From contig JAIVFI010000034.1 of NCBI GenBank assembly GCA_025558095.1, forward strand, positions 1 through 64,000: a stretch of DNA of 64,000 bases, given 5' to 3'. The DNA comes from Hyaloraphidium curvatum (Eukaryota > Monoblepharomycota > Hyaloraphidiomycetes > Hyaloraphidiales > Hyaloraphidiaceae). The notes under the pieces were generated by a model. It was not told the origin of the DNA and did no database searches. It saw only the letters and a list, made by a program, of their open reading frames with translations. Position 1 is the stretch's first letter. Every line of letters begins with the position of its first letter. Shown here piece after piece: positions 1 through 64,000 of the stretch. The translations under genes and the position numbers were made by a program.

Positions 1-120
1 AAGCTCATGCGGTGCGGACGGTGCGGGATCGCGCGGTACTGCGGAGCGGATTGCCAGCGCGCGGCGTGGAAGGAGCACAAGAATGATTGTGTCCCCAAGG
101 ACATCAAGGGGAGCAAGTGA
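1..120 (+). CDS. MYND zinc-finger protein, C-terminal end only (copy A)
   Basis: The window opens inside a gene in frame 1. The 39 visible residues read through most of a MYND finger (C-G-R-C-G, Y-C-G-A-D-C-Q, H-K-N-D-C) and stop at TGA 118-120. MYND fingers bind two zinc ions and usually mediate protein-protein contacts. The residues match the tails of the other MYND copies in this window (B, C, E, F, G, I, K), so this is probably the 3' end of another member of that family. Everything upstream lies outside the window, so I cannot tell whether the gene is intact. Confidence 0.75.
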   Translation, partial: KLMRCGRCGIARYCGADCQRAAWKEHKNDCVPKDIKGSK

Positions 121-252
121 TTGATCGGTGCTCTGAGGGTGAACTCTGGGTGGGGCCCGTCGTGTTTGCACGGACCACGGGATCTACTGGACCCCAGAGC
201 GGACGGACTCGAGGCTCGCGCTGCGCACAACGTCAATCCAATGTGTAGATAT

Positions 253-2263
253 TCATTTGAACTCCAGCCCCTCGAACTTTCCCGACGTCCGCCACCCCTC
301 GATGTGCTTGAAGAACGCGACCGGCCCCTTCTCGTACCCGCGGTAGTACCTCGCCGTCGCGTCGTCCTGCTTGCCGTAGTTGTTGTAGTACCCCGCGAGG
401 CAATCATTGTCCCCCATGGTCTTGTGCGCCTTCCACCCGCGCTCCGCGATCCCCCGCACCCACGCGTCCTGCGCCTCCTGCGACACCTCGACCTCGCGGT
501 ACCCCTCCGCGACCGCATGCGCGACGACTGCGGCGATGGTATGCGCGCACTCGTTGATGTTGTGCGGGATGTTGCTCCCCAGCGCGGCGCCCTGCATCAT
601 GCCGCTCCAGAACAGGTTGGGCAGGCCGCGCGTGTGCATGCCGTGCAGGCTGCGCATCCGCCATTCGGGCCACGCTTCGGGGAGGGTGATCCCCGCGCGG
701 CCCGAGATGGGGTACATGGGCGGGGTGCCGACCGCGAAGCCCGAGGCCCAGATGATCATGTCCAGGCCGTACTCGGTGCCGTTGGCGACGAGGCCGTTCT
801 CGGTGACGGCGTCGATGCCTTTGCCGTCCGTGTCGACGAGGTGCACGTTGGGCAGGTTGAAGGACTGCAGGTACTCGTCGTGGAAGCCCGGCCTCTTGCC
901 TGCAGGGGAGGCGGGGTCACCGGTCCGCCAGGGATCTCCGGACACGCGACCCACAGAACTGCCGGTAGTAGGCCTTGAGCTTCGCGGCCGTCGCCTTGTC
1001 CTTGACCACCTCGTCGACGCGGGCCCGGATCGATTCCATGCGCTCAAAGTCGGCGTCGTCGTACGCGGCGTCCATCGCCTCCGGCGTGCGCTCCGCCGGC
1101 GGGAGGTCCTTGACCTTGTCGAGGATCCGGCGGCCGATGTCGGTCCTGAGCGCACTCCATGGTCAGGGTATCCCGCCCACGAGCGCAGCGCGGCAACCCA
1201 CCACCCGTCCATCACCAGGTCCCGGTCCTCGTAGAACCTCGACTCGTTGGCCGTGAAGTTCTCGATCCACCGCTTCTGCCATCCCGGCTTGGCGATCCCC
1301 GCGAACCAGTCGGGATCGATGGGCCCGTTGTTGCGGTAGTCGACCGAGGTGGGTGTGCGCTCTGCCTGTGCGTCAGCGCGGATGTGGGCCGGGGCGAGGG
1401 CGGCGCGGGACCCACGGAACACGAAGAGCTCCTTGGCCGCCTTGGCCAGCTCCGGCACCGCCTGGATTGCCGTGGCCCCGGTTCCCACGATCCCGACCTT
1501 CTTGTCCTTCAGCTTGTCCATGGGGTCGCCGCAATCGCTCCCCCCCGTGAGGTCGTACCGCCACCGCGATGTGTGGAACGAGACCCCCTTGAACGTCCCC
1601 AGCCCGGGGATCTCGGGGAGCTTCGGGATCGGGAACGGGGAGAGGGATATGCACACGAACTGCGAGGTGAACCTGTCCCCGCGGTCCGTCTCGACAGTCC
1701 ACACCGAGGTGGCGTCGTCCCACGTCAGGCCGACGACCGAGGTGTGGAACAGCGCCTCGTCGTAGAGGCCGTACTTGCGTCCTATCCGCTGGCAGTGCTC
1801 GAAGATCTCGTGTCCCGAGGCGTACTTGCGCGTCGGCATGTAGTTTGTTTCCTCCAGGAGCGGCATGTACACGAGCGAGGCGGTGTCGCACATGGCGCCG
1901 GGGTCTGCGGGCCGATTCAGTGCGCGCTACTAGCAGGCAGAGCAGGCAAGCCTACGGACATCGCGACCAATACCATGTCCCGCCGAAATCGCCCCCCGTC
2001 TCGACGATCCGCACGTCCTTGATCCCCCGCTCCGCCAGCCGCGCCCCGGCGGTCAGCCCGCCGAAGCCCCCGCCAACGTGCGTGTACGTCACGTGGTCGG
2101 CCACCGGGGCACGCTCGGCGATTGGCACGAAGGGGTCCGCGAGCAGGTCGGCGGCGGGCGGGCCGGCGAGGAGGCGGAACTGCGCGGGGCCGTCGTCGCG
2201 CTCGCGCTTGGCGCGCTCCTCGGCGTAGCGCGCCTCGAGCGCCGTGCGGTCGTACGCGGGCAT
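253..2263 (-). CDS. Baeyer-Villiger-type flavin-containing monooxygenase
   Basis: FAD/NADPH monooxygenase of the cyclohexanone/phenylacetone monooxygenase type, expected to insert oxygen next to a ketone; the substrate is not predictable. Four exons join in frame to 621 residues: 2263-1960, 1904-1181, 1145-955 and 899-253. Introns are 55, 35 and 55 nt. The N-terminus carries the FAD Rossmann motif V-G-G-G-F-G-G-L and the G-G-x-W-Y-W-x-R-Y-P-G-A motif, the latter restored only by splicing at 1960/1904. A second nucleotide-binding motif ([10 protein letters not shown]) follows. The family motif C-K-R-P-x-F-H-D-E-Y-L is restored exactly by splicing 955 to 899. The 35-nt intron (1146-1180) is the least certain junction, but it is needed to keep frame. 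The start at 2263 is the first Met before the FAD domain. Confidence 0.88.
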
Positions 2264-2828
2264 CGCGATACAATGGGTCGTGTGGAGACTGCGAAGGGGG
2301 AAAGGGCCGGGCAGAGGCAAGGAGGGAGACAGGCTTGGTCGATAGGAACGGGGTCCTTGCGTTCCTAGGAACCGCACTTGCCTCCAGCGCGCGACCGTGC
2401 ATGACGAAGCGAAGAGCAGCCATCTGTGTTGTACAATGCATCGAATTTATATCCGATTGTCCATCATTGCCTCCTTGCAGCCCTTCCTCGGGACTCCCTG
2501 CACTGTGGCGTTCCGCGGTCACGGTTGCCGACTTGCCTCCAGCCGTCACCCAACCGGCTCGGCGACGCCGACCACGCGCCGCCATTCCGATAGAAGAGCT
2601 TTAGAAGCCGAGGAAACAATGTTGCCTGGAGCAAGAAGGGCTGATTGAACATCCACGACCGCAAAGCTGTGTGCAGGGGGTCCTGTGCACCATTTCGCGG
2701 CTCTACAGGGTGCAATATTGCACGAAGAATACAAATGGGCCTCTCTGTCTTCCCCTTCCGTCCTGGCTCTCCCTCCACTTCGTTCTCCCTCCAGCGTGTC
2801 GTCCATTTCCACCGCCGTTCGACTGACT
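2264..2828. other. Intergenic region
   Basis: The 565 bases between the monooxygenase start and the stop of the next minus-strand gene hold only overlapping GC-driven reading frames without recognisable domains. They should contain the monooxygenase promoter. I see no repeat, RNA gene or clear TATA element here. Confidence 0.4.
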
Positions 2829-3407
2829 TTATTCGAGCAGACGTCTGGATTCGGCCTCAAGCTTGCCCAGCGCGGCCGCGAGCTCCCCCTTCGTTGCTCC
2901 GATATCCCGCTTGGCAGTTTGCTGACGCCACAGCATCGTGGCTGCATGTCCTGCCAGAAGCGAGCCCAGCAGCGCGGCGCAGGTGCCCCACCCGCTGCGA
3001 ACCTGGTCCGGCCCTCCCAGGTGACCCGCGAGGGCAGTGACGACGCAGAGGCCTCCGAAGAGGGCCGAAGAAGGGGGCACGCAAAGATCCGCGTTGGCGA
3101 GCGCCACGCTGCCGTGCGAGATGGCGATGGCAATGTCCGACCGCAGGGCAAACAAGCCATCGAAGGTCGGCGGCGCTCCGGTGGTCGTGGCACCGGCAAG
3201 CACGGCCCCGGCGTGGGCAAGCAGGGCGTCCGCCGTCCGCGCGAGCTTCTTTCCCGGCCGATCGAGGTCCGCGGCGTCGAACCACCCGCGCAGCGCGCCC
3301 GCGACGCCGAGCGCGCCGGCCGCGAGCACGGGGCCGGACGGGGCGCCGGCGAGCTGCACCTCCTGGGCTGCGCGGTCGAGCAGAACGGCGAGGACGACGA
3401 TGCTCAT
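2829..3407 (-). CDS. Hypothetical hydrophobic protein
   Basis: Not recognised. A single open frame from Met 3407 gives 192 residues. The N-terminus is hydrophobic (S-I-V-V-L-A-V-L-L), several Ala/Gly/Leu-rich stretches in the middle could be membrane helices, and a charged, possibly coiled tail (K-G-E-L-A-A-A-L-G-K-L-E-A-E) ends the protein. An upstream Met at 3485 would add 26 residues of uncertain value. The next gene, on the opposite strand, starts about 200 nt away, so the two could share a promoter. Support is only reading-frame length and plausible composition. Confidence 0.4.
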   Translation of the reverse strand: MSIVVLAVLLDRAAQEVQLAGAPSGPVLAAGALGVAGALRGWFDAADLDRPGKKLARTADALLAHAGAVLAGATTTGAPPTFDGLFALRSDIAIAISHGSVALANADLCVPPSSALFGGLCVVTALAGHLGGPDQVRSGWGTCAALLGSLLAGHAATMLWRQQTAKRDIGATKGELAAALGKLEAESRRLLE

Positions 3408-3604
3408 CGCGGCTGCGCAGTTGCTGGGGAGAATGAGAAAAAGACTTTGGGTTCTCAACTGACCCAGCTGGGGCGGATGTCTCAACGAGCACAGCCCGAG
3501 CTGAGTTGAGAGCAGAGTTGAGAGCAGAGACCCGTCCGGCAGATTGAGAACACGGTCTGCAGCGCATTTCGAAGAGCGCCCGCCGCCGCCCTTCCTACGC
3601 CGCC

Positions 3605-4469
3605 ATGGCGTGCTCCAAAGGCGCGGCAGATGCGGGCACCCCCGAGTCGTCGCAGCGGCCGTCGCTCCTCGACACCGCGCTGGACATCCTTACCGACGTC
3701 CTTCACAGCCTCAAGAAATTCGTCCGGGAGGATCTGTGCGCCCGGATCTACGAGAGGCTCAGGAGCATGGGCCTTCGGGAGCGGTCAGGTCCGCCGGGCT
3801 GCTGACGGCCGTGGCCGCGGTATCCGCCGTTGCCTGGCACATCGCCCAGGACGACGCCGAGACCCGAAAGAAGCTTCAATCGCTCACCGACCGCGCTCGA
3901 GAGAAGTACTTCGCCGTCTCGGACGCCATCGGCGAGTTCAACAAGACGGTGATGGAAAAGCTCAGGGTCGCCGCGAACGGGGACATCCTCGCCGGCCTGC
4001 AGGCCCTCTACGATGAGGCCTTCAGGGTCAGGGCCCATGTCGTGGATTTCGCATTTTCGGCAGCGAGCGCCCTGGATTTTTGCAAACCCTCCTTTCCCCT
4101 TTTGCTGATCGTCGGCGGCGCCGCCGTGGGGGCCGGGCTTGGCGCGGCGCTCAAAGTCAGCGAGACCGGCTCGGTGCTCCACGGCTGTGGGAAGCCCGGC
4201 ACGTCGCAGCCCCATGCGCTGCCGGCGGTGCTGCCGTCGTGCTCGTCCCCCATGTGATCGACAGGTGGAAATGGCGCGGCAAGAGGCTGGAAGTCCGCAA
4301 AATGGTGGAGAAGCTGAGCAGGATGTGCGCCGTCGCGGACGCTGTCCGGGACGAGATCGCCAAGATCCCGGACAACGCTGGCGATCGGGAGCTGAGGGTT
4401 TTGTGCGGCAAAGTGAGGCGCGTCGCGGACGAGGCCCTGATGTCTATAAATTTGCTGGAGGGGTTTTAA
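3605..4469 (+). CDS. Hypothetical protein with glycine-rich hydrophobic segment, probably spliced
   Basis: Not recognised. Three frames appear to join. The first is open from Met 3605. A 53-nt intron (3736-3788, gtgcgc...cag) joins it in phase to a second frame with a charged helical stretch (D-R-A-R-E-K-Y-F) and a Gly/Ala-rich hydrophobic segment (I-V-G-G-A-A-V-G-A-G-L-G). The third frame, ending at 4469, has another hydrophobic run (G-G-A-A-V-V-L-V-P) followed by basic helices. The second junction, around 4155-4265, could not be fixed: no donor and acceptor there restored frame convincingly. Gly-rich hydrophobic hairpins flanked by amphipathic helices suggest a membrane-associated protein, but that is only an inference. 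Confidence 0.4.
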
Positions 4470-4830
4470 CGCGCAGGCAGGGGAGCAGAGCGCTGTAACG
4501 TTGCGCCATAGCGGGAGCGAAAAGTGCATTTTCATGTAGTTCCGATCGAAAAGAAAGCGAGCACAAAAGGGGGCAGTGCGTGAGTGGGATTCAAATGGTT
4601 TACCGCCGAAGCTACAGCACCGAGGGGGTGTAGTGCGGGCCCCCGGGGACAGGGAGCGCTGGCGGCGGGTGACGGGTGCGACTACTGTCCCGCGGGTCTG
4701 GAGATTCGCGCTGAGCGAGGAGGCGTCGGGCGTCGCGCAAACAAACCGAGCCCGCAGACCTGCCCTCCTGCTCCGCGCCAACCCCTGCCACAGCAGCGTG
4801 TAGCACCTCCCAGCACACATTCGAGAGGCA
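4470..4830. promoter_or_regulatory. Upstream region of MYND copy B with a 13-mer shared with copy C
   Basis: No gene seen. The 13-mer GCGCAAACAAACC at 4735-4747 lies 83 nt before the ATG of copy B. The same 13-mer occurs on the minus strand at 10054-10066, 93 nt before the ATG of copy C. The similar spacing suggests a retained promoter element or common descent of the flanks. Confidence 0.35.
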
Positions 4831-6031
4831 ATGTCGTGGAGCGCCTTCGACGAGGAGGGCTTCGTGGCCGAGGTCGACCGCCACCTCATCGCTGCCGACG
4901 AAGGCCTGGGCGGGCTGGTTGCTGCCGTCCGCGGAGGTCCGCAACCGCCCGCTTCTCTCGGACCCAGTGGAGAGCTCGCTTTCTTCGCCGCCGACGCCCT
5001 GGGCCGCAGGTTTATCTCTGCAGCCGGCCTCCTGCTGGCTCTGGTTTCCAGCAACCACACCTTCTCCCTGGGCGAGGAGGGCCAACGGAAGCTCGAAGAG
5101 AGCCGGGAGAAACTCGGCTCGTTCTTTGGCGCGTCAGAGGAAGGGGCTCCCGTCAGTGCACCGCCGTTGGAGCTCGTCCAGCGGGTTCTCCGGCATCACT
5201 TCCATAGGATCGTCGCCTTGGCCCGCCGATCCTTTGGCATCTTCCTAGACACGGATGTGCGCACCGCATGGGACTACCCCACGCTGGTGCATCTCGGCGA
5301 GTGCCACCGCAAGCACGCGCCGTTGCCAGCCTCGCGGTTCGCTCGCTTCGCAGGCGGTTTGGAGACCGACGGAGGACGCCCTGGCCCTGATCAGGATCCT
5401 GTGCATGTCGCAACCACTTCGTTCCCGCGTGGCCGGAAGTCCCGACTTCCTCGACGACTTGGCCCGCTGCGGGGTTTCCAACCCGCGTCTTCTCGGATTG
5501 CTCGCCGTCCCGGGTTGGCCCGACCAGGCACCGACCGCGGCGGTCGAATCCGCTGTGACGACCACAAGCAGCATCATGGCAATCCTGGTTCTCATCGCCA
5601 TGGAGCGCCCGAAACCCTGGAGGCGGCGGCACGAGGAGTGGACGTCGGAGACTGAGGTTCCCGCACTGTGGCTATCGGATGTGGTGCTGCATCTACTACT
5701 AAGTCTCGCGAAGGTGCGGAATACCGATCTGTTACAGACCCTGAGACCGGCCCCGAAGCAACTTCGGCGCTACTGACATTCGCTCACCAACGCGATCTTC
5801 CCGTGGCTATCGGAAGAGGGCGACGACCGATGGCTCCTCCGCCGCGACATGCTTGTCAACGTCATCCCCAAGGCGGACACTTGCGATCGGTGCGGAGAGG
5901 CGCAGGGCGAAGGGAACAGGCTCATTCGGTGCGGGCGTTGCGGGATGGCGCGGTACTGCGGCGTGGAGTGCCAGCGCGCCTCGTGGCAAGAGCACAAGAA
6001 GGACTGCATCCCCAGGAACTCGTCGTCTTGA
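4831..6031 (+). pseudogene. MYND-finger family member, copy B, frameshifted with in-frame stop
   Basis: Homologous along its whole length to copies C, E, F, G, I and K. It begins with the family start motif M-S-W-S-A-F-D-E-E-G-F-V-A-E-V. It continues through L-x-Q-R-V-L, D-T-D-V-R-T-A-W-D-Y-P-T, and then, in another frame, P-L-R-S-R-V-A-G, F-L-D-D-L-A-R-C and E-R-P-K-P-W-R-R-R. A complete MYND finger ends at 6031. A one-base frame change lies between about 5330 and 5380. An in-frame TGA (5774-5776) interrupts the segment aligned with Y-R-F-G-A-S-L-T-E-A-I of copy E. The 3' end, including 14 bases past the stop, is almost identical to copy E. Either a pseudogene or a gene expressed as fragments. 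Confidence 0.75.
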
Positions 6032-6166
6032 CCATTTTGCAGCTGGTCGATGTCTTGGTCGGACCGATTACACGCCGCCTCTCGCGCTCGATCGCCCGGC
6101 CCTTGCCACACGCGGGACAACAATCCCGCCGACATTCCGGTCTCCCTGTGCCTCCGGCTCCGAGCA

Positions 6167-7182
6167 ATGGCCTCTTCTCGCCCATCTTCGTTCTCCGACC
6201 TCGTCGCCCTCGAAACCCTCCCCTCCTCCCCCGGCACGGCCCGCTTCCGCGCGCGCATCTGCCCCGAATCGTGCAATTCCCAGGGTGTCGCCGCGGGGGG
6301 CATGCTGGCCGCCATCGCGACGCAGGCGCTCTGCGCGTCGTTTGCCGATGTGGAGGGCGCGCGGCCGGTCCATCTTACGCTGGACTTCCCCGCCGGGGCC
6401 CGTGCGGGGGACGTTTTGGAGGTCCGTGTGGACCGGACGCGGACGGGCAAGGCTGCGTCCTTTGCCCGCTTCGAGATCGCGCGTGGGGACGAAATCCTCG
6501 CCTATGGCGGTTCAGCATTCACCTCCTCGATCTTCATCGCCTCCCACCCCCTCGGCCGCCGGTCGGCCCCGCCGCACCTCCTCCTCCCGCCGTCCCCCGG
6601 CGTCCCCTCCACCCCTCCGCCCCTCCGACCGTCGGGCTACGCGCACCTCCTCCTCTCCCGCGTGCCGTCAGAGGACCCGTGGACGGGCAGGGTCCCGGGC
6701 GAGATGAGCGGCGAGACGTACTACTCCTTCCCCGGGGAGCCGGCGTCCTGGGCCCTCCTAGCCTTCCTGTGCGACGTGGGGCCCTCGAACAAGGCGTCGA
6801 GGGCGGGGTACGGGGATCAGCTTAAGAAGGGGTTCCGGCCGGGTGGGTTCCCTCCGCGTCCCGGGTTCGGAGCCCGTGCTGACCGACCACGTCAAGGACC
6901 TTCGCTGTCCATCACCATCGACTTTTTTGACCTCCCCGATCCCGCAGAAGGAGGCTGGATCCGCTCGCGGACGTGCCGCAACGTCGAGAATGGGCCCTTT
7001 GCGGGGATCGAACAGACGTGGGTTGTCCTCCGGCCGAGGAACGGGTGCGGAAGCTAACGGGATCTCATTGCCGTGCCAGGCTGTGGTCGCTCGCGGGCGG
7101 GCTGCCGCTGGCGATAGGCAGGGCGTCGTCGGTGACGCTGTACCGGGATCCGGGCAAGGACGGGGCGGGCAGAAGGATGTAA
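6167..7182 (+). CDS. TesB-like (hot-dog) acyl-CoA thioesterase family protein
   Basis: Two exons, 6167-7044 and 7080-7182, join in frame to 326 residues across a 35-nt intron with donor gtgcgg, branch-like GCTAAC and acceptor cag. The N-terminal half has the family feature of a strand-turn-helix rich in Gly and Ala (S-Q-G-V-A-A-G-G-M-L-A-A-I) followed by P-V-H-L-T-L-D-F. The C-terminal half ends S-L-A-G-G-L-P-L-A-I-G-R-A-S, typical of the second hot-dog. Such proteins hydrolyse acyl-CoA thioesters, but catalytic residues are poorly conserved and the substrate cannot be named. The Met at 6167 was chosen because upstream residues look non-homologous. A second, divergent thioesterase lies at 10256-11339. 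Confidence 0.75.
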
Positions 7183-7228
7183 CCTTGCGGGCGATCGAAA
7201 TGTTTCCTCCGACAAGAGGTACACGGAA

Positions 7229-8488
7229 TCACTCCGGACCGACGTAGTTCAGGTCCAGCATCCCGTTCTTGGCCGTCCCCTTCCTCCCCTCCCCCTTGAT
7301 CTTCGCAACCAGCTTCCCCAGCCAGGACGTCGGCGGCAGTTTCCACTTCAGATGGTCGGCATACGCGGCCGCCACCTTGTCGTACGCCGCCTTGGGCACG
7401 GGATGCCCCAGGGCAATAAGGTACGGCGTCGTACCGTGGAACACCAGCACCTTCCTGATCCCCGCGGCGGAAACCAGCTCCGCCGCGCTCCCCGTGTAGG
7501 TCCGCACGCAGCTATCCGTGCCTTTTGCGGTCCACGGGTACGGCAGCCCGCACGACACCACGGCGTGCTGCACGATCTTCACCTTGCCCGACTGCGCGAA
7601 AGGGTTGTGCGGGCACAGGAGGAGGAGCTGCCTCGGTCCGCCCTTCTCATCGAACGCTCCGACGTGCCGGAATCCGTCGGCGTAGGGCGGGAAGTTGGGC
7701 ACCGCGTCGGCGCACCCGAACACGGGCCACGAGTTGGCCGCCACGGGGAGGTCCCGGAAGGCCTCGGCAAAGGCATCGTCCCCCGGGCGCGGGGAGGCGA
7801 ACGCAAACAGCCGGAAGGACGAAAAGTCGACCAGCTGCCGCGTGGTCCGCGACAGCCCGATGAAGGCCGAGGTGTAGGTCGCCATCGCCGCCCCGGCCGA
7901 GTGGCCCGTGACCGTCACCCCCGCCTTGGGGTACTTGCGCGCCAGGCGCACCAGCGTCCGCTTCACCTCGGGCCACATGTCGACCGCGGCGCGGTGGTAG
8001 CTGTCGAACACGTGGCACACGGCGCAGATCCGCGGAGCGGCGACCATCGAGCTCTTTGTCGCCTCCCACCACATCCTGAAGTTGTCCGTCCCCTTGAACG
8101 CCACCACGATGCGCGGGCCGGAGAAGGTCTCCGGGGCATAGAATGCGACGGCGTGGTACGTCGCCTCGTCGCCCTCCTCCGCCGCGGGCGGCGTGATCCA
8201 GACGACCTCCTCGAGCCCGCCGAAATCGACCCCGTCGCAGGCCGGCTCCGTGTCCCGCGCACCAGCGGGCGAGCACTTATCGTACTTGTCCGAGTGGTGG
8301 TACGCGAGCGTGGCAAAGACCGCGGCATCGCGCGCCTCGCGGAGCAGAGCGAGGGTGGGGACGGCGTCGCCCTTTCGGGGCTTGGTGAGCACCTGGGCCG
8401 CCGCGGGCGGGGTGAGGAGGGCGACGACGACGAGGGGGAGGAGGAGGAGGAGGAGGGACTGGCGGGTCCGCGGTGTGGGGCCCGCCAT
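7229..8488 (-). CDS. Secreted class 3 (fungal-type) lipase
   Basis: One uninterrupted frame of 419 residues. A strong signal peptide (poly-Leu core about residues 11-25, A-A-A-Q cleavage-like end) predicts secretion. The alpha/beta-hydrolase core has I-V-V-A-F-K-G-T-D before the oxyanion region, the nucleophile elbow T-G-H-S-A-G-A-A-M (Ser near residue 196), the R-L-F-A-F-A-S-P-R-P-G-D strand and a D-A-V-P-N-F-P-P segment supplying the acid. A histidine in F-R-H-V-G-A-F can complete the triad. This matches lipase class 3 (PF01764), which cleaves tri- or monoacylglycerols or related esters. No intron is evident. Confidence 0.88.
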   Translation of the reverse strand: MAGPTPRTRQSLLLLLLPLVVVALLTPPAAAQVLTKPRKGDAVPTLALLREARDAAVFATLAYHHSDKYDKCSPAGARDTEPACDGVDFGGLEEVVWITPPAAEEGDEATYHAVAFYAPETFSGPRIVVAFKGTDNFRMWWEATKSSMVAAPRICAVCHVFDSYHRAAVDMWPEVKRTLVRLARKYPKAGVTVTGHSAGAAMATYTSAFIGLSRTTRQLVDFSSFRLFAFASPRPGDDAFAEAFRDLPVAANSWPVFGCADAVPNFPPYADGFRHVGAFDEKGGPRQLLLLCPHNPFAQSGKVKIVQHAVVSCGLPYPWTAKGTDSCVRTYTGSAAELVSAAGIRKVLVFHGTTPYLIALGHPVPKAAYDKVAAAYADHLKWKLPPTSWLGKLVAKIKGEGRKGTAKNGMLDLNYVGPE

Positions 8489-8738
8489 GGCGAGGAGGAC
8501 GAGCCGAGCGAGCTAGGTGGACCCGCTCGGGACCCGCCGATGCCCCGACGCCCTGCTTTCGATGGTATGCGACAGGCTACCCATCGCTGCGGACCTGGGG
8601 ATCTTGAACAGCTCGCACATTGTCTTCCCGGAGGCGGACGTCGATCAGTTCAGGATCGCCTCGTGCAGAAGCAGGCACTGCTGCATCAGCTCGACAAAAC
8701 GATGCAATCCATCCAAACATTCTACTACAAGAGAAAAA

Positions 8739-9960
8739 TCACTCTTCAACCGACGAGCCCCTCGGGGTGCAGTCCTTCTTGTGCTCCGTCCACGCCGCGC
8801 GCTGGCACTCGGCGCCGCAGTACCGCGCGATCCCGCACCGTGCACACCTCCTCAGCCGGTGCTCCCCGCGAGGTTTCAGGCATCCATCGCACCAGTCCGA
8901 GCCCGGAGTGACGTTGGTGACGGTTTCCCTCGCGATGATCAAGCCCCGTATCTCCCTCAAGCTCGCTGACGTGGATCCGGGCGTGATGGCCTCCTCCAGA
9001 GAGGCGTACAGCTGGAACAGATCCGTGCTCCTCTGGCCCAGCTCACCCCGGCGGTGCTTCTGCTTCATGAAATAGCTCAGCCTGAGGGCAAACCTGGCGG
9101 CGTACTGCGCAGGTACGGGGTCCCCCCCGCAGCGAACGCCCGCGAACCGCTCCCGCCAGAGCTTCGGCCTCTCCAGAACAAGCATGAGCACCAGACCGAG
9201 CAGGTCGCGCGTTTGGAGCACCGCATTCAGCGCGTCCGGTCTCGGTGCCTTCGACGGCCACTTCCTCAGGGCGAGCAGCTTGACGAGTGGTCCGTTCGCG
9301 ATCATGCACCGTGCGATCGCGTCGACGAGGTCTGTATCCTCCCCAGTCTTCGGCGAAGCGGTTTCAGCAATGAAACGGTCCTGATTAAAGACACGGCGGG
9401 TTGGGTCGGAGTCCAGAGCACGGCGAAGAAAGAACGGACATCGACGCCCGGCAGGCCGGCCGTGAAGAGGTCGCGTTTCAGCCCGCAAAGATGGTCCACG
9501 GTCGGATGGTTCCATTGCGAACGCAAGTCCTCGTCGGTGTAGGCCTCCAGGACCCGACGGCCGAGGGCGACGGCGCGGTGGAAAGGTGGCCGACGACGCG
9601 CTGCGCCAGGTCCGGCGGGGCCAGGCCGCCCGGCGGCGCCTTGCCCCGGGGAAAGAAAGCATCGAGAGGGGCAGGCTTGTCGGGATTCTTGATCCGCGCC
9701 CTGGCGTCGCCTTCGTGGACGGCGTTCTCCGCCACCTCATCGATGACCAAGCCCCCGATGAGGCCCGCGGCACGCTCGAGCCACGGCTTGGCGGCCCCTG
9801 CCGCTCGCACCGCAGGCTCCTTCGAGAGATTCGAGCCGGCGGGGAAGGTCGGCCCGGCCTTCGCGGCCGCGACGAGCGCGTCGAAGGCTTCTGCCCCGCC
9901 GGCCAGCTGGCGCTCGACCTCCGCCACGAAGCTCGCCTCGTCGAAGCTGCCCCAGGACAT
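8739..9960 (-). pseudogene. MYND-finger family member, copy C, with two frameshifts
   Basis: The start motif M-S-W-G-S-F-D-E-A-S-F-V-A-E-V begins at 9960. The frame runs to D-L-A-Q-R-V-V-G-H-L, where one base is missing near 9582; the sequence then continues as R-A-V-A-L-G-R-R-V-L and D-L-R-S-Q-W-N-H-P-T in another frame. A second one-base loss near 9345 (P-L-R-R-R-L-G / E-D-T-D-L-V-D-A-I-A-R-C) moves to the third frame, which carries V-L-E-R-P-K-L-W-R and a complete MYND finger (C-D-G-C ... C-A-R-C ... Y-C-G-A-E-C ... H-K-K-D-C). Each shift lies where paralogues read straight through, so introns are unlikely. All zinc ligands are intact, so decay appears recent. Confidence 0.75.
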
Positions 9961-10169
9961 GCTCTCCGCGGAGTCAAAGGAATCGCGCTTGTACGGGACT
10001 CGCAGGGAGCGAAGCCGGTGGGGTGTGCAAACAGACGGAGTTGGTGCGGCTGAGGTTTGTTTGCGCGGCCGGGAGGAGGTCGAGGAAGCCCCGCCGCGGG
10101 CCTTCTTGAGGATTACATGTCGCGCAAATGGCTGCTTCGCATGTGCGCGTCGGGGCGAATATCTCTGTT

Positions 10170-10246
10170 AACAATCTCTTGTGCCCGTTCCACGCCGCCC
10201 GCTGGCACTCTGTCCCGCAGTACTGCGCCATCCGGCACCGCATCAC
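10170..10246 (-). pseudogene. Remnant of a MYND finger (copy D)
   Basis: The frame reads M-R-C-R-M-A-Q-Y-C-G-T-E-C-Q-R-A-A-W and then N-G-H-K-R. Compared with intact copies it lacks a Cys-containing segment between the first and second knuckles (C-G-R-C-G shortened to C-R) and the final H-K-K-D-C cysteine. No family body is visible upstream because the thioesterase gene ends only 10 bases away at 10256. Best read as a relic left by a rearrangement. Confidence 0.6.
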
Positions 10247-10255
10247 ATCAGAGCA

Positions 10256-11339
10256 TCACAGCTTCGGCCCGCCCTTCTCCTTCCCGTTCCGGACGGCCCA
10301 CATCTGCTGCACCTGCCTCGCAACCGCCACCAGCTTCCCCGTGTTTGAATCCCACTGCCCGAACCCATCAGCTCCCCTCCTTCCCGACGACCAATCCTCA
10401 CGCGAACCCACCATGTGAAGCGCGTAGTCCCCAACCCCCTGCGTGATCGCCGTGTCCATGTCCGAGACGAAGAGCTTGCAGCCGGGCGAGGGGACGTGGA
10501 AGAAGTGGAGGGTCATGGCGATGGAACCGCTCATGCGGAGCTGGCGGGCGGGGCGCCGCCGGATGTGGTGGAATATGCGCTGGGGCAGTCGGCATGAATT
10601 AAGCGCGATGAAAGAACGGATCGTAGGCAACGCTCACGAAATCGGTCCAGATGTCGCCGAGGAGACATGCCGAAGCCAGGTCGAGCGGCCGGCCGTCCCG
10701 CCAGCCGACGTACGCCGCCGTCTTCTGCTTCCCGTTCAGCGGATCCGTCCCCTTGGGTATCCACGATACCTTGTAGTCGAAGTACTTTGACCGAAACGGC
10801 GACCCGTACTCCTCGCAGTCCTCCAGCGGCGGCAGCCGGGGCATCGCCATCTCCTCAAAGTCCAAATCGGCCCGGTCCCGCCGAAGCGACCCGTACGCGA
10901 ACGAGGCCGCGAAGTACACCGTCCCCGTCTCCTTGTCCCCGGCGCGGAGCTGCAGGTACGCTATGCTCTTCCCCTGCCTGACCGTCTCCACGTCGAACCG
11001 GACGGTCCGCGCGCCCTTGGTCGGCCCGAGGAACTGCGCCTGGATCGAGATCGGGTCCGGAAACCGGTCCCCGTTCCCGGTGTCGCGAAGGTACAGCTGG
11101 GCCGCGCGGTTGGACAGCGCCATCATGAAGCCGCCAAAGGCCGAGCCTCCCTCGTTCGACCAGTCCGAGCGCAGGGCGGCCTCGTAGGAGCCAGGGTGGC
11201 CGGGGAGAGGGGTTACCGCGTGGGTGACGCACTCGTCGAAGATGTAGAGTGGTGGTGCGGCGGATCCGAGGGCGGACGGGCCCACAGCCGCGCCGGAGCC
11301 GTCGGTAAGTGAATGTTCCGGGCGACTTCCGCCGTCCAT
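10256..11339 (-). CDS. TesB-like (hot-dog) acyl-CoA thioesterase family protein, second gene
   Basis: Exons 11339-10638 and 10579-10256 join in phase to 341 residues across a 58-nt intron (gtgagc...cccag). The first half shows the family layout: A-V-T-P-L-P-G-H-P-G-S-Y-E-A-A-L, then D-W-S-N-E-G-G-S-A-F-G-G-F. Next come P-D-P-I-S-I-Q-A-Q-F and A-R-T-V-R-F-D-V-E-T-V-R-Q-G. The second exon gives the second hot-dog (M-T-L-H-F-F-H-V-P). Predicted to act on acyl-CoA thioesters; substrate unknown. The start is uncertain: Met 11339 is used here, and an in-frame Met at 11504 would add 55 residues including a hydrophobic stretch. Only distantly similar to the thioesterase at 6167-7182. Confidence 0.75.
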
Positions 11340-11746
11340 CGCGAACGTGCCGTCCACAGCCCCTCGAGCGCGGTCTGGAGCGCCGAAAACGCGAGATGCG
11401 CGCGACGTGGGCCTCCAGAGGAGGAGAGGGAGGGAAACGGCGAGGACGGCGACGAATGGCCGCGTGTTTACATGCCGGCGTCGATCCCTTGCAGGGGGCT
11501 CCAAGCCGGTGGACCGACGCGTCTCTTCCCGCGTCCATCCCGCGCCTGTTCGCCGAGCCTTGCTCGAGAACCGGTGGCACCAGACCCCTGGACCCCGGGG
11601 TCGGACGGTCGGCGCTGCATCGCCACGCCCAGAAACACTCGCGGACGCAGGCCCGCCGCTCAGTTGATCCGTCGCATCGTGCCTTGGCCCGGTCGTCGCG
11701 CGTCCAGCCCCTGAAACGCGACCTCCTCTTCATATCCCCATTATAT
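11340..11746. other. Region between the thioesterase gene and MYND copy E
   Basis: About 400 bases between divergently transcribed genes, expected to hold both promoters. An open frame from Met 11309 runs through it into copy E, but the translated part is Arg-rich and has no counterpart in other copies, so I regard it as non-coding in origin. Confidence 0.35.
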
Positions 11747-12958
11747 ACGTCGTGGGGCTCCTTCGACGAGGCCGCGTTCCTGGCCGAGCTGGAGTGCCGC
11801 CTGGGCGCCGCCGGGGGCGCGTGCGACGCGCTCCTCGCCGCCGCCCAAGGCGGGCCGCAGCGCGACCCCGCCGACCCCGACGAGGCGCCCGCCGCCTTGG
11901 CCCAGTCGCGCGCCGCAACGGCCGCGCTGAACGGCTTGTGGGCGCCGCTCTTCGGGTTCCTGAAGGACGACGCCGCCGACCTCGTCGCGCTTCCCGCGCA
12001 GTCCGTCGCGGACCACCGGCTGAAGCTGCGGCCCTTTTTCGACCGCGGGGTCGTCCTGCCGCGCGATGGACCACCCGTGGATCTGGCGCAGAGGGTCTTG
12101 GGCCACCTCTTCCAGCGGATCGTCGCGCTCGGTCGCCGCTTCCTGCACGCGTTCCTGGACTCGGGTTTGCGGACTGCCTGGGGATATCCGACCATGGGCG
12201 AACTGTTCGGGCGGTACGAGGGGCTCGTCTCGGGGTCGCTCATCGGCTTCGATGTCCTGCCCTTCGCCGTGGTTTTCGGGGAACCGATGAACGGCGCCCA
12301 TACTCTGCTGAAGGCGGTGACTTGGTCCCAACCCCTACGCCGTCGCTACGCCGAGGATGTGGATCTGTTGGACGACATGGCGCGCTGCGCGGTCTCCAAC
12401 CCGTCGCTGCTGACCCTGTACGCCACGTCCGACTGGCGGTCTGCTGCTCCGGTGGAGGTCGTCGAGGAAGCCCTCTACCAGACCGCGGACATTATAGGAA
12501 CCCTCCTGATGCCGGTGCTCGAGCGGCCAAACCCCCTGCGCCGCCGCCTGGCCGCAAAACACCGCGCCGCGCGGGGCCAGCGGCTGCCCTTCCGCGACTC
12601 GCCCTGCCTCTGGGCTCCCGACGCCGCAAAGATGCTCATCGAGAGCCTCCCGTCCTCGCGCAGGGAGGCCTGCAACGGCAGTTACACCCAGCTGTACCGC
12701 TTCGGGGCGTCGCTGACCGAGGCGATCTTTCCGGGATCCGTCGCCGGGAGCCAGAACTTCCTCCTCCGCCGCAAGGCCCTGCACAGCGCGACGAGCGTGG
12801 CGGATAGCTGCGACGCCTGCGGGAAGCACCAGCAGGGCGAGCTGAAGCTGATGCGGTGCGGGCGCTGCGGGGTGGCGAGGTACTGCGGCGTGGAGTGCCA
12901 GCGCGCCTCGTGGAAGGAGCACAAGAAGGACTGCATCCCCAGGAACTCGTCGTCTTGA
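11747..12958 (+). CDS. MYND-finger family member, copy E, only copy with an uninterrupted body
   Basis: The most complete family member: 403 residues from the aligned start to the stop at 12958, without frameshift. Order: W-G-S-F-D-E-A-A-F-L-A-E-L-E (N-terminal motif), L-R-P-F-F-D-R-G, V-D-L-A-Q-R-V-L-G-H-L-F, A-L-G-R-R-F-L-H-A-F-L-D-S-G-L-R. Then P-L-R-R-R-Y-A-E-D-V-D-L-L-D-D-M-A-R-C, V-L-E-R-P-N-P-L-R-R-R and a full MYND finger. At the position of the ATG used by the other copies there is ACG (11747-11749), so translation must begin at ACG or at an upstream ATG such as 11309, which would give 549 residues. Function unknown; MYND fingers usually bind partner proteins. Confidence 0.7.
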   Translation, partial: TSWGSFDEAAFLAELECRLGAAGGACDALLAAAQGGPQRDPADPDEAPAALAQSRAATAALNGLWAPLFGFLKDDAADLVALPAQSVADHRLKLRPFFDRGVVLPRDGPPVDLAQRVLGHLFQRIVALGRRFLHAFLDSGLRTAWGYPTMGELFGRYEGLVSGSLIGFDVLPFAVVFGEPMNGAHTLLKAVTWSQPLRRRYAEDVDLLDDMARCAVSNPSLLTLYATSDWRSAAPVEVVEEALYQTADIIGTLLMPVLERPNPLRRRLAAKHRAARGQRLPFRDSPCLWAPDAAKMLIESLPSSRREACNGSYTQLYRFGASLTEAIFPGSVAGSQNFLLRRKALHSATSVADSCDACGKHQQGELKLMRCGRCGVARYCGVECQRASWKEHKKDCIPRNSSS

Positions 12959-13005
12959 ACATTTTGCAGCAAATCTCAATCCGAATGTCGACCGAACGGC
13001 CACAT

Positions 13006-13814
13006 TCACTCTTTGGCAGAGCTCTTTGGAACGCAGTCCCTCTTGTGCTCCTTCCACGCCGCGCGCTGGCAGTCTGCTCCGCAGTACCTCGCGATCCCGC
13101 AGCGCCCGCACCGCATCAGCTTCACCACGCCCCGAGACTTCCCGCAGTGATTGCAAGCGTCCTCCGCCATCGTCACATTCCTGAGGCTATCGCGGCTGGG
13201 AACCTACTCCGGGTCAATCGGAACGTAGTAGTTGAACTCCCCAGGCATCACGGTGTCCGAGATCCGCTTCGAAATCCGGAGCATGTCGGCGGAGACGCTC
13301 CGTATCGCACCACGCCGGTGAAGCGTCACCCCGTTGACAACATCATCTCGATCATCCAGTAGAACGGAATGTCCGTCAGACGCGTGTCGTCCCCTTCCTC
13401 GTCGATTTTGGTCGGATAGTTCCAAGCGGTCCGGATGTTCGTATCCAGATAGCATGCCAGGATCCGGCGCCCCAGGCCAATGAGCGGGTTCACGAGGTGG
13501 CCCAAGACGCGCTGCGCCAGTTCCGGCGGCGGTGGCGTCAGCGGAACTTCTTCGGAGCTTCGGAAGAATGGCACGAGCTTTGTGCGGTCGGTAGCCGGGT
13601 CCACCAGAAGGCCGGTGAGGAGCTGCACGGCGGGGGAAAGAGACTCCGTGGCACCCTGTGCTGCCGACAAGTTGCCAACATCGTCCCTCGCCTCGGTTTC
13701 CGCCGGCCCGTCTTTCGCGGCGGCAAGGAACTCGTCCACCAGCTGTCCCCCGGCGATGAGGTGGCGGTTGACCTCTGCCAAGAAGGCGCCCTCGTCGAAC
13801 GAGCTCCAGGACAT
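13006..13814 (-). pseudogene. MYND-finger family member, copy F, internally truncated
   Basis: The start motif M-S-W-S-S-F-D-E-G-A-F-L-A-E-V begins at 13814. The frame is good through P-E-L-A-Q-R-V-L-G-H-L and D-T-N-I-R-T-A-W-N-Y-P-T, but the middle block (P-L-R-R-R ... L-D-D-L-A-R-C ... E-R-P-N-P-W-R-R) is absent. After a frame change near 13330 the sequence continues to a TAG at 13204-13206. The same frame then runs on to a perfect MYND finger ending at 13006. All zinc-binding residues of the finger are present. Likely a deleted and interrupted copy; the finger alone, starting at a local Met, could still be a small open frame. Confidence 0.7.
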
Positions 13815-14060
13815 GACTCGGGAGCTGAACGGAGATGAAGTAGAGGCTTCGAATGCCGTGGTCGCGGGCTTGGTTGCTCCTGGGACGCACGAACGACTCT
13901 AGCGGCAAGGAAGCCACAGGCTCGCAGGTCATACGCGTCGATGCATTCCCACACCCAACCCAAATCGCCGGAAATCGAACAGGAATCACAGTCCACGGTA
14001 ATCTTGGCATCTTTTCTGGACCAGCCCAGAGCTGCAGCGTCCAACTTGAGGGCCTTGTCC
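13815..14060 (-). promoter_or_regulatory. Upstream region of MYND copy F conserved with that of copy G
   Basis: Read on the minus strand, this stretch resembles the plus-strand sequence at 19446-19674 upstream of copy G. Matching blocks occur in the same order: GGTCCAGAAA followed by GATGCC, TTCGATTTCCG, TCCCAGGAGCA, AAGCCCGCG and TCATCTCCG, then the ATG. Non-coding conservation between two decayed paralogues means either a recent segmental copy or a retained promoter. No gene is seen in the rest of the 520-base gap up to 14334. Confidence 0.5.
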
Positions 14061-14334
14061 TTTGATCGGGGGACATCCGAGGTTGCGCGGAGGAGCCTGC
14101 TCAGGAATTGGTCAGAGACGGAAGCTTGGCTACGCGGTGCCGCTAGAGATGGTGGAGGAGTATCTGATTTTCAATGAGCAGAGGCATTTCCGTTCTTTGA
14201 ATCCGGAGCACCCTTGTTGCGTTTGCCGCCGCGGGCGTCGCCAATCGTCGGGCCGACTCGCCAACCGTCTCCCGCGCTTCCGACCCCGCACTTCTCGGCA
14301 TTCCGCCCCGTCGGATTAATCTCCTATTTGTGCG

Positions 14335-16930
14335 ATGAGCGAGCTCCGCTGGGATGGACGGACCGTCGTCGTCACCGGCGCCGGCAACGTGCGTTCGCCT
14401 CGCGGAGTTCCCGGAGGGCGAACCGACGAAGTTGTCCACAGGGCCTCGGCAAGGCCTACGCCCTGTTCTTCGCGTCCAGGGGCGCGAACGTCGTCGTGAA
14501 CGACCTCGGTGGAGGGGGATTCGGCGGCGGCGCGAGCTCGGCGGCCGCGGACTCGGTGGTCCAGGAGATCACGAGCAAGGGGGGGCGCGCGGTGGCCAAC
14601 TACGACTCGGTCGAGAACGGGGACCGGATCATCGACACCGCCATCAAGGTATGTCTTTTTGGGAGTGTGGGGACCAGGTCATTGACACCGCCGTCGGCCT
14701 CCCCCTGGGCAACTGCTCGGCGACCTTCCCCCTGCCTTCTGCGACCCATTCCATCGACTACCATGAAGGCCTTCGGCAGGGTTGACGTGTTGATCAACAA
14801 CGCCGGCAGTTGGTATAAACGTGCACGAGGTAGCGGCGGACTCTTACCATCTCGCCAGTCCTCCGCGACAAGAGCTTCGCCCGCATGACCGACGAGGACT
14901 GGGACCTCATCTTCAAGGTGCACTACCTCGGAGCTTACAAGTGCTCCCGCGCGGCGTGGCCCCACATGCAGGTTGGGATACCTTCGGGCTCGGGTTGTCG
15001 CCAGCCTTTGATTGTGGCCGCCGTCCACAGAACCAGAAGTTCGGCCGGATCATCAACACCGCCTCGGGAGCCGGTATCTACGGCAACTTCGGCCAGGTCA
15101 ACTACTCGGGTATGCCGTTCTCGTAGGAGCCGGTCGGGCGGAGCTTGACCACATCGGATCGCCAGCCGCCAAGCTCGCCGTCCACGGCTTCACCCGCACA
15201 CTCGCCGTCGAGGGTGCCAAGTACAACATCACCGCCAACACGCTGGCGCCCCTTGCCGGCAGCCGTCTGACGGCGACCGTGTGGCCCGAGGGTAAGCTGG
15301 ACTCGGCCAGCAACAGGGTCATGTTCTCACGTTCGCCCTTTTCCACAGAGATGCTGAAAGTCATGGCGCCCGAGTACCTCGTGCCCCCCGTCGCCTACCT
15401 CGTCCACGAGAACACCAAGGAGACCGGCAACGTGATCGAGTCAGCGGCCGGCTGGATCGCCAAGCTGCGCTGGCAGCGGACGGCCCCCGTGATCTTCAAG
15501 ACCGACGGCAGCTTCACCCCGGAGGCCGTCGCGGCGAGGTGGAAGGAGGCTAACGACTTTGAGAGGCCGGGCCAGGAGTACCCGGAACGCACGGCGGACA
15601 AGGACCTGCTCGCCGTCGCCGCCCTGGCCAAGACCCTCCCCGCCAACCCGCAGGGCCCCGCCGTCCGCCTTGACGGCAAGGTCGCTCTCGTTACTGGTGG
15701 AGGTCGAGGATTGGGGCGCGCGTACGCGCTCCTGCTGGCCAAGATGGGCGCCAAGGTCGTCGTCAACGACTACGGCGCGGGCCTGTTTGCGGATGGGACG
15801 GCGAGCACCGGGCCGGCGGACGAGGTGGTGGCCGAGATCACCAAGAACGGTGGGACGGCGGTGGCTTCGTACGCGAGCGTCGAGGAGGGCGAGAAAATCG
15901 TCGAGGTGCGGACGCACCTTGCGTGGAATCGGACGCGTTCTGATTCCACCTTTGCGTCTTTCTGTGCGGCACAGACCGCCATCAAAGCCTTCGGCACTGT
16001 TCATATCCTCGTCTCCAACGCCGGCGTGCTCCGCGACAAGTCGTTCGCGCGGATGTCGGACCAGGACTGGTGGGCACAAATGGGTCATGTGTCTCGGCCA
16101 ACTCTTCTGACGGTCTTTTAACAGGGACCTCGTGTACCGCATCCACCTCCGCGGCATGTACAAGGTCGCCAAGGCCGTATGGCCTCACAGTGAGTCCTGG
16201 ATCGCGATGCTGAGCTCTTCCCCTCTGACCCTGTGCCAGTGCAAAAGCAGCAGTACGGCCGTATCGTCGTCACCAGCAGCCCGTCCGGCCTGTTCGGCAA
16301 GTGGGTAGCCGATTCCGGCAGAACGTGATTTTTGCTCACCTCCTTTTCTCGTCAGCTTTGGTCAGGCCAACTACTCTGCCGCCAAGCTCGGCACCGTCGG
16401 CTTCGCCCTCGCCCTCGCCCTGGAGGGCGCGCCCAAGAACATCCTCGTCAACACGCTGTGCCCCAACGCGGCGACGCGCATGACCGAGACCGTCATGACC
16501 AAGGAGCAGCTCGAGCAGCTCTCGGTCGACTTCGTCGCCCCCGTGGTCGGGTACCTCGTGTCGGAGCAGAACAACGTCACGGGCGGGATCTTCGAGGCCG
16601 GCGGCGGTGAGTGTTGCGGAGTTGTCGCCGTGTCGCGCCAAACTGATGGGCTTCGGGACAGGCTGGCTCGCCCGCGACCGCTGGCAGCGCTCGCACGGCG
16701 CCTTCATCCCCCTCACCCCGCCCGGCAACTACACCGTCGAGAAGGTTGCCAAGGAGTGGCACAACGTGCTCGACTTCTCCGACCCGGCCAAGGTCTCCTT
16801 CCCCACCGCGACCCGCTCGCAGATGGAGCAGGTCGTCAAGAACGTGCCCGGCCTGTCGACCAACAACCGCAAGTCGAGGGACGACATCAAGGCGGACCAG
16901 GACGCGATGCGCGGCTCGAGCAAGCTCTGA
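14335..16930 (+). CDS. Peroxisomal multifunctional beta-oxidation protein, Fox2-like, two SDR domains only
   Basis: Twelve exons join in frame to 638 residues: 14335-14388, 14442-14648, 14769-14808, 14859-14971, 15031-15109, 15166-15291, 15349-15905, 15975-16069, 16125-16189, 16240-16300, 16356-16606 and 16662-16930. Each of two tandem short-chain dehydrogenase domains has a nucleotide-binding Gly motif ([16 protein letters not shown]), an N-A-G motif, and Y-S-A-A-K active-site residues. This is the (3R)-hydroxyacyl-CoA dehydrogenase part of fungal Fox2. The hydratase 2 (MaoC) domain that normally follows in Fox2 is absent: the frame ends shortly after the second SDR. The C-terminal S-K-L is a classic PTS1 signal, so peroxisomal location is well supported. 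Confidence 0.9.
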
Positions 16931-16992
16931 ACATGTCCGAGCAATCGTGTCTATGTAGCTTTGGAATCCACGCCGCCGTTCCCACCTCACTC

Positions 16993-19368
16993 TCACCGCG
17001 CTTTGGCAAACTCGGCCAGCGCCTCCTCCCTGTACCCGTCCCCCTTCCCGCCCTTGGCCTTGTAGTCCTTCACCGCCGCGTCGACGACCCGCATCACCTG
17101 CAGCGTCCGCTCCTCGTCCAGCCTGCGCCCGACTACCTGCACCCCCGTCGGCGCCGAGGCGAACTTTTCGGGGGCGTAGAAGGAGTGCAGCATCCGCTCG
17201 AAGGCGTTGTACTTGTCCGAGGCGGGATAGGGAGCGTCCAGGGCGGCGTCAACATTGGAGATCGGGACGGTGCCGGCCGACCAGTCTGAAACCGGGGGAT
17301 GAGCGTGTGGACGGCAAGACAGCAGCGGGCGGGCCTACCGAGGAGGGAGTAGAGCATCGTGTAGGTCAGGCTGGCCATGAACTTGCGGCCGGTGCGGTGC
17401 GGCACGGCCGGCAGCGCCATGACGGGGCAGATGATGGCGTCCACACCGGATTCGTTTAGCTGGTCGAGGTAGCGGTGCTTGAAGGCGTCGCGTTGGACTG
17501 TGGGGGGAAGTCAATGACCCGACGTCAGCAGCCTCGTCAGCTGGCTCGGTCGTGTCCACCCACGGACGAGCTCCCAAGCCTGCGCGACCGTGCAGCCCTT
17601 GCCCTCGCCGGCCTTTTGCTCCCAGATCCCCACGCGCTTGGCGGCCTCGTCGTTGGCCCAGTCATCCTCGAGGAACTTGCCGTTGCCGAACCTGTGCGGA
17701 CACGAACGCAAGGAAGCTTGATCAGTCCACGAAGACGACTAAGCCACGCGATGCGTACTTCAGGAACGGGTCCTCGATGTACTCGTCCACCCTCTCCCCG
17801 CTGTCCTTCAGGATCTTCTTGAGCGCCGCGTGCCCGTCCGAGGTCCACAGGGCATACATGACGCCCAGCAGCGTGTCGCTCTCGGTCACCTCGAACGGCA
17901 CCACCTCGTGCCCCTGCGCCCTGAGCGCCTCGCACGCGATCTTGACCGCGCGCGCGATCGGCGGGGAGGGAAGCAGCAGCCCGTTGGTGTGGTAGTACCC
18001 GACCCGCAGCTTGGGCTTCAGCGGCGCGGGCGGGGAGTAGGGCAGCGGGATGACGTCGGGGTCGTACCGCGCCTGGTGCGACGAGACAAAGGCGCGGAGG
18101 TACAGGTCGAGGTCGTCGATGGTGTTGGCCATCGGGCCCTGCACGCCGTAGATGCCGCCGGGGGTGCCGAGGTACACGACGCGGCCGCCCTTGCGGGAGA
18201 GGCGGTTGATCGAGGGCTGTGGAGGGAGGGGTTGAGAAAGCAGGCGAAAAGGGCAAGCGAAGACGAGCGCACCCGAAGGGAGTAGATGCCGTTGAACATC
18301 TGTGGGTGGGTTCGATGTCAAACTACGTTCAACCTCGGCGGCCGACCCAAACGGCACCCACCCCCGGGATCCGAATGCTGCCCCCCAGGTCCGTCCCCAC
18401 GCCAATCCAGCTCCCCCTGAGCGCGACCAGCGCGCCTTCGCCGGACGACGAGCCGCCGGCGGTCAGAGCCAGGTTGTGCGGGTTCAGCGTGGTGCCGAAG
18501 ACGGGGTTCCAGGATTCGTAGGTCATCATGACTGAAAGAACGTGAGTAGGAGGAGAGCACAAGGCGGGAAGAGCCCACTTTGCGGGATGTTGGTCTTCGC
18601 GAAGACGATCCTGTGGGTGAAAGAAAACGCCATTCAGATGAGCCTTTGTCGGATCATCAGCCCTCCGCTCCACCCACGCTCCCTGCTCCTCGAGCACCCG
18701 TACCACCACGCTCCGCCCCGCTGCGCCCTGCCGCGCGTTCCCTATCCATGCCGCGAGTCCGATGGTCGAGTCGACGCCGGGGTAGTCGAAGAGGTCCTTG
18801 ATCGAGATGGGGAGGCCGAAGAGGGGAGGGAGGGGGCTTGGGGGGTTCGCGTCCAGCTCGGCCGCTCTGCGGTGAGGAGGGAAGGGCGGTTGGTATCGTA
18901 GCGAGGGCACCGTGGGGTGGGAGACAGCGGGGCGTCGACGGGGGAGATGCCCAACCGTCCGCCACGCTCAGCCCCGCAATCCCACCTCTTGAGCGCGTCC
19001 TCGAACATGATTTCCGTCAGGCAGTTGGTGATTTGGTGGGCGACGGCGGCCCGGTGGCATATCGCCTCTGCGGTCCGCCCGGCTCAGGACGCGTCCCCTC
19101 CGCCCGCGTTCCCGAGCCCACCGGTGACCTCGACGCACGTCCACTCCTTCTTCGCCAGCTTTGCCACGACCTCCGTCCCGCTCTTCCCGGTGATCTCGAG
19201 CTCCCTCGGCGTGAACCAGCCCGACGCGTCGAGCCATTGGGAGATGCCCGTCGGCGGCACGCCGTTGAGCTGCTCCGCCGTCAGCTTCCACTTCTCGGGG
19301 ATCAGCGCTGCGCGGCGCAGGCGCTTGGCCTCGCGCGCCGCGTGCCACGCGGGGGAGTGGCCGTCCAT
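16993..19368 (-). CDS. Amidase-signature hydrolase (fungal acetamidase/FAAH-like)
   Basis: A multi-exon gene read across all three minus frames, from Met 19368 to the stop at 16993, with roughly nine short introns whose exact ends were not all fixed. Fragments occur in family order: C-H-R-A-A-V-A-H-Q-I-T-N-C-L-T-E, G-L-P-I-S-I-K-D (catalytic Lys), T-A-G-G-S-S-S-G-E-G-A-L (bridging Ser) and G-T-D-L-G-G-S-I-R-I-P (nucleophile Ser). Then come L-G-T-P-G-G-I-Y-G-V-Q-G-P-M, L-R-V-G-Y-Y and A-I-I-C-P-V-M-A-L-P-A-V-P-H. All three residues of the Ser-Ser-Lys triad are present. The family hydrolyses amides, including fatty-acid amides; the substrate here cannot be told. Confidence 0.85.
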
Positions 19369-19445
19369 CGCGGGGATTGCGTGCGGCGGGAAGGCGGATG
19401 GGATGGAAGGCGGGGGCGGCGAGGCTCGCCAGCCGAAAAGGCAAC

Positions 19446-19674
19446 CCGCTCTGAGCTGGTCCAGAAAGGATGCCCAGAGTATGCTGAACTTTGATTTGTA
19501 TTCGATTTCCGCCGTTTGGGTGTGGACTGAATGGACGGATGGACAGGCGGGCGTAGGCTTCCGTGCGATTGACCACCTCATCGTTCTCGCCGTTCGTGCT
19601 TCCTCCCAGGAGCAGCGAAGCCCGCGGTCACGGTACTCGAGCCCTCTCCATCATCTCCGCTCGGCAACCGGGCG
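19446..19674 (+). promoter_or_regulatory. Upstream region of MYND copy G conserved with copy F
   Basis: Partner of the block at 13815-14060. The shared order of short identical runs extends to the start codon of copy G at 19675. It starts downstream of the divergent amidase gene, so the same stretch may also carry the amidase promoter. Confidence 0.5.
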
Positions 19675-20909
19675 ATGTCCCGGAGCTCGTTCGACGAGGG
19701 CGCGTTCGTGGCCGAAGTGGAGCGCCAACTCAGCGCGGGGGACGCGGCACTCGACGAGGTTGTCGACCTTGGGCGGGCGGGTCCGAAATTCTTGGAATCC
19801 GACCGGATCCGAGAGCCAGCGGTGGAGGCCGCTCGAAAGGCGGCAAGGCTTTACGAGGCCGCGGACAACCTGCTCATCGTCCTCGCTTCCGACAAGAAGG
19901 AACTGCGCACCCTCGGCGCCTCGTGGGAAGCTATACCTGACCGCCGCGTGCTGCTGCGTCCTTTCTTCGGTGGCGGTCGGGTGCCAGAGATATCGCAGAA
20001 ACCCGCGGACGATGTCGCGAGGCGGGTCGTCGTGCGGCTCTTCCCGCGCACTGTCGCGATCACCCGGCGGTGCCTCAAGGCCTTCCTCGATTCCGACCTA
20101 CGTACCACGTGGAGCTACCCAACAATGGACCAGATCTCCCTGCTCTCGGACGAAGATTGGTCGCGTGCGGGCCAGTGGAAAGGCGGCTTCAACTTCGCGC
20201 GTTTCGGCAACATGTTTTGGACCACCATGCTCGCCGCGCAAGGCCCGCTCTTTAGGCTCGTTGTCTTTTCGAGGCCGCTTCGGCGGAGGCTCGCAGAGGA
20301 TACGGACCATCTCGACGATCTCGCGCGGTCCATTGTCTCGAACCTCGCTCCTGAGCTTGCTGTCGTTCCCAAACTTGCCGTCCTCGGCACCGGATCAAGT
20401 CCTTTCGGCCGCGCTGACCAATACTGGCGGTCTGATGGGCGGCCTGTTCACGCTCATTGTGGAAAGGCCCAATCCTTGGCGGCGCAAGGTGGACAACGGC
20501 GAGAGCGGACCTGCAGAGGGCCGGGTGACGGCTCCCGTCCTGTGGGTGTGCCGTGTGGCGCATACGGTACTACGCAGCATTCCCGAAGCTCGTTACCTGG
20601 GTGGAAAGCACCATTCGCAGCCCGCAACAAGTCTGGCAATCCCTACAGGAGGTTGTCGCACCGGGCCGCGCGACAGGGAACCCTGCGCGCAGCGACGGTC
20701 TCACTCTCCGGCGCGAACGCTTTTCTCGCAGCGGCTTTGCGCCCGACATTGACAGCTGTGATCACTGCGGGAAGCCGCGGGGCGAGGTGAAGCTGATGCG
20801 GTGCGGGCGGTGCGGGATCGCGATGTTCTGCGGAACGGATTGCCAGTGGGCGGCCTGGAAGGAGCACAAGAAGGTCTGCGTTCCGATGGGCTCGGCGTCC
20901 GGAAAGTAA
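19675..20909 (+). pseudogene. MYND-finger family member, copy G, with two frameshifts
   Basis: Begins M-S-R-S-S-F-D-E-G-A-F-V-A-E-V and is open through L-L-R-P-F-F-G-G-G, D-S-D-L-R-T-T-W-S-Y-P-T and P-L-R-R-R-L-A-E-D-T-D-H-L-D-D-L-A-R. At about 20340 the expected S-N-P-S-L-L is broken by a loss of two C residues. The next frame gives L-I-V-E-R-P-N-P-W-R-R-K. A further shift near 20560 enters the frame ending in a MYND finger at 20909. The finger is mostly intact (C-D-H-C, C-G-R-C, C-G-T-D-C, H-K-K-V-C). Paralogues read straight through these points, so indels rather than introns are the simpler explanation. Confidence 0.75.
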
Positions 20910-20934
20910 ATAAAACCGATCAGTCGACACCGCG

Positions 20935-22241
20935 CTACCTGTCGACCGAGTACCCAGAGGCAGGCGACCAATCGACCAAGACCTCCCTCTGCACCTCCTC
21001 CCCGTCGGGGTCAAACACCTTCAGCCGCGCGAGCACCTCCTCGTCCAGCCCCACCTCCCTTCCAAACACCTCCCACTCCCTCCCCAGCTTTTCCCTGCTC
21101 TTGGTCCTCCCCTCCTCCTCCTGCGCGAACCCCAGCGCCTCCTCGTTCCTCCGCATCGGCCTGCTCCGCCCCGTGCACACCGCGAACGCCGCCTCGCCCG
21201 CCTCGCGCGCGACGGCGCGGTCGTTGAACCACCCCGCGATGCGCCAGGGCAGGAAGCGCATCCCCACGATGTTGCGGTACGGAATCATCCCCAACGGCGG
21301 AATCTCGGGCGACAGCGCCGCGTTGGCCGGGGAGCGGGCGACACCCGACGGCCTGACGGGCTCGGGGAGGTCGAAAGGGTCCCCGCGCCGCTTGGCCCGG
21401 TCCTTCTTCTCCTTCCAGTTCCCGTGCGCCCGCTCGATGTCCTCCTCGTCCTTGGTTAGCGGGAACGACTCCATGCCGTCCTGCAGGCCCAGGAGGAGCT
21501 CCCGCCACGCGCCGCGGCCGACGGCGACGATACCCAGGTCCAGCGGGGGCTCGTCGGGGATGGGGTCGAGGAGGGGGTCCTTGGGCGGCGGGGGAGGGCG
21601 TTTGGCCTGGTGGATCCGGCGGCGGACCTCGTTGCGGAGGGACGGGGGTGGGCGGGATTCGAGGAGGATGTAGTCCAGGGCGGCGGCGTCAAAGACTGCA
21701 AGGCGATGGTCAGCATCGGGGCGGAATGAACCGAGTAGCGAACATGAGGGCATCGTGCCGCCTGCAGGCTTGATCGACACATCGCGATCCCTCGTTGCCC
21801 TTGCGGCCGGGCTCTCCTCCACGGCACGCTCAAGCCACCCCTCTCTGTCGGCAAATGACACCCACCCGGCTTGACGTGGTCCTTAAACAGGTTCCGCACT
21901 TTCGTCGCGTCGTCCTGGTTGACGGGCACGCCCAGGTACACGAGCACCTTGCCCACGCGCTCAAGCGGCTCCACAGGCCGCTCCCGCACCGGCCGCAGCC
22001 GCTCGGCGAACTCCTTCCGGATCTTTTCCGTCTGGTTCGTGTCGTAATAGATTGCGGCGCTGATGGCGCCCGTGACGGCGAGGAAGATGGACCAGTTGCG
22101 CGAGGGCAGGCGGGCGCGCAGGCGGCCGGCGAGGGTCGTCGGCGCCGGCTTGGCCTCGGGGGCCGGCGGGGGGTCGAACTTCGGTGCCGATGGCGGCGGA
22201 GAGGCCGCCGCGGAGGGCTCGGCGGGCGGTTGCGAGGCCAT
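20935..22241 (-). CDS. TIM54: Mitochondrial inner-membrane translocase subunit TIM54-like
   Basis: Two exons, 22241-21866 and 21695-20935, join in phase to 378 residues across a 170-nt intron (gtgggt...cttgcag). The N-terminus is Pro/Ala-rich, followed by a predicted membrane segment (W-S-I-F-L-A-V-T-G-A-I-S-A-A-I) and the family region V-G-K-V-L-V-Y-L-G-V-P. The splice restores K-P-V-F-D-A-A-A-L-D-Y-I-L-L-E-S. Near the C-terminus P-P-L-G-M-I-P-Y-R-N-I-V-G matches the conserved TIM54 motif. TIM54 is part of the TIM22 complex that inserts carrier proteins into the mitochondrial inner membrane. The intron is open in the downstream frame over most of its length, so an annotation starting at 21861 would be misleading. 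Confidence 0.78.
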
Positions 22242-22412
22242 GGCGTTTGCTTTGTTTGCGTGGCGTCGCGCGCCGCCGGCTCGACGAATCGAAGGCTTGC
22301 AGGTCGCCCAAGACCAGTTCAGGCAACCTAAGGACCAATGGAGACGGGAAAAAGGGAGAAGGTTCCCCAGATTCGTGGAGAGGGCGAGCTGTCGCAAGTG
22401 GGAGGGCCGGGG

Positions 22413-23710
22413 ATGAGTCTCTCGAGTGTCCCCCATGTCAGCGATGCTGGCGGCTCTGAGCTCGTGAGACCCATCTACAGGCCTTGAACCATGAACTAAC
22501 TTTGCTCTTCGCAGGGGAACGTTGCTTTGCCGCCGGAACTGCTCCTCGCCGTTTTCCGCCTGTTTTGCCCGGATCTGCCGCTCGGTCAGCGGTTTGACGG
22601 TCCCTGGGCCCGCGCCGACTTTCCGACTGCGGCTACGATGCTACGTCTGAGCAGAGCTCACCACGAGCTCTTCCTGCCCGCCTTCGTAAAGACCGTGTGG
22701 ACGAAGGCGGTCGGCTACCGGAGGCGGCCGTACAATTGGAGGAGACTTTCGACAGCGAGCTACTGGAGAGCTTCATGCTTCGACCGGAAAAGTTCGCGTG
22801 GGTCCGCCGTCTGGACGTGAAGCTCGGCGATCCCGCGCAATTGCGCCTGGCCTTGCTGTGCCCCAACGTGGAGGAGCTTTCTGCGCGCAAGTGCTCCGTG
22901 TCGGACATCGCCCGCCTTCCATGCCTGGGGTCGATCCGTTTCCTGAGCCTGACGGCCTCGCCACGCGGCGTGTTTGATCTGGCCCCCGAAGCCCGGCACG
23001 CGACCACGCCCCGCCTGGACAACCTGCGGCGCCTGGCGCTGGAGGGTGCCCGGGCTTACGATCCCGATGTGCTTGACTGGTTCACCGAACGGAGCCCGAG
23101 TCTGGAGGGCATCGAGATCCGGTTCATCACGCGCCGCACGGATCAAGGTCCCCACCACTTTGGCGCCCCCTCTGCCGCCGCGCTCGCTCTGGTGGACCGG
23201 CTTTGCGTGGATTTGGGCCAGCCGGCGCTCGAGTTCGTCGAACCGCTCCTTCCGATCGTCCACCCCGGCACCAATCGGCGCGCCCTGCGCCCTTCCAGAC
23301 TGCAGGTGCGGTTCGCGTCGTGGCATCCCAATTATTTCCCGGTTGAACATGCAAAGAGGGTAGCCGCCTGGCGCTCCCTCGTCGATCTCCCCGGCCTCGA
23401 GGAGCTCTACGTTGCCCTCGTCGACACCACGTACATTTCGTTGGGCCTCCCCTCGACGCTTCGGAAGCTGCACCTCTGCGAGGCCATTCTCGGAGCCGGG
23501 TCAAGAGGCCGGCTCTCTGCACTTCAGAGCGCCATTTCGCCCGCAACCGAGGTCGTTCTGTGGAGCGTGTACCACCTGAGGCAGAACGAGGCGCTTGCGT
23601 TTTGGCAGAACAGGGCGGGGGACCGACCGGCCACGGCCACGGACGGAGATGAATCGGCGTTCTACAACCTTTTTCATCGGGAGGAGCGTGACTTAGTCAG
23701 TGGCCGTTGA
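22413..23710 (+). CDS. F-box-like/LRR-like protein 1
   Basis: Exon 1 (22413-22463, 17 codons) and a 51-nt intron (gtgaga, branch ACTAAC, cgcag) lead in phase to an F-box-like segment, L-P-P-E-L-L-L-A-V-F-R-L-F. The rest has LRR-like spacing (L-R-R-L-A-L-E, L-E-E-L-Y-V-A-L, L-R-K-L-H-L-C). A frame change near 22690-22745 separates the two parts. A 56-nt stretch (22690-22745, gtaaag...ttggag) could be an intron, but the next gene keeps an aligned coding segment there, so an indel is as likely. F-box proteins are substrate adaptors of SCF ubiquitin ligases; this role is inferred. A tandem paralogue follows at 23856. Confidence 0.6.
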
Positions 23711-23855
23711 TGCTTGAATCTAATCAGCTGCGTGGTCGGTTGCCAGCTTTTGATAAGCCGCCGCCGCAGAGCGGTGCGCTGTCACTCCCCGAACTCCCCG
23801 AAGAGTGTCGATTAACGAGCGCAGGCGACAGCGCAGCGTGGAGACCGCGTATAAT

Positions 23856-25316
23856 ATGGAGAATCCCGCCTTTGAACGCGAGCCTCGCCTCGAAAGCGGT
23901 GCGCCCCCGGGGGACGCGTCCGCGACGCCCCTTCACGGCGATGCTTCCGGTGCTCATCGCACACGTTCCGAGCCCGTGGGGCGAACGATTTGCACTCATG
24001 CGCGCTGCCCGCTCATTGGAAAGCCCCACAGGAGCCCGTCGTGCTGCCGACGGAGCTGCTTATCGCGGTCTTCCGACACGTGTTCCCGGAACTGAAGCTC
24101 CGCCACTGGCAGTCGCCCTATGGGCCGTGGGAATTTGCGGACTTCCACACGGCCTCCAAGATGTTGCGCCTGAGCAGGTCCTGCCACCTGCTCCTCCTTC
24201 CCCTCCTCATGAAGACGATTTCTGTGTATGCCATCGAGCTCCTGCCGTGCCGCAGGAGCAGGAGCAAACGAGCCTTCAGAGAGACAATGAATCTCGGCTT
24301 GAAGGCTCAGGAGCATCTCATGAGCAGCGAAGCCAATTTCGTGCACGTTCGCTGCCTCGGGGTCGACTGGCGCTCCTCAGGTCAGAGTCAGAGGCGGCTC
24401 CCTCCTATGTGCCGGAACCTGGTGCAGCTCTTCGCCCGGAACGCTTCGCTCTCGGAAGTGGCTTCCATGCCGTGCGCAGACGTCCTGCGTGTCCTCGTTT
24501 TTTTCGCAAATGGATCGCGGCGCGCTGCGTTTGTTCGACGTGGCCCGCGACCTGCAGGTGCGGTTCCACAGTCTGGAGAGGCTCGTCCTCGAGCGGGCTT
24601 ACGACCCGGACCTGCTGGACTGGTTCGCCGAGCGGAGCCCCCGCCTGCGCGGCATCGAGATCTTGTCGCCGACGTGCCTCGGGAGCCGGCCGCCTCGCCC
24701 GCCGAAGCCGGAAACGTTAGCCCTCGTTGACAGGCTGTGCATCGAGTTCCGTCTGGACTCGGCGGAACAGATTGCCGTGGCCATGGCTTCGGTGAAGCTG
24801 CCCTGCTCCGGCAGGCCCGCACTGCGGCCTCGGGTGCTGCAGGTGCGCAACGCCTTCAGCTGGTGGGTATCTTTCACCGGCCCCGACAGGGAGAACGTGC
24901 ATGCTCGCACGGCATGGCGCGCACTGGTGGGTCTCGATGGGATCGAGGAGCTGTACCTCGTCAACTCGGACACGACCATCCTTTCGTGCGGGCTACCGGA
25001 GGGCCTCCGGAAGCTGCGCCTGTGTTGGTGCTTCCTCAATGCGGGACCCAACCGTGCACTCGGCGGCGTGAAGGCCGTGCTCGGTCCCACCGTGGAGGTG
25101 TCCTTCCTCGGCCCGTACCTCCCGTTCGAACCGCAGGATGTCGATGGCACCTTCTGGGAGCCGGGAATGGCCGCCGTAGAGCTCGCTTTCTGGCGTGCGA
25201 GATCCGTGGACGGGGCCTTGGAAGCAGTTTCGGACGACATCGAGATGGAACTGCCCAGGGCGCTGGGAGAGAAGCTCGACGTGCTTTGTTCGCTGGCCTA
25301 CCGCGAGATCTGGTGA
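23856..25316 (+). CDS. F-box-like/LRR-like protein 2, with a frame change at a T7 run
   Basis: Tandem paralogue of the preceding gene with the same structure: exon 1 23856-23975 (40 codons), a 56-nt intron (gtgggg...cacag), then L-P-T-E-L-L-I-A-V-F-R. Conserved blocks shared with paralogue 1 include A-Y-D-P-D-L-L-D-W-F, R-S-P-R-L-R-G-I-E-I, A-L-V-D-R-L-C and G-I-E-E-L-Y-L-V. At about 24500, within a run of seven T, the reading moves to another frame. The residues on both sides align with paralogue 1 without a gap, so this is an indel or a sequence error rather than an intron. Function inferred only from the F-box-like start. Confidence 0.55.
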
Positions 25317-25441
25317 ACCAAAGATCGGATGGATGGGCGACAGGGAACTGGGGGTGACGGAGCTTCCGAGGAGGCTGATGGAGGCGGAAAGAAGTGAAAA
25401 GGGGCAAGAAGTTCCGAGGGGTCGCAGGGGTGAGAACCTGG

Positions 25442-25488
25442 GGTATAGAGATGTCTAGTGTGGCAGCTTTGCCGTCAAGATGGAAATC
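25442..25488 (+). repeat. Direct repeat, left copy, flanking the SDR gene
   Basis: About 47 bases containing GAGATGTCTAGTG and CAAGATGGAAATC. The right copy lies in the same orientation at 26879-26924. The two differ at only a handful of positions. Confidence 0.7.
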
Positions 25489-25615
25489 CACGATGCCGAG
25501 ACCGCAATATTGCGAGTTGGCATCCGGCCGCGCCTGCCGCGCCTGCCGAAGCAGCACGCGGCGACGGCCTCTCAAAAGCCAGCGCCAACTGCCTCCCACG
25601 GTCTCCCGCCGCAAA

Positions 25616-26761
25616 ATGAGCGCAATCAAGTCCGAGTACCCGGTCCAGGGCAAGGTTCGTCCCGTGCTTTCCACGCCGGCGCGCAGCTGAACCCACCGCA
25701 GGTCGTCCTCATCACCGGCGGCGCCAGGCAAGTCCGCGCGCCTTCCCGCCTTCCCCGACCGACCGACCGACCCGCAGCGGCTTCGGCGCGGACCTCGCCA
25801 ACAAAATCGCGTCCCGGAAGCCCGCGGTGCTCGTGCTCGCGGACATCCAGGCCGAGCTCGGGCAGAAGGTCGCGGGGGAGCTGAGCGCTAAGCACGGGGT
25901 CAAGGTGGTGTCCAGGAGGGTGGACCTGAGCGATCTCGCGCAGGTGAAGGAGATGGTGGTCGGGACCATCAAGGAGTTTGGGGGTTTGGATGTGGGTGTG
26001 ACGCCTTCGGAAGAGGCATTGGTTGACGAGGAACTGATTTGGGGACGCGCAGGTGCTCGTCAACGTGGGTGCCTTGGCCCGTCGCCCCGCTGATCCGAAT
26101 GAGCTGACGAGGTTCGACAGAATGCCGGGATCGCGGACGGGTCGTGGCCCAAGGCCGTGGACAAAGGCGACTTTAACGTACCCCCCGACAGCTTCGTGCG
26201 GATGACGACGATCAACTACTCGGCGCTCGTCTACGCGACGGAGCTCGCGATCGTGGGGGCCAAGAAGAGCGGGAAGAAGCTGGTGGTGGTCAACGTGGCG
26301 TCGGTCGCGGGCCTGATCCCGCAGAAGGAGCCGATCTACGTGGGTGAAAAGCCGTCTTCACGCTCCCTTTCGCCCTCTCATCCAAATCTTCCAGGCCTCG
26401 GGCAAAGCCGCCGTCATCCACTTCACCCGCTGCCTCGCCGACCTGGCCCCCGCCGTCAGGGTCAACGTCGTGCTCCCGAACGCCGCGCCGACCCCGTTGT
26501 TCATGCAGGGAACGGGGAGCGAGTTCCACAAGATGATGCAGAACCACATGGTCACGATTGACGCCGTATCCGAGGCCATGCTCCGGTGCGTGCTGGACGA
26601 GTCACTCGCGGGTGGGTGATCGATTGCTGGGAGGGTTTGGGGATGCTACTGACTTTGCGCGTGCAGGGCAGACTGTCAGGGTCGTGCCGCGCGGGACGGA
26701 CGTGTGGGACCACAGAACGGGAAAGGCGACGCCGATCAACCAGTTTGTTGGAAAGATTTGA
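25616..26761 (+). CDS. Short-chain dehydrogenase/reductase
   Basis: Seven exons join in frame to 273 residues: 25616-25654, 25702-25727, 25778-25991, 26053-26064, 26121-26339, 26395-26611 and 26667-26761. Splicing creates the cofactor motif T-G-G-A-S-G-F-G, then a 12-nt micro-exon (V-L-V-N) joined to N-A-G-I. The active-site Tyr and Lys appear as Y-A-S-G-K across the fifth junction. A-D-I-Q-A-E-L and V-D-L-S-D suggest an NAD(H)-preferring SDR of the 15-hydroxyprostaglandin-dehydrogenase-like group; substrate unknown. The second intron starts GCAAGT, a GC-AG intron. The gene sits between two direct repeats. Confidence 0.85.
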
Positions 26762-26878
26762 GGTCAGGTAGAATTCTAGCGGGATTCCCCCCGTGGGCAG
26801 AAAGGATGTGGGGAAGTTTGAAATCCTCTTTTAGCGGGACGACAGTGCAATGTAAAGGCAAAAGCGAAAAGAAGATGT

Positions 26879-26924
26879 GGTATCGAGATGTCTAGTGCGG
26901 CAACTCGCCGCCAAGATGGAAATC
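26879..26924 (+). repeat. Direct repeat, right copy, flanking the SDR gene
   Basis: Second copy of the repeat at 25442-25488, just past the 3' end of the SDR gene and close to the end of the convergent hypothetical gene at 26965. No terminal inverted repeats or mobile-element genes were seen between the copies. Confidence 0.7.
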
Positions 26925-26964
26925 GAAACGTACAAGAGCCTGCCGCGACCACACCCGTGAGCCC

Positions 26965-27942
26965 TCACGCCTCCGACCCCTCCACCGGCATCCCCACCAG
27001 CCCCCCCTCCCTCGCCGCCCTCCTCAGATCCCTGAACGAGTTGCCGTCGTTCCGACAGTCGCTCGGGCTCACCGCCACGGTGATGGTCTGCATCCCTCCG
27101 GCGGCGGTGCGCCTTTTGAGGACGCGGTGCTTGCCCTGTCGCACCTGTACGAAGCCCATGGCTGCCGCGGCGGAGAGGGGGGAGCGGTATTGGGAGAAAA
27201 GGGCGGTGATGGCGCGGTCCGGGTCGGGTTCGGCGGGCGTGGGGGCCGGGGTGCGGGTTTGGGGCGTCGGGGTGGAGGTGGGGGGGAGGGAAGAGACGGT
27301 GAGGGTTGCGGAGGAGGTGGAAGAGTCCGATGGGGTCGGGGAGGGGGCGCGGGAAGTGGTTTCCGAGCGGGGAGGAGAAGGCGGCGGAAGGGCGGGCTTG
27401 GGTTCCGAGGTGCCCTTGATCCGGAGCACGCGGACCCGTGCCGGCGACCGCAAAGGAACCGAGGCGGCCCGTGTCGTGGGCGCCTTTGAGTCCTTGGCGA
27501 ACCAGCCCGGGACGCCCGGAGCGGACTTTGGCCGGCCTCGGGGCGCCAGACCCGGCCAATTGTCGGCTTGGGACACCGAGCAGGCGCCCATCCTGGCCGC
27601 TAGAGAGTTCGAATTCGCATTTCGCCGGTCGCTTGGGCCGGAGAGGTGTGAGCCAGCTGCCGGCCCGAGCGCGCCGGAAGGTCGAGTCGCCGGTGTGGCG
27701 AGCGCCGCGTCGGCCTCCGCCTCCTGGCGCTCCCTCTCAGCGGCGGCAGAGGCAACCGACGCCCACGAGTTGCCTTTGGGCGGGTCCATAGGGGATTCGG
27801 CCGGCGGGGAGGTGCCGGTGGGAGCAGCTGCATCCCGCTCCCCGGGCTGCGCGGCGGCCCCCGCGCCGGCCGCCGCCCGCTCCCGCCGCGCGGCGCGGCG
27901 CTTGGCGTTCTTAGAAACCTGTCCCGGAACCAATGGTGGCAT
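26965..27942 (-). CDS. Hypothetical basic, proline/serine-rich protein
   Basis: Not recognised. From Met 27942 one frame gives 325 residues. A strongly basic N-terminus (S-K-N-A-K-R-R-A-A-R-R-E-R) precedes a long low-complexity region rich in Pro, Ser, Ala and Thr that is probably disordered. A compact C-terminal segment follows (F-V-Q-V-R-Q-G-K-H-R-V-L-K-R and N-S-F-R-D-L-R-R-A-A-R). A possible acceptor (cag at 27919-27921) might mark an upstream exon, so the start is uncertain. The basic ends suggest nucleic-acid contact, but nothing specific supports that. The opposite strand is also open here (26888-28171), a composition effect. Confidence 0.45.
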   Translation of the reverse strand: MPPLVPGQVSKNAKRRAARRERAAAGAGAAAQPGERDAAAPTGTSPPAESPMDPPKGNSWASVASAAAERERQEAEADAALATPATRPSGALGPAAGSHLSGPSDRRNANSNSLAARMGACSVSQADNWPGLAPRGRPKSAPGVPGWFAKDSKAPTTRAASVPLRSPARVRVLRIKGTSEPKPALPPPSPPRSETTSRAPSPTPSDSSTSSATLTVSSLPPTSTPTPQTRTPAPTPAEPDPDRAITALFSQYRSPLSAAAAMGFVQVRQGKHRVLKRRTAAGGMQTITVAVSPSDCRNDGNSFRDLRRAAREGGLVGMPVEGSEA

Positions 27943-28191
27943 TCCGGAGTGCGCTGGACAACGTGAGGTGTTGTTGATCAAGAGGCGCTGCGTCCCACAG
28001 GCGGAAGGGGCGGAGTTCGCTCCGGCTCGAGCCACCCAATGTCCGAAAGTCCGTCTGGAACATGGAGCAGCAGCAATGGCATTCGATTGTAGTGCAAACG
28101 AATCCGCAGCAAAGTGTAATCGGATGTCGCGGCAAGACGCAATGCCCCGAGTCGACGCTGATGAATTCTAACCAATCCCGAGCTCCCGAGC

Positions 28192-28775
28192 ATTCTCGGA
28201 GCCCGCTTCTTCTCCCTCCTCTACGGGAACATCGCACGCGCAGTGCTCAAGATCCTGATGGTGCTGATCGACGCCCGCCCCGTGCGGAAGCGGCTCTTTG
28301 CAGACGGCACGCCGGCAAGTGGGCCGGGGAACGCGCCGGGGGCCTTCTGGCCATCGGCGGGGACGGCATGGGGTTCCTCTACTTCTTCTCGCAGTTCGTG
28401 AACTGGTGCGAGGGAACGGTTCCCGCGGACATCTGGGAACTGGCCCACCAGGACCGGAACATCCTGTGCAGCTTCGTATTCCGGAACGAGACCGTGGCCG
28501 GCGCGACCGGGTTCGCCTCGGCGGACGGCTGGAAGGACATCGCCAGGCAGTCGATCCGGTCGATCCGGACGGCGATGGGCCCCGCGGCGTCGACCTGTGA
28601 CCACTGCCTCAAGCCCGGAAGCGAGATGAAGAGGTGCTCGAGGTGCAAGGTCGCGCACTACTGCTCGTCGGAATGCCAGGTCGCGGCTTGGAAGGCCGGG
28701 CACCGCGCGGCGTGCGCGGGAGGTGCGAGCGCGGCGCACGAGTCGGCCAAGGCAGGCGCTGTAGACGCAGAGTGA
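28192..28775 (+). pseudogene. MYND-finger protein, divergent, shortened copy H
   Basis: A C-terminal MYND finger is clear (C-D-H-C-L-K-P, C-S-R-C-K-V-A-H-Y-C, C-Q-V-A-A-W-K, H-R-A-A-C) with all ligands, ending at 28775. Upstream, in another frame, I-L-M-V-L-I-D-A-R-P-V-R-K-R-L resembles the P-V-L-E-R-P-N-P-L-R-R-R-L segment of copy E. The N-terminal half of the family is missing. One frame change near 28350 separates the two parts. The local sequence at 28192 (CTCCCGAGCATTCTCGGAGC) resembles the start context of copy F with the ATG lost. The stretch from about 28370 to the finger is open and could still encode a short protein. Confidence 0.55.
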
Positions 28776-29225
28776 CCACACCTTGCCGCGGCGCGGAGAG
28801 GTCGCGCGTCCCGAAGCTTCGCTCCCGCCAGACTGGCGGCAATTCGGAAATCGTGAAGTTCTTGGTCGTTTGTCACGGAACGGCCCTGCGCGCGGCCGTG
28901 CTTCGCGATCGGGTCCGATCAGGGTGCTGGGCGGGCGGCGCGGGCCGCCCGGGCGGTGCGGGGGGGCGGCGGGCCGCCTGCCTCGTCTCGCGCGCGCCCT
29001 CCCCCCGGCCCAGCTGCCATTGAGCGAGGACAGATAAGGCCAACTATTGAACAGTCGCGACGAGGCCTAAGGCAGTTCGGTCATTGGTGCCGCACCTCGG
29101 ATCAACCTTGGGTCCGGGCTGGGCATGGCTGAGCCGCTCACGAGCCTCTTTTCGGTCACTGCGGCCGCAAAACCACTATCGCGGACCTTCCAGGCGGCCC
29201 CTCGGATCGGCACCCCGGCCGTGCC
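28776..29225. other. Intergenic region
   Basis: About 450 bases between MYND copy H and the first secreted Cys-module gene. It is very G/C-rich around 28925-28985 (runs of GGGC and GGCC). No conserved reading frame, repeat or RNA gene was recognised. Confidence 0.35.
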
Positions 29226-30122
29226 ATGGGCCGCCTCCTCCTCTGCCTCGCCGCGCTGGTCGCGGCAGCGGCCGCCGCCGCCGGGTCGTGGGTCGCTCCC
29301 GGCGCTCGCCTCCGCTATGCCGACGCCCGTTCCCCCGACAGGCCGGTGCCCGCCGACGAGTTCGACGCCTCCGCGGACGTGGTCGCCGCGTCCCCCGGCG
29401 CGATCTTCAGGCGCAGCTGCGCGGAGTGTGTCGAGGACACCTTTTGGTTGAGTGGCCCCCGCCCGCCCGCGCGACCGCGCTCACCGGCCGCCCGCAGCGA
29501 GTTCAACTACCCCGGCGCGCCCGAGGGACAGGTTGCCTGCGTCGGGCTCGGACCGGAGGACCTGCACGGGCTGTACCGGCGGTACGCCGAGCCCGACCCC
29601 ATCCCGCCCAGCTGGGGCACCGAGACGGCCATGACGATCATCGGCAACATGCCGCAGACGAACGACAACGGTTTCACCGGCTCCCTGAACTCGGTCACCG
29701 TCAGGACGTTCAAGATCACCCTGGCCGCGACCGCCAGGTGCAGGATCACCTCGGTCGTCATGCGGCTCGCGAGCTCGAGCGCGACCATGCCGACGGTGCA
29801 GATCCGCGACGACGTCGGGACCAGCAACCCGGGCTCCACCGTGCTGGACGCGCTCGTGTCTCCCTCCAGGTCGGGATCGAGCGCCGTCGATTACACCTAC
29901 ACCCCGAGGAACGCGAGCACCGTCTACGACGAGGGAAGCTCCTTCTGGCTCTTTGCCACCGGCGGATCAGCGGCCTGGCAGTCCAGCAGCCCCGGCAAGG
30001 GGTACTCCGGGGTCGCCACCGCGGCCGCGAACCGGTACAGCGGCGACAGCGGTGCGAGCTACACGAATTCGTTCTTCCTCCAGACGTTCCGGATCAACGG
30101 CGCCTGCCAGATCCTGTCTTGA
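29226..30122 (+). CDS. Secreted Cys-module protein 1 with choice-of-anchor-like C-terminal domain
   Basis: Signal peptide (L-L-L-C-L-A-A-L-V-A-A), then the shared module: C-A-E-C, a Cys-Glu-Phe junction, P-G-A-P-E-G-Q-V-A-C, and L-Y-R-R-Y. A 51-nt intron (29447-29497, gttgag...cgcag) lies inside the Cys codon in phase 2, as in modules 3 and 5; without splicing the frame is also open, which hides it. The spliced protein has 281 residues. The C-terminal about 160 residues (T-F-K-I-T-L-A-A, C-R-I-T-S-V-V-M-R-L, Y-T-Y-T-P-R-N) resemble bacterial choice-of-anchor beta-sandwich domains found in surface proteins. Expected outside the cell; function unknown. Confidence 0.7.
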   Translation: MGRLLLCLAALVAAAAAAAGSWVAPGARLRYADARSPDRPVPADEFDASADVVAASPGAIFRRSCAECVEDTFWLSGPRPPARPRSPAARSEFNYPGAPEGQVACVGLGPEDLHGLYRRYAEPDPIPPSWGTETAMTIIGNMPQTNDNGFTGSLNSVTVRTFKITLAATARCRITSVVMRLASSSATMPTVQIRDDVGTSNPGSTVLDALVSPSRSGSSAVDYTYTPRNASTVYDEGSSFWLFATGGSAAWQSSSPGKGYSGVATAAANRYSGDSGASYTNSFFLQTFRINGACQILS

Positions 30123-30399
30123 AATGGAGCAGGTGTGGTCGTGCGAGGCGGATGGGGTAGGACTGGTGATCCTACTCGCGCCCATGCGGCGGCGATGGGG
30201 AGGGCTGGCGATGGTGCAGGACCCTGCTCCACGGACGGGCAACAGAGGCACGCGGGAGCGCCGCAATTGGCACGGGTGAATCGGCAATAGCAAGCACTGT
30301 AGACGCAGAATAAGTACATCCTCCCGTCTTTTTCCGTTTCGCAACGCGGCCAGCGCGTGGTTTGCCACCGCGGATCAGGGCCTCCTGGCGGACGAGGCT

Positions 30400-30944
30400 C
30401 TAGTGGTTGTAGGCATCCGGGTCCACGGGAGCGCTGTCGTTGGGGGACGGTCAGCGTGATCGCGGGGACGAAAGCGCGCGGGCCCAGCCACCTCAGGTCG
30501 ATCTTGACCTTCTCCTTGGGCTCATCCGCACCGTCCGCGCCGGCGGCCGCACTGCCCGACCACCATCGCGATCAGCCATCATTGCCCATCGGATCGAACT
30601 GCGGGAAAGCGGGAAACCCACGCGGCCTTGGGCGCCTTGCTGTGGTGCACGCCCGCCGAGGCGAGCAGCGCCTCGGCGTCCTTGACGGCCCCGCCGTGGT
30701 TGAAGATCCCGTCGAACACGCCGGCACGGTGGTGCTCGACGCCGTGGTCGTCGGCGAGATCGTCGACGTGGGTCCTGTTGCGCACGGGGTCAGCGGCCGC
30801 CGCGGAGAGCGGCGGGGGGACCCACCCGGCGGCCTGCGCCTTGGCAGCCTCCGAGTTCCGTCCGGAGGCAGTATTTTTGAACTGCTTCACGAACTCCTCG
30901 GTGTCGTCCACGGCGGCGGGGCGGGCGGGGGCGTCGGAGGCCAT
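30400..30944 (-). CDS. Hypothetical small protein, probably two exons
   Basis: Not recognised. From Met 30944 the frame encodes an acidic and polar N-terminal region (T-E-E-F-V-K-Q-F-K-N) and a His/Asp-rich stretch (V-D-D-L-A-D-D-H-G-V-E-H-H). A probable intron (gtttcc...gggcag, about 30560-30625) leads to A-D-E-P-K-E-K-V-K-I-D-L-R-W-L-G-P. A final segment ends P-V-D-P-D-A-Y-N-H before TAG at 30400-30402. The last part needs a further one-base frame change near 30440, so either a junction was missed or the gene is damaged. Confidence 0.35.
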
Positions 30945-31884
30945 TTCTGCGTTCGGTTGTGCGGGAGACGGAGGGACCCTGAGTCCGAAGGGAGCGGGGT
31001 GCGGGCGCCAGGGCCCTTGGCGGTCGGTGGCGCCACTGGTTAGCACTGTGCGTCGCCACTTCCAAAGAACGAGAGAGGAAGCGGGTTCCGCGTAGTTGAC
31101 TTCTCTGAACATTGCATGGCCAGATGCTCGTGTCTCCCGGTGAAAGCCAATCTTATCAACCTGGGAGCTTCAGAGTCCCTGCATTTCGGTGGGCTCAAGG
31201 AACAAGATGCATCCCATTTGCTTGATGCTTGTGGAAGCTCCGATTTGCTGCCAGTGTCCCTCAGGAATGGGACGTGCGGAATGCATATTGGCGCACTCAC
31301 GCGGGACCCTGCCCAGCGACCCCTCTCAACTTCGAAGCGGCGGCGCGCCCCCGGGCCAAGCGGAACCACAGAAAACGCCTTTACCGCACCCGATTTCGTT
31401 TGAGTTGATACTGGCGTTTGGTTTCAAAGGAGTGGGTGGGTAACGTCGACCCTCGGTCCAGAACCAGGGGAAAGGTGACTCGCCCGGGGGAAAACAGGGG
31501 ACCGCTTCTCTGCCTCCATAATCCCCGAACCGGCGATCGTTGTTGCCTCTGCTGATATTGTTGGCCACCGGGGGCCGCCCCGTCCGGGGTCTCGGCCGTT
31601 GCCGCCCGATCGGGCCGCCCGTCCGTTTTGCCGATCTCGATCTGCCATCTGCCCATCTGAAGCCCCCGGTCCCGCGAAGCCCCTCGATCCCTGTGCGGCC
31701 GGACCCCGGGGATAGGTCCAGACCCGTCCCCCGCGTGACTCCTGGTCGTGCGTGCCCAGCAGCTGCCCGCAAAGTGCGCCGATTCGTCGGGCAGCGCTCG
31801 ACCCCACAGCCGCGAGCCCGCGGTTGACGTGGGTGGCTGGGGTGTCCCCTTCGGCCCGCACTCCCGCCGGCTCTTTCCCCCGCG
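30945..31884. other. Long intergenic region
   Basis: About 940 bases between the divergently oriented hypothetical gene and the protein kinase gene. Only random overlapping frames were seen. Pyrimidine-rich, C-rich sequence just before the kinase ATG (31805-31884) may be its promoter and 5' leader. Confidence 0.35.
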
Positions 31885-33741
31885 ATGGCGCCCGACGCCG
31901 CCGCCGCGGAGCGCGAGGGCCGCGCGAAGAAGCGGCAGTTTGAGGCCGTCCGCACGCTCGGCAGGGGAACCTCGGGTACCGTGAAGCTCTGCCGGTTCAA
32001 ACCCACCGGGGCATTGGTGGCCCTCAAGAGCCTCGTCAAGGCGCACACGGACGGCACGGGCGCCGAGAGCTTCTGGCGGGAGGTCACGGCGCTGCGGACC
32101 GCGGGCAGGCACGAGAACCTGTGCGGTCTGCTGGACGCTTTCGAGACCTCGACGAAATACTACCTGGTGGGTGGTCCGGGCGGCAAGTGCGGCACAAGGG
32201 GGGAGCGGGTGCCGCTGTGGGAGTTTCGGAACAATATCTCGGCCGTCCCATTCGCTTGGCCGGGGCGATAGCCACGGCATGAGCGTGGGCACGCTCGGGC
32301 CAGTCGTTCCTCATTTTTCCATGGCACGTCCTGATCGCCTTTCCGACTACAGGTCCTCGAGTACTGCTCCGGGGGCGACCTCTTCAACCGCCTCGCCAGC
32401 GGAGGCGTCTTCACCGAGGCGCACGCCGCCACCTCGGTCGCCACAATCCTCAACGCCCTCCACTTCCTCCACTCGCACGGCGTGGTCCACCGCGACCTTA
32501 AGCCGGCCAACCTCCTGATGCGTGATTCGTCGCTCAACGCGGCGCTGGTGCTCGTGGACTTTGGCTCGTCGTTCGTCGGCACGGGCGTGCAGGCGTCCGG
32601 GGGCAAGGACGCCATGCAGACGCTCGCGGGGACCCCTTACTACCTCGCGCCCGAGATCGTGCGCGGCAAGCGGTACTCTTCCAAATGCGACCTCTGGAGC
32701 ACGGGCTGCATCGCGTACGAGCTGCTGGCGGGCTGCACGCCCTTCCACTACGCCAGCTCGATCCAGGACCTCTACAAGCGCATCCGCCGCGCGGACTTTT
32801 CCTTCCCCCCCGAATGCGGCTCCGACCTCGCGCGCGACTTTGTCTGCCGGCTCCTGGACCCGGACCCGCGCGCCCGGCCGACGGCGCTCGAGGCGCTGGG
32901 GCACCCGTGGATCCGGACCTACGTGCCGTCGTACTACCTCATGCTCCTCGCGCTCTTCAACCACGAGGCCGACCCGAAGATGTTCGGCCCGCCGCCCGCC
33001 AACGCGACCGACGCCCTGTTCGAGGTGTCGGACTCGGGCGTGAGCATGGAGCGCATGTCGGTCGCCGAACCCTTGCGGCAGAAGTGGGAGGACATTGGCC
33101 GGCCGGGGCCGCTGCAGGTGCCCGTGGTGGACGTGCCGGACACGTTCGTGGCGGACATCAGCTCGGCCGCGCTGCCGGTCGACCCCGCGCGGGCGCGGAG
33201 GGAGGCGGAGGAGCGGATGCTCGTCGCGCTGGAGCAGTCGGGCTTCGTGTGGACGGGGCAGATGGCGGCGGGGGTCGAACAGAGCGTGCTGGACCGGCTG
33301 GTGGAAAAGTCGGGGTTCGTGTGGTCTTCCGGATTCGGCGATTCGCTGCCGGACGAGCACGAGCACGGGAGCGGGGACGAGGATTCGGGAGGCCCGGGGG
33401 ATGCAGGAGGGCCGGGCGGGCCGGATACGGACGGCGTGTCGCGGGTCGGCAGCGACTCCACCGCCGACGCGGTATCGCGCATCGGGAGCGACACCACCGC
33501 GGACGGCATCTCCCGGATCGGCAGCGACTCCACCCGCGTGGAGCGCCGGATCGTGCGCACGGGGACCGAGTCGACCATCGCCGCCTCGGCGGTCGACGAG
33601 AGCGAGACGGACACGATACGGCGGCACCGGAAGGGGGAGAAGCACGGGCATGCGAGGGCGATCACCGTGGACAGCATGGTGTCGGAGTTTGCGGCTTTCG
33701 GGTTGGGGCGGGAGCGGCGGGAGGGGTCGAGTTCGTCGTGA
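31885..33741 (+). CDS. Serine/threonine protein kinase, CAMK-like, with Ser-rich repeats
   Basis: Two exons, 31885-32166 and 32353-33741, join to 556 residues across a 186-nt intron. Kinase motifs in order: G-R-G-T-S-G-T-V (Gly loop), A-L-K-S-L (catalytic Lys), H-R-D-L-K-P-A-N (catalytic loop), D-F-G-S-S (DFG), G-T-P-Y-Y-L-A-P-E (activation segment end) and D-L-W-S-T-G-C-I. The active-site set is complete. The C-terminal tail, about residues 430-520, holds imperfect repeats of S-R-I-G-S-D-S-T-A-D, a likely phosphorylation-rich disordered region. Related kinases phosphorylate Ser/Thr in signalling; the pathway cannot be named. Confidence 0.88.
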
Positions 33742-33949
33742 CTTGGGTGGCGCGTTGCCAGTGTAGTGCGTAGTGATCTAGCTTCACTGTTTCTGAACGG
33801 ATGGCTGGAATGGCGATGATCTGGAGCTCCGTGTGATGGCCGTCCGCCGGGAGACACCAAGGGGCGAGGCGTGCGCCACCCCTTCGCCACCTGAACCACC
33901 ACCGTCGGCCTTGCCCGCCCTATCGTTGCCCGCCCCTTCCACTCCCGCC

Positions 33950-35016
33950 ATGGCCGCCACGGCCACCGTGTCCGCCGACCTCGCCGCGCTGCCGCCCGCC
34001 GCACTGCCCGCGGCCACGGCCGACCTCGACCGCGCCGAGCGCGACCTGCGCGAGCACGGCATCTGCATCGTCAAGGACGTGCTGTCGAAGGAGCAGGTCG
34101 ACGACATCCGCGCGCTGCTGCACCGCTGCATCGCGCAGGACGCAAGGAAGCCGCAGAACGTGCGGTTCGGGCTGGACAACTCGGACCTCAACAAGCGCGT
34201 GTGGAACCTGCCCAGCCGCGACCAGGTGAAGCACGCGGGGTCCACCTCTGTTGAAGTGGCTAACCCTTCCAATGTTACTTGCTGGAACCTGCTTTCTGCT
34301 ACCAGGTGGGTCCCATGGGGCGCACGCTCCTAAAGTAGCTGACCTCATGGTTGTGGCAACAGATCTTCTGCGACCTCGTCACGCACCCCGCCGCCCTGCG
34401 CCTCGTCAAGTCCGTCCTCGGCTGGCCCTGCCTCCTCGGCAACTTCTCCGCCAACGTGGCCCTCCCCGGCGCCGACCCGGGCGTGCTGCACGCCGACCAA
34501 GTCTTTGTCGACGAGCCCTGGCCGCAGAACCCGCAGGGCTGCAACGTCGCCTGGATCTGGGACGACTACACGGAGGCCAGCGGCGCCACGCGGTTCGTCC
34601 CCAACTCGCACAGGCTCAACCGCGGCGTCAGGCCCGAGGAGGCGGACGTCATGGGCATCCCGGCCGTGTGCCCGGCGGGGACCATGGTGGTCTTCGAGTC
34701 GAGGCTGTGGCACCGCGCGGGGCTCAACAAATCCGACAAGCCGCGCGCGGCGGGGTTCGCATGGTACTCGAAGCCCATATACCGGCAGCAGGAGAACTGG
34801 TTCGTGGCCGAACGCCCAGTGGCTTTCCCCCCTCACACTCTGCCGTGCAGGTTCCTATCCCTCAACCCCCGCGTGCTCGAGGGTGCCTCGGACGAGCTCC
34901 TCACGCTGCTCGCGTACCAGACCGTCGGCTTCGGCATGGTCAACGGGCACTCGCCAATGAAGACGTCGTTCGACGAGCAGGACCCGGGCTTCTACAAGGC
35001 GGAGGCCAAGATGTGA
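33950..35016 (+). CDS. Phytanoyl-CoA dioxygenase (PhyH) family protein
   Basis: Two exons, 33950-34225 and 34363-35016, join in phase to 309 residues across a 137-nt intron. The fold's iron ligands appear as H-A-D-Q (HxD) and, about 100 residues later, the distal His in S-R-L-W-H-R-A-G with an Arg for 2-oxoglutarate two residues on. G-A-T-R-F-V-P-N-S-H is typical of the family. These enzymes are Fe(II)/2-oxoglutarate-dependent hydroxylases; substrates range from phytanoyl-CoA to small metabolites, so none is assigned. Met 33950 is preferred over the upstream Met 33833, which adds a low-complexity Pro-rich stretch. Confidence 0.82.
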
Positions 35017-35224
35017 GCGGGCGGAGGGAAAGCAGGATGTTGGTCGCGAAGCAGCGCGGTTGGATGTCGTCGGCAGCGAAGGTCAAACGCTTCGTACCGT
35101 TCGAGGTGCCGGGCTAGAGTTCGCAGGGACTTCGGTCCCCATTCACCGCGGGCGGCGCCCCGTGGCCGCCCCGTACTTCGGCCCAATCGATGCACAAAAG
35201 CCCGTAGCACGCCCGAGTTTCTTC

Positions 35225-38200
35225 ATGACATCGCCATCGCGCCCCGTGCCGGAGCTTCCCGGCCCGGCCAACCCCGGTTCGGGCGTGCTCTTCTGCCCCG
35301 CGCCGCTCTTTGCGTCTTCCGTCGGCGGCGTCTCGCCGTGCCTGCTGCAGTGGACGTCGTCGGCATTGTTGCTCCTGCTGGTGCTGGGCGGCGCGTTCGG
35401 ACCGGCCGTCTTCGGCGCGCTGCGGAAGCGGTGGGCGCTGTTCGGACGACGCGGAGCGGGATACGCCCCACTGGGCGACCACGGAGAACCGAGCGCGGTC
35501 GTCGTCGACGGTGCGGACTCGGCGCCAAGTGATGAGCGCACCAACGGCCCGGAATCGCGGGCTGTGGGCGATGTTTGGCCCGTTTCGGACCGACCGGAGG
35601 CCCTTGCCGACTTGGAACGGCCAGCCGCCACTGTGCCTGCCACTCTCGACGAAATCCGCCCCGGGGACGCCGCAGCACCCGGCAAAGGAGCGGGTCGTGG
35701 TGGTGGCGGGGCCGCCCGCGGCAAAGGACACGGAAAGGGTGGGGGTCGCGGCGGTGGTTCAGGCGGCATGGGAGGGAAGGCCGGGAAGGGGAAGTGGGCC
35801 GTGGCGGAAACTTCTTCAGGTCCCGCTCAAGCAGCTGCGAGTACCTTGGACGCGTCGACCCGCGAGGGAGGAATCCCGTTCTCCAATCCGGACCCCGCGG
35901 ACGGAGCCGTTACCGGAGGACCAGACCAGCCGCAAATGGCCTCTCCGATCCCAGGCCGGGGACGCGGTGGGCATGGCGGCGGCGGCGGTCGCGGCAAAGG
36001 CAAAGGCGCGTGGAAGAACGGCCCAAGGAAGCACGGCAAGGACTCTCCGGACCCCCGTTCCCCCATTCCGACACGTTTTCCCCTCCCCCCCGCCCCCGTC
36101 CCCGCCCTCCTCTCCCTCATCGAGAACCTCCTCCTCGCCCTCGCCGCCGCCCACGCCTTCGAGGCCGTGTATGCCGCGCAGCACGCCTTCCTCCCCGACG
36201 CCTCGGACCCCGGCCCGATCCTGCGCTGGGCGCTCAGACCGGCGTGGGCGGTGCTCCCGTGGGCGATGGGGACGACGGGGTGGGGTGGGATGTATTTGCT
36301 TTGGGTGTGGAGGCACGAGGAGGAAGTGCCGGTCGTCAAGGATGGGGTTGTGGAGGTCGAAAGCATGGAGGTGCCGCAGTACGTCGCGCGGTTCAGGCGG
36401 CACGGCCTGCATCTCGCCGCTTTGGGTCTCCTCGTCGTCGAACTGTACCACAGGGTACGTTGGCTCGGCCTGCTGGCCCGGATCGGCACGTCGCCGGGGG
36501 ACTTTGTCGCGTCATTTGGAGCCGGTTTGGCGGTGGCCGCGGGCAAGCTTGGGCTGAACTTTGCCTTCGCTGGCGGACCGGGCCCTGCTTTCCACTTTTC
36601 TGCGGGTGAGGCCCCCGACGGGCTTGCGGGAATGGGCGGCTGGCGCGCCGTCGCGGGCGATGATTGGAGGTCGGTGCCGGTTCCTCCCCTCGGCATCCTG
36701 CGTCTCATCCCCGCCGCCATCCCAGCTTCGTATTCAGCTTCTTCCTCCGCCTCTCCCTCCTCTCCTGCATCCTCCTCCTCGACGCCGCCGTCCTCCTCCT
36801 CTGCCGGCACATCCTCCCCGGCGACCCGGACCCCGAGCTCCCGCCGGACCCCGATGATCTGGACGAGGAGGGCCGTGCGATGCACGGGGTCCGCAAGAAC
36901 ATGGACAGGAGGCCCGAGGGGAGGGAGATGTGGGCCGCGTTCGGGACCGTGCTGTCGTTCGCATGGCCGGCGGGGTGGGGCGGGAGGATGGCGCTGCTGG
37001 GGTGCGTGGGGAGCTTGGTGCTGGGGAGGATCGTCAACGTCCAAGGTAAACGGAAAGTTGTGTCGGGTTCCGTCATTCTGACGTGGCGTTTCTGCCCAGT
37101 GCCGCTCGCATACAAACAGATCGTCGCCGATCTCTCCGATCCGACAAAGACCTCGCTCCCCCTCGGCCCCCTCCTCGTCTTTGCCCTCCTCAAAATCCTC
37201 CAGAACGGCGTCATGGATGCCGTCTCCTCGCTGCTCTGGGTCCCGGTCAGCCAGGGCATAACCAAGGAGGTCTCGGTCCGCCTCTTTGACCACCTCCTCT
37301 CCCTCGGCATGCGCTGGCACCTGAAGCGCAAGCCCGGCGAGATCGGCCGGATCCGCAGCCGCGGCGTGGGCGCGGTGGTCTCGGTGCTGGACACCCTCCT
37401 GCTCCGCGCGGGCCCGATCGTGCTGGATCTCGTGCTGGCCTGCGCCTACTTCTCCGCCATGTTCGACTCGGTGTTTGCCACGATCGTGTTCGGGACCATG
37501 GCGGTCAACCTGTTTGCCTCGTTCAGGATGAGCGGGCTGAGGGTGAGGCACCGCCGCGCGGCAAACCAGCTGGGCAACAAGCTCGCGTCCAAGGCCATCG
37601 ACGTTCTCGGCAACATCGAGACGGTCAAGTACTTTGGCAACGAGAGCCACGAGTCGGCCGAGTATCGCCGGGCTTTCGGGACCTTCCAATCGATGGAGCG
37701 CCGCGCGTCGCTGGCCGACGCGCTGGTCAACGTGGCCCGGGTGGCCCTGGTGCAGGCCGGGATGCTGCTCGGGGCCGTCGAGTGCGCGCGCCGGGTCGTC
37801 GAGTTCCACACGTACGCGGCCTCGGATTTTGTGCTCTACCTGACCTACGTCGGCCAGCTCTACGGGCCCATCAACCAGCTGCAGAGGCATTACCAGACGC
37901 TCAGGCAGTCTGCGATGCAGTTGGGCTCGCTGCTGGAATTGTTGGACGAGGAGCCCGAGGTGCGGGACGCGCCCGGCGCGGCCGAGCTGGATCCGGGCGA
38001 CGGCGGCCTCGAGTTCGACGCGGTGCGGTTCACCCACTTTCCCGACAACCCCAAGCGGCCTGTTGTCGTGGACGGGGTGACCGCGGCCGCGGCCCCCGGG
38101 AGGACGGTCGCGCTGGTCGGCCCGAGCGGGGGCGGCAAGACGACGCTGCTCAAGCTGGCCCTGCGGTTCGTGGACGCCACCGAGGGCACGGTCAGGGTGT

Positions 38201-38865
38201 CTGGCAGGGACGTGCGCGAGGTCACCCAGGCCTCGCTGCGGAGTGCGATCGGGGTCGTGCCGCAGGACGCGGCGCTGTTCAACGCCAGCCTGATGGACAA
38301 CATCCGGTACGGCCGGCTGGACGCGACGGATGCCGAGGTGGAGGAGGCGGCACGTTCGGCGCAGATCCACGACAAGATAACCGGCTTCGAGAAGGGCTAC
38401 GCCACGGTCGTGGGAGAGCGCGGGATGCGCCTCTCGGGGGGCGAGCGGCAGAGGGTCGCGATCGCCCGGGCGATACTTCGGAACCCGAAGGTCCTCCTCC
38501 TGGACGAGGCCACTAGCGCCCTGGACGTGCAGACGGAGAAGGCCATCCAGGAGCAGCTTCACCAGCTCAGCAAGGGCCGCACCACCCTCGTCGTCGCGCA
38601 CCGCCTCTCGACGATCGTGAACGCGGACGAGATCCTGGTCCTGGACGAGGGCCGGATCGCCGAGCGGGGCTCGTTCGAGGAGCTCCTCGCGCTCGGCGGC
38701 CTCTTCAGCAGCATGTGGCAGGCGCAGCTGCGCGATCCGGACGCGGGCAGAGCTCTGGCCAAGGAGGCGAAGGAGCCGGAGAAGCCTCTAAGCCCGGGCT
38801 TCGGGCGTGAGGAGACGGATGGTCTGCAGGTGGACGAGGACATGGGGTGGGCGGACATCGTGTGA
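35225..38865 (+). CDS. ABC half transporter, heavy-metal-tolerance (HMT1/ABCB6) type
   Basis: Three exons, 35225-36669, 36726-37045 and 37100-38865, join in frame to 1176 residues. N-terminal hydrophobic segments surround a Gly/Lys/Arg-rich insert (about residues 155-275). An ABC membrane domain follows (S-V-R-L-F-D-H-L-L-S-L, G-N-I-E-T-V-K-Y-F). The nucleotide-binding domain has Walker A G-P-S-G-G-G-K-T-T, the signature L-S-G-G-E-R-Q, Walker B V-L-L-L-D-E-A-T-S-A-L-D and the switch His in V-A-H-R-L-S-T-I. V-K-Y-F-G-N-E is characteristic of the Atm1/HMT1 group. HMT1-type proteins load glutathione- or phytochelatin-metal conjugates into vacuoles; this role is inferred from family. The Gly-rich insert makes it longer than usual. 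Confidence 0.87.
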
Positions 38866-39118
38866 TCCGAAGGCGAAAAACAGCAGTCCTGTCCTGTGTT
38901 GATTACCGGCGGCGAACAACGAAACCTAGGCATCCCCCGGGTACGTCTACCGCTGCTTTCCCGCCCGTGAATTCCGTTGGCTAGAGGGCGGATCAGGTCG
39001 ATCGAGTCGAACAGCAACTGGGGATAGACCCGTCGGGTCCAGACCGCTGACGTGAGCACCCGTCGATAGTCCATCTTCCCCCGTAGTCCACCAAGAACCC
39101 CGGCCGCAGCCCGCGGCC

Positions 39119-39964
39119 ATGCGCTCCCACCCCGTCCTCTTCCTGGCCGTTTTGCTGGTCGCCGTTTTTCAGGTCGAAGGGTGGGCGCCTGCCCGGCGGC
39201 GGCGGACGCCGGCCTGACCCCGCCCGCCGCAGCTCGCCGTACGGGTCCCTCGCCGACCCCGTCGAGCCCCGCGCGCCGAGCCGCACCCTCGTCGCGCAGT
39301 GCTCCGAGTGCCCCGACGACATCGACGTGTTCTGCGAGCCGCACGAGGCCGGCGGCGTGGCGTGCGTGCGGTACGGCGACAACATGCGGTCTCTTTACCG
39401 CCGCTACGCGGGCGACTTCGGCGACGCCTGCGACGTCGGCAACACTTGCAAGTGGGCGAATACCACCTGCTCCGGAGGCATCTGCGTGGCGTGCGGAGGC
39501 ACCGGCGAGCCCTGCTGCGCGAGCGACACCTGTTCCGAGTTCAACACCTGCTCGTCGGGTACCTGCGAGTCGTGCGGAGGTGGGTGGGCCGGGCGGTAAC
39601 CTCCCGTCCTTTCTCGTGCTGACGGGTCCCGACCCAGGCCGGGCCCAATCGTGCTGCCCTACGGGGACGAGCTGCCAAGGGACGGACATGTGCTCCTCCG
39701 GCATGGGAAACACCTGCCGCGAATGCGGCTTGCCTGACGAATCCTGCTGTGCCGACAACACGTGCTTGGCCGGAGCGGAGTGCTACATCCGCGTCTGCAA
39801 GTTTTGCGGCCGTGGGTCCTCCGCCGCCCGGTCCGCGGGTCTGTTGCTGACAAGGCCGTCGCCCCCCCTGCGCAGTCATTGGCTATCCTTGCTGCCTGAT
39901 CAAGACGCCGGAGTGTTCGTTCGGGACCTGCAACATCGGCACCCGTAAGTGCGAAAACTCGTAG
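39119..39964 (+). CDS. Secreted Cys-module protein 2 with cysteine-rich repeats
   Basis: Four exons (39119-39180, 39233-39579, 39638-39811, 39876-39964) join to 223 residues. A signal peptide is followed by the module: L-V-A-Q-C-S-E-C-P-D-D, V-F-C-E-P, G-G-V-A-C-V-R-Y and S-L-Y-R-R-Y. Then come repeats of C-x(5)-C-x(4)-C with C-G-x-x-G-E-P-C-C-A and C-C-x-x-x-x-x-C spacing, suggesting disulfide-knot units. The last three exons each begin and end in the same phase, which would let repeats be added or lost as units. Very similar to module 4 (46825-47654). Function unknown; the frame was only visible after splicing. Confidence 0.78.
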
Positions 39965-40511
39965 TAGCTTTTCTTCCTGTTGTAATATGGAAAGTGGGCA
40001 CATAAATCATCAAAGGTGCATCTACGTCGGAATCAGTATCATCCATCAGAATCGACCCAAATCGGCAGGAAGAAGTGCAGTCGGAGATGTAGACTCTTTT
40101 CCGCCGGTGACCTTTCGCCAGGGAAGAGGAGTCGAGTTACTGAAAGTGCTGAAGACGTAGCAATGATGTAGGTCGGACTCGTCTCATCCATCAAATTGAC
40201 CAAGTCCACGACGAGCAAGAGTTCGTCATCTGGGCCGGACCTCGCCCACGCGGGATGCCCAAGTGCCCGCTGCCGGCCGCGGCAGTCATGGCATGGACTA
40301 GCCGAGAACGCGATCATGGTCACGAACGGACGCAATTCCTTCGCAACGCGTTTTCATACTGTCGCGCTTGTGCATGTTTGGCCGATCGCCTCCGCCGATC
40401 GCGCGCGAGTTGTTCCGAAGTTGCGCCGTCGGCCACCAACCGAAAGCCGTTCAGGACATTCGTCTCCATTTAGCATCGTCGACGCTGCCAGGCCCTTCGG
40501 CGTTCTCCGAC
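39965..40511. other. Intergenic region
   Basis: About 550 bases with no supported gene. An open frame runs upstream of the flavoprotein start (from 40368), but its residues do not resemble the family, so it is taken as leader sequence. Confidence 0.35.
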
Positions 40512-41909
40512 ATGACTCCCCCGCGCGTTTTCGACGCGATTATCATCGGCACCGGCCAGGCGGGCCCCTCGCTCGCCGGCCGCGTGGCTTCGGCCGGCCA
40601 GCGCGTCGCCATCGTCGAGCGCCACGTCGTCGGCGGCACGTGCGTCAACACCGGCTGCATGCCAACCAAGACGCTCGTCGCGAGCGCGTACGCGGCGCAC
40701 ATGGCCCGCCGCGCGGCCGACTTCGGTGTCGTGCTGCAGGGCACCGTCGGCGTGGACATGAAGGCCGTGCACGCGAGGTCGCTCAAAATCACCATGGACG
40801 CGCGCAACGGCAACGAGAATTGGCTCAAGGGCATGCAGAACTGCGAGCTCATCTTCGGACACGCGCGCTTCGAGGGTCCCAAGACCGTGCGCGTCAACGG
40901 GGAGCTGCTGAGCGCCGAGAGGATCTTTGTCAATGTCGGCGGCCGTGCTCTTGTGCCTGACTTTCCAGGCGTTGACTCCGTGCCGTACTGGACCAACTCG
41001 TCGATCCTCGCCTCGGACGCCCTGCCGGAGCACCTAGTCGTTATCGGGGGGAGCTACATCGGACTCGAATTCGCCCAAATCTACCGCCGATTCGGCGCCG
41101 CCGTGACCGTCGTCGAGCGCGGCCCCAGGCTGGCCGGCAAAGAGGACCCCGAGGTGTCGCAGACGATAGAAGAGTTCTTCGAGGCCGAGGGGATCACCAT
41201 CCGCACCCACGCAACCTGCATCCAACTCGCCCGGAACCCGGACGGCAAGATCACCGTCGGCGTCGTCTGCGAGAAGGGAGGCCCCGACGTCGTGGGCACG
41301 CACGTGCTCCTGGCCGTCGGCCGCGTGCCCAACACCGAGGACCTGGGGCTTGACCAGGCCGGCGTCGAAACTGACCACCGCGGCTTCATCAAGGTCGACG
41401 ACTTCCTCGAGACCAACGTGCCCGGCGTCTTCGCCCTGGGCGACTGCAACGGCCGCGGCGCTTTCACCCACACAGCCTACAACGACTTCGAGATCGCCGC
41501 CGACAACCTCCTCGGCACCGCAGGCTCCACCCCGCGCCGGGTCTCGGACCGCATCCTGTGCTACGCTATGTACACGGACCCGCCGCTGGGCCGCGTGGGC
41601 ATGACCGAGACCGAGGCCCGCGCCACGGGGAGGAAGCTCAAGGTGTCGACGCGGCCCATGGCGCGCGTCGGCCGGGCCAAGGAAAAGGCCGAGACGTGGG
41701 GTTTCATGAAGATGGTTGCGGACGCCGAGACGGACGCAATCCTCGGCGCCGCGATCCTGGGGACGAGCGGGGACGAGGCCATCCAGTCGGTGCTGAACGT
41801 GATGGCCAACGGTGGGACGGCGACGAAGATGGCGCGCACGGTGCACATCCATCCGACGGTGGCGGAGCTGTTGCCCACCATCGCGGGGGACCTCAAGCCG
41901 GTGCTCTGA
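40512..41909 (+). CDS. Pyridine nucleotide-disulfide oxidoreductase, MerA/Lpd-like
   Basis: Intronless, 465 residues from Met 40512. FAD-binding G-T-G-Q-A-G-P-S, then the redox-active pair in G-G-T-C-V-N-T-G-C-M-P-T-K. NAD(P)-binding V-I-G-G-S-Y-I-G-L-E-F-A follows, then the second FAD motif V-F-A-L-G-D-C-N-G-R-G-A-F and the dimerisation domain with H-I-H-P-T-V-A-E-L. Layout and length fit class I flavoprotein disulfide reductases near mercuric reductase and dihydrolipoamide dehydrogenase. The C-terminal Cys pair of true MerA is absent, and a broad 'FAD-containing oxidoreductase' call is safest. Lack of introns among intron-rich neighbours fits a bacterial origin but does not prove it. Confidence 0.87.
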   Translation: MTPPRVFDAIIIGTGQAGPSLAGRVASAGQRVAIVERHVVGGTCVNTGCMPTKTLVASAYAAHMARRAADFGVVLQGTVGVDMKAVHARSLKITMDARNGNENWLKGMQNCELIFGHARFEGPKTVRVNGELLSAERIFVNVGGRALVPDFPGVDSVPYWTNSSILASDALPEHLVVIGGSYIGLEFAQIYRRFGAAVTVVERGPRLAGKEDPEVSQTIEEFFEAEGITIRTHATCIQLARNPDGKITVGVVCEKGGPDVVGTHVLLAVGRVPNTEDLGLDQAGVETDHRGFIKVDDFLETNVPGVFALGDCNGRGAFTHTAYNDFEIAADNLLGTAGSTPRRVSDRILCYAMYTDPPLGRVGMTETEARATGRKLKVSTRPMARVGRAKEKAETWGFMKMVADAETDAILGAAILGTSGDEAIQSVLNVMANGGTATKMARTVHIHPTVAELLPTIAGDLKPVL

Positions 41910-42009
41910 GGACTGGGATCTTGGCGGGAGCCGGGCGGGGCAGGATCAAGTCGAAGGAGATCATTTTCATTTCCAGAGCTTTTTGTTTTGGTGACTGCAA
42001 CTAGAAACA

Positions 42010-42345
42010 TCAAAGCTCCGGACAGAAAGTCTCCACAGTAGCCCGCCCGAACAAACCCACCCCCCCGATGGTGACGGCCGTCGCTGCCAACACCCTCAGG
42101 AACCCGTAGTCAACAATCATCCCGAACAGCGTCGCCCTGAACAGCTTAGGTTTCTCGACAAAGTTCGCAAGCACCCGGGCGGGGCGGTGAAGGGCAACGA
42201 CAGCGAGAGTGTGTGTAATGAGGACAGCGAGAGTGTGGTGGCGTTCTAAGGAGGAGTCCCGTCTCCAAAAAAAACAACCCGACAGCAAAGTACAAACTCC
42301 GTCTGATTCGCAAGCCCAGCTGACCGCGCCGACTGCGAACGCCAT
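42010..42345 (-). CDS. Possible small membrane protein, uncertain
   Basis: Not recognised. The C-terminal part of this open frame has a hydrophobic segment (F-L-R-V-L-A-A-T-A-V-T-I-G-G-V) followed by a short polar tail. A first exon M-A-F-A-V-G-A could splice (donor gtcagc) to L-F-R-A-T-L-F-G at about 42150, giving a protein of about 55 residues with one membrane span. Size and layout recall small mitochondrial membrane subunits, but I cannot assign one. It lies between two plus-strand genes, and its start would be within about 30 bases of MYND copy I. Confidence 0.25.
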   Translation of the reverse strand: MAFAVGAVSWACESDGVCTLLSGCFFWRRDSSLERHHTLAVLITHTLAVVALHRPARVLANFVEKPKLFRATLFGMIVDYGFLRVLAATAVTIGGVGLFGRATVETFCPEL

Positions 42346-42373
42346 TCCATAACATTCTTACCCGTTGGAGACC

Positions 42374-43163
42374 ATGTCCTGGAGCGGCTTCCACGAGGCC
42401 GGCTTCGTGGCCGACGACCGCCACCTCATCGCCGCTGGTGCCGCTTTGGACGCCCTTCTCGCCGCCGCCCGCCGAGTCGAGGCCTCTGCTTCGAAAGACA
42501 CCCGGCAAGAACTCGCCAAGCGCGAGGGAGCCGCTCCGAAAGCCGCGCTGGAGGCGTCCATCTTCCTGTTCAAGGGCTTCCTGCACGAGGAGGCACGAGC
42601 CACGGCGCTGTCCCGCCTTGAAGGCGAACTGCGGGACGAAGACCGCATCGGTTGGGCCTGGCAAGGTTCTTTCTTGGCGTCCAGCAAGCGCGCATTCCAA
42701 TGGGCCAGGCACCGGGGGACGTCAACCACCGCATCATCATGGCCGTCTTCCACCGCGTACTCGCGCTGGGCCGCAGGTTCCTCGGACCTGCGCAAGCGTT
42801 GGAAGTACCCGACCGTGGAGGAGCTGAGGAGGCGTGGCGCCGATATGGGCAGACCGACCCCGTGGGAAGTGCCCCAGGTCGAACCCCTCCTGGATCTCCT
42901 CTGGCTGCCCACCAGATACACCCTGGCGCTCGTCAGGAGCATGGGCTACTCGCGCCCTCTGCGTCGGCGTCTGGCGGAGGATCTCGGTTTCGTCGACGAC
43001 CTCGCGCTCTGCTGCGCCTCCAACGAGCCGACCGTCGTGTGGCAGGGCAATCCCTGGCCATTGCAGGATCCGACCATGCACAGGCAATTTGCACTTGACG
43101 CCACAGCTTTCATGTTCTCAGTGCTGGTGCAGCTCCTGGCCGAACGCCCGGACCCGTGGCGAC
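42374..43163 (+). pseudogene. MYND-finger family member, copy I part a, body without finger
   Basis: Starts M-S-W-S-G-F-H-E-A-G-F-V-A at 42374. The frame is good, then drops out and back by two compensating indels (about 42655-42780); inside that stretch A-V-F-H-R-V-L-A-L-G-R-R-F-L reads in another frame. It resumes at S-D-L-R-K-R-W-K-Y-P-T and continues through P-L-R-R-R-L-A-E-D and A-E-R-P-D-P-W-R-R. It then runs into a second partial copy instead of a MYND finger. Clearly a family member, but not able to encode the normal protein. Confidence 0.7.
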
Positions 43164-43854
43164 GTTCCCTATCATGCTCTTTGGTTCCGTGCTGTGGAAC
43201 CCGATGATCAGGGCCAGGGAGCTGATGAAGCTCGTCACGTGGGCCAAACCTCTACGCGTCCGGATCGCGGAGGACGTCGAAACGGTCGAGAACCTCGCTC
43301 TGTGCACGGTATCGAACGTCTCCCTGGTCAGGCTGCGAGCGATCCCGGACTGGTCCCGGACGGCTTCTAAGGAAGATCTCGACGACGCTCTCTACTATAT
43401 CAAGGACTGCATCGGGGATCTCGCCATGCTCGCTTTGGAGCGGCCCAAGCTCTGGCAACGCCGATGCGCCGAGCGAGCCGGGTGCCCCGTGCTCTCGACG
43501 GCGGCAGCGGCGTAGATGCTCGTCAATGCCGTCGCCAGGGAACGGCGTGAGGACGTCAAGGACAACTGGAACTTGCTACTCCGCCACTAGGCCTCCCTCA
43601 AGGAGGCGGTCATGCCAGGAAGCGTCAGGACGCCCACATATCCTGGCTTTCTGATTCGGCGCGACGTCTTCAACAGCGTGACCCAGGAGGCCGATGTCTG
43701 CGATTGCTGCGGTAAGCCGCGAGGAGGCGACGTCAAGCTGATGCGGTGCGGGCGGTGCGGGATCGCGCGTTACTGCGGGGCCGAGTGCCAGCGTGCGGCG
43801 TGGAAGGAGCACAAAAAGGACTGTGTCCAGAGAAGTTCTCCGGTAGAGAAGTGA
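43164..43854 (+). pseudogene. MYND-finger family member, copy I part b, duplicated middle plus finger
   Basis: A second copy of the family middle begins directly after part a: L-M-K-L-V-T-W-A-K-P-L-R-V-R-I-A-E-D-V, L-A-L-C-T-V-S-N and A-L-E-R-P-K-L-W-Q-R-R. It meets TAG at 43513-43515. A second in-frame TAG follows in L-L-R-H-stop-A-S-L-K-E-A-V, the same position where copy B has TGA. An intact MYND finger (C-D-C-C-G-K-P, C-G-R-C, Y-C-G-A-E-C, H-K-K-D-C) ends at 43854. The finger with about 25 residues of leader is open from a Met at 43612 and might be made alone. Confidence 0.7.
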
Positions 43855-44059
43855 ATGTATCACATCGATCTCCAAAAGGCCCTCCTTCTTCGGTCGGTCG
43901 GGGAAGCGCACGCAACAATGAGGCGGAGCCCTTGCGCAGCCAGCCCGGCGAAAAGCGCGCGAATCCGGAATCAACCGCCCCGCAACCGCAGGGGCGAAAC
44001 CCGGCCTCGTCCGGCGGCCGCCGCTCCCGCAACATGCGTGTCTCCGCCGCTCCCGCAAC

Positions 44060-44598
44060 ATGCGTGTCTCCGCCGCGGTCCTCCTCGCCCTGCTCGCCGC
44101 GGCCCTCGTGGGGGGCGCGGCCACCGCCCCGGCCCCGCACCTCCGCAGGGTCCGCGGCTGCGCGGAATGCCCCGACTCGCACTACTGGTGGGCCGCGACC
44201 GCCAATGCTGCTCCGGGACGGCTTGCTGACCGTCCGCCGCGTCGGTCGCTTTCCCCGCCGCCCCCATTTCCACCACCAGCGAGTTCCTGGCCGACGGCGT
44301 GACCTGCACCTCGTACGGCGCCGACCGCGGGTCCCTCTACAGGCGGTACGCATCGTCCGACCCCCCTCCGCCTCCCTGCGGCGGGGCAGGAGAGGCGTGC
44401 TGCGCCACCGGCGATCGGTGCGACCCGGGACTCACGGAAAACATCAACCTCACGAGCCCGGTGCCGTGCTCGTGCATGCCTTCTTTCGGGCGGGGGTGGG
44501 GGCATTTCCGGGGTCGGCCTCGGCTGAGCATGCCCGGGAGACGGTGGGCAGCGGCGGGGTCGGGGACGGTGTCGCCGAGCTACGGTATGTCGAATTGA
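44060..44598 (+). CDS. Secreted Cys-module protein 3, short
   Basis: Exons 44060-44187 and 44280-44598 join to 148 residues. Signal peptide (A-V-L-L-A-L-L-A-A-A-L-V), then C-A-E-C-P-D-S-H-Y, a 92-nt intron inside the Cys codon (phase 2), C-E-F, G-V-T-C-T-S-Y and S-L-Y-R-R-Y. One Cys-rich stretch follows (C-G-G-A-G-E-A-C-C-A-T-G-D-R-C), and the tail is not repeat-like. A tandem duplication of about 26 bases puts two identical ATG-GTG contexts at 44034 and 44060; the second gives the better signal peptide, the first being out of frame for it. Function unknown. Confidence 0.68.
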
Positions 44599-44867
44599 CT
44601 TCCGGCCCCCATCCTCATTCATCTCCTGCGTCGCTCCATGGCGCAGACCGGTGCCGAAACTGATTCATTATTGCGGCTGACCATCAGCGATCCGGGGCGA
44701 ATGTTGCCGATCTTGGCGTGAACCACCCGGCGGCGAGGGTCCTGACCCACCCGGCGGCAAACGGGCCCAACTGTCCCCCCATTTCGTCGGACATCACTCG
44801 GCGGTCCGGCACCTCGGCGGTCCGGCACCGGGCGAATCGCACCGTCGCCTTGGAACTCTGTCGCAAT

Positions 44868-46440
44868 ATGGCGCCCAACTCTGTCGCCGATCCGGCGCCG
44901 CTGTCGGCCGACTACCTCGTCATCGGCGCCGGCGCACAGGGCCTGGCGTTCCTCGACACGCTGCTGCTCGGCAACCCGTCCGCCACCGCCGTGCTCGTCG
45001 ACCGCTACGAGCGACCGGGAGGCCACTGGACGACGGCGTATCCCTTCGTGCGGCTCCACCAGCCGACGCAGTTCTACGGCGTGGCGTCGGTGCCGATGGG
45101 GTCCGGCCGCGTCGAGGCCAGCGGCGGGAACAAGGGCCTGGCCGAGCTCGCGCCGGCGTCGGAAGTCTGCGTGGGTAACTCTCGCTGCTGCCGACCCGTC
45201 CTCTGCTCACCCTTGAATCGTGGCAGGCCTATTTCAACAACGTGCTGCACGGCAAGCTGCTCCCGACCGGCCGCCTCACCTACCTCCCCCTGCACGACTA
45301 CGACGAGGCCTCCAACTCCGCCGTCTCGCTGCTCTCGGGTGCCCGCACCCCCATCACGGCCAAGAAGATCGTCGACTCGGCCTACTCCCGCGTCGTCGTG
45401 CCGTCGATGCGCCCGCCTCCCTTCCCCGTCGCCCCCGGCACGACCATCGTCGCCGTCAACGGCCTCCCCAAGGCCATCAGGCCCGACGTGCCGCGGTACT
45501 GCGTCCTGGGGAGCGGCAAGACCGGCGTCGACGCCGTCACCTTCCTGATCGAGATGGGCCTCGACCCCGCCCGGATCACCTGGGTGATGCCCCGCGACGT
45601 GTGGCACATCGACCGGGCGTCGATGCAGCCGGGCGGGATATGGCTGCCGCACATGCTCGAGGTTGCGGGCAGGACGGCGGACGCGGTGTCCAAGGCCGAG
45701 AGCATCGTGGACTTCTACCACCGGATGGAGGAGGCGGGCGCCATCATGCGGCCGGACGGGGCAATGGAGCCCGTGTCGGATCACTGCGGCAACATCACCC
45801 GGGCCGACCTGGAGATGATGCGGTCGGTCAAGGACGTGGTGCGGATGGGGAGGGTGACGGCCATCGAGGAGGATGGGATGGTGCTGGAAAAGGGCAAGAG
45901 GGAGATGCCGAAGGGCACGGTCTATGTGGATTGCACGGCCAACGGGCTGGCGAGGCGGCCGCCGGTCAAGGTGTTCCAGGAGGGGCGGATCGTGATCCAG
46001 CCGATCCACTACTGGTAGGCAGCCCGTGCCGTGGCGCCGACGCCGCGCTCACTCATGCATGCCGCCCCCTTCACAGCCAACAGGTCTACTCGGCCGCCGC
46101 CATCGCCCATCTCGAAAACACCTACCCCTCCGACGACGCGCGCAAGAACGCTGCGGCGATGCCGGTCCCGCACCCCGACACCCCCGCCGACGCCGTCAAG
46201 TCGCGCGTGATCGACGCGCGCAACCGCGCCGCGGAGCTGTCGGACCCGCTGCTGCGCAGGTGGCACGACGGGTGCCGGCTCAACTTCTGGTCGTACTTTG
46301 CCCCCGGCATCCTCGACCTGCCGGAGGAGCAGTACGAGGCGGCGTGCAAGGAGAGGGCGGCGGGGCAGCTGGCCGTCGCGGAGGTGCTCGAGGGGCTGCT
46401 GCGGAAGGAGGGGCACAAGCTCTACGATTCCGAGTTCTGA
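44868..46440 (+). CDS. FAD/NAD(P)-binding monooxygenase-like flavoprotein
   Basis: Three exons, 44868-45170, 45227-46014 and 46077-46440, join in frame to 484 residues. FAD Rossmann motif V-I-G-A-G-A-Q-G-L-A-F near the N-terminus, then R-P-G-G-H-W and A-Y-P-F-V-R-L-H-Q-P, typical of FMO-like flavoproteins. A second nucleotide-binding motif reads V-L-G-S-G-K-T-G-V-D-A. The C-terminal 120 residues have no recognised domain. It is much more distant from the monooxygenase at 253-2263 than a duplicate would be. Reaction and substrate unknown. Start Met 44868 immediately precedes the domain. Confidence 0.78.
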
Positions 46441-46824
46441 GGCGGGCGCTGCGCCGGGTGGTGGCGTGGGCCTTTGATCGACTTCTGCCAACTGGGCTGC
46501 CCGATAGACAGCCGCGCCTTCCGAATGCCGTTTCTCAAGCAGCCGGCCTCGAACCTCCTAGACTTGGAGAGTCCTCCCTGCGTACCGATCAGCACCGCCA
46601 TGCCGCCGTCCGGTCGCGCGGTTCCCGTCTGCGTTGAGGCTGCAGACGAATCGTGGCTCCACGACAATCCAAGGACGCGAAGCCGTTTGTTCTATGGTCT
46701 GTCTGCTGGTCGGACGCGATGCCAAGAACCGCGGGAACTTCGACAAGGGCGTGCCGCAGCGGGTGAATTTGGTGGACCCACGAACCGCCCACGAGTCGGT
46801 CCTTTATCCTTCGCTTCCCCAACC
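46441..46824. other. Intergenic region
   Basis: About 380 bases between the flavoprotein stop and secreted module 4. No conserved frame, repeat or RNA gene recognised; presumed promoter of the downstream gene. Confidence 0.35.
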
Positions 46825-47654
46825 ATGAGATCCGGCCTCCCCGTGCTCCTCGCCCTCGCCCTCGCCTTCTCCGGGGCCCTGGCGTGAGTTCCCGCGCGGG
46901 CGGGTGGCGGCGGCGCTGATACCCCGGGCAGGGCGCCGCAGCTGGCCGAGCGCGGCGCCGCGCGCACGCTCGTCGCGCAGTGCTCCGAGTGCCCCGACGA
47001 CATCGACGTGTTCTGCGAGCCGGACGTGGGCGGCCGCGTCGCGTGCGTGCGGTACGCCGACAACCTGCGGTCGCTGTACCGCCGCTACGCGGGCGACGTG
47101 AACGACGTCTGCGGGCCGTCCAACACCTGCAACTCGGCGTCCGCAATCTGCTCGGGGGGCTTCTGCGTCGCTTGCGGGGGCAACGGCGAGCCGTGCTGTG
47201 CCTCGAGCACGTGCTCGACAAACCATTACTGCTACGGGGGCACCCAGTGCAACCCGTGCGGAGGTCGGCCGGCCCGCTCCGCTGACTCCGCCCGGCGCTA
47301 ATCGCCCCCCGCCGCCCCGCGCAGCCCTGGGACAGATCTGCTGCCCGACGCTCGACCCGCTGCTTCGGTGCCACGGCGACGGAGTCGCCTGCAACTGGAA
47401 CAACAACGCTTGCATGGCGTGCGGCACCATCCCCAACGGGCCCTGCTGCTCCGACAACACGTGCTCCTCCATCGGCACGCAGTGCGTGGGGACCGTGTGC
47501 CTGGAGTGCGGCAGTGGGTACCGCTTTCGCCTGCCGCGTGCCGCGTCGCTGACCTCGGGTCCCCGCGACGGCAGGGGTGGGGAAGCCGTGCTGTTCGTCG
47601 GGCAGCCCGTGCCCCACTTCGGGCACCTGCAACGGCTTTGCGCAGTGCGTGTAG
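46825..47654 (+). CDS. Secreted Cys-module protein 4 with cysteine-rich repeats
   Basis: Four exons (46825-46883, 46932-47263, 47325-47513, 47575-47654) join to 219 residues. Same structure as module 2: signal peptide, first intron in phase 2, T-L-V-A-Q-C-S-E-C-P, V-F-C-E-P, V-A-C-V-R-Y-A-D-N and S-L-Y-R-R-Y-A-G-D. Cys repeats follow with C-G-G-N-G-E-P-C-C-A and C-C-S-D-N-T-C units, ending G-F-A-Q-C-V. Module 2 and this gene are clear paralogues, differing most in the repeat part. No membrane anchor or GPI signal is seen, so release from the cell is likely. Function unknown. Confidence 0.78.
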
Positions 47655-47916
47655 GGCGCAGACGTGGTCGGGACGTTTGGGCACGAAAGTCTGACCGGGA
47701 AGCTGTGAGGCGACGGAGAAGAGCCCCAATCAGATCTAACTATCTAGCGATGCCTGATCCTGGCGGGGCCCAGCCGGCGTCTGAGGCAACACACGGAATG
47801 CGGTTTGTGGACGGCAGTCGGATCAAACAGAATTGGAACCCCCCGGGTGCCCGCTCGTGGATCGTCTGGCCTGTTGGGGGCGCGTCTGCCGTCCCACCAT
47901 TGCCCCCGTCGGTGAG

Positions 47917-48854
47917 ATGACCGCGGCCCGGCGTGGGCCGGCGCTGCTCGTCGGTGCCTGCCTCGTGTTTCTCTCGCTGCTCGCCTCGCCGCGGAGGAGC
48001 GCCCCGCCGGGCTGGGCCGCGCACTGCGCCGCGTCGCTCGTCGCCGCCGAGGCGCGCTCGGCCGAGGAGCGCCGCCTCCGCGCCGACTTCCTGCGCGCCA
48101 CCGCCGGCCGCAACCTGTCCGCCGCGCCGCGGCTGCCCCTTCGGCGATGGCGGTAAGTGGGCCTGCTTCGCCGAGCTCGCCCGTCCGGGGCACCCGTGCC
48201 TGGTGTATTCCGTGGGACGACTTCTCGTTCGAGACAGAGGTGCGGGACCTCAACCCCGCCTGCGAGGTACACACCTTCGACCCGACAACGGACGCCGCCG
48301 AGTCGTCGCAGCTGGCTGCGCAAGTCAACTCGGCTTTCCGCAGTGTGTGGTGGGGCAACCGCACCGTCGTCTCCATCGCGGAAGAGCTGGGACACCTACA
48401 TCGTCGGATCGACGTGCTCAAGATCGACTGCGAAGGGTGCGAGTTCCTCCCCGGCTTCCTGGGCTTCTTTCAGAACTGCGCACCACGCGGCGGCCGCCCT
48501 GCGATCCCCGTGGGCCAGCTCCTGATCGAAGTCCACGCCACCCGGTTCCCTCCGCCTGCGTGGAACGAAACCCCCACATTCCTCGACTTTTCCCTTATCT
48601 CGGAGCTCTTCTCCTCCATCGAACAATGCAGCTTCCATCTGTTCCACAAGGAACGGAACCACTGGGGCTGCTACGGGTACCCCTTCTCGTTCGCTTCGTG
48701 GGACGCGGCGAGGACGGGGCACTGGCTGGACCACTGCCCCGAGGTGCCGTGGGAGGAGTTCCTGGACGGGGTCGGGAGGGAGGAGGGGAGGCGGGGATCG
48801 GGCGGGGGGGACCCGCGGGGCGGGGATGATGACGGGGACGGCGGGGCCACGTAG
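47917..48854 (+). CDS. Membrane-anchored methyltransferase-like protein, frame-disrupted
   Basis: From Met 47917 a signal-anchor-like segment (L-L-V-G-A-C-L-V-F-L-S-L-L) leads to a methyltransferase-like domain of the FkbM/METTL24 type. Its blocks are F-G-D-G-G-K-W-A-C, P-C-L-V-Y-S-V-G, D-F-S-F-E-T-E-V, C-E-V-H-T-F-D-P-T, V-L-K-I-D-C-E-G-C-E-F and L-L-I-E-V-H. These blocks lie in three successive frames with changes near 48125 and 48215 and no usable splice signals there. Two single-base indels, or sequence errors, are the simplest reading. The C-terminus ends in a Gly/Asp-rich tail. SAM-dependent methylation is inferred from fold only. Confidence 0.6.
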
Positions 48855-48904
48855 GGAGCCGGAGCTGCAAAAGCCCGGTTCTTTTGGCGGCACACTTCCG
48901 ATCT

Positions 48905-49200
48905 TCACTTCGTCGCCGGGGAGCTCCTCGGGACGCAGTCCTTCTTGTGCTCCTTCTAGGCCGCCCGCTGGCAGGCCCCGGAGTACCGCGCGATCCGGCA
49001 CCGTCCGCAGCGCGTCAAAAGTTACCTCACCTTTGGGCTTTGCGCAGCAATCGCACCAATCCGCATCGGTAGAAAGGTGGCCAGCTTGTATCTCGTGTTT
49101 TCCTCGTGTCCGGGAAGCACAACCGCGCGGCCAGGCACCCCACGAAGCCCGAGAACTGGTCCCAAGCCTCCCGGTAGCGCGTCCTATAGTGACAATAGAA
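48905..49200 (-). pseudogene. MYND-finger remnant (copy J)
   Basis: Minus-strand sequence matches the C-terminal family segment: C-D-C-C-A-K-P-K-G-E-V at about 49020-49060. After a one-base shift it reads C-G-R-C-R-I-A-R-Y with the next Cys changed to Ser, then C-Q-R-A-A with the Trp codon changed to TAG, then K-E-H-K-K-D-C and a stop at 48905. The shift, the lost zinc ligand and the internal stop show that this finger is dead. Upstream sequence towards 49200 may hold traces of the family body but cannot be aligned with confidence. Confidence 0.65.
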
Positions 49201-49276
49201 CGGAAGAGGTTCGAAGAAGGCATTTATGGTACAGCGAATGTACATCAGCAGAGACGCAGATCGGACAACCGTGCCA

Positions 49277-51493
49277 TCAGACCACCCCCACGTCCACCGA
49301 AGACGTCCCCGATCCCGAGCCCGGCCCCTTCCCCGCCCCTCCCTCCAGCGACGAAGCCAGCACCGACGCCACTGACCCCGACACGGCCCTCCCCAGCACC
49401 GCCCCCCTCTCCCCCCGGTCCAGCAGCAGCACGTCCGCGATGAAGTCGCTGTCCGCCGCCTCCTCCCACTCCTCCGGCCCCAGCGACGAACTCGACCCGC
49501 CGCCGGGCAGCGCCGGAACCAGCCCCGACTCGAGCATCGCCGCGTCGAACGCCTCGGATACCCTCCGCGCCTGGAACCCGTACCCCGACGCCAGCCTCCG
49601 CAGCGCCCTCGCGACGGTCCGCGCGCCGCCCTCGAACGCCTTGGCGCGCCGCATCCGCTCCGTCCTTTCCCAGGGCTGCTCGCCCTCGGGGGGCACCCCG
49701 CGGAGGAGGGCGGCCTCGGCGAGGAGCACCTTGCCCGCGGCAAAGGTCGGCGCGAGGAGGACAAAGTGCCCCCTGCGGAGCTCCGGGTCCGCGCGGAGGA
49801 AGCACGCGAGCATCCGCGAGAACCGCAGGCAGCGCGCGGCGCCCGCGGTGCGGAAGCCGGCGGCCAGGAGCACCTCGGATGCGTGGCCCTCGGCGCAGAG
49901 GAGGGACTGCAGCGCGGATTGGGCGTGCATGGGGGTCGGGAAGACGGAGCGGGAGAGCAGCGGGGCGGCGTCGCCGTGGGAGAGGGGGACGCCGAGGTCG
50001 GGGGGGAGCACGGTGGGCGCGGCGTCGGCGCAGGCGGCGAGGGAGGCGGCGGCGGTGCGGAGGCGGTGCGGGTCCGAGGCGTGGGTGCGGAGGGAGTAAG
50101 AGATGAGGTGGCGGAGGTAGTTGGAGAGCTGGAAGAGGCACATGACCGAGGCGCTGCCCTCGAGGGCCGCGCGGGCGAGGGCGCGGGCGGTGCGGGCGAT
50201 GCCGGGGAAGGAGGAGGCGCCGAACTGGATCGAGGGGTCCGAGCCGGCGCGGAAGGCAACCAGGCTGCCGAAGGCCTCTTCGCGGTTGGGGTGGATGAAC
50301 CAGGCCTCGCCGCACGGCACGGGCCACGCGTGCTTGTGAAAGTACTGCGCGATGGTTGGCCGCCCCGTGAAATGGGCCATGCCCGTTTCGGGGGCCGCGA
50401 CGATGATGCGCGCCCGCAGCACCGACTCGCGGTACACCCACGCGTCTGCGTTGGCCGGCGGTCCCGAGGGGAGTAGCCGGAACAGCGCGTCCGTGACTTT
50501 CGCGGCACGGATGATCACGGGCGCCGTCTTTTGCGGCTGCCCGCCCACGACGACCACGTCCAGCAGAGAAACCAGCGTCTGCGCCGTCTCGAGGCCGTCG
50601 ACGCTGCGCGCAAGCAGGAGCTCCCGCACCCGCTCGACGCACCACCTCGAGAACGAAACCCTGGCCCGGTCGCCGTACGACGTCAGCAGACGGGCGCCGG
50701 AGGCGGCCAGGGCAAAGAGCAGCGCTGTGGGGACGCGGCCCGAGTAGACGGCCGAAGGGCGGTTGAACGCCTCCTCAAACGTCTGCCTGTGCACAATGGG
50801 ATACATGGGGTCGTGCGTGTCCCAGTATTCGCGCACGGCGGGGAGCAGCAGGTCCATCGGGTTGAGGGCGCCGCCGAGGTCCGGAGGGGGGTGCAGGGGA
50901 ACAAGCGGGGGAAAGCGGGCCGTAGAGGGGGCAGACGCGGGGAACCCGGCGGGCGGGGTGTCGAACGACGGCGGCGGCGTCTTTGCCGGAGAAGGAAACG
51001 TGGTCTGCGGGCCCGGCGACCCAAGGGCGCCGCCCTGTGCCCTGAAGGCGCCGTGGGGAGCGCCGGCCCCGCCCTCCGGGCCGAACGGGAACGACCTGAC
51101 GCCAAACTGCGACCCCCCGGGCCCGGTGTCCGCCGCCTGCCTCGTTTCGAGCACTATTGCGACGACCGGCACGGGGTCCAGCCGCGAGTCGGTTGCCGTC
51201 ACCGAGTCGTCGTCGCGGCGCCGGGGGTCGCCCCCGCTCCCGCCCTCCCGTGCGCCGCTGCATTCCGAATTTCGCTCATCGCCGCCGTCCCTTAAAGCCG
51301 CGGCCCGCCGCGCCAGGTCGCCCCACAGCGGCGCTTCCGACGGCGCGGGGCTCGGCAGCATCGCGGCGTCGGCCGCTCCCGGCGCCTGAGCGCCGTCGGC
51401 CGCACTCAGCGCCACGAATCCCGACACGGACAGCGGTTGGGCCGGCTCATGGCGCCGCTGTGGCCGGCCGGCGGGGCGTTGGCGGCGGGGCAC
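49277..51493 (-). CDS. Fungal-specific transcription factor region protein, no zinc cluster seen
   Basis: One uninterrupted frame of 738 residues. After a disordered Pro/Gly/Ala-rich N-terminus, from about residue 215 the fungal-specific transcription factor middle homology region begins: Y-W-D-T-H-D-P-M-Y-P-I-V-H-R, T-F-E-E-A-F and A-L-L-F-A-L-A-A-S-G-A. Helical segments follow (R-E-L-L-L-A-R-S-V-D-G-L-E-T-A-Q-T-L-V). In most members a Zn(II)2Cys6 cluster precedes this region; none is in this frame and no Cys-rich exon was recognised upstream. Either it lies in a missed exon, or this member acts without one. Predicted nuclear; targets unknown. Confidence 0.78.
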   Translation of the reverse strand: MPRRQRPAGRPQRRHEPAQPLSVSGFVALSAADGAQAPGAADAAMLPSPAPSEAPLWGDLARRAAALRDGGDERNSECSGAREGGSGGDPRRRDDDSVTATDSRLDPVPVVAIVLETRQAADTGPGGSQFGVRSFPFGPEGGAGAPHGAFRAQGGALGSPGPQTTFPSPAKTPPPSFDTPPAGFPASAPSTARFPPLVPLHPPPDLGGALNPMDLLLPAVREYWDTHDPMYPIVHRQTFEEAFNRPSAVYSGRVPTALLFALAASGARLLTSYGDRARVSFSRWCVERVRELLLARSVDGLETAQTLVSLLDVVVVGGQPQKTAPVIIRAAKVTDALFRLLPSGPPANADAWVYRESVLRARIIVAAPETGMAHFTGRPTIAQYFHKHAWPVPCGEAWFIHPNREEAFGSLVAFRAGSDPSIQFGASSFPGIARTARALARAALEGSASVMCLFQLSNYLRHLISYSLRTHASDPHRLRTAAASLAACADAAPTVLPPDLGVPLSHGDAAPLLSRSVFPTPMHAQSALQSLLCAEGHASEVLLAAGFRTAGAARCLRFSRMLACFLRADPELRRGHFVLLAPTFAAGKVLLAEAALLRGVPPEGEQPWERTERMRRAKAFEGGARTVARALRRLASGYGFQARRVSEAFDAAMLESGLVPALPGGGSSSSLGPEEWEEAADSDFIADVLLLDRGERGAVLGRAVSGSVASVLASSLEGGAGKGPGSGSGTSSVDVGVV

Positions 51494-51788
51494 GGAGGTC
51501 CCTTCCAGTCATCGCGGCCGGTCGGCCATCACCGCTTCGCCGCCGGCGGGGCTGAGCCCCGGCGCGATCGACTTACGCCGGTACGAGATGGGCAGCAGTA
51601 GGGCTGGGCTGTTTTAGAGCGTACCTGGATGGGCTGTAACTGAGCTGGATGGCGGGCTGGGTCTAAATCGGAAACGGGCTTCGGACTTGGGATATTGGGG
51701 TTCTCCTAGCGGAGCCGGCGATCCAGGTTCCAAAAGAGCGAATCTCGGCGCAAACGAGGTTCTGTGTTTATCATAATGATGCAGGACT
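51494..51788. other. Intergenic region upstream of the transcription factor gene
   Basis: No gene seen. A 16-base string (CGGCGCAAACGAGGTT) at 51746-51761 recurs identically at 54344-54359, on the far side of secreted module 5. Confidence 0.4.
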
Positions 51789-51925
51789 GATGTCGGCCCC
51801 GTCACGCCAACGGCGTACAGCTTCACCGCAACGGGGACGGTCACCTACACGTGGGTCATCCGGGATGGTCCTCCGGCCCCGGCGCCCTTGCTGAGCCTTC
51901 CTGCTCCGCGCAGCCGAGCGGATAG
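51789..51925 (+). pseudogene. 3' end remnant of a second module-5-like gene
   Basis: Coding traces V-T-P-T-A-Y-S-F-T-A-T-G-T-V-T-Y-T match the end of the repeats in module 5. They are followed by a gtgggt...gcgcag stretch and a tiny terminal exon (CCG AGC GGA TAG) like that gene's last intron and exon. The rest of the gene is missing, so this is a truncated duplicate about 0.6 kb upstream of the complete one. Confidence 0.65.
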
Positions 51926-52530
51926 GGTGTCTCGGTTGCTGCAGGCCTGCGGTGTTCTGCGGGACTGCGGGTCGGCGTGAGCAGGTGGCTCTCAATGGAT
52001 GTTGGCGCTTCGGCAAGGGGGGCTTTCACCGGCCAGTTGGACGGATTGATGGTGCACAGAGCTCGCGATGGATCGTGCTCTCTATGGAATGGCATCGGTC
52101 TATTAGTAGTCTTCGATCCTCAGTCCGCGAGGGAACCCCACCGGGACCTGCGTCAAGCGGAGTCTCGACAAGAGCGGGGGCCCGAGACGCAACGGCGCCG
52201 AAACTGACGAGGGGTAAAGAGGCCAATCTCGATCGTGAATGGCCAGTTGCGGAGCCGAAGGTGTTCCAGGACTTATGTCGATGGCTCTCGTCCAATGCCG
52301 TGCTCCGCCGCGGCCGAGAGGACCCATTGACTTCCCGGACTGCTGCGCCGGCCACCCAAAACAGAGCGTGCAAAACAGCCGAATCCCGCCAAACGCCGGT
52401 CTCCATGCCCTGTCGAAACGCAGGCAAAGTTGCCATGCCGACCCAGTCTCCCTCTACCGCGGCGGCGCGCGTTCGGGCGGGGTTCGGCGTCAGCAACCAA
52501 ATAAGCCGGAGACGTCCTGCAACGCCGGAG
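51926..52530. other. Upstream region of secreted module 5
   Basis: About 600 bases with scattered open frames on both strands but no domain or paralogue match. Presumed promoter of the gene at 52531. Confidence 0.35.
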
Positions 52531-53706
52531 ATGGCGATCCGGATGCCCGCCGCGCTGCTCTGTCTGCTGGTCGCCATTCTTCTCGTCTGCTGCGGGGTTG
52601 TTGCGTCGCCCAGCGGCGCCCCGCCCGTGTTCCGGCGGTCCTGCGGGGAGTGCGCGGGGACGGACTATTGGTGCGCCCCGCTGCCCGGCTCCTCCCGCAA
52701 CGAAGCTGATTGCAGCGCCCTGCTGCGCCGCGTCACGCAGCGAGTTCGCTTACCCCGGGACGCCCGAGGGCCACGTCGCCTGCTTGGCATACGCCGACTC
52801 GAAGCTGCTCCACCGTCGGTACATTGTGCCCGGGCCGCTCCTGCAGGCCAGGCTGGCCGTCAGGGAGGTGGCAAACGGCGGCAGCCTGGCCCTGGATGCC
52901 ACCAGCTCCGCCACGGGCTTCACTACCCTCACCATCTCCAACGCCGGCAACGCACCACTCGCCGTCAGCGCGGTCGCCATCGCCGGCGACGGTTGGGGAG
53001 CCGCGGAACCCTCGCCGCCGGTCATATCTGCGGGTGGCACCGCCGACCTCGAGATTTACGTCACCCACGGGGGGCCGACCTCGGCGCTGACTACCGCCAC
53101 CCAAACTGCGACATTCACCGTCCTCGCCACGAACCAAGCGGGCGACGCGCCCGTCACGCCGACGGCGTACAGCTTCACGGCCACGGGCACCGTCACCTAC
53201 ACGGTGCGCTGGTCCCGGGCGATCCTCCCGCATCGATGCTGAAGCCTTCCTGCCCCGCGCAGCCGCCCCCTCGGGCCACCCTGACCGTCCGGGAAGTCGC
53301 CAACGGCGGCAGCCTCAACCTGGAAGCCCCGGACTCCCCGTCACGCTTCACCACGCTCACCATCTCCAACGCCGGCGACGCCCCCCTGGCGGTTACCGCC
53401 GTCGCCATCTCGGGCGACGGATGGGGCGCCGCGGAACCCCAGCCCCCGGTCATTTCCGCGGGCGGCACCGCGGACCTCGAAATCTACGTCACCTACGGGG
53501 GCCCGACGACGGCCCTGACCACCGCAACCCCGAGCGCGACCTTCACCGTCTTGGCCACGAACCAGGCGGGCGACGGCCCCGTGACGCCAACGGCGTATAG
53601 CTTCACGGCCACGGGGACGGTCACCTACACTGTGGGTCTCGTGCCCGGGCTGTCGTCCGACATCATTGCTGAACCTTCCCGTCCCGCGCAGCCGGGGCCT
53701 TCCTGA
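52531..53706 (+). CDS. Secreted Cys-module protein 5 with tandem beta-sandwich repeats
   Basis: Four exons (52531-52670, 52741-53203, 53263-53631, 53692-53706) join to 328 residues. Signal peptide, then C-G-E-C-A-G-T-D-Y, a 70-nt intron inside the Cys codon (phase 2), C-E-F-A-Y-P-G-T-P-E-G-H-V-A-C and L-L-H-R-R-Y. Two repeats of about 120 residues follow, each beginning V-R-E-V-A-N-G-G-S-L and ending P-T-A-Y-S-F-T-A-T-G-T-V. They resemble choice-of-anchor/HYDIN-like Ig-type units. The second repeat is exactly one exon in phase 0, so repeats can be gained as exons. If the third exon is skipped, a stop at 53240-53242 ends the protein after one repeat. Confidence 0.74.
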   Translation: MAIRMPAALLCLLVAILLVCCGVVASPSGAPPVFRRSCGECAGTDYWCAPLPGSSRNEADCSALLRRVTQRVRLPRDARGPRRLLGIRRLEAAPPSVHCARAAPAGQAGRQGGGKRRQPGPGCHQLRHGLHYPHHLQRRQRTTRRQRGRHRRRRLGSRGTLAAGHICGWHRRPRDLRHPRGADLGADYRHPNCDIHRPRHEPSGRRARHADGVQLHGHGHRHLHGALVPGDPPASMLKPSCPAQPPPRATLTVREVANGGSLNLEAPDSPSRFTTLTISNAGDAPLAVTAVAISGDGWGAAEPQPPVISAGGTADLEIYVTYGGPTTALTTATPSATFTVLATNQAGDGPVTPTAYSFTATGTVTYTVGLVPGLSSDIIAEPSRPAQPGPS

Positions 53707-53793
53707 TGGAATCTTGGGGCTTGTGGGCTGCTAGCGGAACGAATTCATTCTAGCTTTCTAGACTGCAATACATGGTCGTCTGCCCGAGGCGAT

Positions 53794-54259
53794 CTACATG
53801 TGCCAGGGATCATATTCCTCCTCCGTCATCCGCAGTGCGCCAACTTCGTCCCAGAATCGCAGCTCCGCGACCGCGCTGCCGTCGTCCCGCACGAGGCGGG
53901 CCGGCAGCGTGAGCACGATCTCGCGCACCCCCGCCCGCGCGAACCAGGTCCGCAGGAGCGCGTAGTCATCCGACGTGTAGCATCCAGCGCCCTCAGACCG
54001 AGCACGAAGAAGCGCTTGTTCGAAAGCATGAGGCTCAAGAGCGTGCCTTTGAGATTGCGGAGACGGAGGATCCCGGCGATTATTTCAGAGACCAGCTCGT
54101 TCGGGAGCGTGGGACGGGGGGCGGTCGTGTCTCCCAGGCAGCGTCCGCGGCGCCGCCGTCGCCCGCGGGGATGACGCCCGGCAAAGCGACGGCTGCAGGG
54201 GCATCGTGGGAAAGAGCACGGCCGCGACCTGATTCCTTTCCGGTACCGCGCGAGCTCAT
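53794..54259 (-). CDS. Short F-box-like protein, probably damaged
   Basis: Minus-strand frame includes an F-box-like segment P-T-L-P-N-E-L-V-S-E-I-I-A-G-I-L followed by L-S-L-M-L-S-N-K-R-F-F. A later frame reads Y-A-L-L-R-T-W-F-A-R-A-G-V-R-E-I-V-L-T-L-P and ends at 53794. The N-terminus from Met 54259 is in a third frame. Two frame changes (about 54130 and 53985) and short length suggest a decaying relative of the F-box group, not closely similar to the pair at 22.4-25.3 kb. Confidence 0.45.
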
Positions 54260-54675
54260 GGCTGGGTAGTTGTCTGGAGTTGAGAGTTGAGAGCATGTGA
54301 CGCACTGGACGCGGAGCAACCGGAAAGTGCCAGAGTCCTAGCCCGGCGCAAACGAGGTTATGCTCTTGAAGCTGACATCCAATAAATTGGTCTATGCGGG
54401 GCAGTACTGGCTACCGGCCGCTGGCTCGATCTGTCAACCGCGGCGTTCGGCGCTGGCATCCACACACTACTCGGAAAACCCCCGAATCCCGCTGATCGCG
54501 GGCCACGCTCCCGTCTCGGCATCTACGGAAGTGTTCCGACCGCGTTTCCGCGGGTTTCCTTGGCGCCGGTTGAAGTCGATCACCCGGAGCTGTCCTTGCG
54601 CGCACAGCTTCGACCGCGGGAGGCCGTCCCGAAATCTCCGCGAATCCCCGCCTTTCCCGCCGTTCCGCTTCCGAG
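54260..54675. other. Intergenic region
   Basis: About 415 bases between divergent genes. It contains the 16-base string at 54344-54359 shared with 51746-51761. Nothing else recognised. Confidence 0.35.
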
Positions 54676-55375
54676 ATGCCGGCGCCGGACAGCGTCCAGA
54701 CGAAGCAGCGGCGAGACCGCACCGAGGGCATAGTCGCCCGCCCGTCGACCGCGCAAAAGGACGACCTCGACGCGTTCCTCGCTTCCTTTTCCGACACCGT
54801 CGCCGAGGCCGCCGCGATCAAGGTCGCCGCCGGGAAGGCCGCCTTCAAGCCGGAGGGCATCCCCGTCGGATCGCTGCTCGAGATCCAGCTCCGCGAGAAG
54901 GCGGCCGAGGTCGGCGCCGCGGTGCCCGAGGCGCGCGGGATGCCGGCGGCCCCGGCGACGTCGCAGGCGCCGAGCAGGGACGATGCGGCGTCGGTGTACT
55001 CGGTGGCGAGCTCGATGGTCAGCATGCTGAGGCGGGCGAGGGAGAACGGCGTGGTGGAGGAGCCGCCGGCGCTGTTTGTCGAGGCCGCGAGGGGCCGGGC
55101 GGAGATGAAGCCTACTCGGGCGCAGAGGTGGGTCGAACGAGATCAAGGAGCGGGGCAGCTGCCTGACCAACACGCCCTGCTCGCACTCGATGTTCGCGGC
55201 GGCGATCCCCCGCTCGCGTGCGCTGCGGCTGCCGCGAATCAGGCTCTGGCATGCCGTTCGCTACGACATCAACTCTCCCGTCAAGATCCTGATGGACAAC
55301 AAGACACGGGACGGGCTCGCCGGCGCTGCGATGCAGGTCGCGCCGGTTGCGCAGGGCTCCGACCGGCTGCGGTGA
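54676..55375 (+). CDS. Hypothetical protein, frame change near 55125
   Basis: Not recognised. From Met 54676 the frame is open with a helical, Ala/Glu-rich first part (D-A-F-L-A-S-F-S-D-T-V-A-E-A-A-A; L-L-E-I-Q-L-R-E-K-A-A-E). The second part appears in another frame from about 55130 (E-I-K-E-R-G-S-C-L-T-N-T-P-C-S-H) and ends at 55375 after R-I-R-L-W-H-A-V-R-Y-D-I-N-S-P-V. No splice pair restoring frame was found at the junction. The first-frame ORF itself continues to 55578 but loses natural composition after 55130. Confidence 0.4.
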
Positions 55376-55546
55376 TATTGACTTGCTTGAAGGGCCAAGG
55401 TGGTCGCCTCACGGTTAGGATGTTGCTGGATCATCGGAGTCAGTCGCCATGTGTATGTAATGCTGGTGCCACACTCGTTCTCGGGAGGAATTGTGTCTAT
55501 CTGAAGGAGCCTTCCAAAGTCCAAAACGCAACGCCAACGACCTCCC

Positions 55547-57169
55547 TCAGGGCTCCTTCTTCCGCGGATCCTTCTTGAATCCCGTCTTCTCGTCCACCCA
55601 TCCGATTTCCTGCCCGTCCCACCCGACCCGCCTCGCCTGTGCGTACGGCTCCCTGCGCCTCAGCTGCCTGAAGAACCCGCCCACCATTTCCCAGAAGGTC
55701 AGGAACTCGAACCGCACGCCGAACTCGTTGCACGTCTTGGCGAGTTCCGGGTACGCCCAGCGGTGGTACGCGTGGTCGACGGCGGGGAGGAGGTGGTGCA
55801 GGGTGTGGTCGCCGAATGTCGTGAGCACGGCGGGGAGGAGGAGGGAGGAACCGGGCATGTACTGCTCGATTCTGTCGCCGGTCACCTCGACCTGGAAGAG
55901 GCCGCTGGAAAGGAGACGGTGAGGCGAGAACGGAGAAGGACGCGGCGGTACGCACAAGTCGCGGATGTGGTCGAACCCGGGCTTCTCCTCCCCCTGCCGC
56001 CACGCGAAGTCCGTATAGTGCCCGACCGTGAGCCCGAACGTGAGGCCCCATTCGCCGCTCATGATCTTGGTGATCAGGTAGAGGCCGAAGGTCTCGAGGA
56101 CACCGCGGGCCGACTTGGAGTGAGGGAGGCCGGACCGGCGGCGCAGGCCGACCATGCCGAGGAACACGAGCCACGTGAGCAGGTTCTCGGGCCTGGGTCC
56201 CCCCTGACGCAGCCAGATAAGGGGCGTCAACAGCGTCCCGACCACCGCACGGCTGACGATGCCGTAGTGCCACTTGATGAAGTCGCCGAGGTACGAGTTG
56301 GTCGACTTGGGCTGGTCGAGGTCCCACTTCATCCCCGCGAGTGCCATGCTGATCAGGGGGAGCTCGCAGTCCAGCGATGTGTTGGGGTAGATGTGGTGGG
56401 AGAGGCAGTGGTGCACGCGGAGGGCCCAGCTGCTGCTGCCGACGAGGTCGATGAGGTACGTGCGCCAGTTGTGCTTCTGGTGCGCTATTGAAGAATGGAG
56501 GAGGTCAGAGAAGGTGACCAGGGAGCGACGGACGGTTCAACTTGCCAAAGTTGTGCCCCGCAACCTGGGTCATCCCGGCGGCCAGGCCGGCGAGGACCGC
56601 GAGCGGAATGGACCGCTTGTAAGCCGCGGCGCCGGCCAACGCAAGGAAGCTGAGCGCGGTCGTGTCGACGACGAGCTTGGAAAGGAGCTTGGGGCCGGGG
56701 CCCTGCTTCTTGACGGCCTCGCGGACGCGCGCACGCAGGACGTCGAAGAACCCGCCGGGCTCGACTGTCAGCGGCGACTCGCGGGGCCAGTCCGCGTCCC
56801 TGACGTAGTACTTCTCCAGGACGGCCCTTGCCTTCTCGATGTCAAGGTGGTGAGCTTCAAAGTGCTCTGTGATGTCCTGGCCGCGGGTCATGTCCAACCA
56901 GACGTTGCCGCCCGGGTGTTCTGCGAGGAAGCGCGACAAGGCGCCGGTCAGAGATGGGCAATGCGGCGGCCGATCCTTGCCCGCCCACCAAAGTTGGAGA
57001 GGTCGTACAGTTTATTATGGACGCGGAAGAGCCCGCCGCCCCGCTCGTTGTACTTGCGGCGGTTGTCGAGCCACGCCTGGAGGTCAATGGACCGGCCGCC
57101 GATAACTTCCTCGAAGGGCGGGAATCGCGTCCGCGGCTCGAACGCCGGTGCGGTGCTTCCGTCGGGCAT
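55547..57169 (-). CDS. Cytochrome b5-related fatty acid desaturase-type protein
   Basis: Four exons (57169-56989, 56920-56546, 56484-55952, 55891-55547) join in frame to 477 residues. The N-terminal cytochrome b5 domain is completed by splicing: L-Y-D-L-S-N-F-E-H-P-G-G-N-V-W-L, with H-P-G-G the first haem ligand and a second His near F-E-A-H-H. The desaturase part has His boxes G-H-N-F-A-H-Q-K-H-N, V-H-H-C-L-S-H-H-I-Y-P-N and H-T-L-H-H. This matches cytochrome b5-related proteins and front-end desaturases, di-iron membrane enzymes of the ER that introduce double bonds into acyl chains; regiospecificity unknown. The second intron (56485-56545) uses a GC donor (gcaagt). Confidence 0.87.
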
Positions 57170-57391
57170 GGTGTGCTCGGGCGCGGGAAGTCGGTTGCTT
57201 GGCGGAAACGTTGGTTCCCGAAACTCGGCGCGGGAATGGCCGCGGTTGGCGTTGTTTGCCGCCTTTTGCCACAGAAGTTCAAGGGGTGGCTCCAGGACCC
57301 GTGGGCCGAGCCGCTGGTCCGGGATCCCATTGAGGTGGAGACCACGGTCCTCAGTGGGTTCCTCGCCGCGTACGGGCCATAGAAGGGGCTG

Positions 57392-57480
57392 AGTCAACGT
57401 TCGGCGACAGTTCTCGGCGGAGGTTTCTCCGGGATCACCACTGCCGCGAAACTGAAGGACGCCGGGATCACGGACTTCCC
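57392..57480 (+). pseudogene. Stray FAD-binding fragment of a flavin monooxygenase
   Basis: The plus frame reads T-V-L-G-G-G-F-S-G-I-T-T-A-A-K-L-K-D-A-G-I. It aligns with the FAD Rossmann start of the monooxygenase at 253-2263 ([14 protein letters not shown]). It has no further monooxygenase sequence and ends abruptly where MYND copy K begins. It is a relic joined to copy K by rearrangement. Confidence 0.55.
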
Positions 57481-57498
57481 GACATACCCGCTGACGAC

Positions 57499-58398
57499 CA
57501 GGACCGTACGGACATCTTGCCTTTCTTCGGTATCGCGGATCCTTGCGCCTTGCCCGTCGAGCGCGCACCCCCGGATCTCGCACAGCGAACGATCCGACGC
57601 CTTTTCAGCCCCATGGTGGCTGCCATTCGCCGTTTCACCGACGCGTACCTTGATTCGGACCTTCGAGCGGCTGGCAGTATCCCACTATCCAGGAGATGGT
57701 GACTCGTCACGATAGTTTCGCTTCTGGACCTTTGCAAGGCTTCAACAGAGACTCTTTCGCCGATACCCTGTGGAAACCTACGCTCGGGGCTCTCTTGCTG
57801 GCAAAAGCTACTCTCGTGGTCCCAACCGTGTCGGCGACGTATTGCCGAGGATGTGGCTCTGCTTGACAACATGGCCCGGTGCACTGCATCGAACCCCTAG
57901 CTGATCGTGATGCTGTCCATCCCGGAATTGCCGAAGGAGGCCGAAAACGAACTGATCCAGGTGCAATGTCCACATTCGTCGCGGAGAGACCTAACCCCTG
58001 GAGGCGGCAGATGGCGGAAGACGGTTCAAGCGGCCAAAATCTCACTCCACTCCAATGGATGAAGCTGGTCAACAGCCTCTCGGGGAGCCGCAGGTTCGAC
58101 CTCATCAACAGCGTCGTCCACCTCGTGAAGTTCTGCGATTCATTGCGCGAAGCTATGGATCCGGGATCCTGGAGGGGCCAGGGCTACTACCTCATTCATC
58201 CTCCGCCGCAGCAAGCTCATGAACGGTACCGCAGCCAGCGATTCTTGCGATCCCTGCGGGAAGACGCAGGGAGAGGTGAAGCTCATGAGGTGCAGCCGGT
58301 GCGGGAAGGCGCGATACTACGGGGCCGAATGCCAGCGGGCCGCGTGGAAGGAGCACAAGAAGGACTGCATCCCGCGGAGCTCAACGGCGGAGAAATAA
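57499..58398 (+). pseudogene. MYND-finger family member, copy K, degenerate and 5'-truncated
   Basis: Family sequence starts inside the body (D-I-L-P-F-F-G ... P-P-D-L-A-Q-R), continues A-Y-L-D-S-D-L-R-A-A-G, then breaks. Later blocks appear in other frames: R-R-R-I-A-E-D-V-A-L-L-D-N-M-A-R-C-T-A-S-N-P followed by TAG, then A-E-R-P-N-P-W-R-R-Q. A MYND finger ends at 58398 in which Y-C has become Y-Y (C-G-K-A-R-Y-Y-G-A-E-C), so one zinc ligand is lost. The family N-terminus is replaced by the flavoprotein relic. Confidence 0.7.
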
Positions 58399-58497
58399 AT
58401 CCGCTAGCTTACCGCAGTGATAAGTGTCTGAATGCTTACATAGCTGGCCTCCCTCGCTCTACTCCTCTCGCGCGCACTTTGTCCAGCTCCAACGAGT

Positions 58498-59318
58498 TCA
58501 AAGCCATGCGAGGGCTGCCGTCACACCGGCAAATGCAGCCAGCCCAGGCATTCCGGCCCGCAACCCCGCAGCACCGCCGGGCCTTGACGTGCTCGCCGTC
58601 GCTGTCGCCGTGCTCGCGGTCGTTAAGCTGGTCCGCCCCGGGGCCACGCATCCCGTCGGCGTCGGCCTGTTGACACTGCCCTCAGTCATGTTGACCCGCA
58701 GCGTGCGGGCCTCGGAGCCGTTGAAGTAGGCCTGCGGCACCGCGGTGCCGTTGGCGTACTTGGCGTCCCATTGCGTGGCGAACGAGATGTACACGCGCGC
58801 GTCCTCGGTGTAGCACTGCGCGTTGGCCGGGTCGCTGCGCGTGCAGAAGGAGTTGTTGGCGCTCGAAGCATTGACGACGCCCTCGGGCCACGAGACGGAG
58901 AGGAACTGGTAGCCGTCGATGTTGCTGTCGGCGGGCGTGCGGCACGTGCGCGAGATGTCGACCGGGCGCGAGGCCGGCTGGATGTCGGCCGGGCTGGAGT
59001 AAACCACGGAGAGCGCATAGGGCGGGGAGGAGCACAGGCCGAAGCGGTAGTTGGTCAGAGCGCTCCAGTTGGTGTAGAACACTTGGCTGCCGGCGGGAAC
59101 ACGTAGCGAACGGCACGGCGCGGAGTCAGGCGGGAATACGAAGAGGAAGAACGCGTCAGTATTCAGATCCGGCGCCAGACGGTGCGAGAGACATGCCAGA
59201 AGTTGTTCGTCAATGCGAGTAGAAATTCTTGGCCCGTGACCAGCGGCCGCGGGGTCGACTGCGGCGCCGCCGCCGGCAGCAGCGAAAGGACGAGAAGAAC
59301 GGCGCTCAGGACGCGCAT
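58498..59318 (-). CDS. Putative secreted, GPI-anchored glycoprotein
   Basis: A signal peptide (M-R-V-L-S-A-V-L-L-V-L-S-L-L-P) starts at 59318. The main domain, in another frame from about 59200, has many N-glycosylation sites (N-W-S, N-A-S, N-N-S, N-G-T, N-G-S, N-M-T) and spaced Cys residues (F-G-L-C-S-S-P-P-Y, S-F-C-T-R-S-D, A-Q-C-Y-T-E-D). The C-terminus is Ser/Thr/Ala-rich and ends in a hydrophobic tail (L-A-A-F-A-G-V-T-A-A-L-A-W-L) like a GPI signal. No intron joining signal peptide and body was found, so an indel or missed exon lies around 59170-59250. Family not recognised; a cell-surface protein is a fair inference. Confidence 0.55.
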
Positions 59319-59528
59319 TTCCGGGCAGGATTCGCGCGGCGGGCTGCTTGGAGTTGGTGGGGGACGATCCGGTGGCGGGGGGCAGCTTTGTCCCTGCGTC
59401 CCTCCTCGCGAAGCCCGGGTCTCCGAACAAAGCTGCTGAACTCATGGAATAATCGGATGCGGTGCAATATGACAGAGACGTGTTCGGAACCAATGGCACC
59501 CATATCCCCGTGGCGACACCCCGCCACT

Positions 59529-61954
59529 CTACCCCGTGTTCCCCACGCCCTGTTGTCCAACACGAGTGGTCAGCCCCGGATACGATGGCCCACATCAACA
59601 ACTCCCACCTTGCTGATCCCTTGTATCGAAACCACCAGCGCGTCCTTGAGCACCGGATCGTCCTCCAACCTCGCCTCGGCGCCGTTGTCCCCCTCCGCCT
59701 CCTTGCCGCCCTTGGAGTAGTCCGTCCCCCGCACCTTGGCGAGGATGTTGGCCTGTAGCACGTTGAGTGGGTCCGTGAAGGGCACGCGGGCCTCGACGGC
59801 GCGCCGGACGACGGGGTCGTTGTCGAGGAGCTGCTCCTGATTGGTGATCTTGAGGATGTCCTGCACCGTCTCGGCGTACTCGGCGCGCAGGGTGTCGCCG
59901 AACGACTTGAGGTTGTCGGGGACAAGGAGCTTGTCGTAGTACTCTGTGGGCAACACCGCCGATGACTTCGTTAGCCTGGTTGGCAAACGAGTCCGGTGCG
60001 ACGCCCACCGGCCACGTTCATGTCCGCCTTGGCCAGCACCATCTGCACCAGCGACAGCGTGGAGCGGAAGAACGGCCACTCGTTGTACATCTCCTTGAGC
60101 AGGTCCAGCTTGCCGTCCGCGATCTCCTGCCGCAGCGCCTCGCCAATGCCGAGCCAGACGGGGAGGTTCACGCGGGTCTGGTTCCAGCTGAAGATCCAGG
60201 GGACTGTAGGCACAGATAAGCTGCTGGTGCCGCGTACACAGCACGGCGCAACCCACTTGCGCGCAGGGTCTCGATGCCGCCCGCCCTCCGCTTGGACGGC
60301 CTCGACCCGATGTTGAGCAGCGACAGCTCCGGATTGGGTGTTGCGCACCGCAGGTAGTCCACGAACTCGGGCGTCTCGAAGACCATCTTGCGGTAGAAGG
60401 CGCACGACGTCTCGCTGAGCTTGTTCATCATGTCCCTCCACTCCTTCTTGGCCGGCTTCTGCTGCAGCAGCGTGGCCAGCAGCGTCGCGTTGGTGTACCG
60501 CTCGAGGGTCTGCTCGGCCGTGGCCTGCAGGCCAAAGTGGCTGTCGATGATCTCCCCTTGGATCGTGATGCGCATCTTGCCCTTGATCGTCCCGCTCGGC
60601 TGGGACAGGATGGCCAGGTGCTGCGGGCCACCTCCGCGGCCGACGGTGCCCCCGCGGCCGTGGAACATGACGAGGTTGACGCCCCAGTACTCGCACGTCT
60701 TGACGAGAGCCTCCTGGGCCTGGTAGAGGGACCAGACCGAGGCGAAGCGGCCTGCATCTTTGGCTGAGTCCGAGTAGCCGAGCATGACCTCCTGATAGCC
60801 CTTGATGGTGTCGCGGTACCAGTCCAGCGAGAGTAGCTTGCGGATGGTGTTGGGTCCGTCTGTGGGTCATTGGACATGGAACAGTGTAAGACGCGTCCAC
60901 GTCCGGCAACGTCGCGCGCGACCCACTCTCAAGATCGGTCTTGGTCTCAAACAGCGGGGCCACCGGCAGCAGTGGCTCCATCCCGAACGACTTCTGCAGC
61001 AGGCACACGGCCAGCACGTCGCTCGCCGTCCTCGCCATAGAGATGATGTACGTGTTGAGCGCGTCCCGGCCGATGGTGGGCAGCGCGCGGAAGCATGCGA
61101 TCACCTCGCGGGTGAGGTCCGACGGGGCGTCGGGAGCGTCCTTGGGGATGCAGTCGGGCCACTCCGGGGGGACGAGGGGGCGGCGGCCCTTGAGCTCGGC
61201 GAGGAGGAAGGTGATGCGGGCTTCCTCATCCCAGGACTTGTAGGAGCCGATGCCGAGATAGTTCGTGATGGCGTCGAGGGCGTCGGTGTGGGTCTCGGAT
61301 TCCTGGCGGATGTCCTGTGGTGTGACGGGTCCACTGATGAGATTCGCGGGGAAGCCCATCGAGCTGTCCTCCCACCAGCTTGACCAGCGACATTCCGAAC
61401 ACCGTCACTCTCCTGATCATGTCCTGCAGCCTCCCCATGGCCACCAGTTCGAGCCCCGACTCGCAAAGCGACTTGTAGCACAGCTTGAGCGGCCCCAGAA
61501 GCTCCTCGGCGGAGGTGATGAGGCCAGGCGGGGGAGGCGGGGTCTGGTGCGTCGAGACGATCTCCTCGAGATAGCGCTCAGTTATGCGGAGACGCTCGCG
61601 GAGGGCGGCGAGGCAGATGCGGTAGGGCTCGTCCTCGGGCACGTTGAGGCCTGTGGGATCACAGCCGGCTTAGATGTCAATGCGATCAACCACAGACGTC
61701 GCTTTCTGGAATCCCACCCTTGACAAAGTTCCAGTGGCTGAGCCCGATCCTGACCATCCCTCCCTGCTGCATCTCCGCCCCCCCAATCTTGGCCATGTCC
61801 GGAATCACGGTATCCTTCAGGTAGTCCTGGAACTCCTTGGTGCACTTGGTCATGGACAGCTCGAACAGCAGCCTGTCCACCTCGGCAAAGTACAGGTCCG
61901 CCGCGCGCCACCTGCTGAACGCCACCACCTCGGAGGTCACCTTGGCGGTCACGT

Positions 61955-61985
<31 letters not shown>

Positions 61986-63320
61986 CGAGTTGAAGCGGAC
62001 GGGGACGACGTCCGGGGGCAGGGGGAGCGCGCCGCAGCGGGCGAGGGCATCGTCGAGGAGGCGCATGAAGTTGGGGAGGGCGTGGAACAGGACGCGTTCG
62101 ATGACCTCGAGGCCGGCGCGGGCTTCGTCCTGCGGAGTGTCGGGAAATCAGCACGTTACTTGACATATGCGATGGGGCCTGCAGCCCACCTCCGGCTTGG
62201 GTTTGGTCCGCCTGACGGCGCTGCTCCCCCACACGCCGAGCACCTCCCTGACCACCCCCTCCTTGACCCTCTCCAGCTCGTCCGGCGTGAGCACCGCGGT
62301 GTCCCTCTGCGTGAGCAGCTCCGCGATCCCGTAGTACTTTCCCAGCAGCGTCTTTCGCGTGGCCTGGGTCGGATGCGCCGTGATGGTCAGGTCCACGCAC
62401 TGCTCCATCAGCGCGCTCCGGATGTCCTGAGGGGACAGGCCGGCCGCGAGGAGCTGCGAGAAGGCGTCGTCCATGGTCTGCTTGAAGAACAGGGAGGACT
62501 CGCCGCGGCGGTAGGCCCGCCACCGGCGGACGCGGTGCTGTCGCTCGGCGAGCTCGCCGAGGGTGAGGAGCTCGGAAAAGACGCGGGCTAGCTCGAGGTA
62601 AGAAGCCGAAGTGGTGATCTGCGCCGCCAGCTCGGTGAGGGCGTCAAAGTTCTCCTTGGTCTGGTTGGCGTGGTAGGCACGGGCGCGGGAGAGGAAGGAC
62701 TCGAGGGTCGAGATCAGTTGTTCTGGGATCATGTCCGTCAGGCATGGCCAGTGGCGACGCCATAACCACCCACGAGTCCCTTCGTTGCCCTTCTCGGCCT
62801 CGGCGGCCGTCTTGACAATCTGCATGAGCGTGTAGGTGAGGAGCTTGAGGTCTTCTTGGAGCGGGAGGTTGAAGTCGACGGGCTTGACCGCGGCGCTGAT
62901 CCGGACGATTGCGTCAATAACCGACCACTTCCAGAGGCCCGAAACAGCCTCTATGCCAGACGTAACCCACCTGGCACCCAGGTAGCCGCCGGTGGGCACC
63001 CTGACGCTTTCCTTCCTCGACGGCACCCGCTGCCGCCCCTCGGCTTCGCCGTGGTCCGGCTCCCCGTACAGCCCCGGTGGTGGCGCATTCAGGCTCGGAT
63101 CGACCTCGAAATTGGGCCCGTCGACGTAGCCGTTCGGCTCGGCCACCATCTTCCCGCCGAGGCCGGGGGTCGACATCCGCTCCAGCATGCGGGGCAGGTT
63201 GAACTCGCCCTCGAGCTGCATCGGGCTCGGCGTGAGCTTGCGGATGGTGTCGCCGCGCGAGGCCGAGGGGAGCACGGGCGGCGGCGTGGGGTTCCCGGGG
63301 GGAGGCGTCGTGGAGGCCAT
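59529..63320 (-). CDS. ppc: Phosphoenolpyruvate carboxylase
   Basis: Ten exons join in frame to 1077 residues: 63320-62971, 62895-62774, 62722-62190, 62129-61718, 61650-61376, 61314-60927, 60859-60257, 60203-60009, 59943-59609 and 59549-59529. It carboxylates PEP to oxaloacetate, an anaplerotic step. Motifs in order: T-A-H-P-T-Q-A-T-R (catalytic His), S-W-I-G-G-D-R-D-G-N-P, L-G-Y-S-D-S-A-K-D-A-G, F-H-G-R-G-G-T-V-G-R-G-G-G-P, G-S-R-P-S-K-R and F-S-W-N-Q-T-R. The last exon adds only seven codons ending in N-T-G, the usual C-terminus. The first about 110 residues are low-complexity and no plant-type phosphorylation motif is seen. Two introns are multiples of three without stops and are easily missed. 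Confidence 0.92.
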
Positions 63321-64000
63321 TGCGGGAGGCGTGTTCGGGGAAGCCGTGTCCGGGGCCGGGGGTTCGGGGTCCGTCCGCAGGCGGGTTGCAGGTTCCTCTG
63401 GCAGGCCTGGAGAACCGTCGTCTAGCCGATTGCGCTCCTCCGACGCGTGCGAAGTCTCAGATTCCCCCGTTTGAGGCCCCGGGGCGGCAGGAAAGAAGAG
63501 GCCCGCGATTCGGCCGAGCACGCCCTCCGCCGTCGTCGGAACGCGTCGCGGCGCGCCGGACGCGCCACCGATCTCAGCTCCGTTCCTCGCGCTGGCGCGA
63601 TGCGGGGTGCCGAGGCGGTGGCAGGACCGGGCGGGCGAGCGATGGAGCGGAGGAGATAGCGCGTCGGGTGCCCTGAGTTCCCTTGCGCTCGCGGGTCGCA
63701 AGCCCGAGCTCACGTGAAGACAGGGGGGGCGGTGGATCGTCGACAGTGGTATCGATCTGCATCCCAAAGCACTGAATAGTATGTACAGAGAATAGTTCGA
63801 CCGTTGCTTCCGGCCGTGCTTTCCCGAAGCCCCTGCAGTCTTGCCGATCAAGCCAACCAATCTTCAGCCTCAATGCGACTCCTGTTTACGGCACCATCAT
63901 TTCCTCGCTTCGTTTTCCAGCAGCAGATATCCCTGAGAGTGCACATGAGCAAGGCCTCAGGAGCCTGGGAAGGACGAACGAACCCCGATCGCGGCCCCGG
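63321..64000. other. Upstream region of the PEP carboxylase gene
   Basis: The frame of the first exon stays open back to 63860, but the residues are low-complexity and unlike the family, so this is more likely promoter and 5' leader. Nothing else recognised to the end of the window. Confidence 0.4.

Follow-up and report, generated by a model that had tools for sequence, protein, structure and literature searches.

Mub1, a protein of budding and fission yeast, combines an Armadillo-type domain with a zf-MYND finger (PMC8645331) and serves as an adaptor that recruits the Ubr2 ubiquitin ligase to Dsn1 (PMC3567142). Fungal expansions of zf-MYND proteins have also been described, with 1 to 41 per genome across ten fungal genomes (PMC4469406) and 25 zf-MYND gene models in Moniliophthora perniciosa (PMC2644716). 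The proteins analyzed here, from Hyaloraphidium curvatum, have a MYND finger preceded by a predicted ARM/HEAT-like solenoid, a build that would resemble the published description of Mub1. Whereas Mub1 is one gene, the H. curvatum proteins belong to a large multigene family. We found no description of a family with such an N-terminal region in the open-access papers that we searched.

The window, the initial 64 kb of contig C34, lies in a setting of approximately 66% GC within a genome of 31.9 Mb in 55 contigs. A preliminary description had listed eleven loci (A-K) in it as members of an undescribed MYND-finger family with a fixed layout and its own conserved N-terminal region. We used copy E as the query and reference, with phmmer to recover copies and an intron- and frameshift-tolerant protein-to-DNA aligner to score lesions. 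Phmmer recovered region and finger pieces of the other copies where they had been described, with E-values down to 1e-40, confirming that the shared N-terminal region is real. Our own count gives eight E-type copies with traces of the region (B, C, D, E, F, H1, H2 and K) and three E-type remnants consisting of the finger only (A, J and one between C and E), while a further finger is of another kind (Table 1). The motif series is present as named (an MSWSxFDE start, LAQRVLGH, LGRR...LDSxLRTxWxYPT, PLRRRxAED and ERPNPWRRR, then MYND), but all scorable window copies carry lesions and the layout is intact in none. The copies do lie on both strands amid unrelated genes, and window ORFs near them encode Tim54 and a Fungal_trans transcription factor domain, as identified by Pfam, which mark the DNA as fungal.

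Table 1 Features of the MYND family in the 64 kb window.
Feature	Position	Strand	Observations
Copy A	1-117	+	E-type MYND finger, 3' end; E 9.1e-18 (phmmer); Pfam MYND at C34:1-90
Copy B	4831-6031	+	ATG kept; frameshift ~5353 and one in-frame stop; disabled; GC3 0.78
Copy C	8739-9960	-	Full length, ATG kept; frameshifts ~9585 and ~9346; disabled; GC3 0.84
MYND-only remnant between C and E	10154-10278	-	E 7e-6; blastn self-matches
Copy E	11747-12958	+	Sole window copy open from region to finger; GC3 0.89
N-terminal region of copy E	11750-12739	+	All-helical ARM/HEAT-like solenoid (predicted, AlphaFold2)
MYND finger of copy E	12809-12934	+	PF01753, E 2.2e-11, 44 bits
Copy D	13006-13814	-	ATG kept; ~150 aa internal deletion, frameshift, stop; disabled; GC3 0.76
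Copy F	19675-20909	+	Full length, ATG kept; 2 frameshifts; disabled; GC3 0.76
MYND finger of another kind	28491-28716	+	Aligns to query 335-400 only, score 105; without E-type region; outside the clade
Copy H1	42362-43180	+	METMSWSGF start; frameshifted; ends after ERPDPWRR; without finger
Copy H2	43129-43854	+	Starts mid-region; internal stops; terminal MYND; head-to-tail with H1
Copy J	48904-49088	-	MYND remnant; frameshift and stop
Copy K	57487-58398	+	Without first 94 residues; 4 frameshifts, 1 stop; GC3 0.72

Several other features of the window were recorded. The start of contig C34 falls inside the E-type finger at 1-117, as if the assembly broke at a repeated copy. A monooxygenase-like ORF at 253-1893 (minus strand), with no Pfam match at 0.001, appears to slip frame midway. 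Phosphoenolpyruvate carboxylase (PF00311), an enzyme that to our knowledge is absent from most fungi, is encoded in several pieces at 59971-63860 (minus strand). Two paralogous ORFs lie side by side at 22697-23710 and 24489-25316 (39% identity, E 1e-38), neither of them matching Pfam. A direct tandem repeat of 434 bp with 81% identity at 51794-53694 overlaps a long ORF, and a dispersed repeat pair of 250 bp (84% identity) occupies 39273-39520 and 46955-47201.

The fingers of copy E (44 bits) and copy C (40.7 bits) exceed the PF01753 cut-off of 22.7 bits, identifying them as zf-MYND. The closest solved MYND finger in the PDB is that of SMYD3 (E 2.2e-7). SMYD methyltransferases share the finger, but there it splits a SET domain, and SET is absent from copies E and C in Pfam searches at E up to 10; here MYND stands at the C-terminal end, and the same searches returned MYND-type models only. 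The finger is the best conserved part of the copies and the N-terminal region is divergent. Four-fold sites differ by 0.45 in the finger versus 0.63 in the region, which hints at gene conversion of the finger, and stays a hint because the compared pairs are non-independent.

We further characterized the N-terminal region, of about 330 residues, by sequence and by predicted structure. Pfam searches of 15 N-terminal regions at E up to 1 gave no match to a repeat model or to any other model for the region, and a profile search of the PDB gave no convincing chain. The best PDB match, a designed repeat protein, reached E 8e-4 over a short stretch only, the other matches being weak, and we took none of them as a sign of kinship. 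No relative was found in the prokaryote genomes searched with copy E. AlphaFold2 models, computed from alignments whose rows all derive from the window, reached pLDDT 83 and pTM 0.83 for the whole of copy E, and pLDDT 90.1 and pTM 0.88 for its N-terminal region alone, which was predicted to consist entirely of helices. Foldseek returned no match to the predicted model at E<0.001 (E>0.01), and a viral fold library likewise gave none at E<0.001. Structural superposition with VIA-align placed WAPL first (Z 14.1 over 233 residues, 4.1 Å), followed at Z 10-12 by further ARM/HEAT chains such as PELP1, p115, APC, importin alpha and ZYG11B; scores for APC, importin alpha, ZYG11B and CTNNBL1 were Z 10-11. 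Nearly all structural neighbors of the model are ARM/HEAT solenoids. The WAPL HEAT domain and the ARM proteins APC, importin alpha and ZYG11B are the nearest folds by VIA-align (Z 10-14), but they show no sequence similarity to the region at the Pfam or PDB level. Unrelated helical repeats can attain Z 13-14 through their common arrangement, and we therefore limit the claim to a predicted ARM/HEAT-like solenoid rather than any particular family. The lack of a Pfam match and of a convincing PDB match agrees with the suggestion that the region is undescribed, while its predicted fold is of a known kind.

To get a broader picture of the family, we turned to the whole genome, which contains at least 150 MYND fingers, every one above the Pfam cut-off; this figure comes from scoring the best 150 of 368 candidates and counts pseudogenes and double-finger loci too. 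From these best 150 hits, 60 loci were sampled as 2.25 kb stretches, mostly at alternate ranks. A profile of the N-terminal region found it in 20 of the 60 at the first pass and in 24 after iteration, the best reversed-sequence decoy scoring E 0.22; region and finger stand in a single frame in at least 11. The genome search extends the region beyond the window: it is common to a genome-wide MYND superfamily. The finger and a lineage-specific copy number are shared with the fungal zf-MYND expansions (PMC4469406, PMC2644716). The present set differs from them in its at least 150 fingers, pseudogenes included, and in the predicted solenoid on about 40% of the sampled ones, a share that is not an unbiased genome figure because sampling was from the best MYND hits. 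Searches with copy E, repeated with the protein of a gene on C28, revealed further E-type copies on C14, C15, C22, C28 and C42 and remoter relatives elsewhere. Many open-frame relatives exist in the genome. MYND loci are clustered, with 30 adjacent pairs less than 10 kb apart where 7.5 would be expected. They are also concentrated near contig ends, 60 of 140 lying within 100 kb of an end against 39.5 expected (52 of 132 against 37.0 when C34 is left out). A second MYND layout, with CxxCG and two more cysteines before a C-terminal finger, was seen in 10 of the 60 sampled loci (L039, L040, L049, L061, L069, L072, L080, L086, L087 and L088); the stretch around L080 includes a piece of the N-terminal region as well.

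Our preferred reading, to which we assign a probability of roughly 0.6, is that of a lineage-expanded family of Mub1-like build undergoing birth and death. Its members would be two-domain proteins, with an ARM/HEAT-type helical solenoid at the N-terminus and a MYND zinc finger at the C-terminus. As Mub1 likewise pairs a helical-repeat domain with a MYND finger, an adaptor role is the function that we tentatively regard as most likely, at odds slightly short of even: the solenoid may bind a partner protein, which the finger would dock to another protein in the manner of Mub1. The shared region, its genome-wide spread, the predicted fold, the lesions and the decay are computational results, whereas this role and the selective pressure behind the expansion are inferences.

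Two other functional readings were weighed. Many dozens of solenoid-MYND proteins might form a fast-turnover recognition repertoire (self/non-self, immune-like or parasite-sensing), in which the solenoid would vary and do the binding while the finger stayed constant and did the docking. The large copy number, the clustering and contig-end lean of the loci, the divergent region beside a conserved finger and the many dead copies would all suit such a repertoire. Among the copies, however, divergence is greater at codon position 3 than at positions 1 and 2, so that there is no sign of diversifying selection, and Pfam found no signaling or effector domain on copy E; we consider a repertoire unlikely. 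It is also improbable, in our estimate, that the finger rather than the region is the functional unit, acting in chromatin or RNA control. The conservation of the finger, the proximity of SMYD fingers in the PDB and the requirement of fission-yeast Mub1 for its finger in RNA control (PMC8645331) point in this direction, but at least 11 sampled loci have retained region and finger together, and Pfam found neither SET nor any other chromatin domain on copies E and C.

Inspection of the lesions bears on whether the window copies are genes at all. Copy E has 407 open residues (open frame 11750-12955), but carries ACG (11747-11749) in place of the ATG that is conserved in other copies, the nearest in-frame ATG lying approximately 290 bases upstream. 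Across the genome, a clean single-exon E-type gene, running from MAWSSFNEAAF through to its stop, was found at C28:535606-536796, the only one among 16 scored; loci L011, L012, L013, L015 and L017 have frameshifts or stops. Clean copies thus make up 1 of 16 E-type loci but 11 of 24 loci of the wider sample (Fisher p 0.012), a contrast whose control is mixed, since some wider-family loci are truncated by the 2.25 kb stretches. GC3 is 0.88-0.89 in the two open copies versus 0.69-0.78 in B, D, F, H and K, and falls as lesions increase (Spearman -0.78, p 0.002).

These observations leave it decidedly improbable that the copies are working multi-exon genes whose apparent breaks come from short introns or from indels in the assembly. 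The aligner did propose introns in some distant relatives, and the monooxygenase-like ORF seems frame-slipped too. In the window, however, the aligner chose no intron in B, C, D, F, J or K, preferring frameshifts in B, C, D, F and K, and its sole intron, in H, spans two partial copies. The clean C28 copy is single-exon, unrelated neighboring ORFs run unbroken for 733, 513 and 419 aa, and most frameshift sites lie outside homopolymers. Since GC3 declines with lesion number, which sequencing error would not produce, true decay is favored over assembly error. The window copies are therefore mostly pseudogenes rather than eleven working family members, introns do not explain the breaks, and copy E is a nearly intact survivor of the E-type clade. 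The excess divergence at codon position 3 indicates that the copies were long under coding constraint before breaking.

A phylogenetic tree of 15 rows, in which the outgroup branches are long, recovered the E-type copies as a supported clade (100/98) against members of the wider family. The C34 copies interleave with those of C14, C15, C22 and C42, although most inner forks are weak. D and F have approximately 220 bp of homologous 5' flank before the ATG in common, inverted relative to each other; flank alignment revealed no conserved element around all copies. Simple tandem duplication, already dismissed in the preliminary description, does not explain an intermixed tree and an inverted flank. 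Both fit dispersed DNA-level duplication with inversions, as read from the sequences. Retroposition from a single-exon parent is very improbable: copies that lack introns, lie scattered on both strands and are for the most part disabled do look like processed pseudogenes, but the clean copy is intronless too, which makes intron absence uninformative, the D/F flank upstream of the ATG fits duplication at the DNA level, alignment of the downstream flanks showed no common poly-A tract, and the copies are deeply divergent with past coding constraint. Under the favored birth-and-death reading, the E-type clade would have spread by dispersed duplication of DNA, diverged for long while coding constraint lasted and afterwards decayed for the most part, with the clean C28 gene and the nearly intact copy E as survivors.

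For annotation and gene counts, this means that window copies annotated as genes are mostly relics. The N-terminal region, for which there is no Pfam model, offers a concrete target for work on an uncharacterized family. If the size implied by the sample holds, a rare adaptor architecture would have become one of the larger gene families of this fungus.
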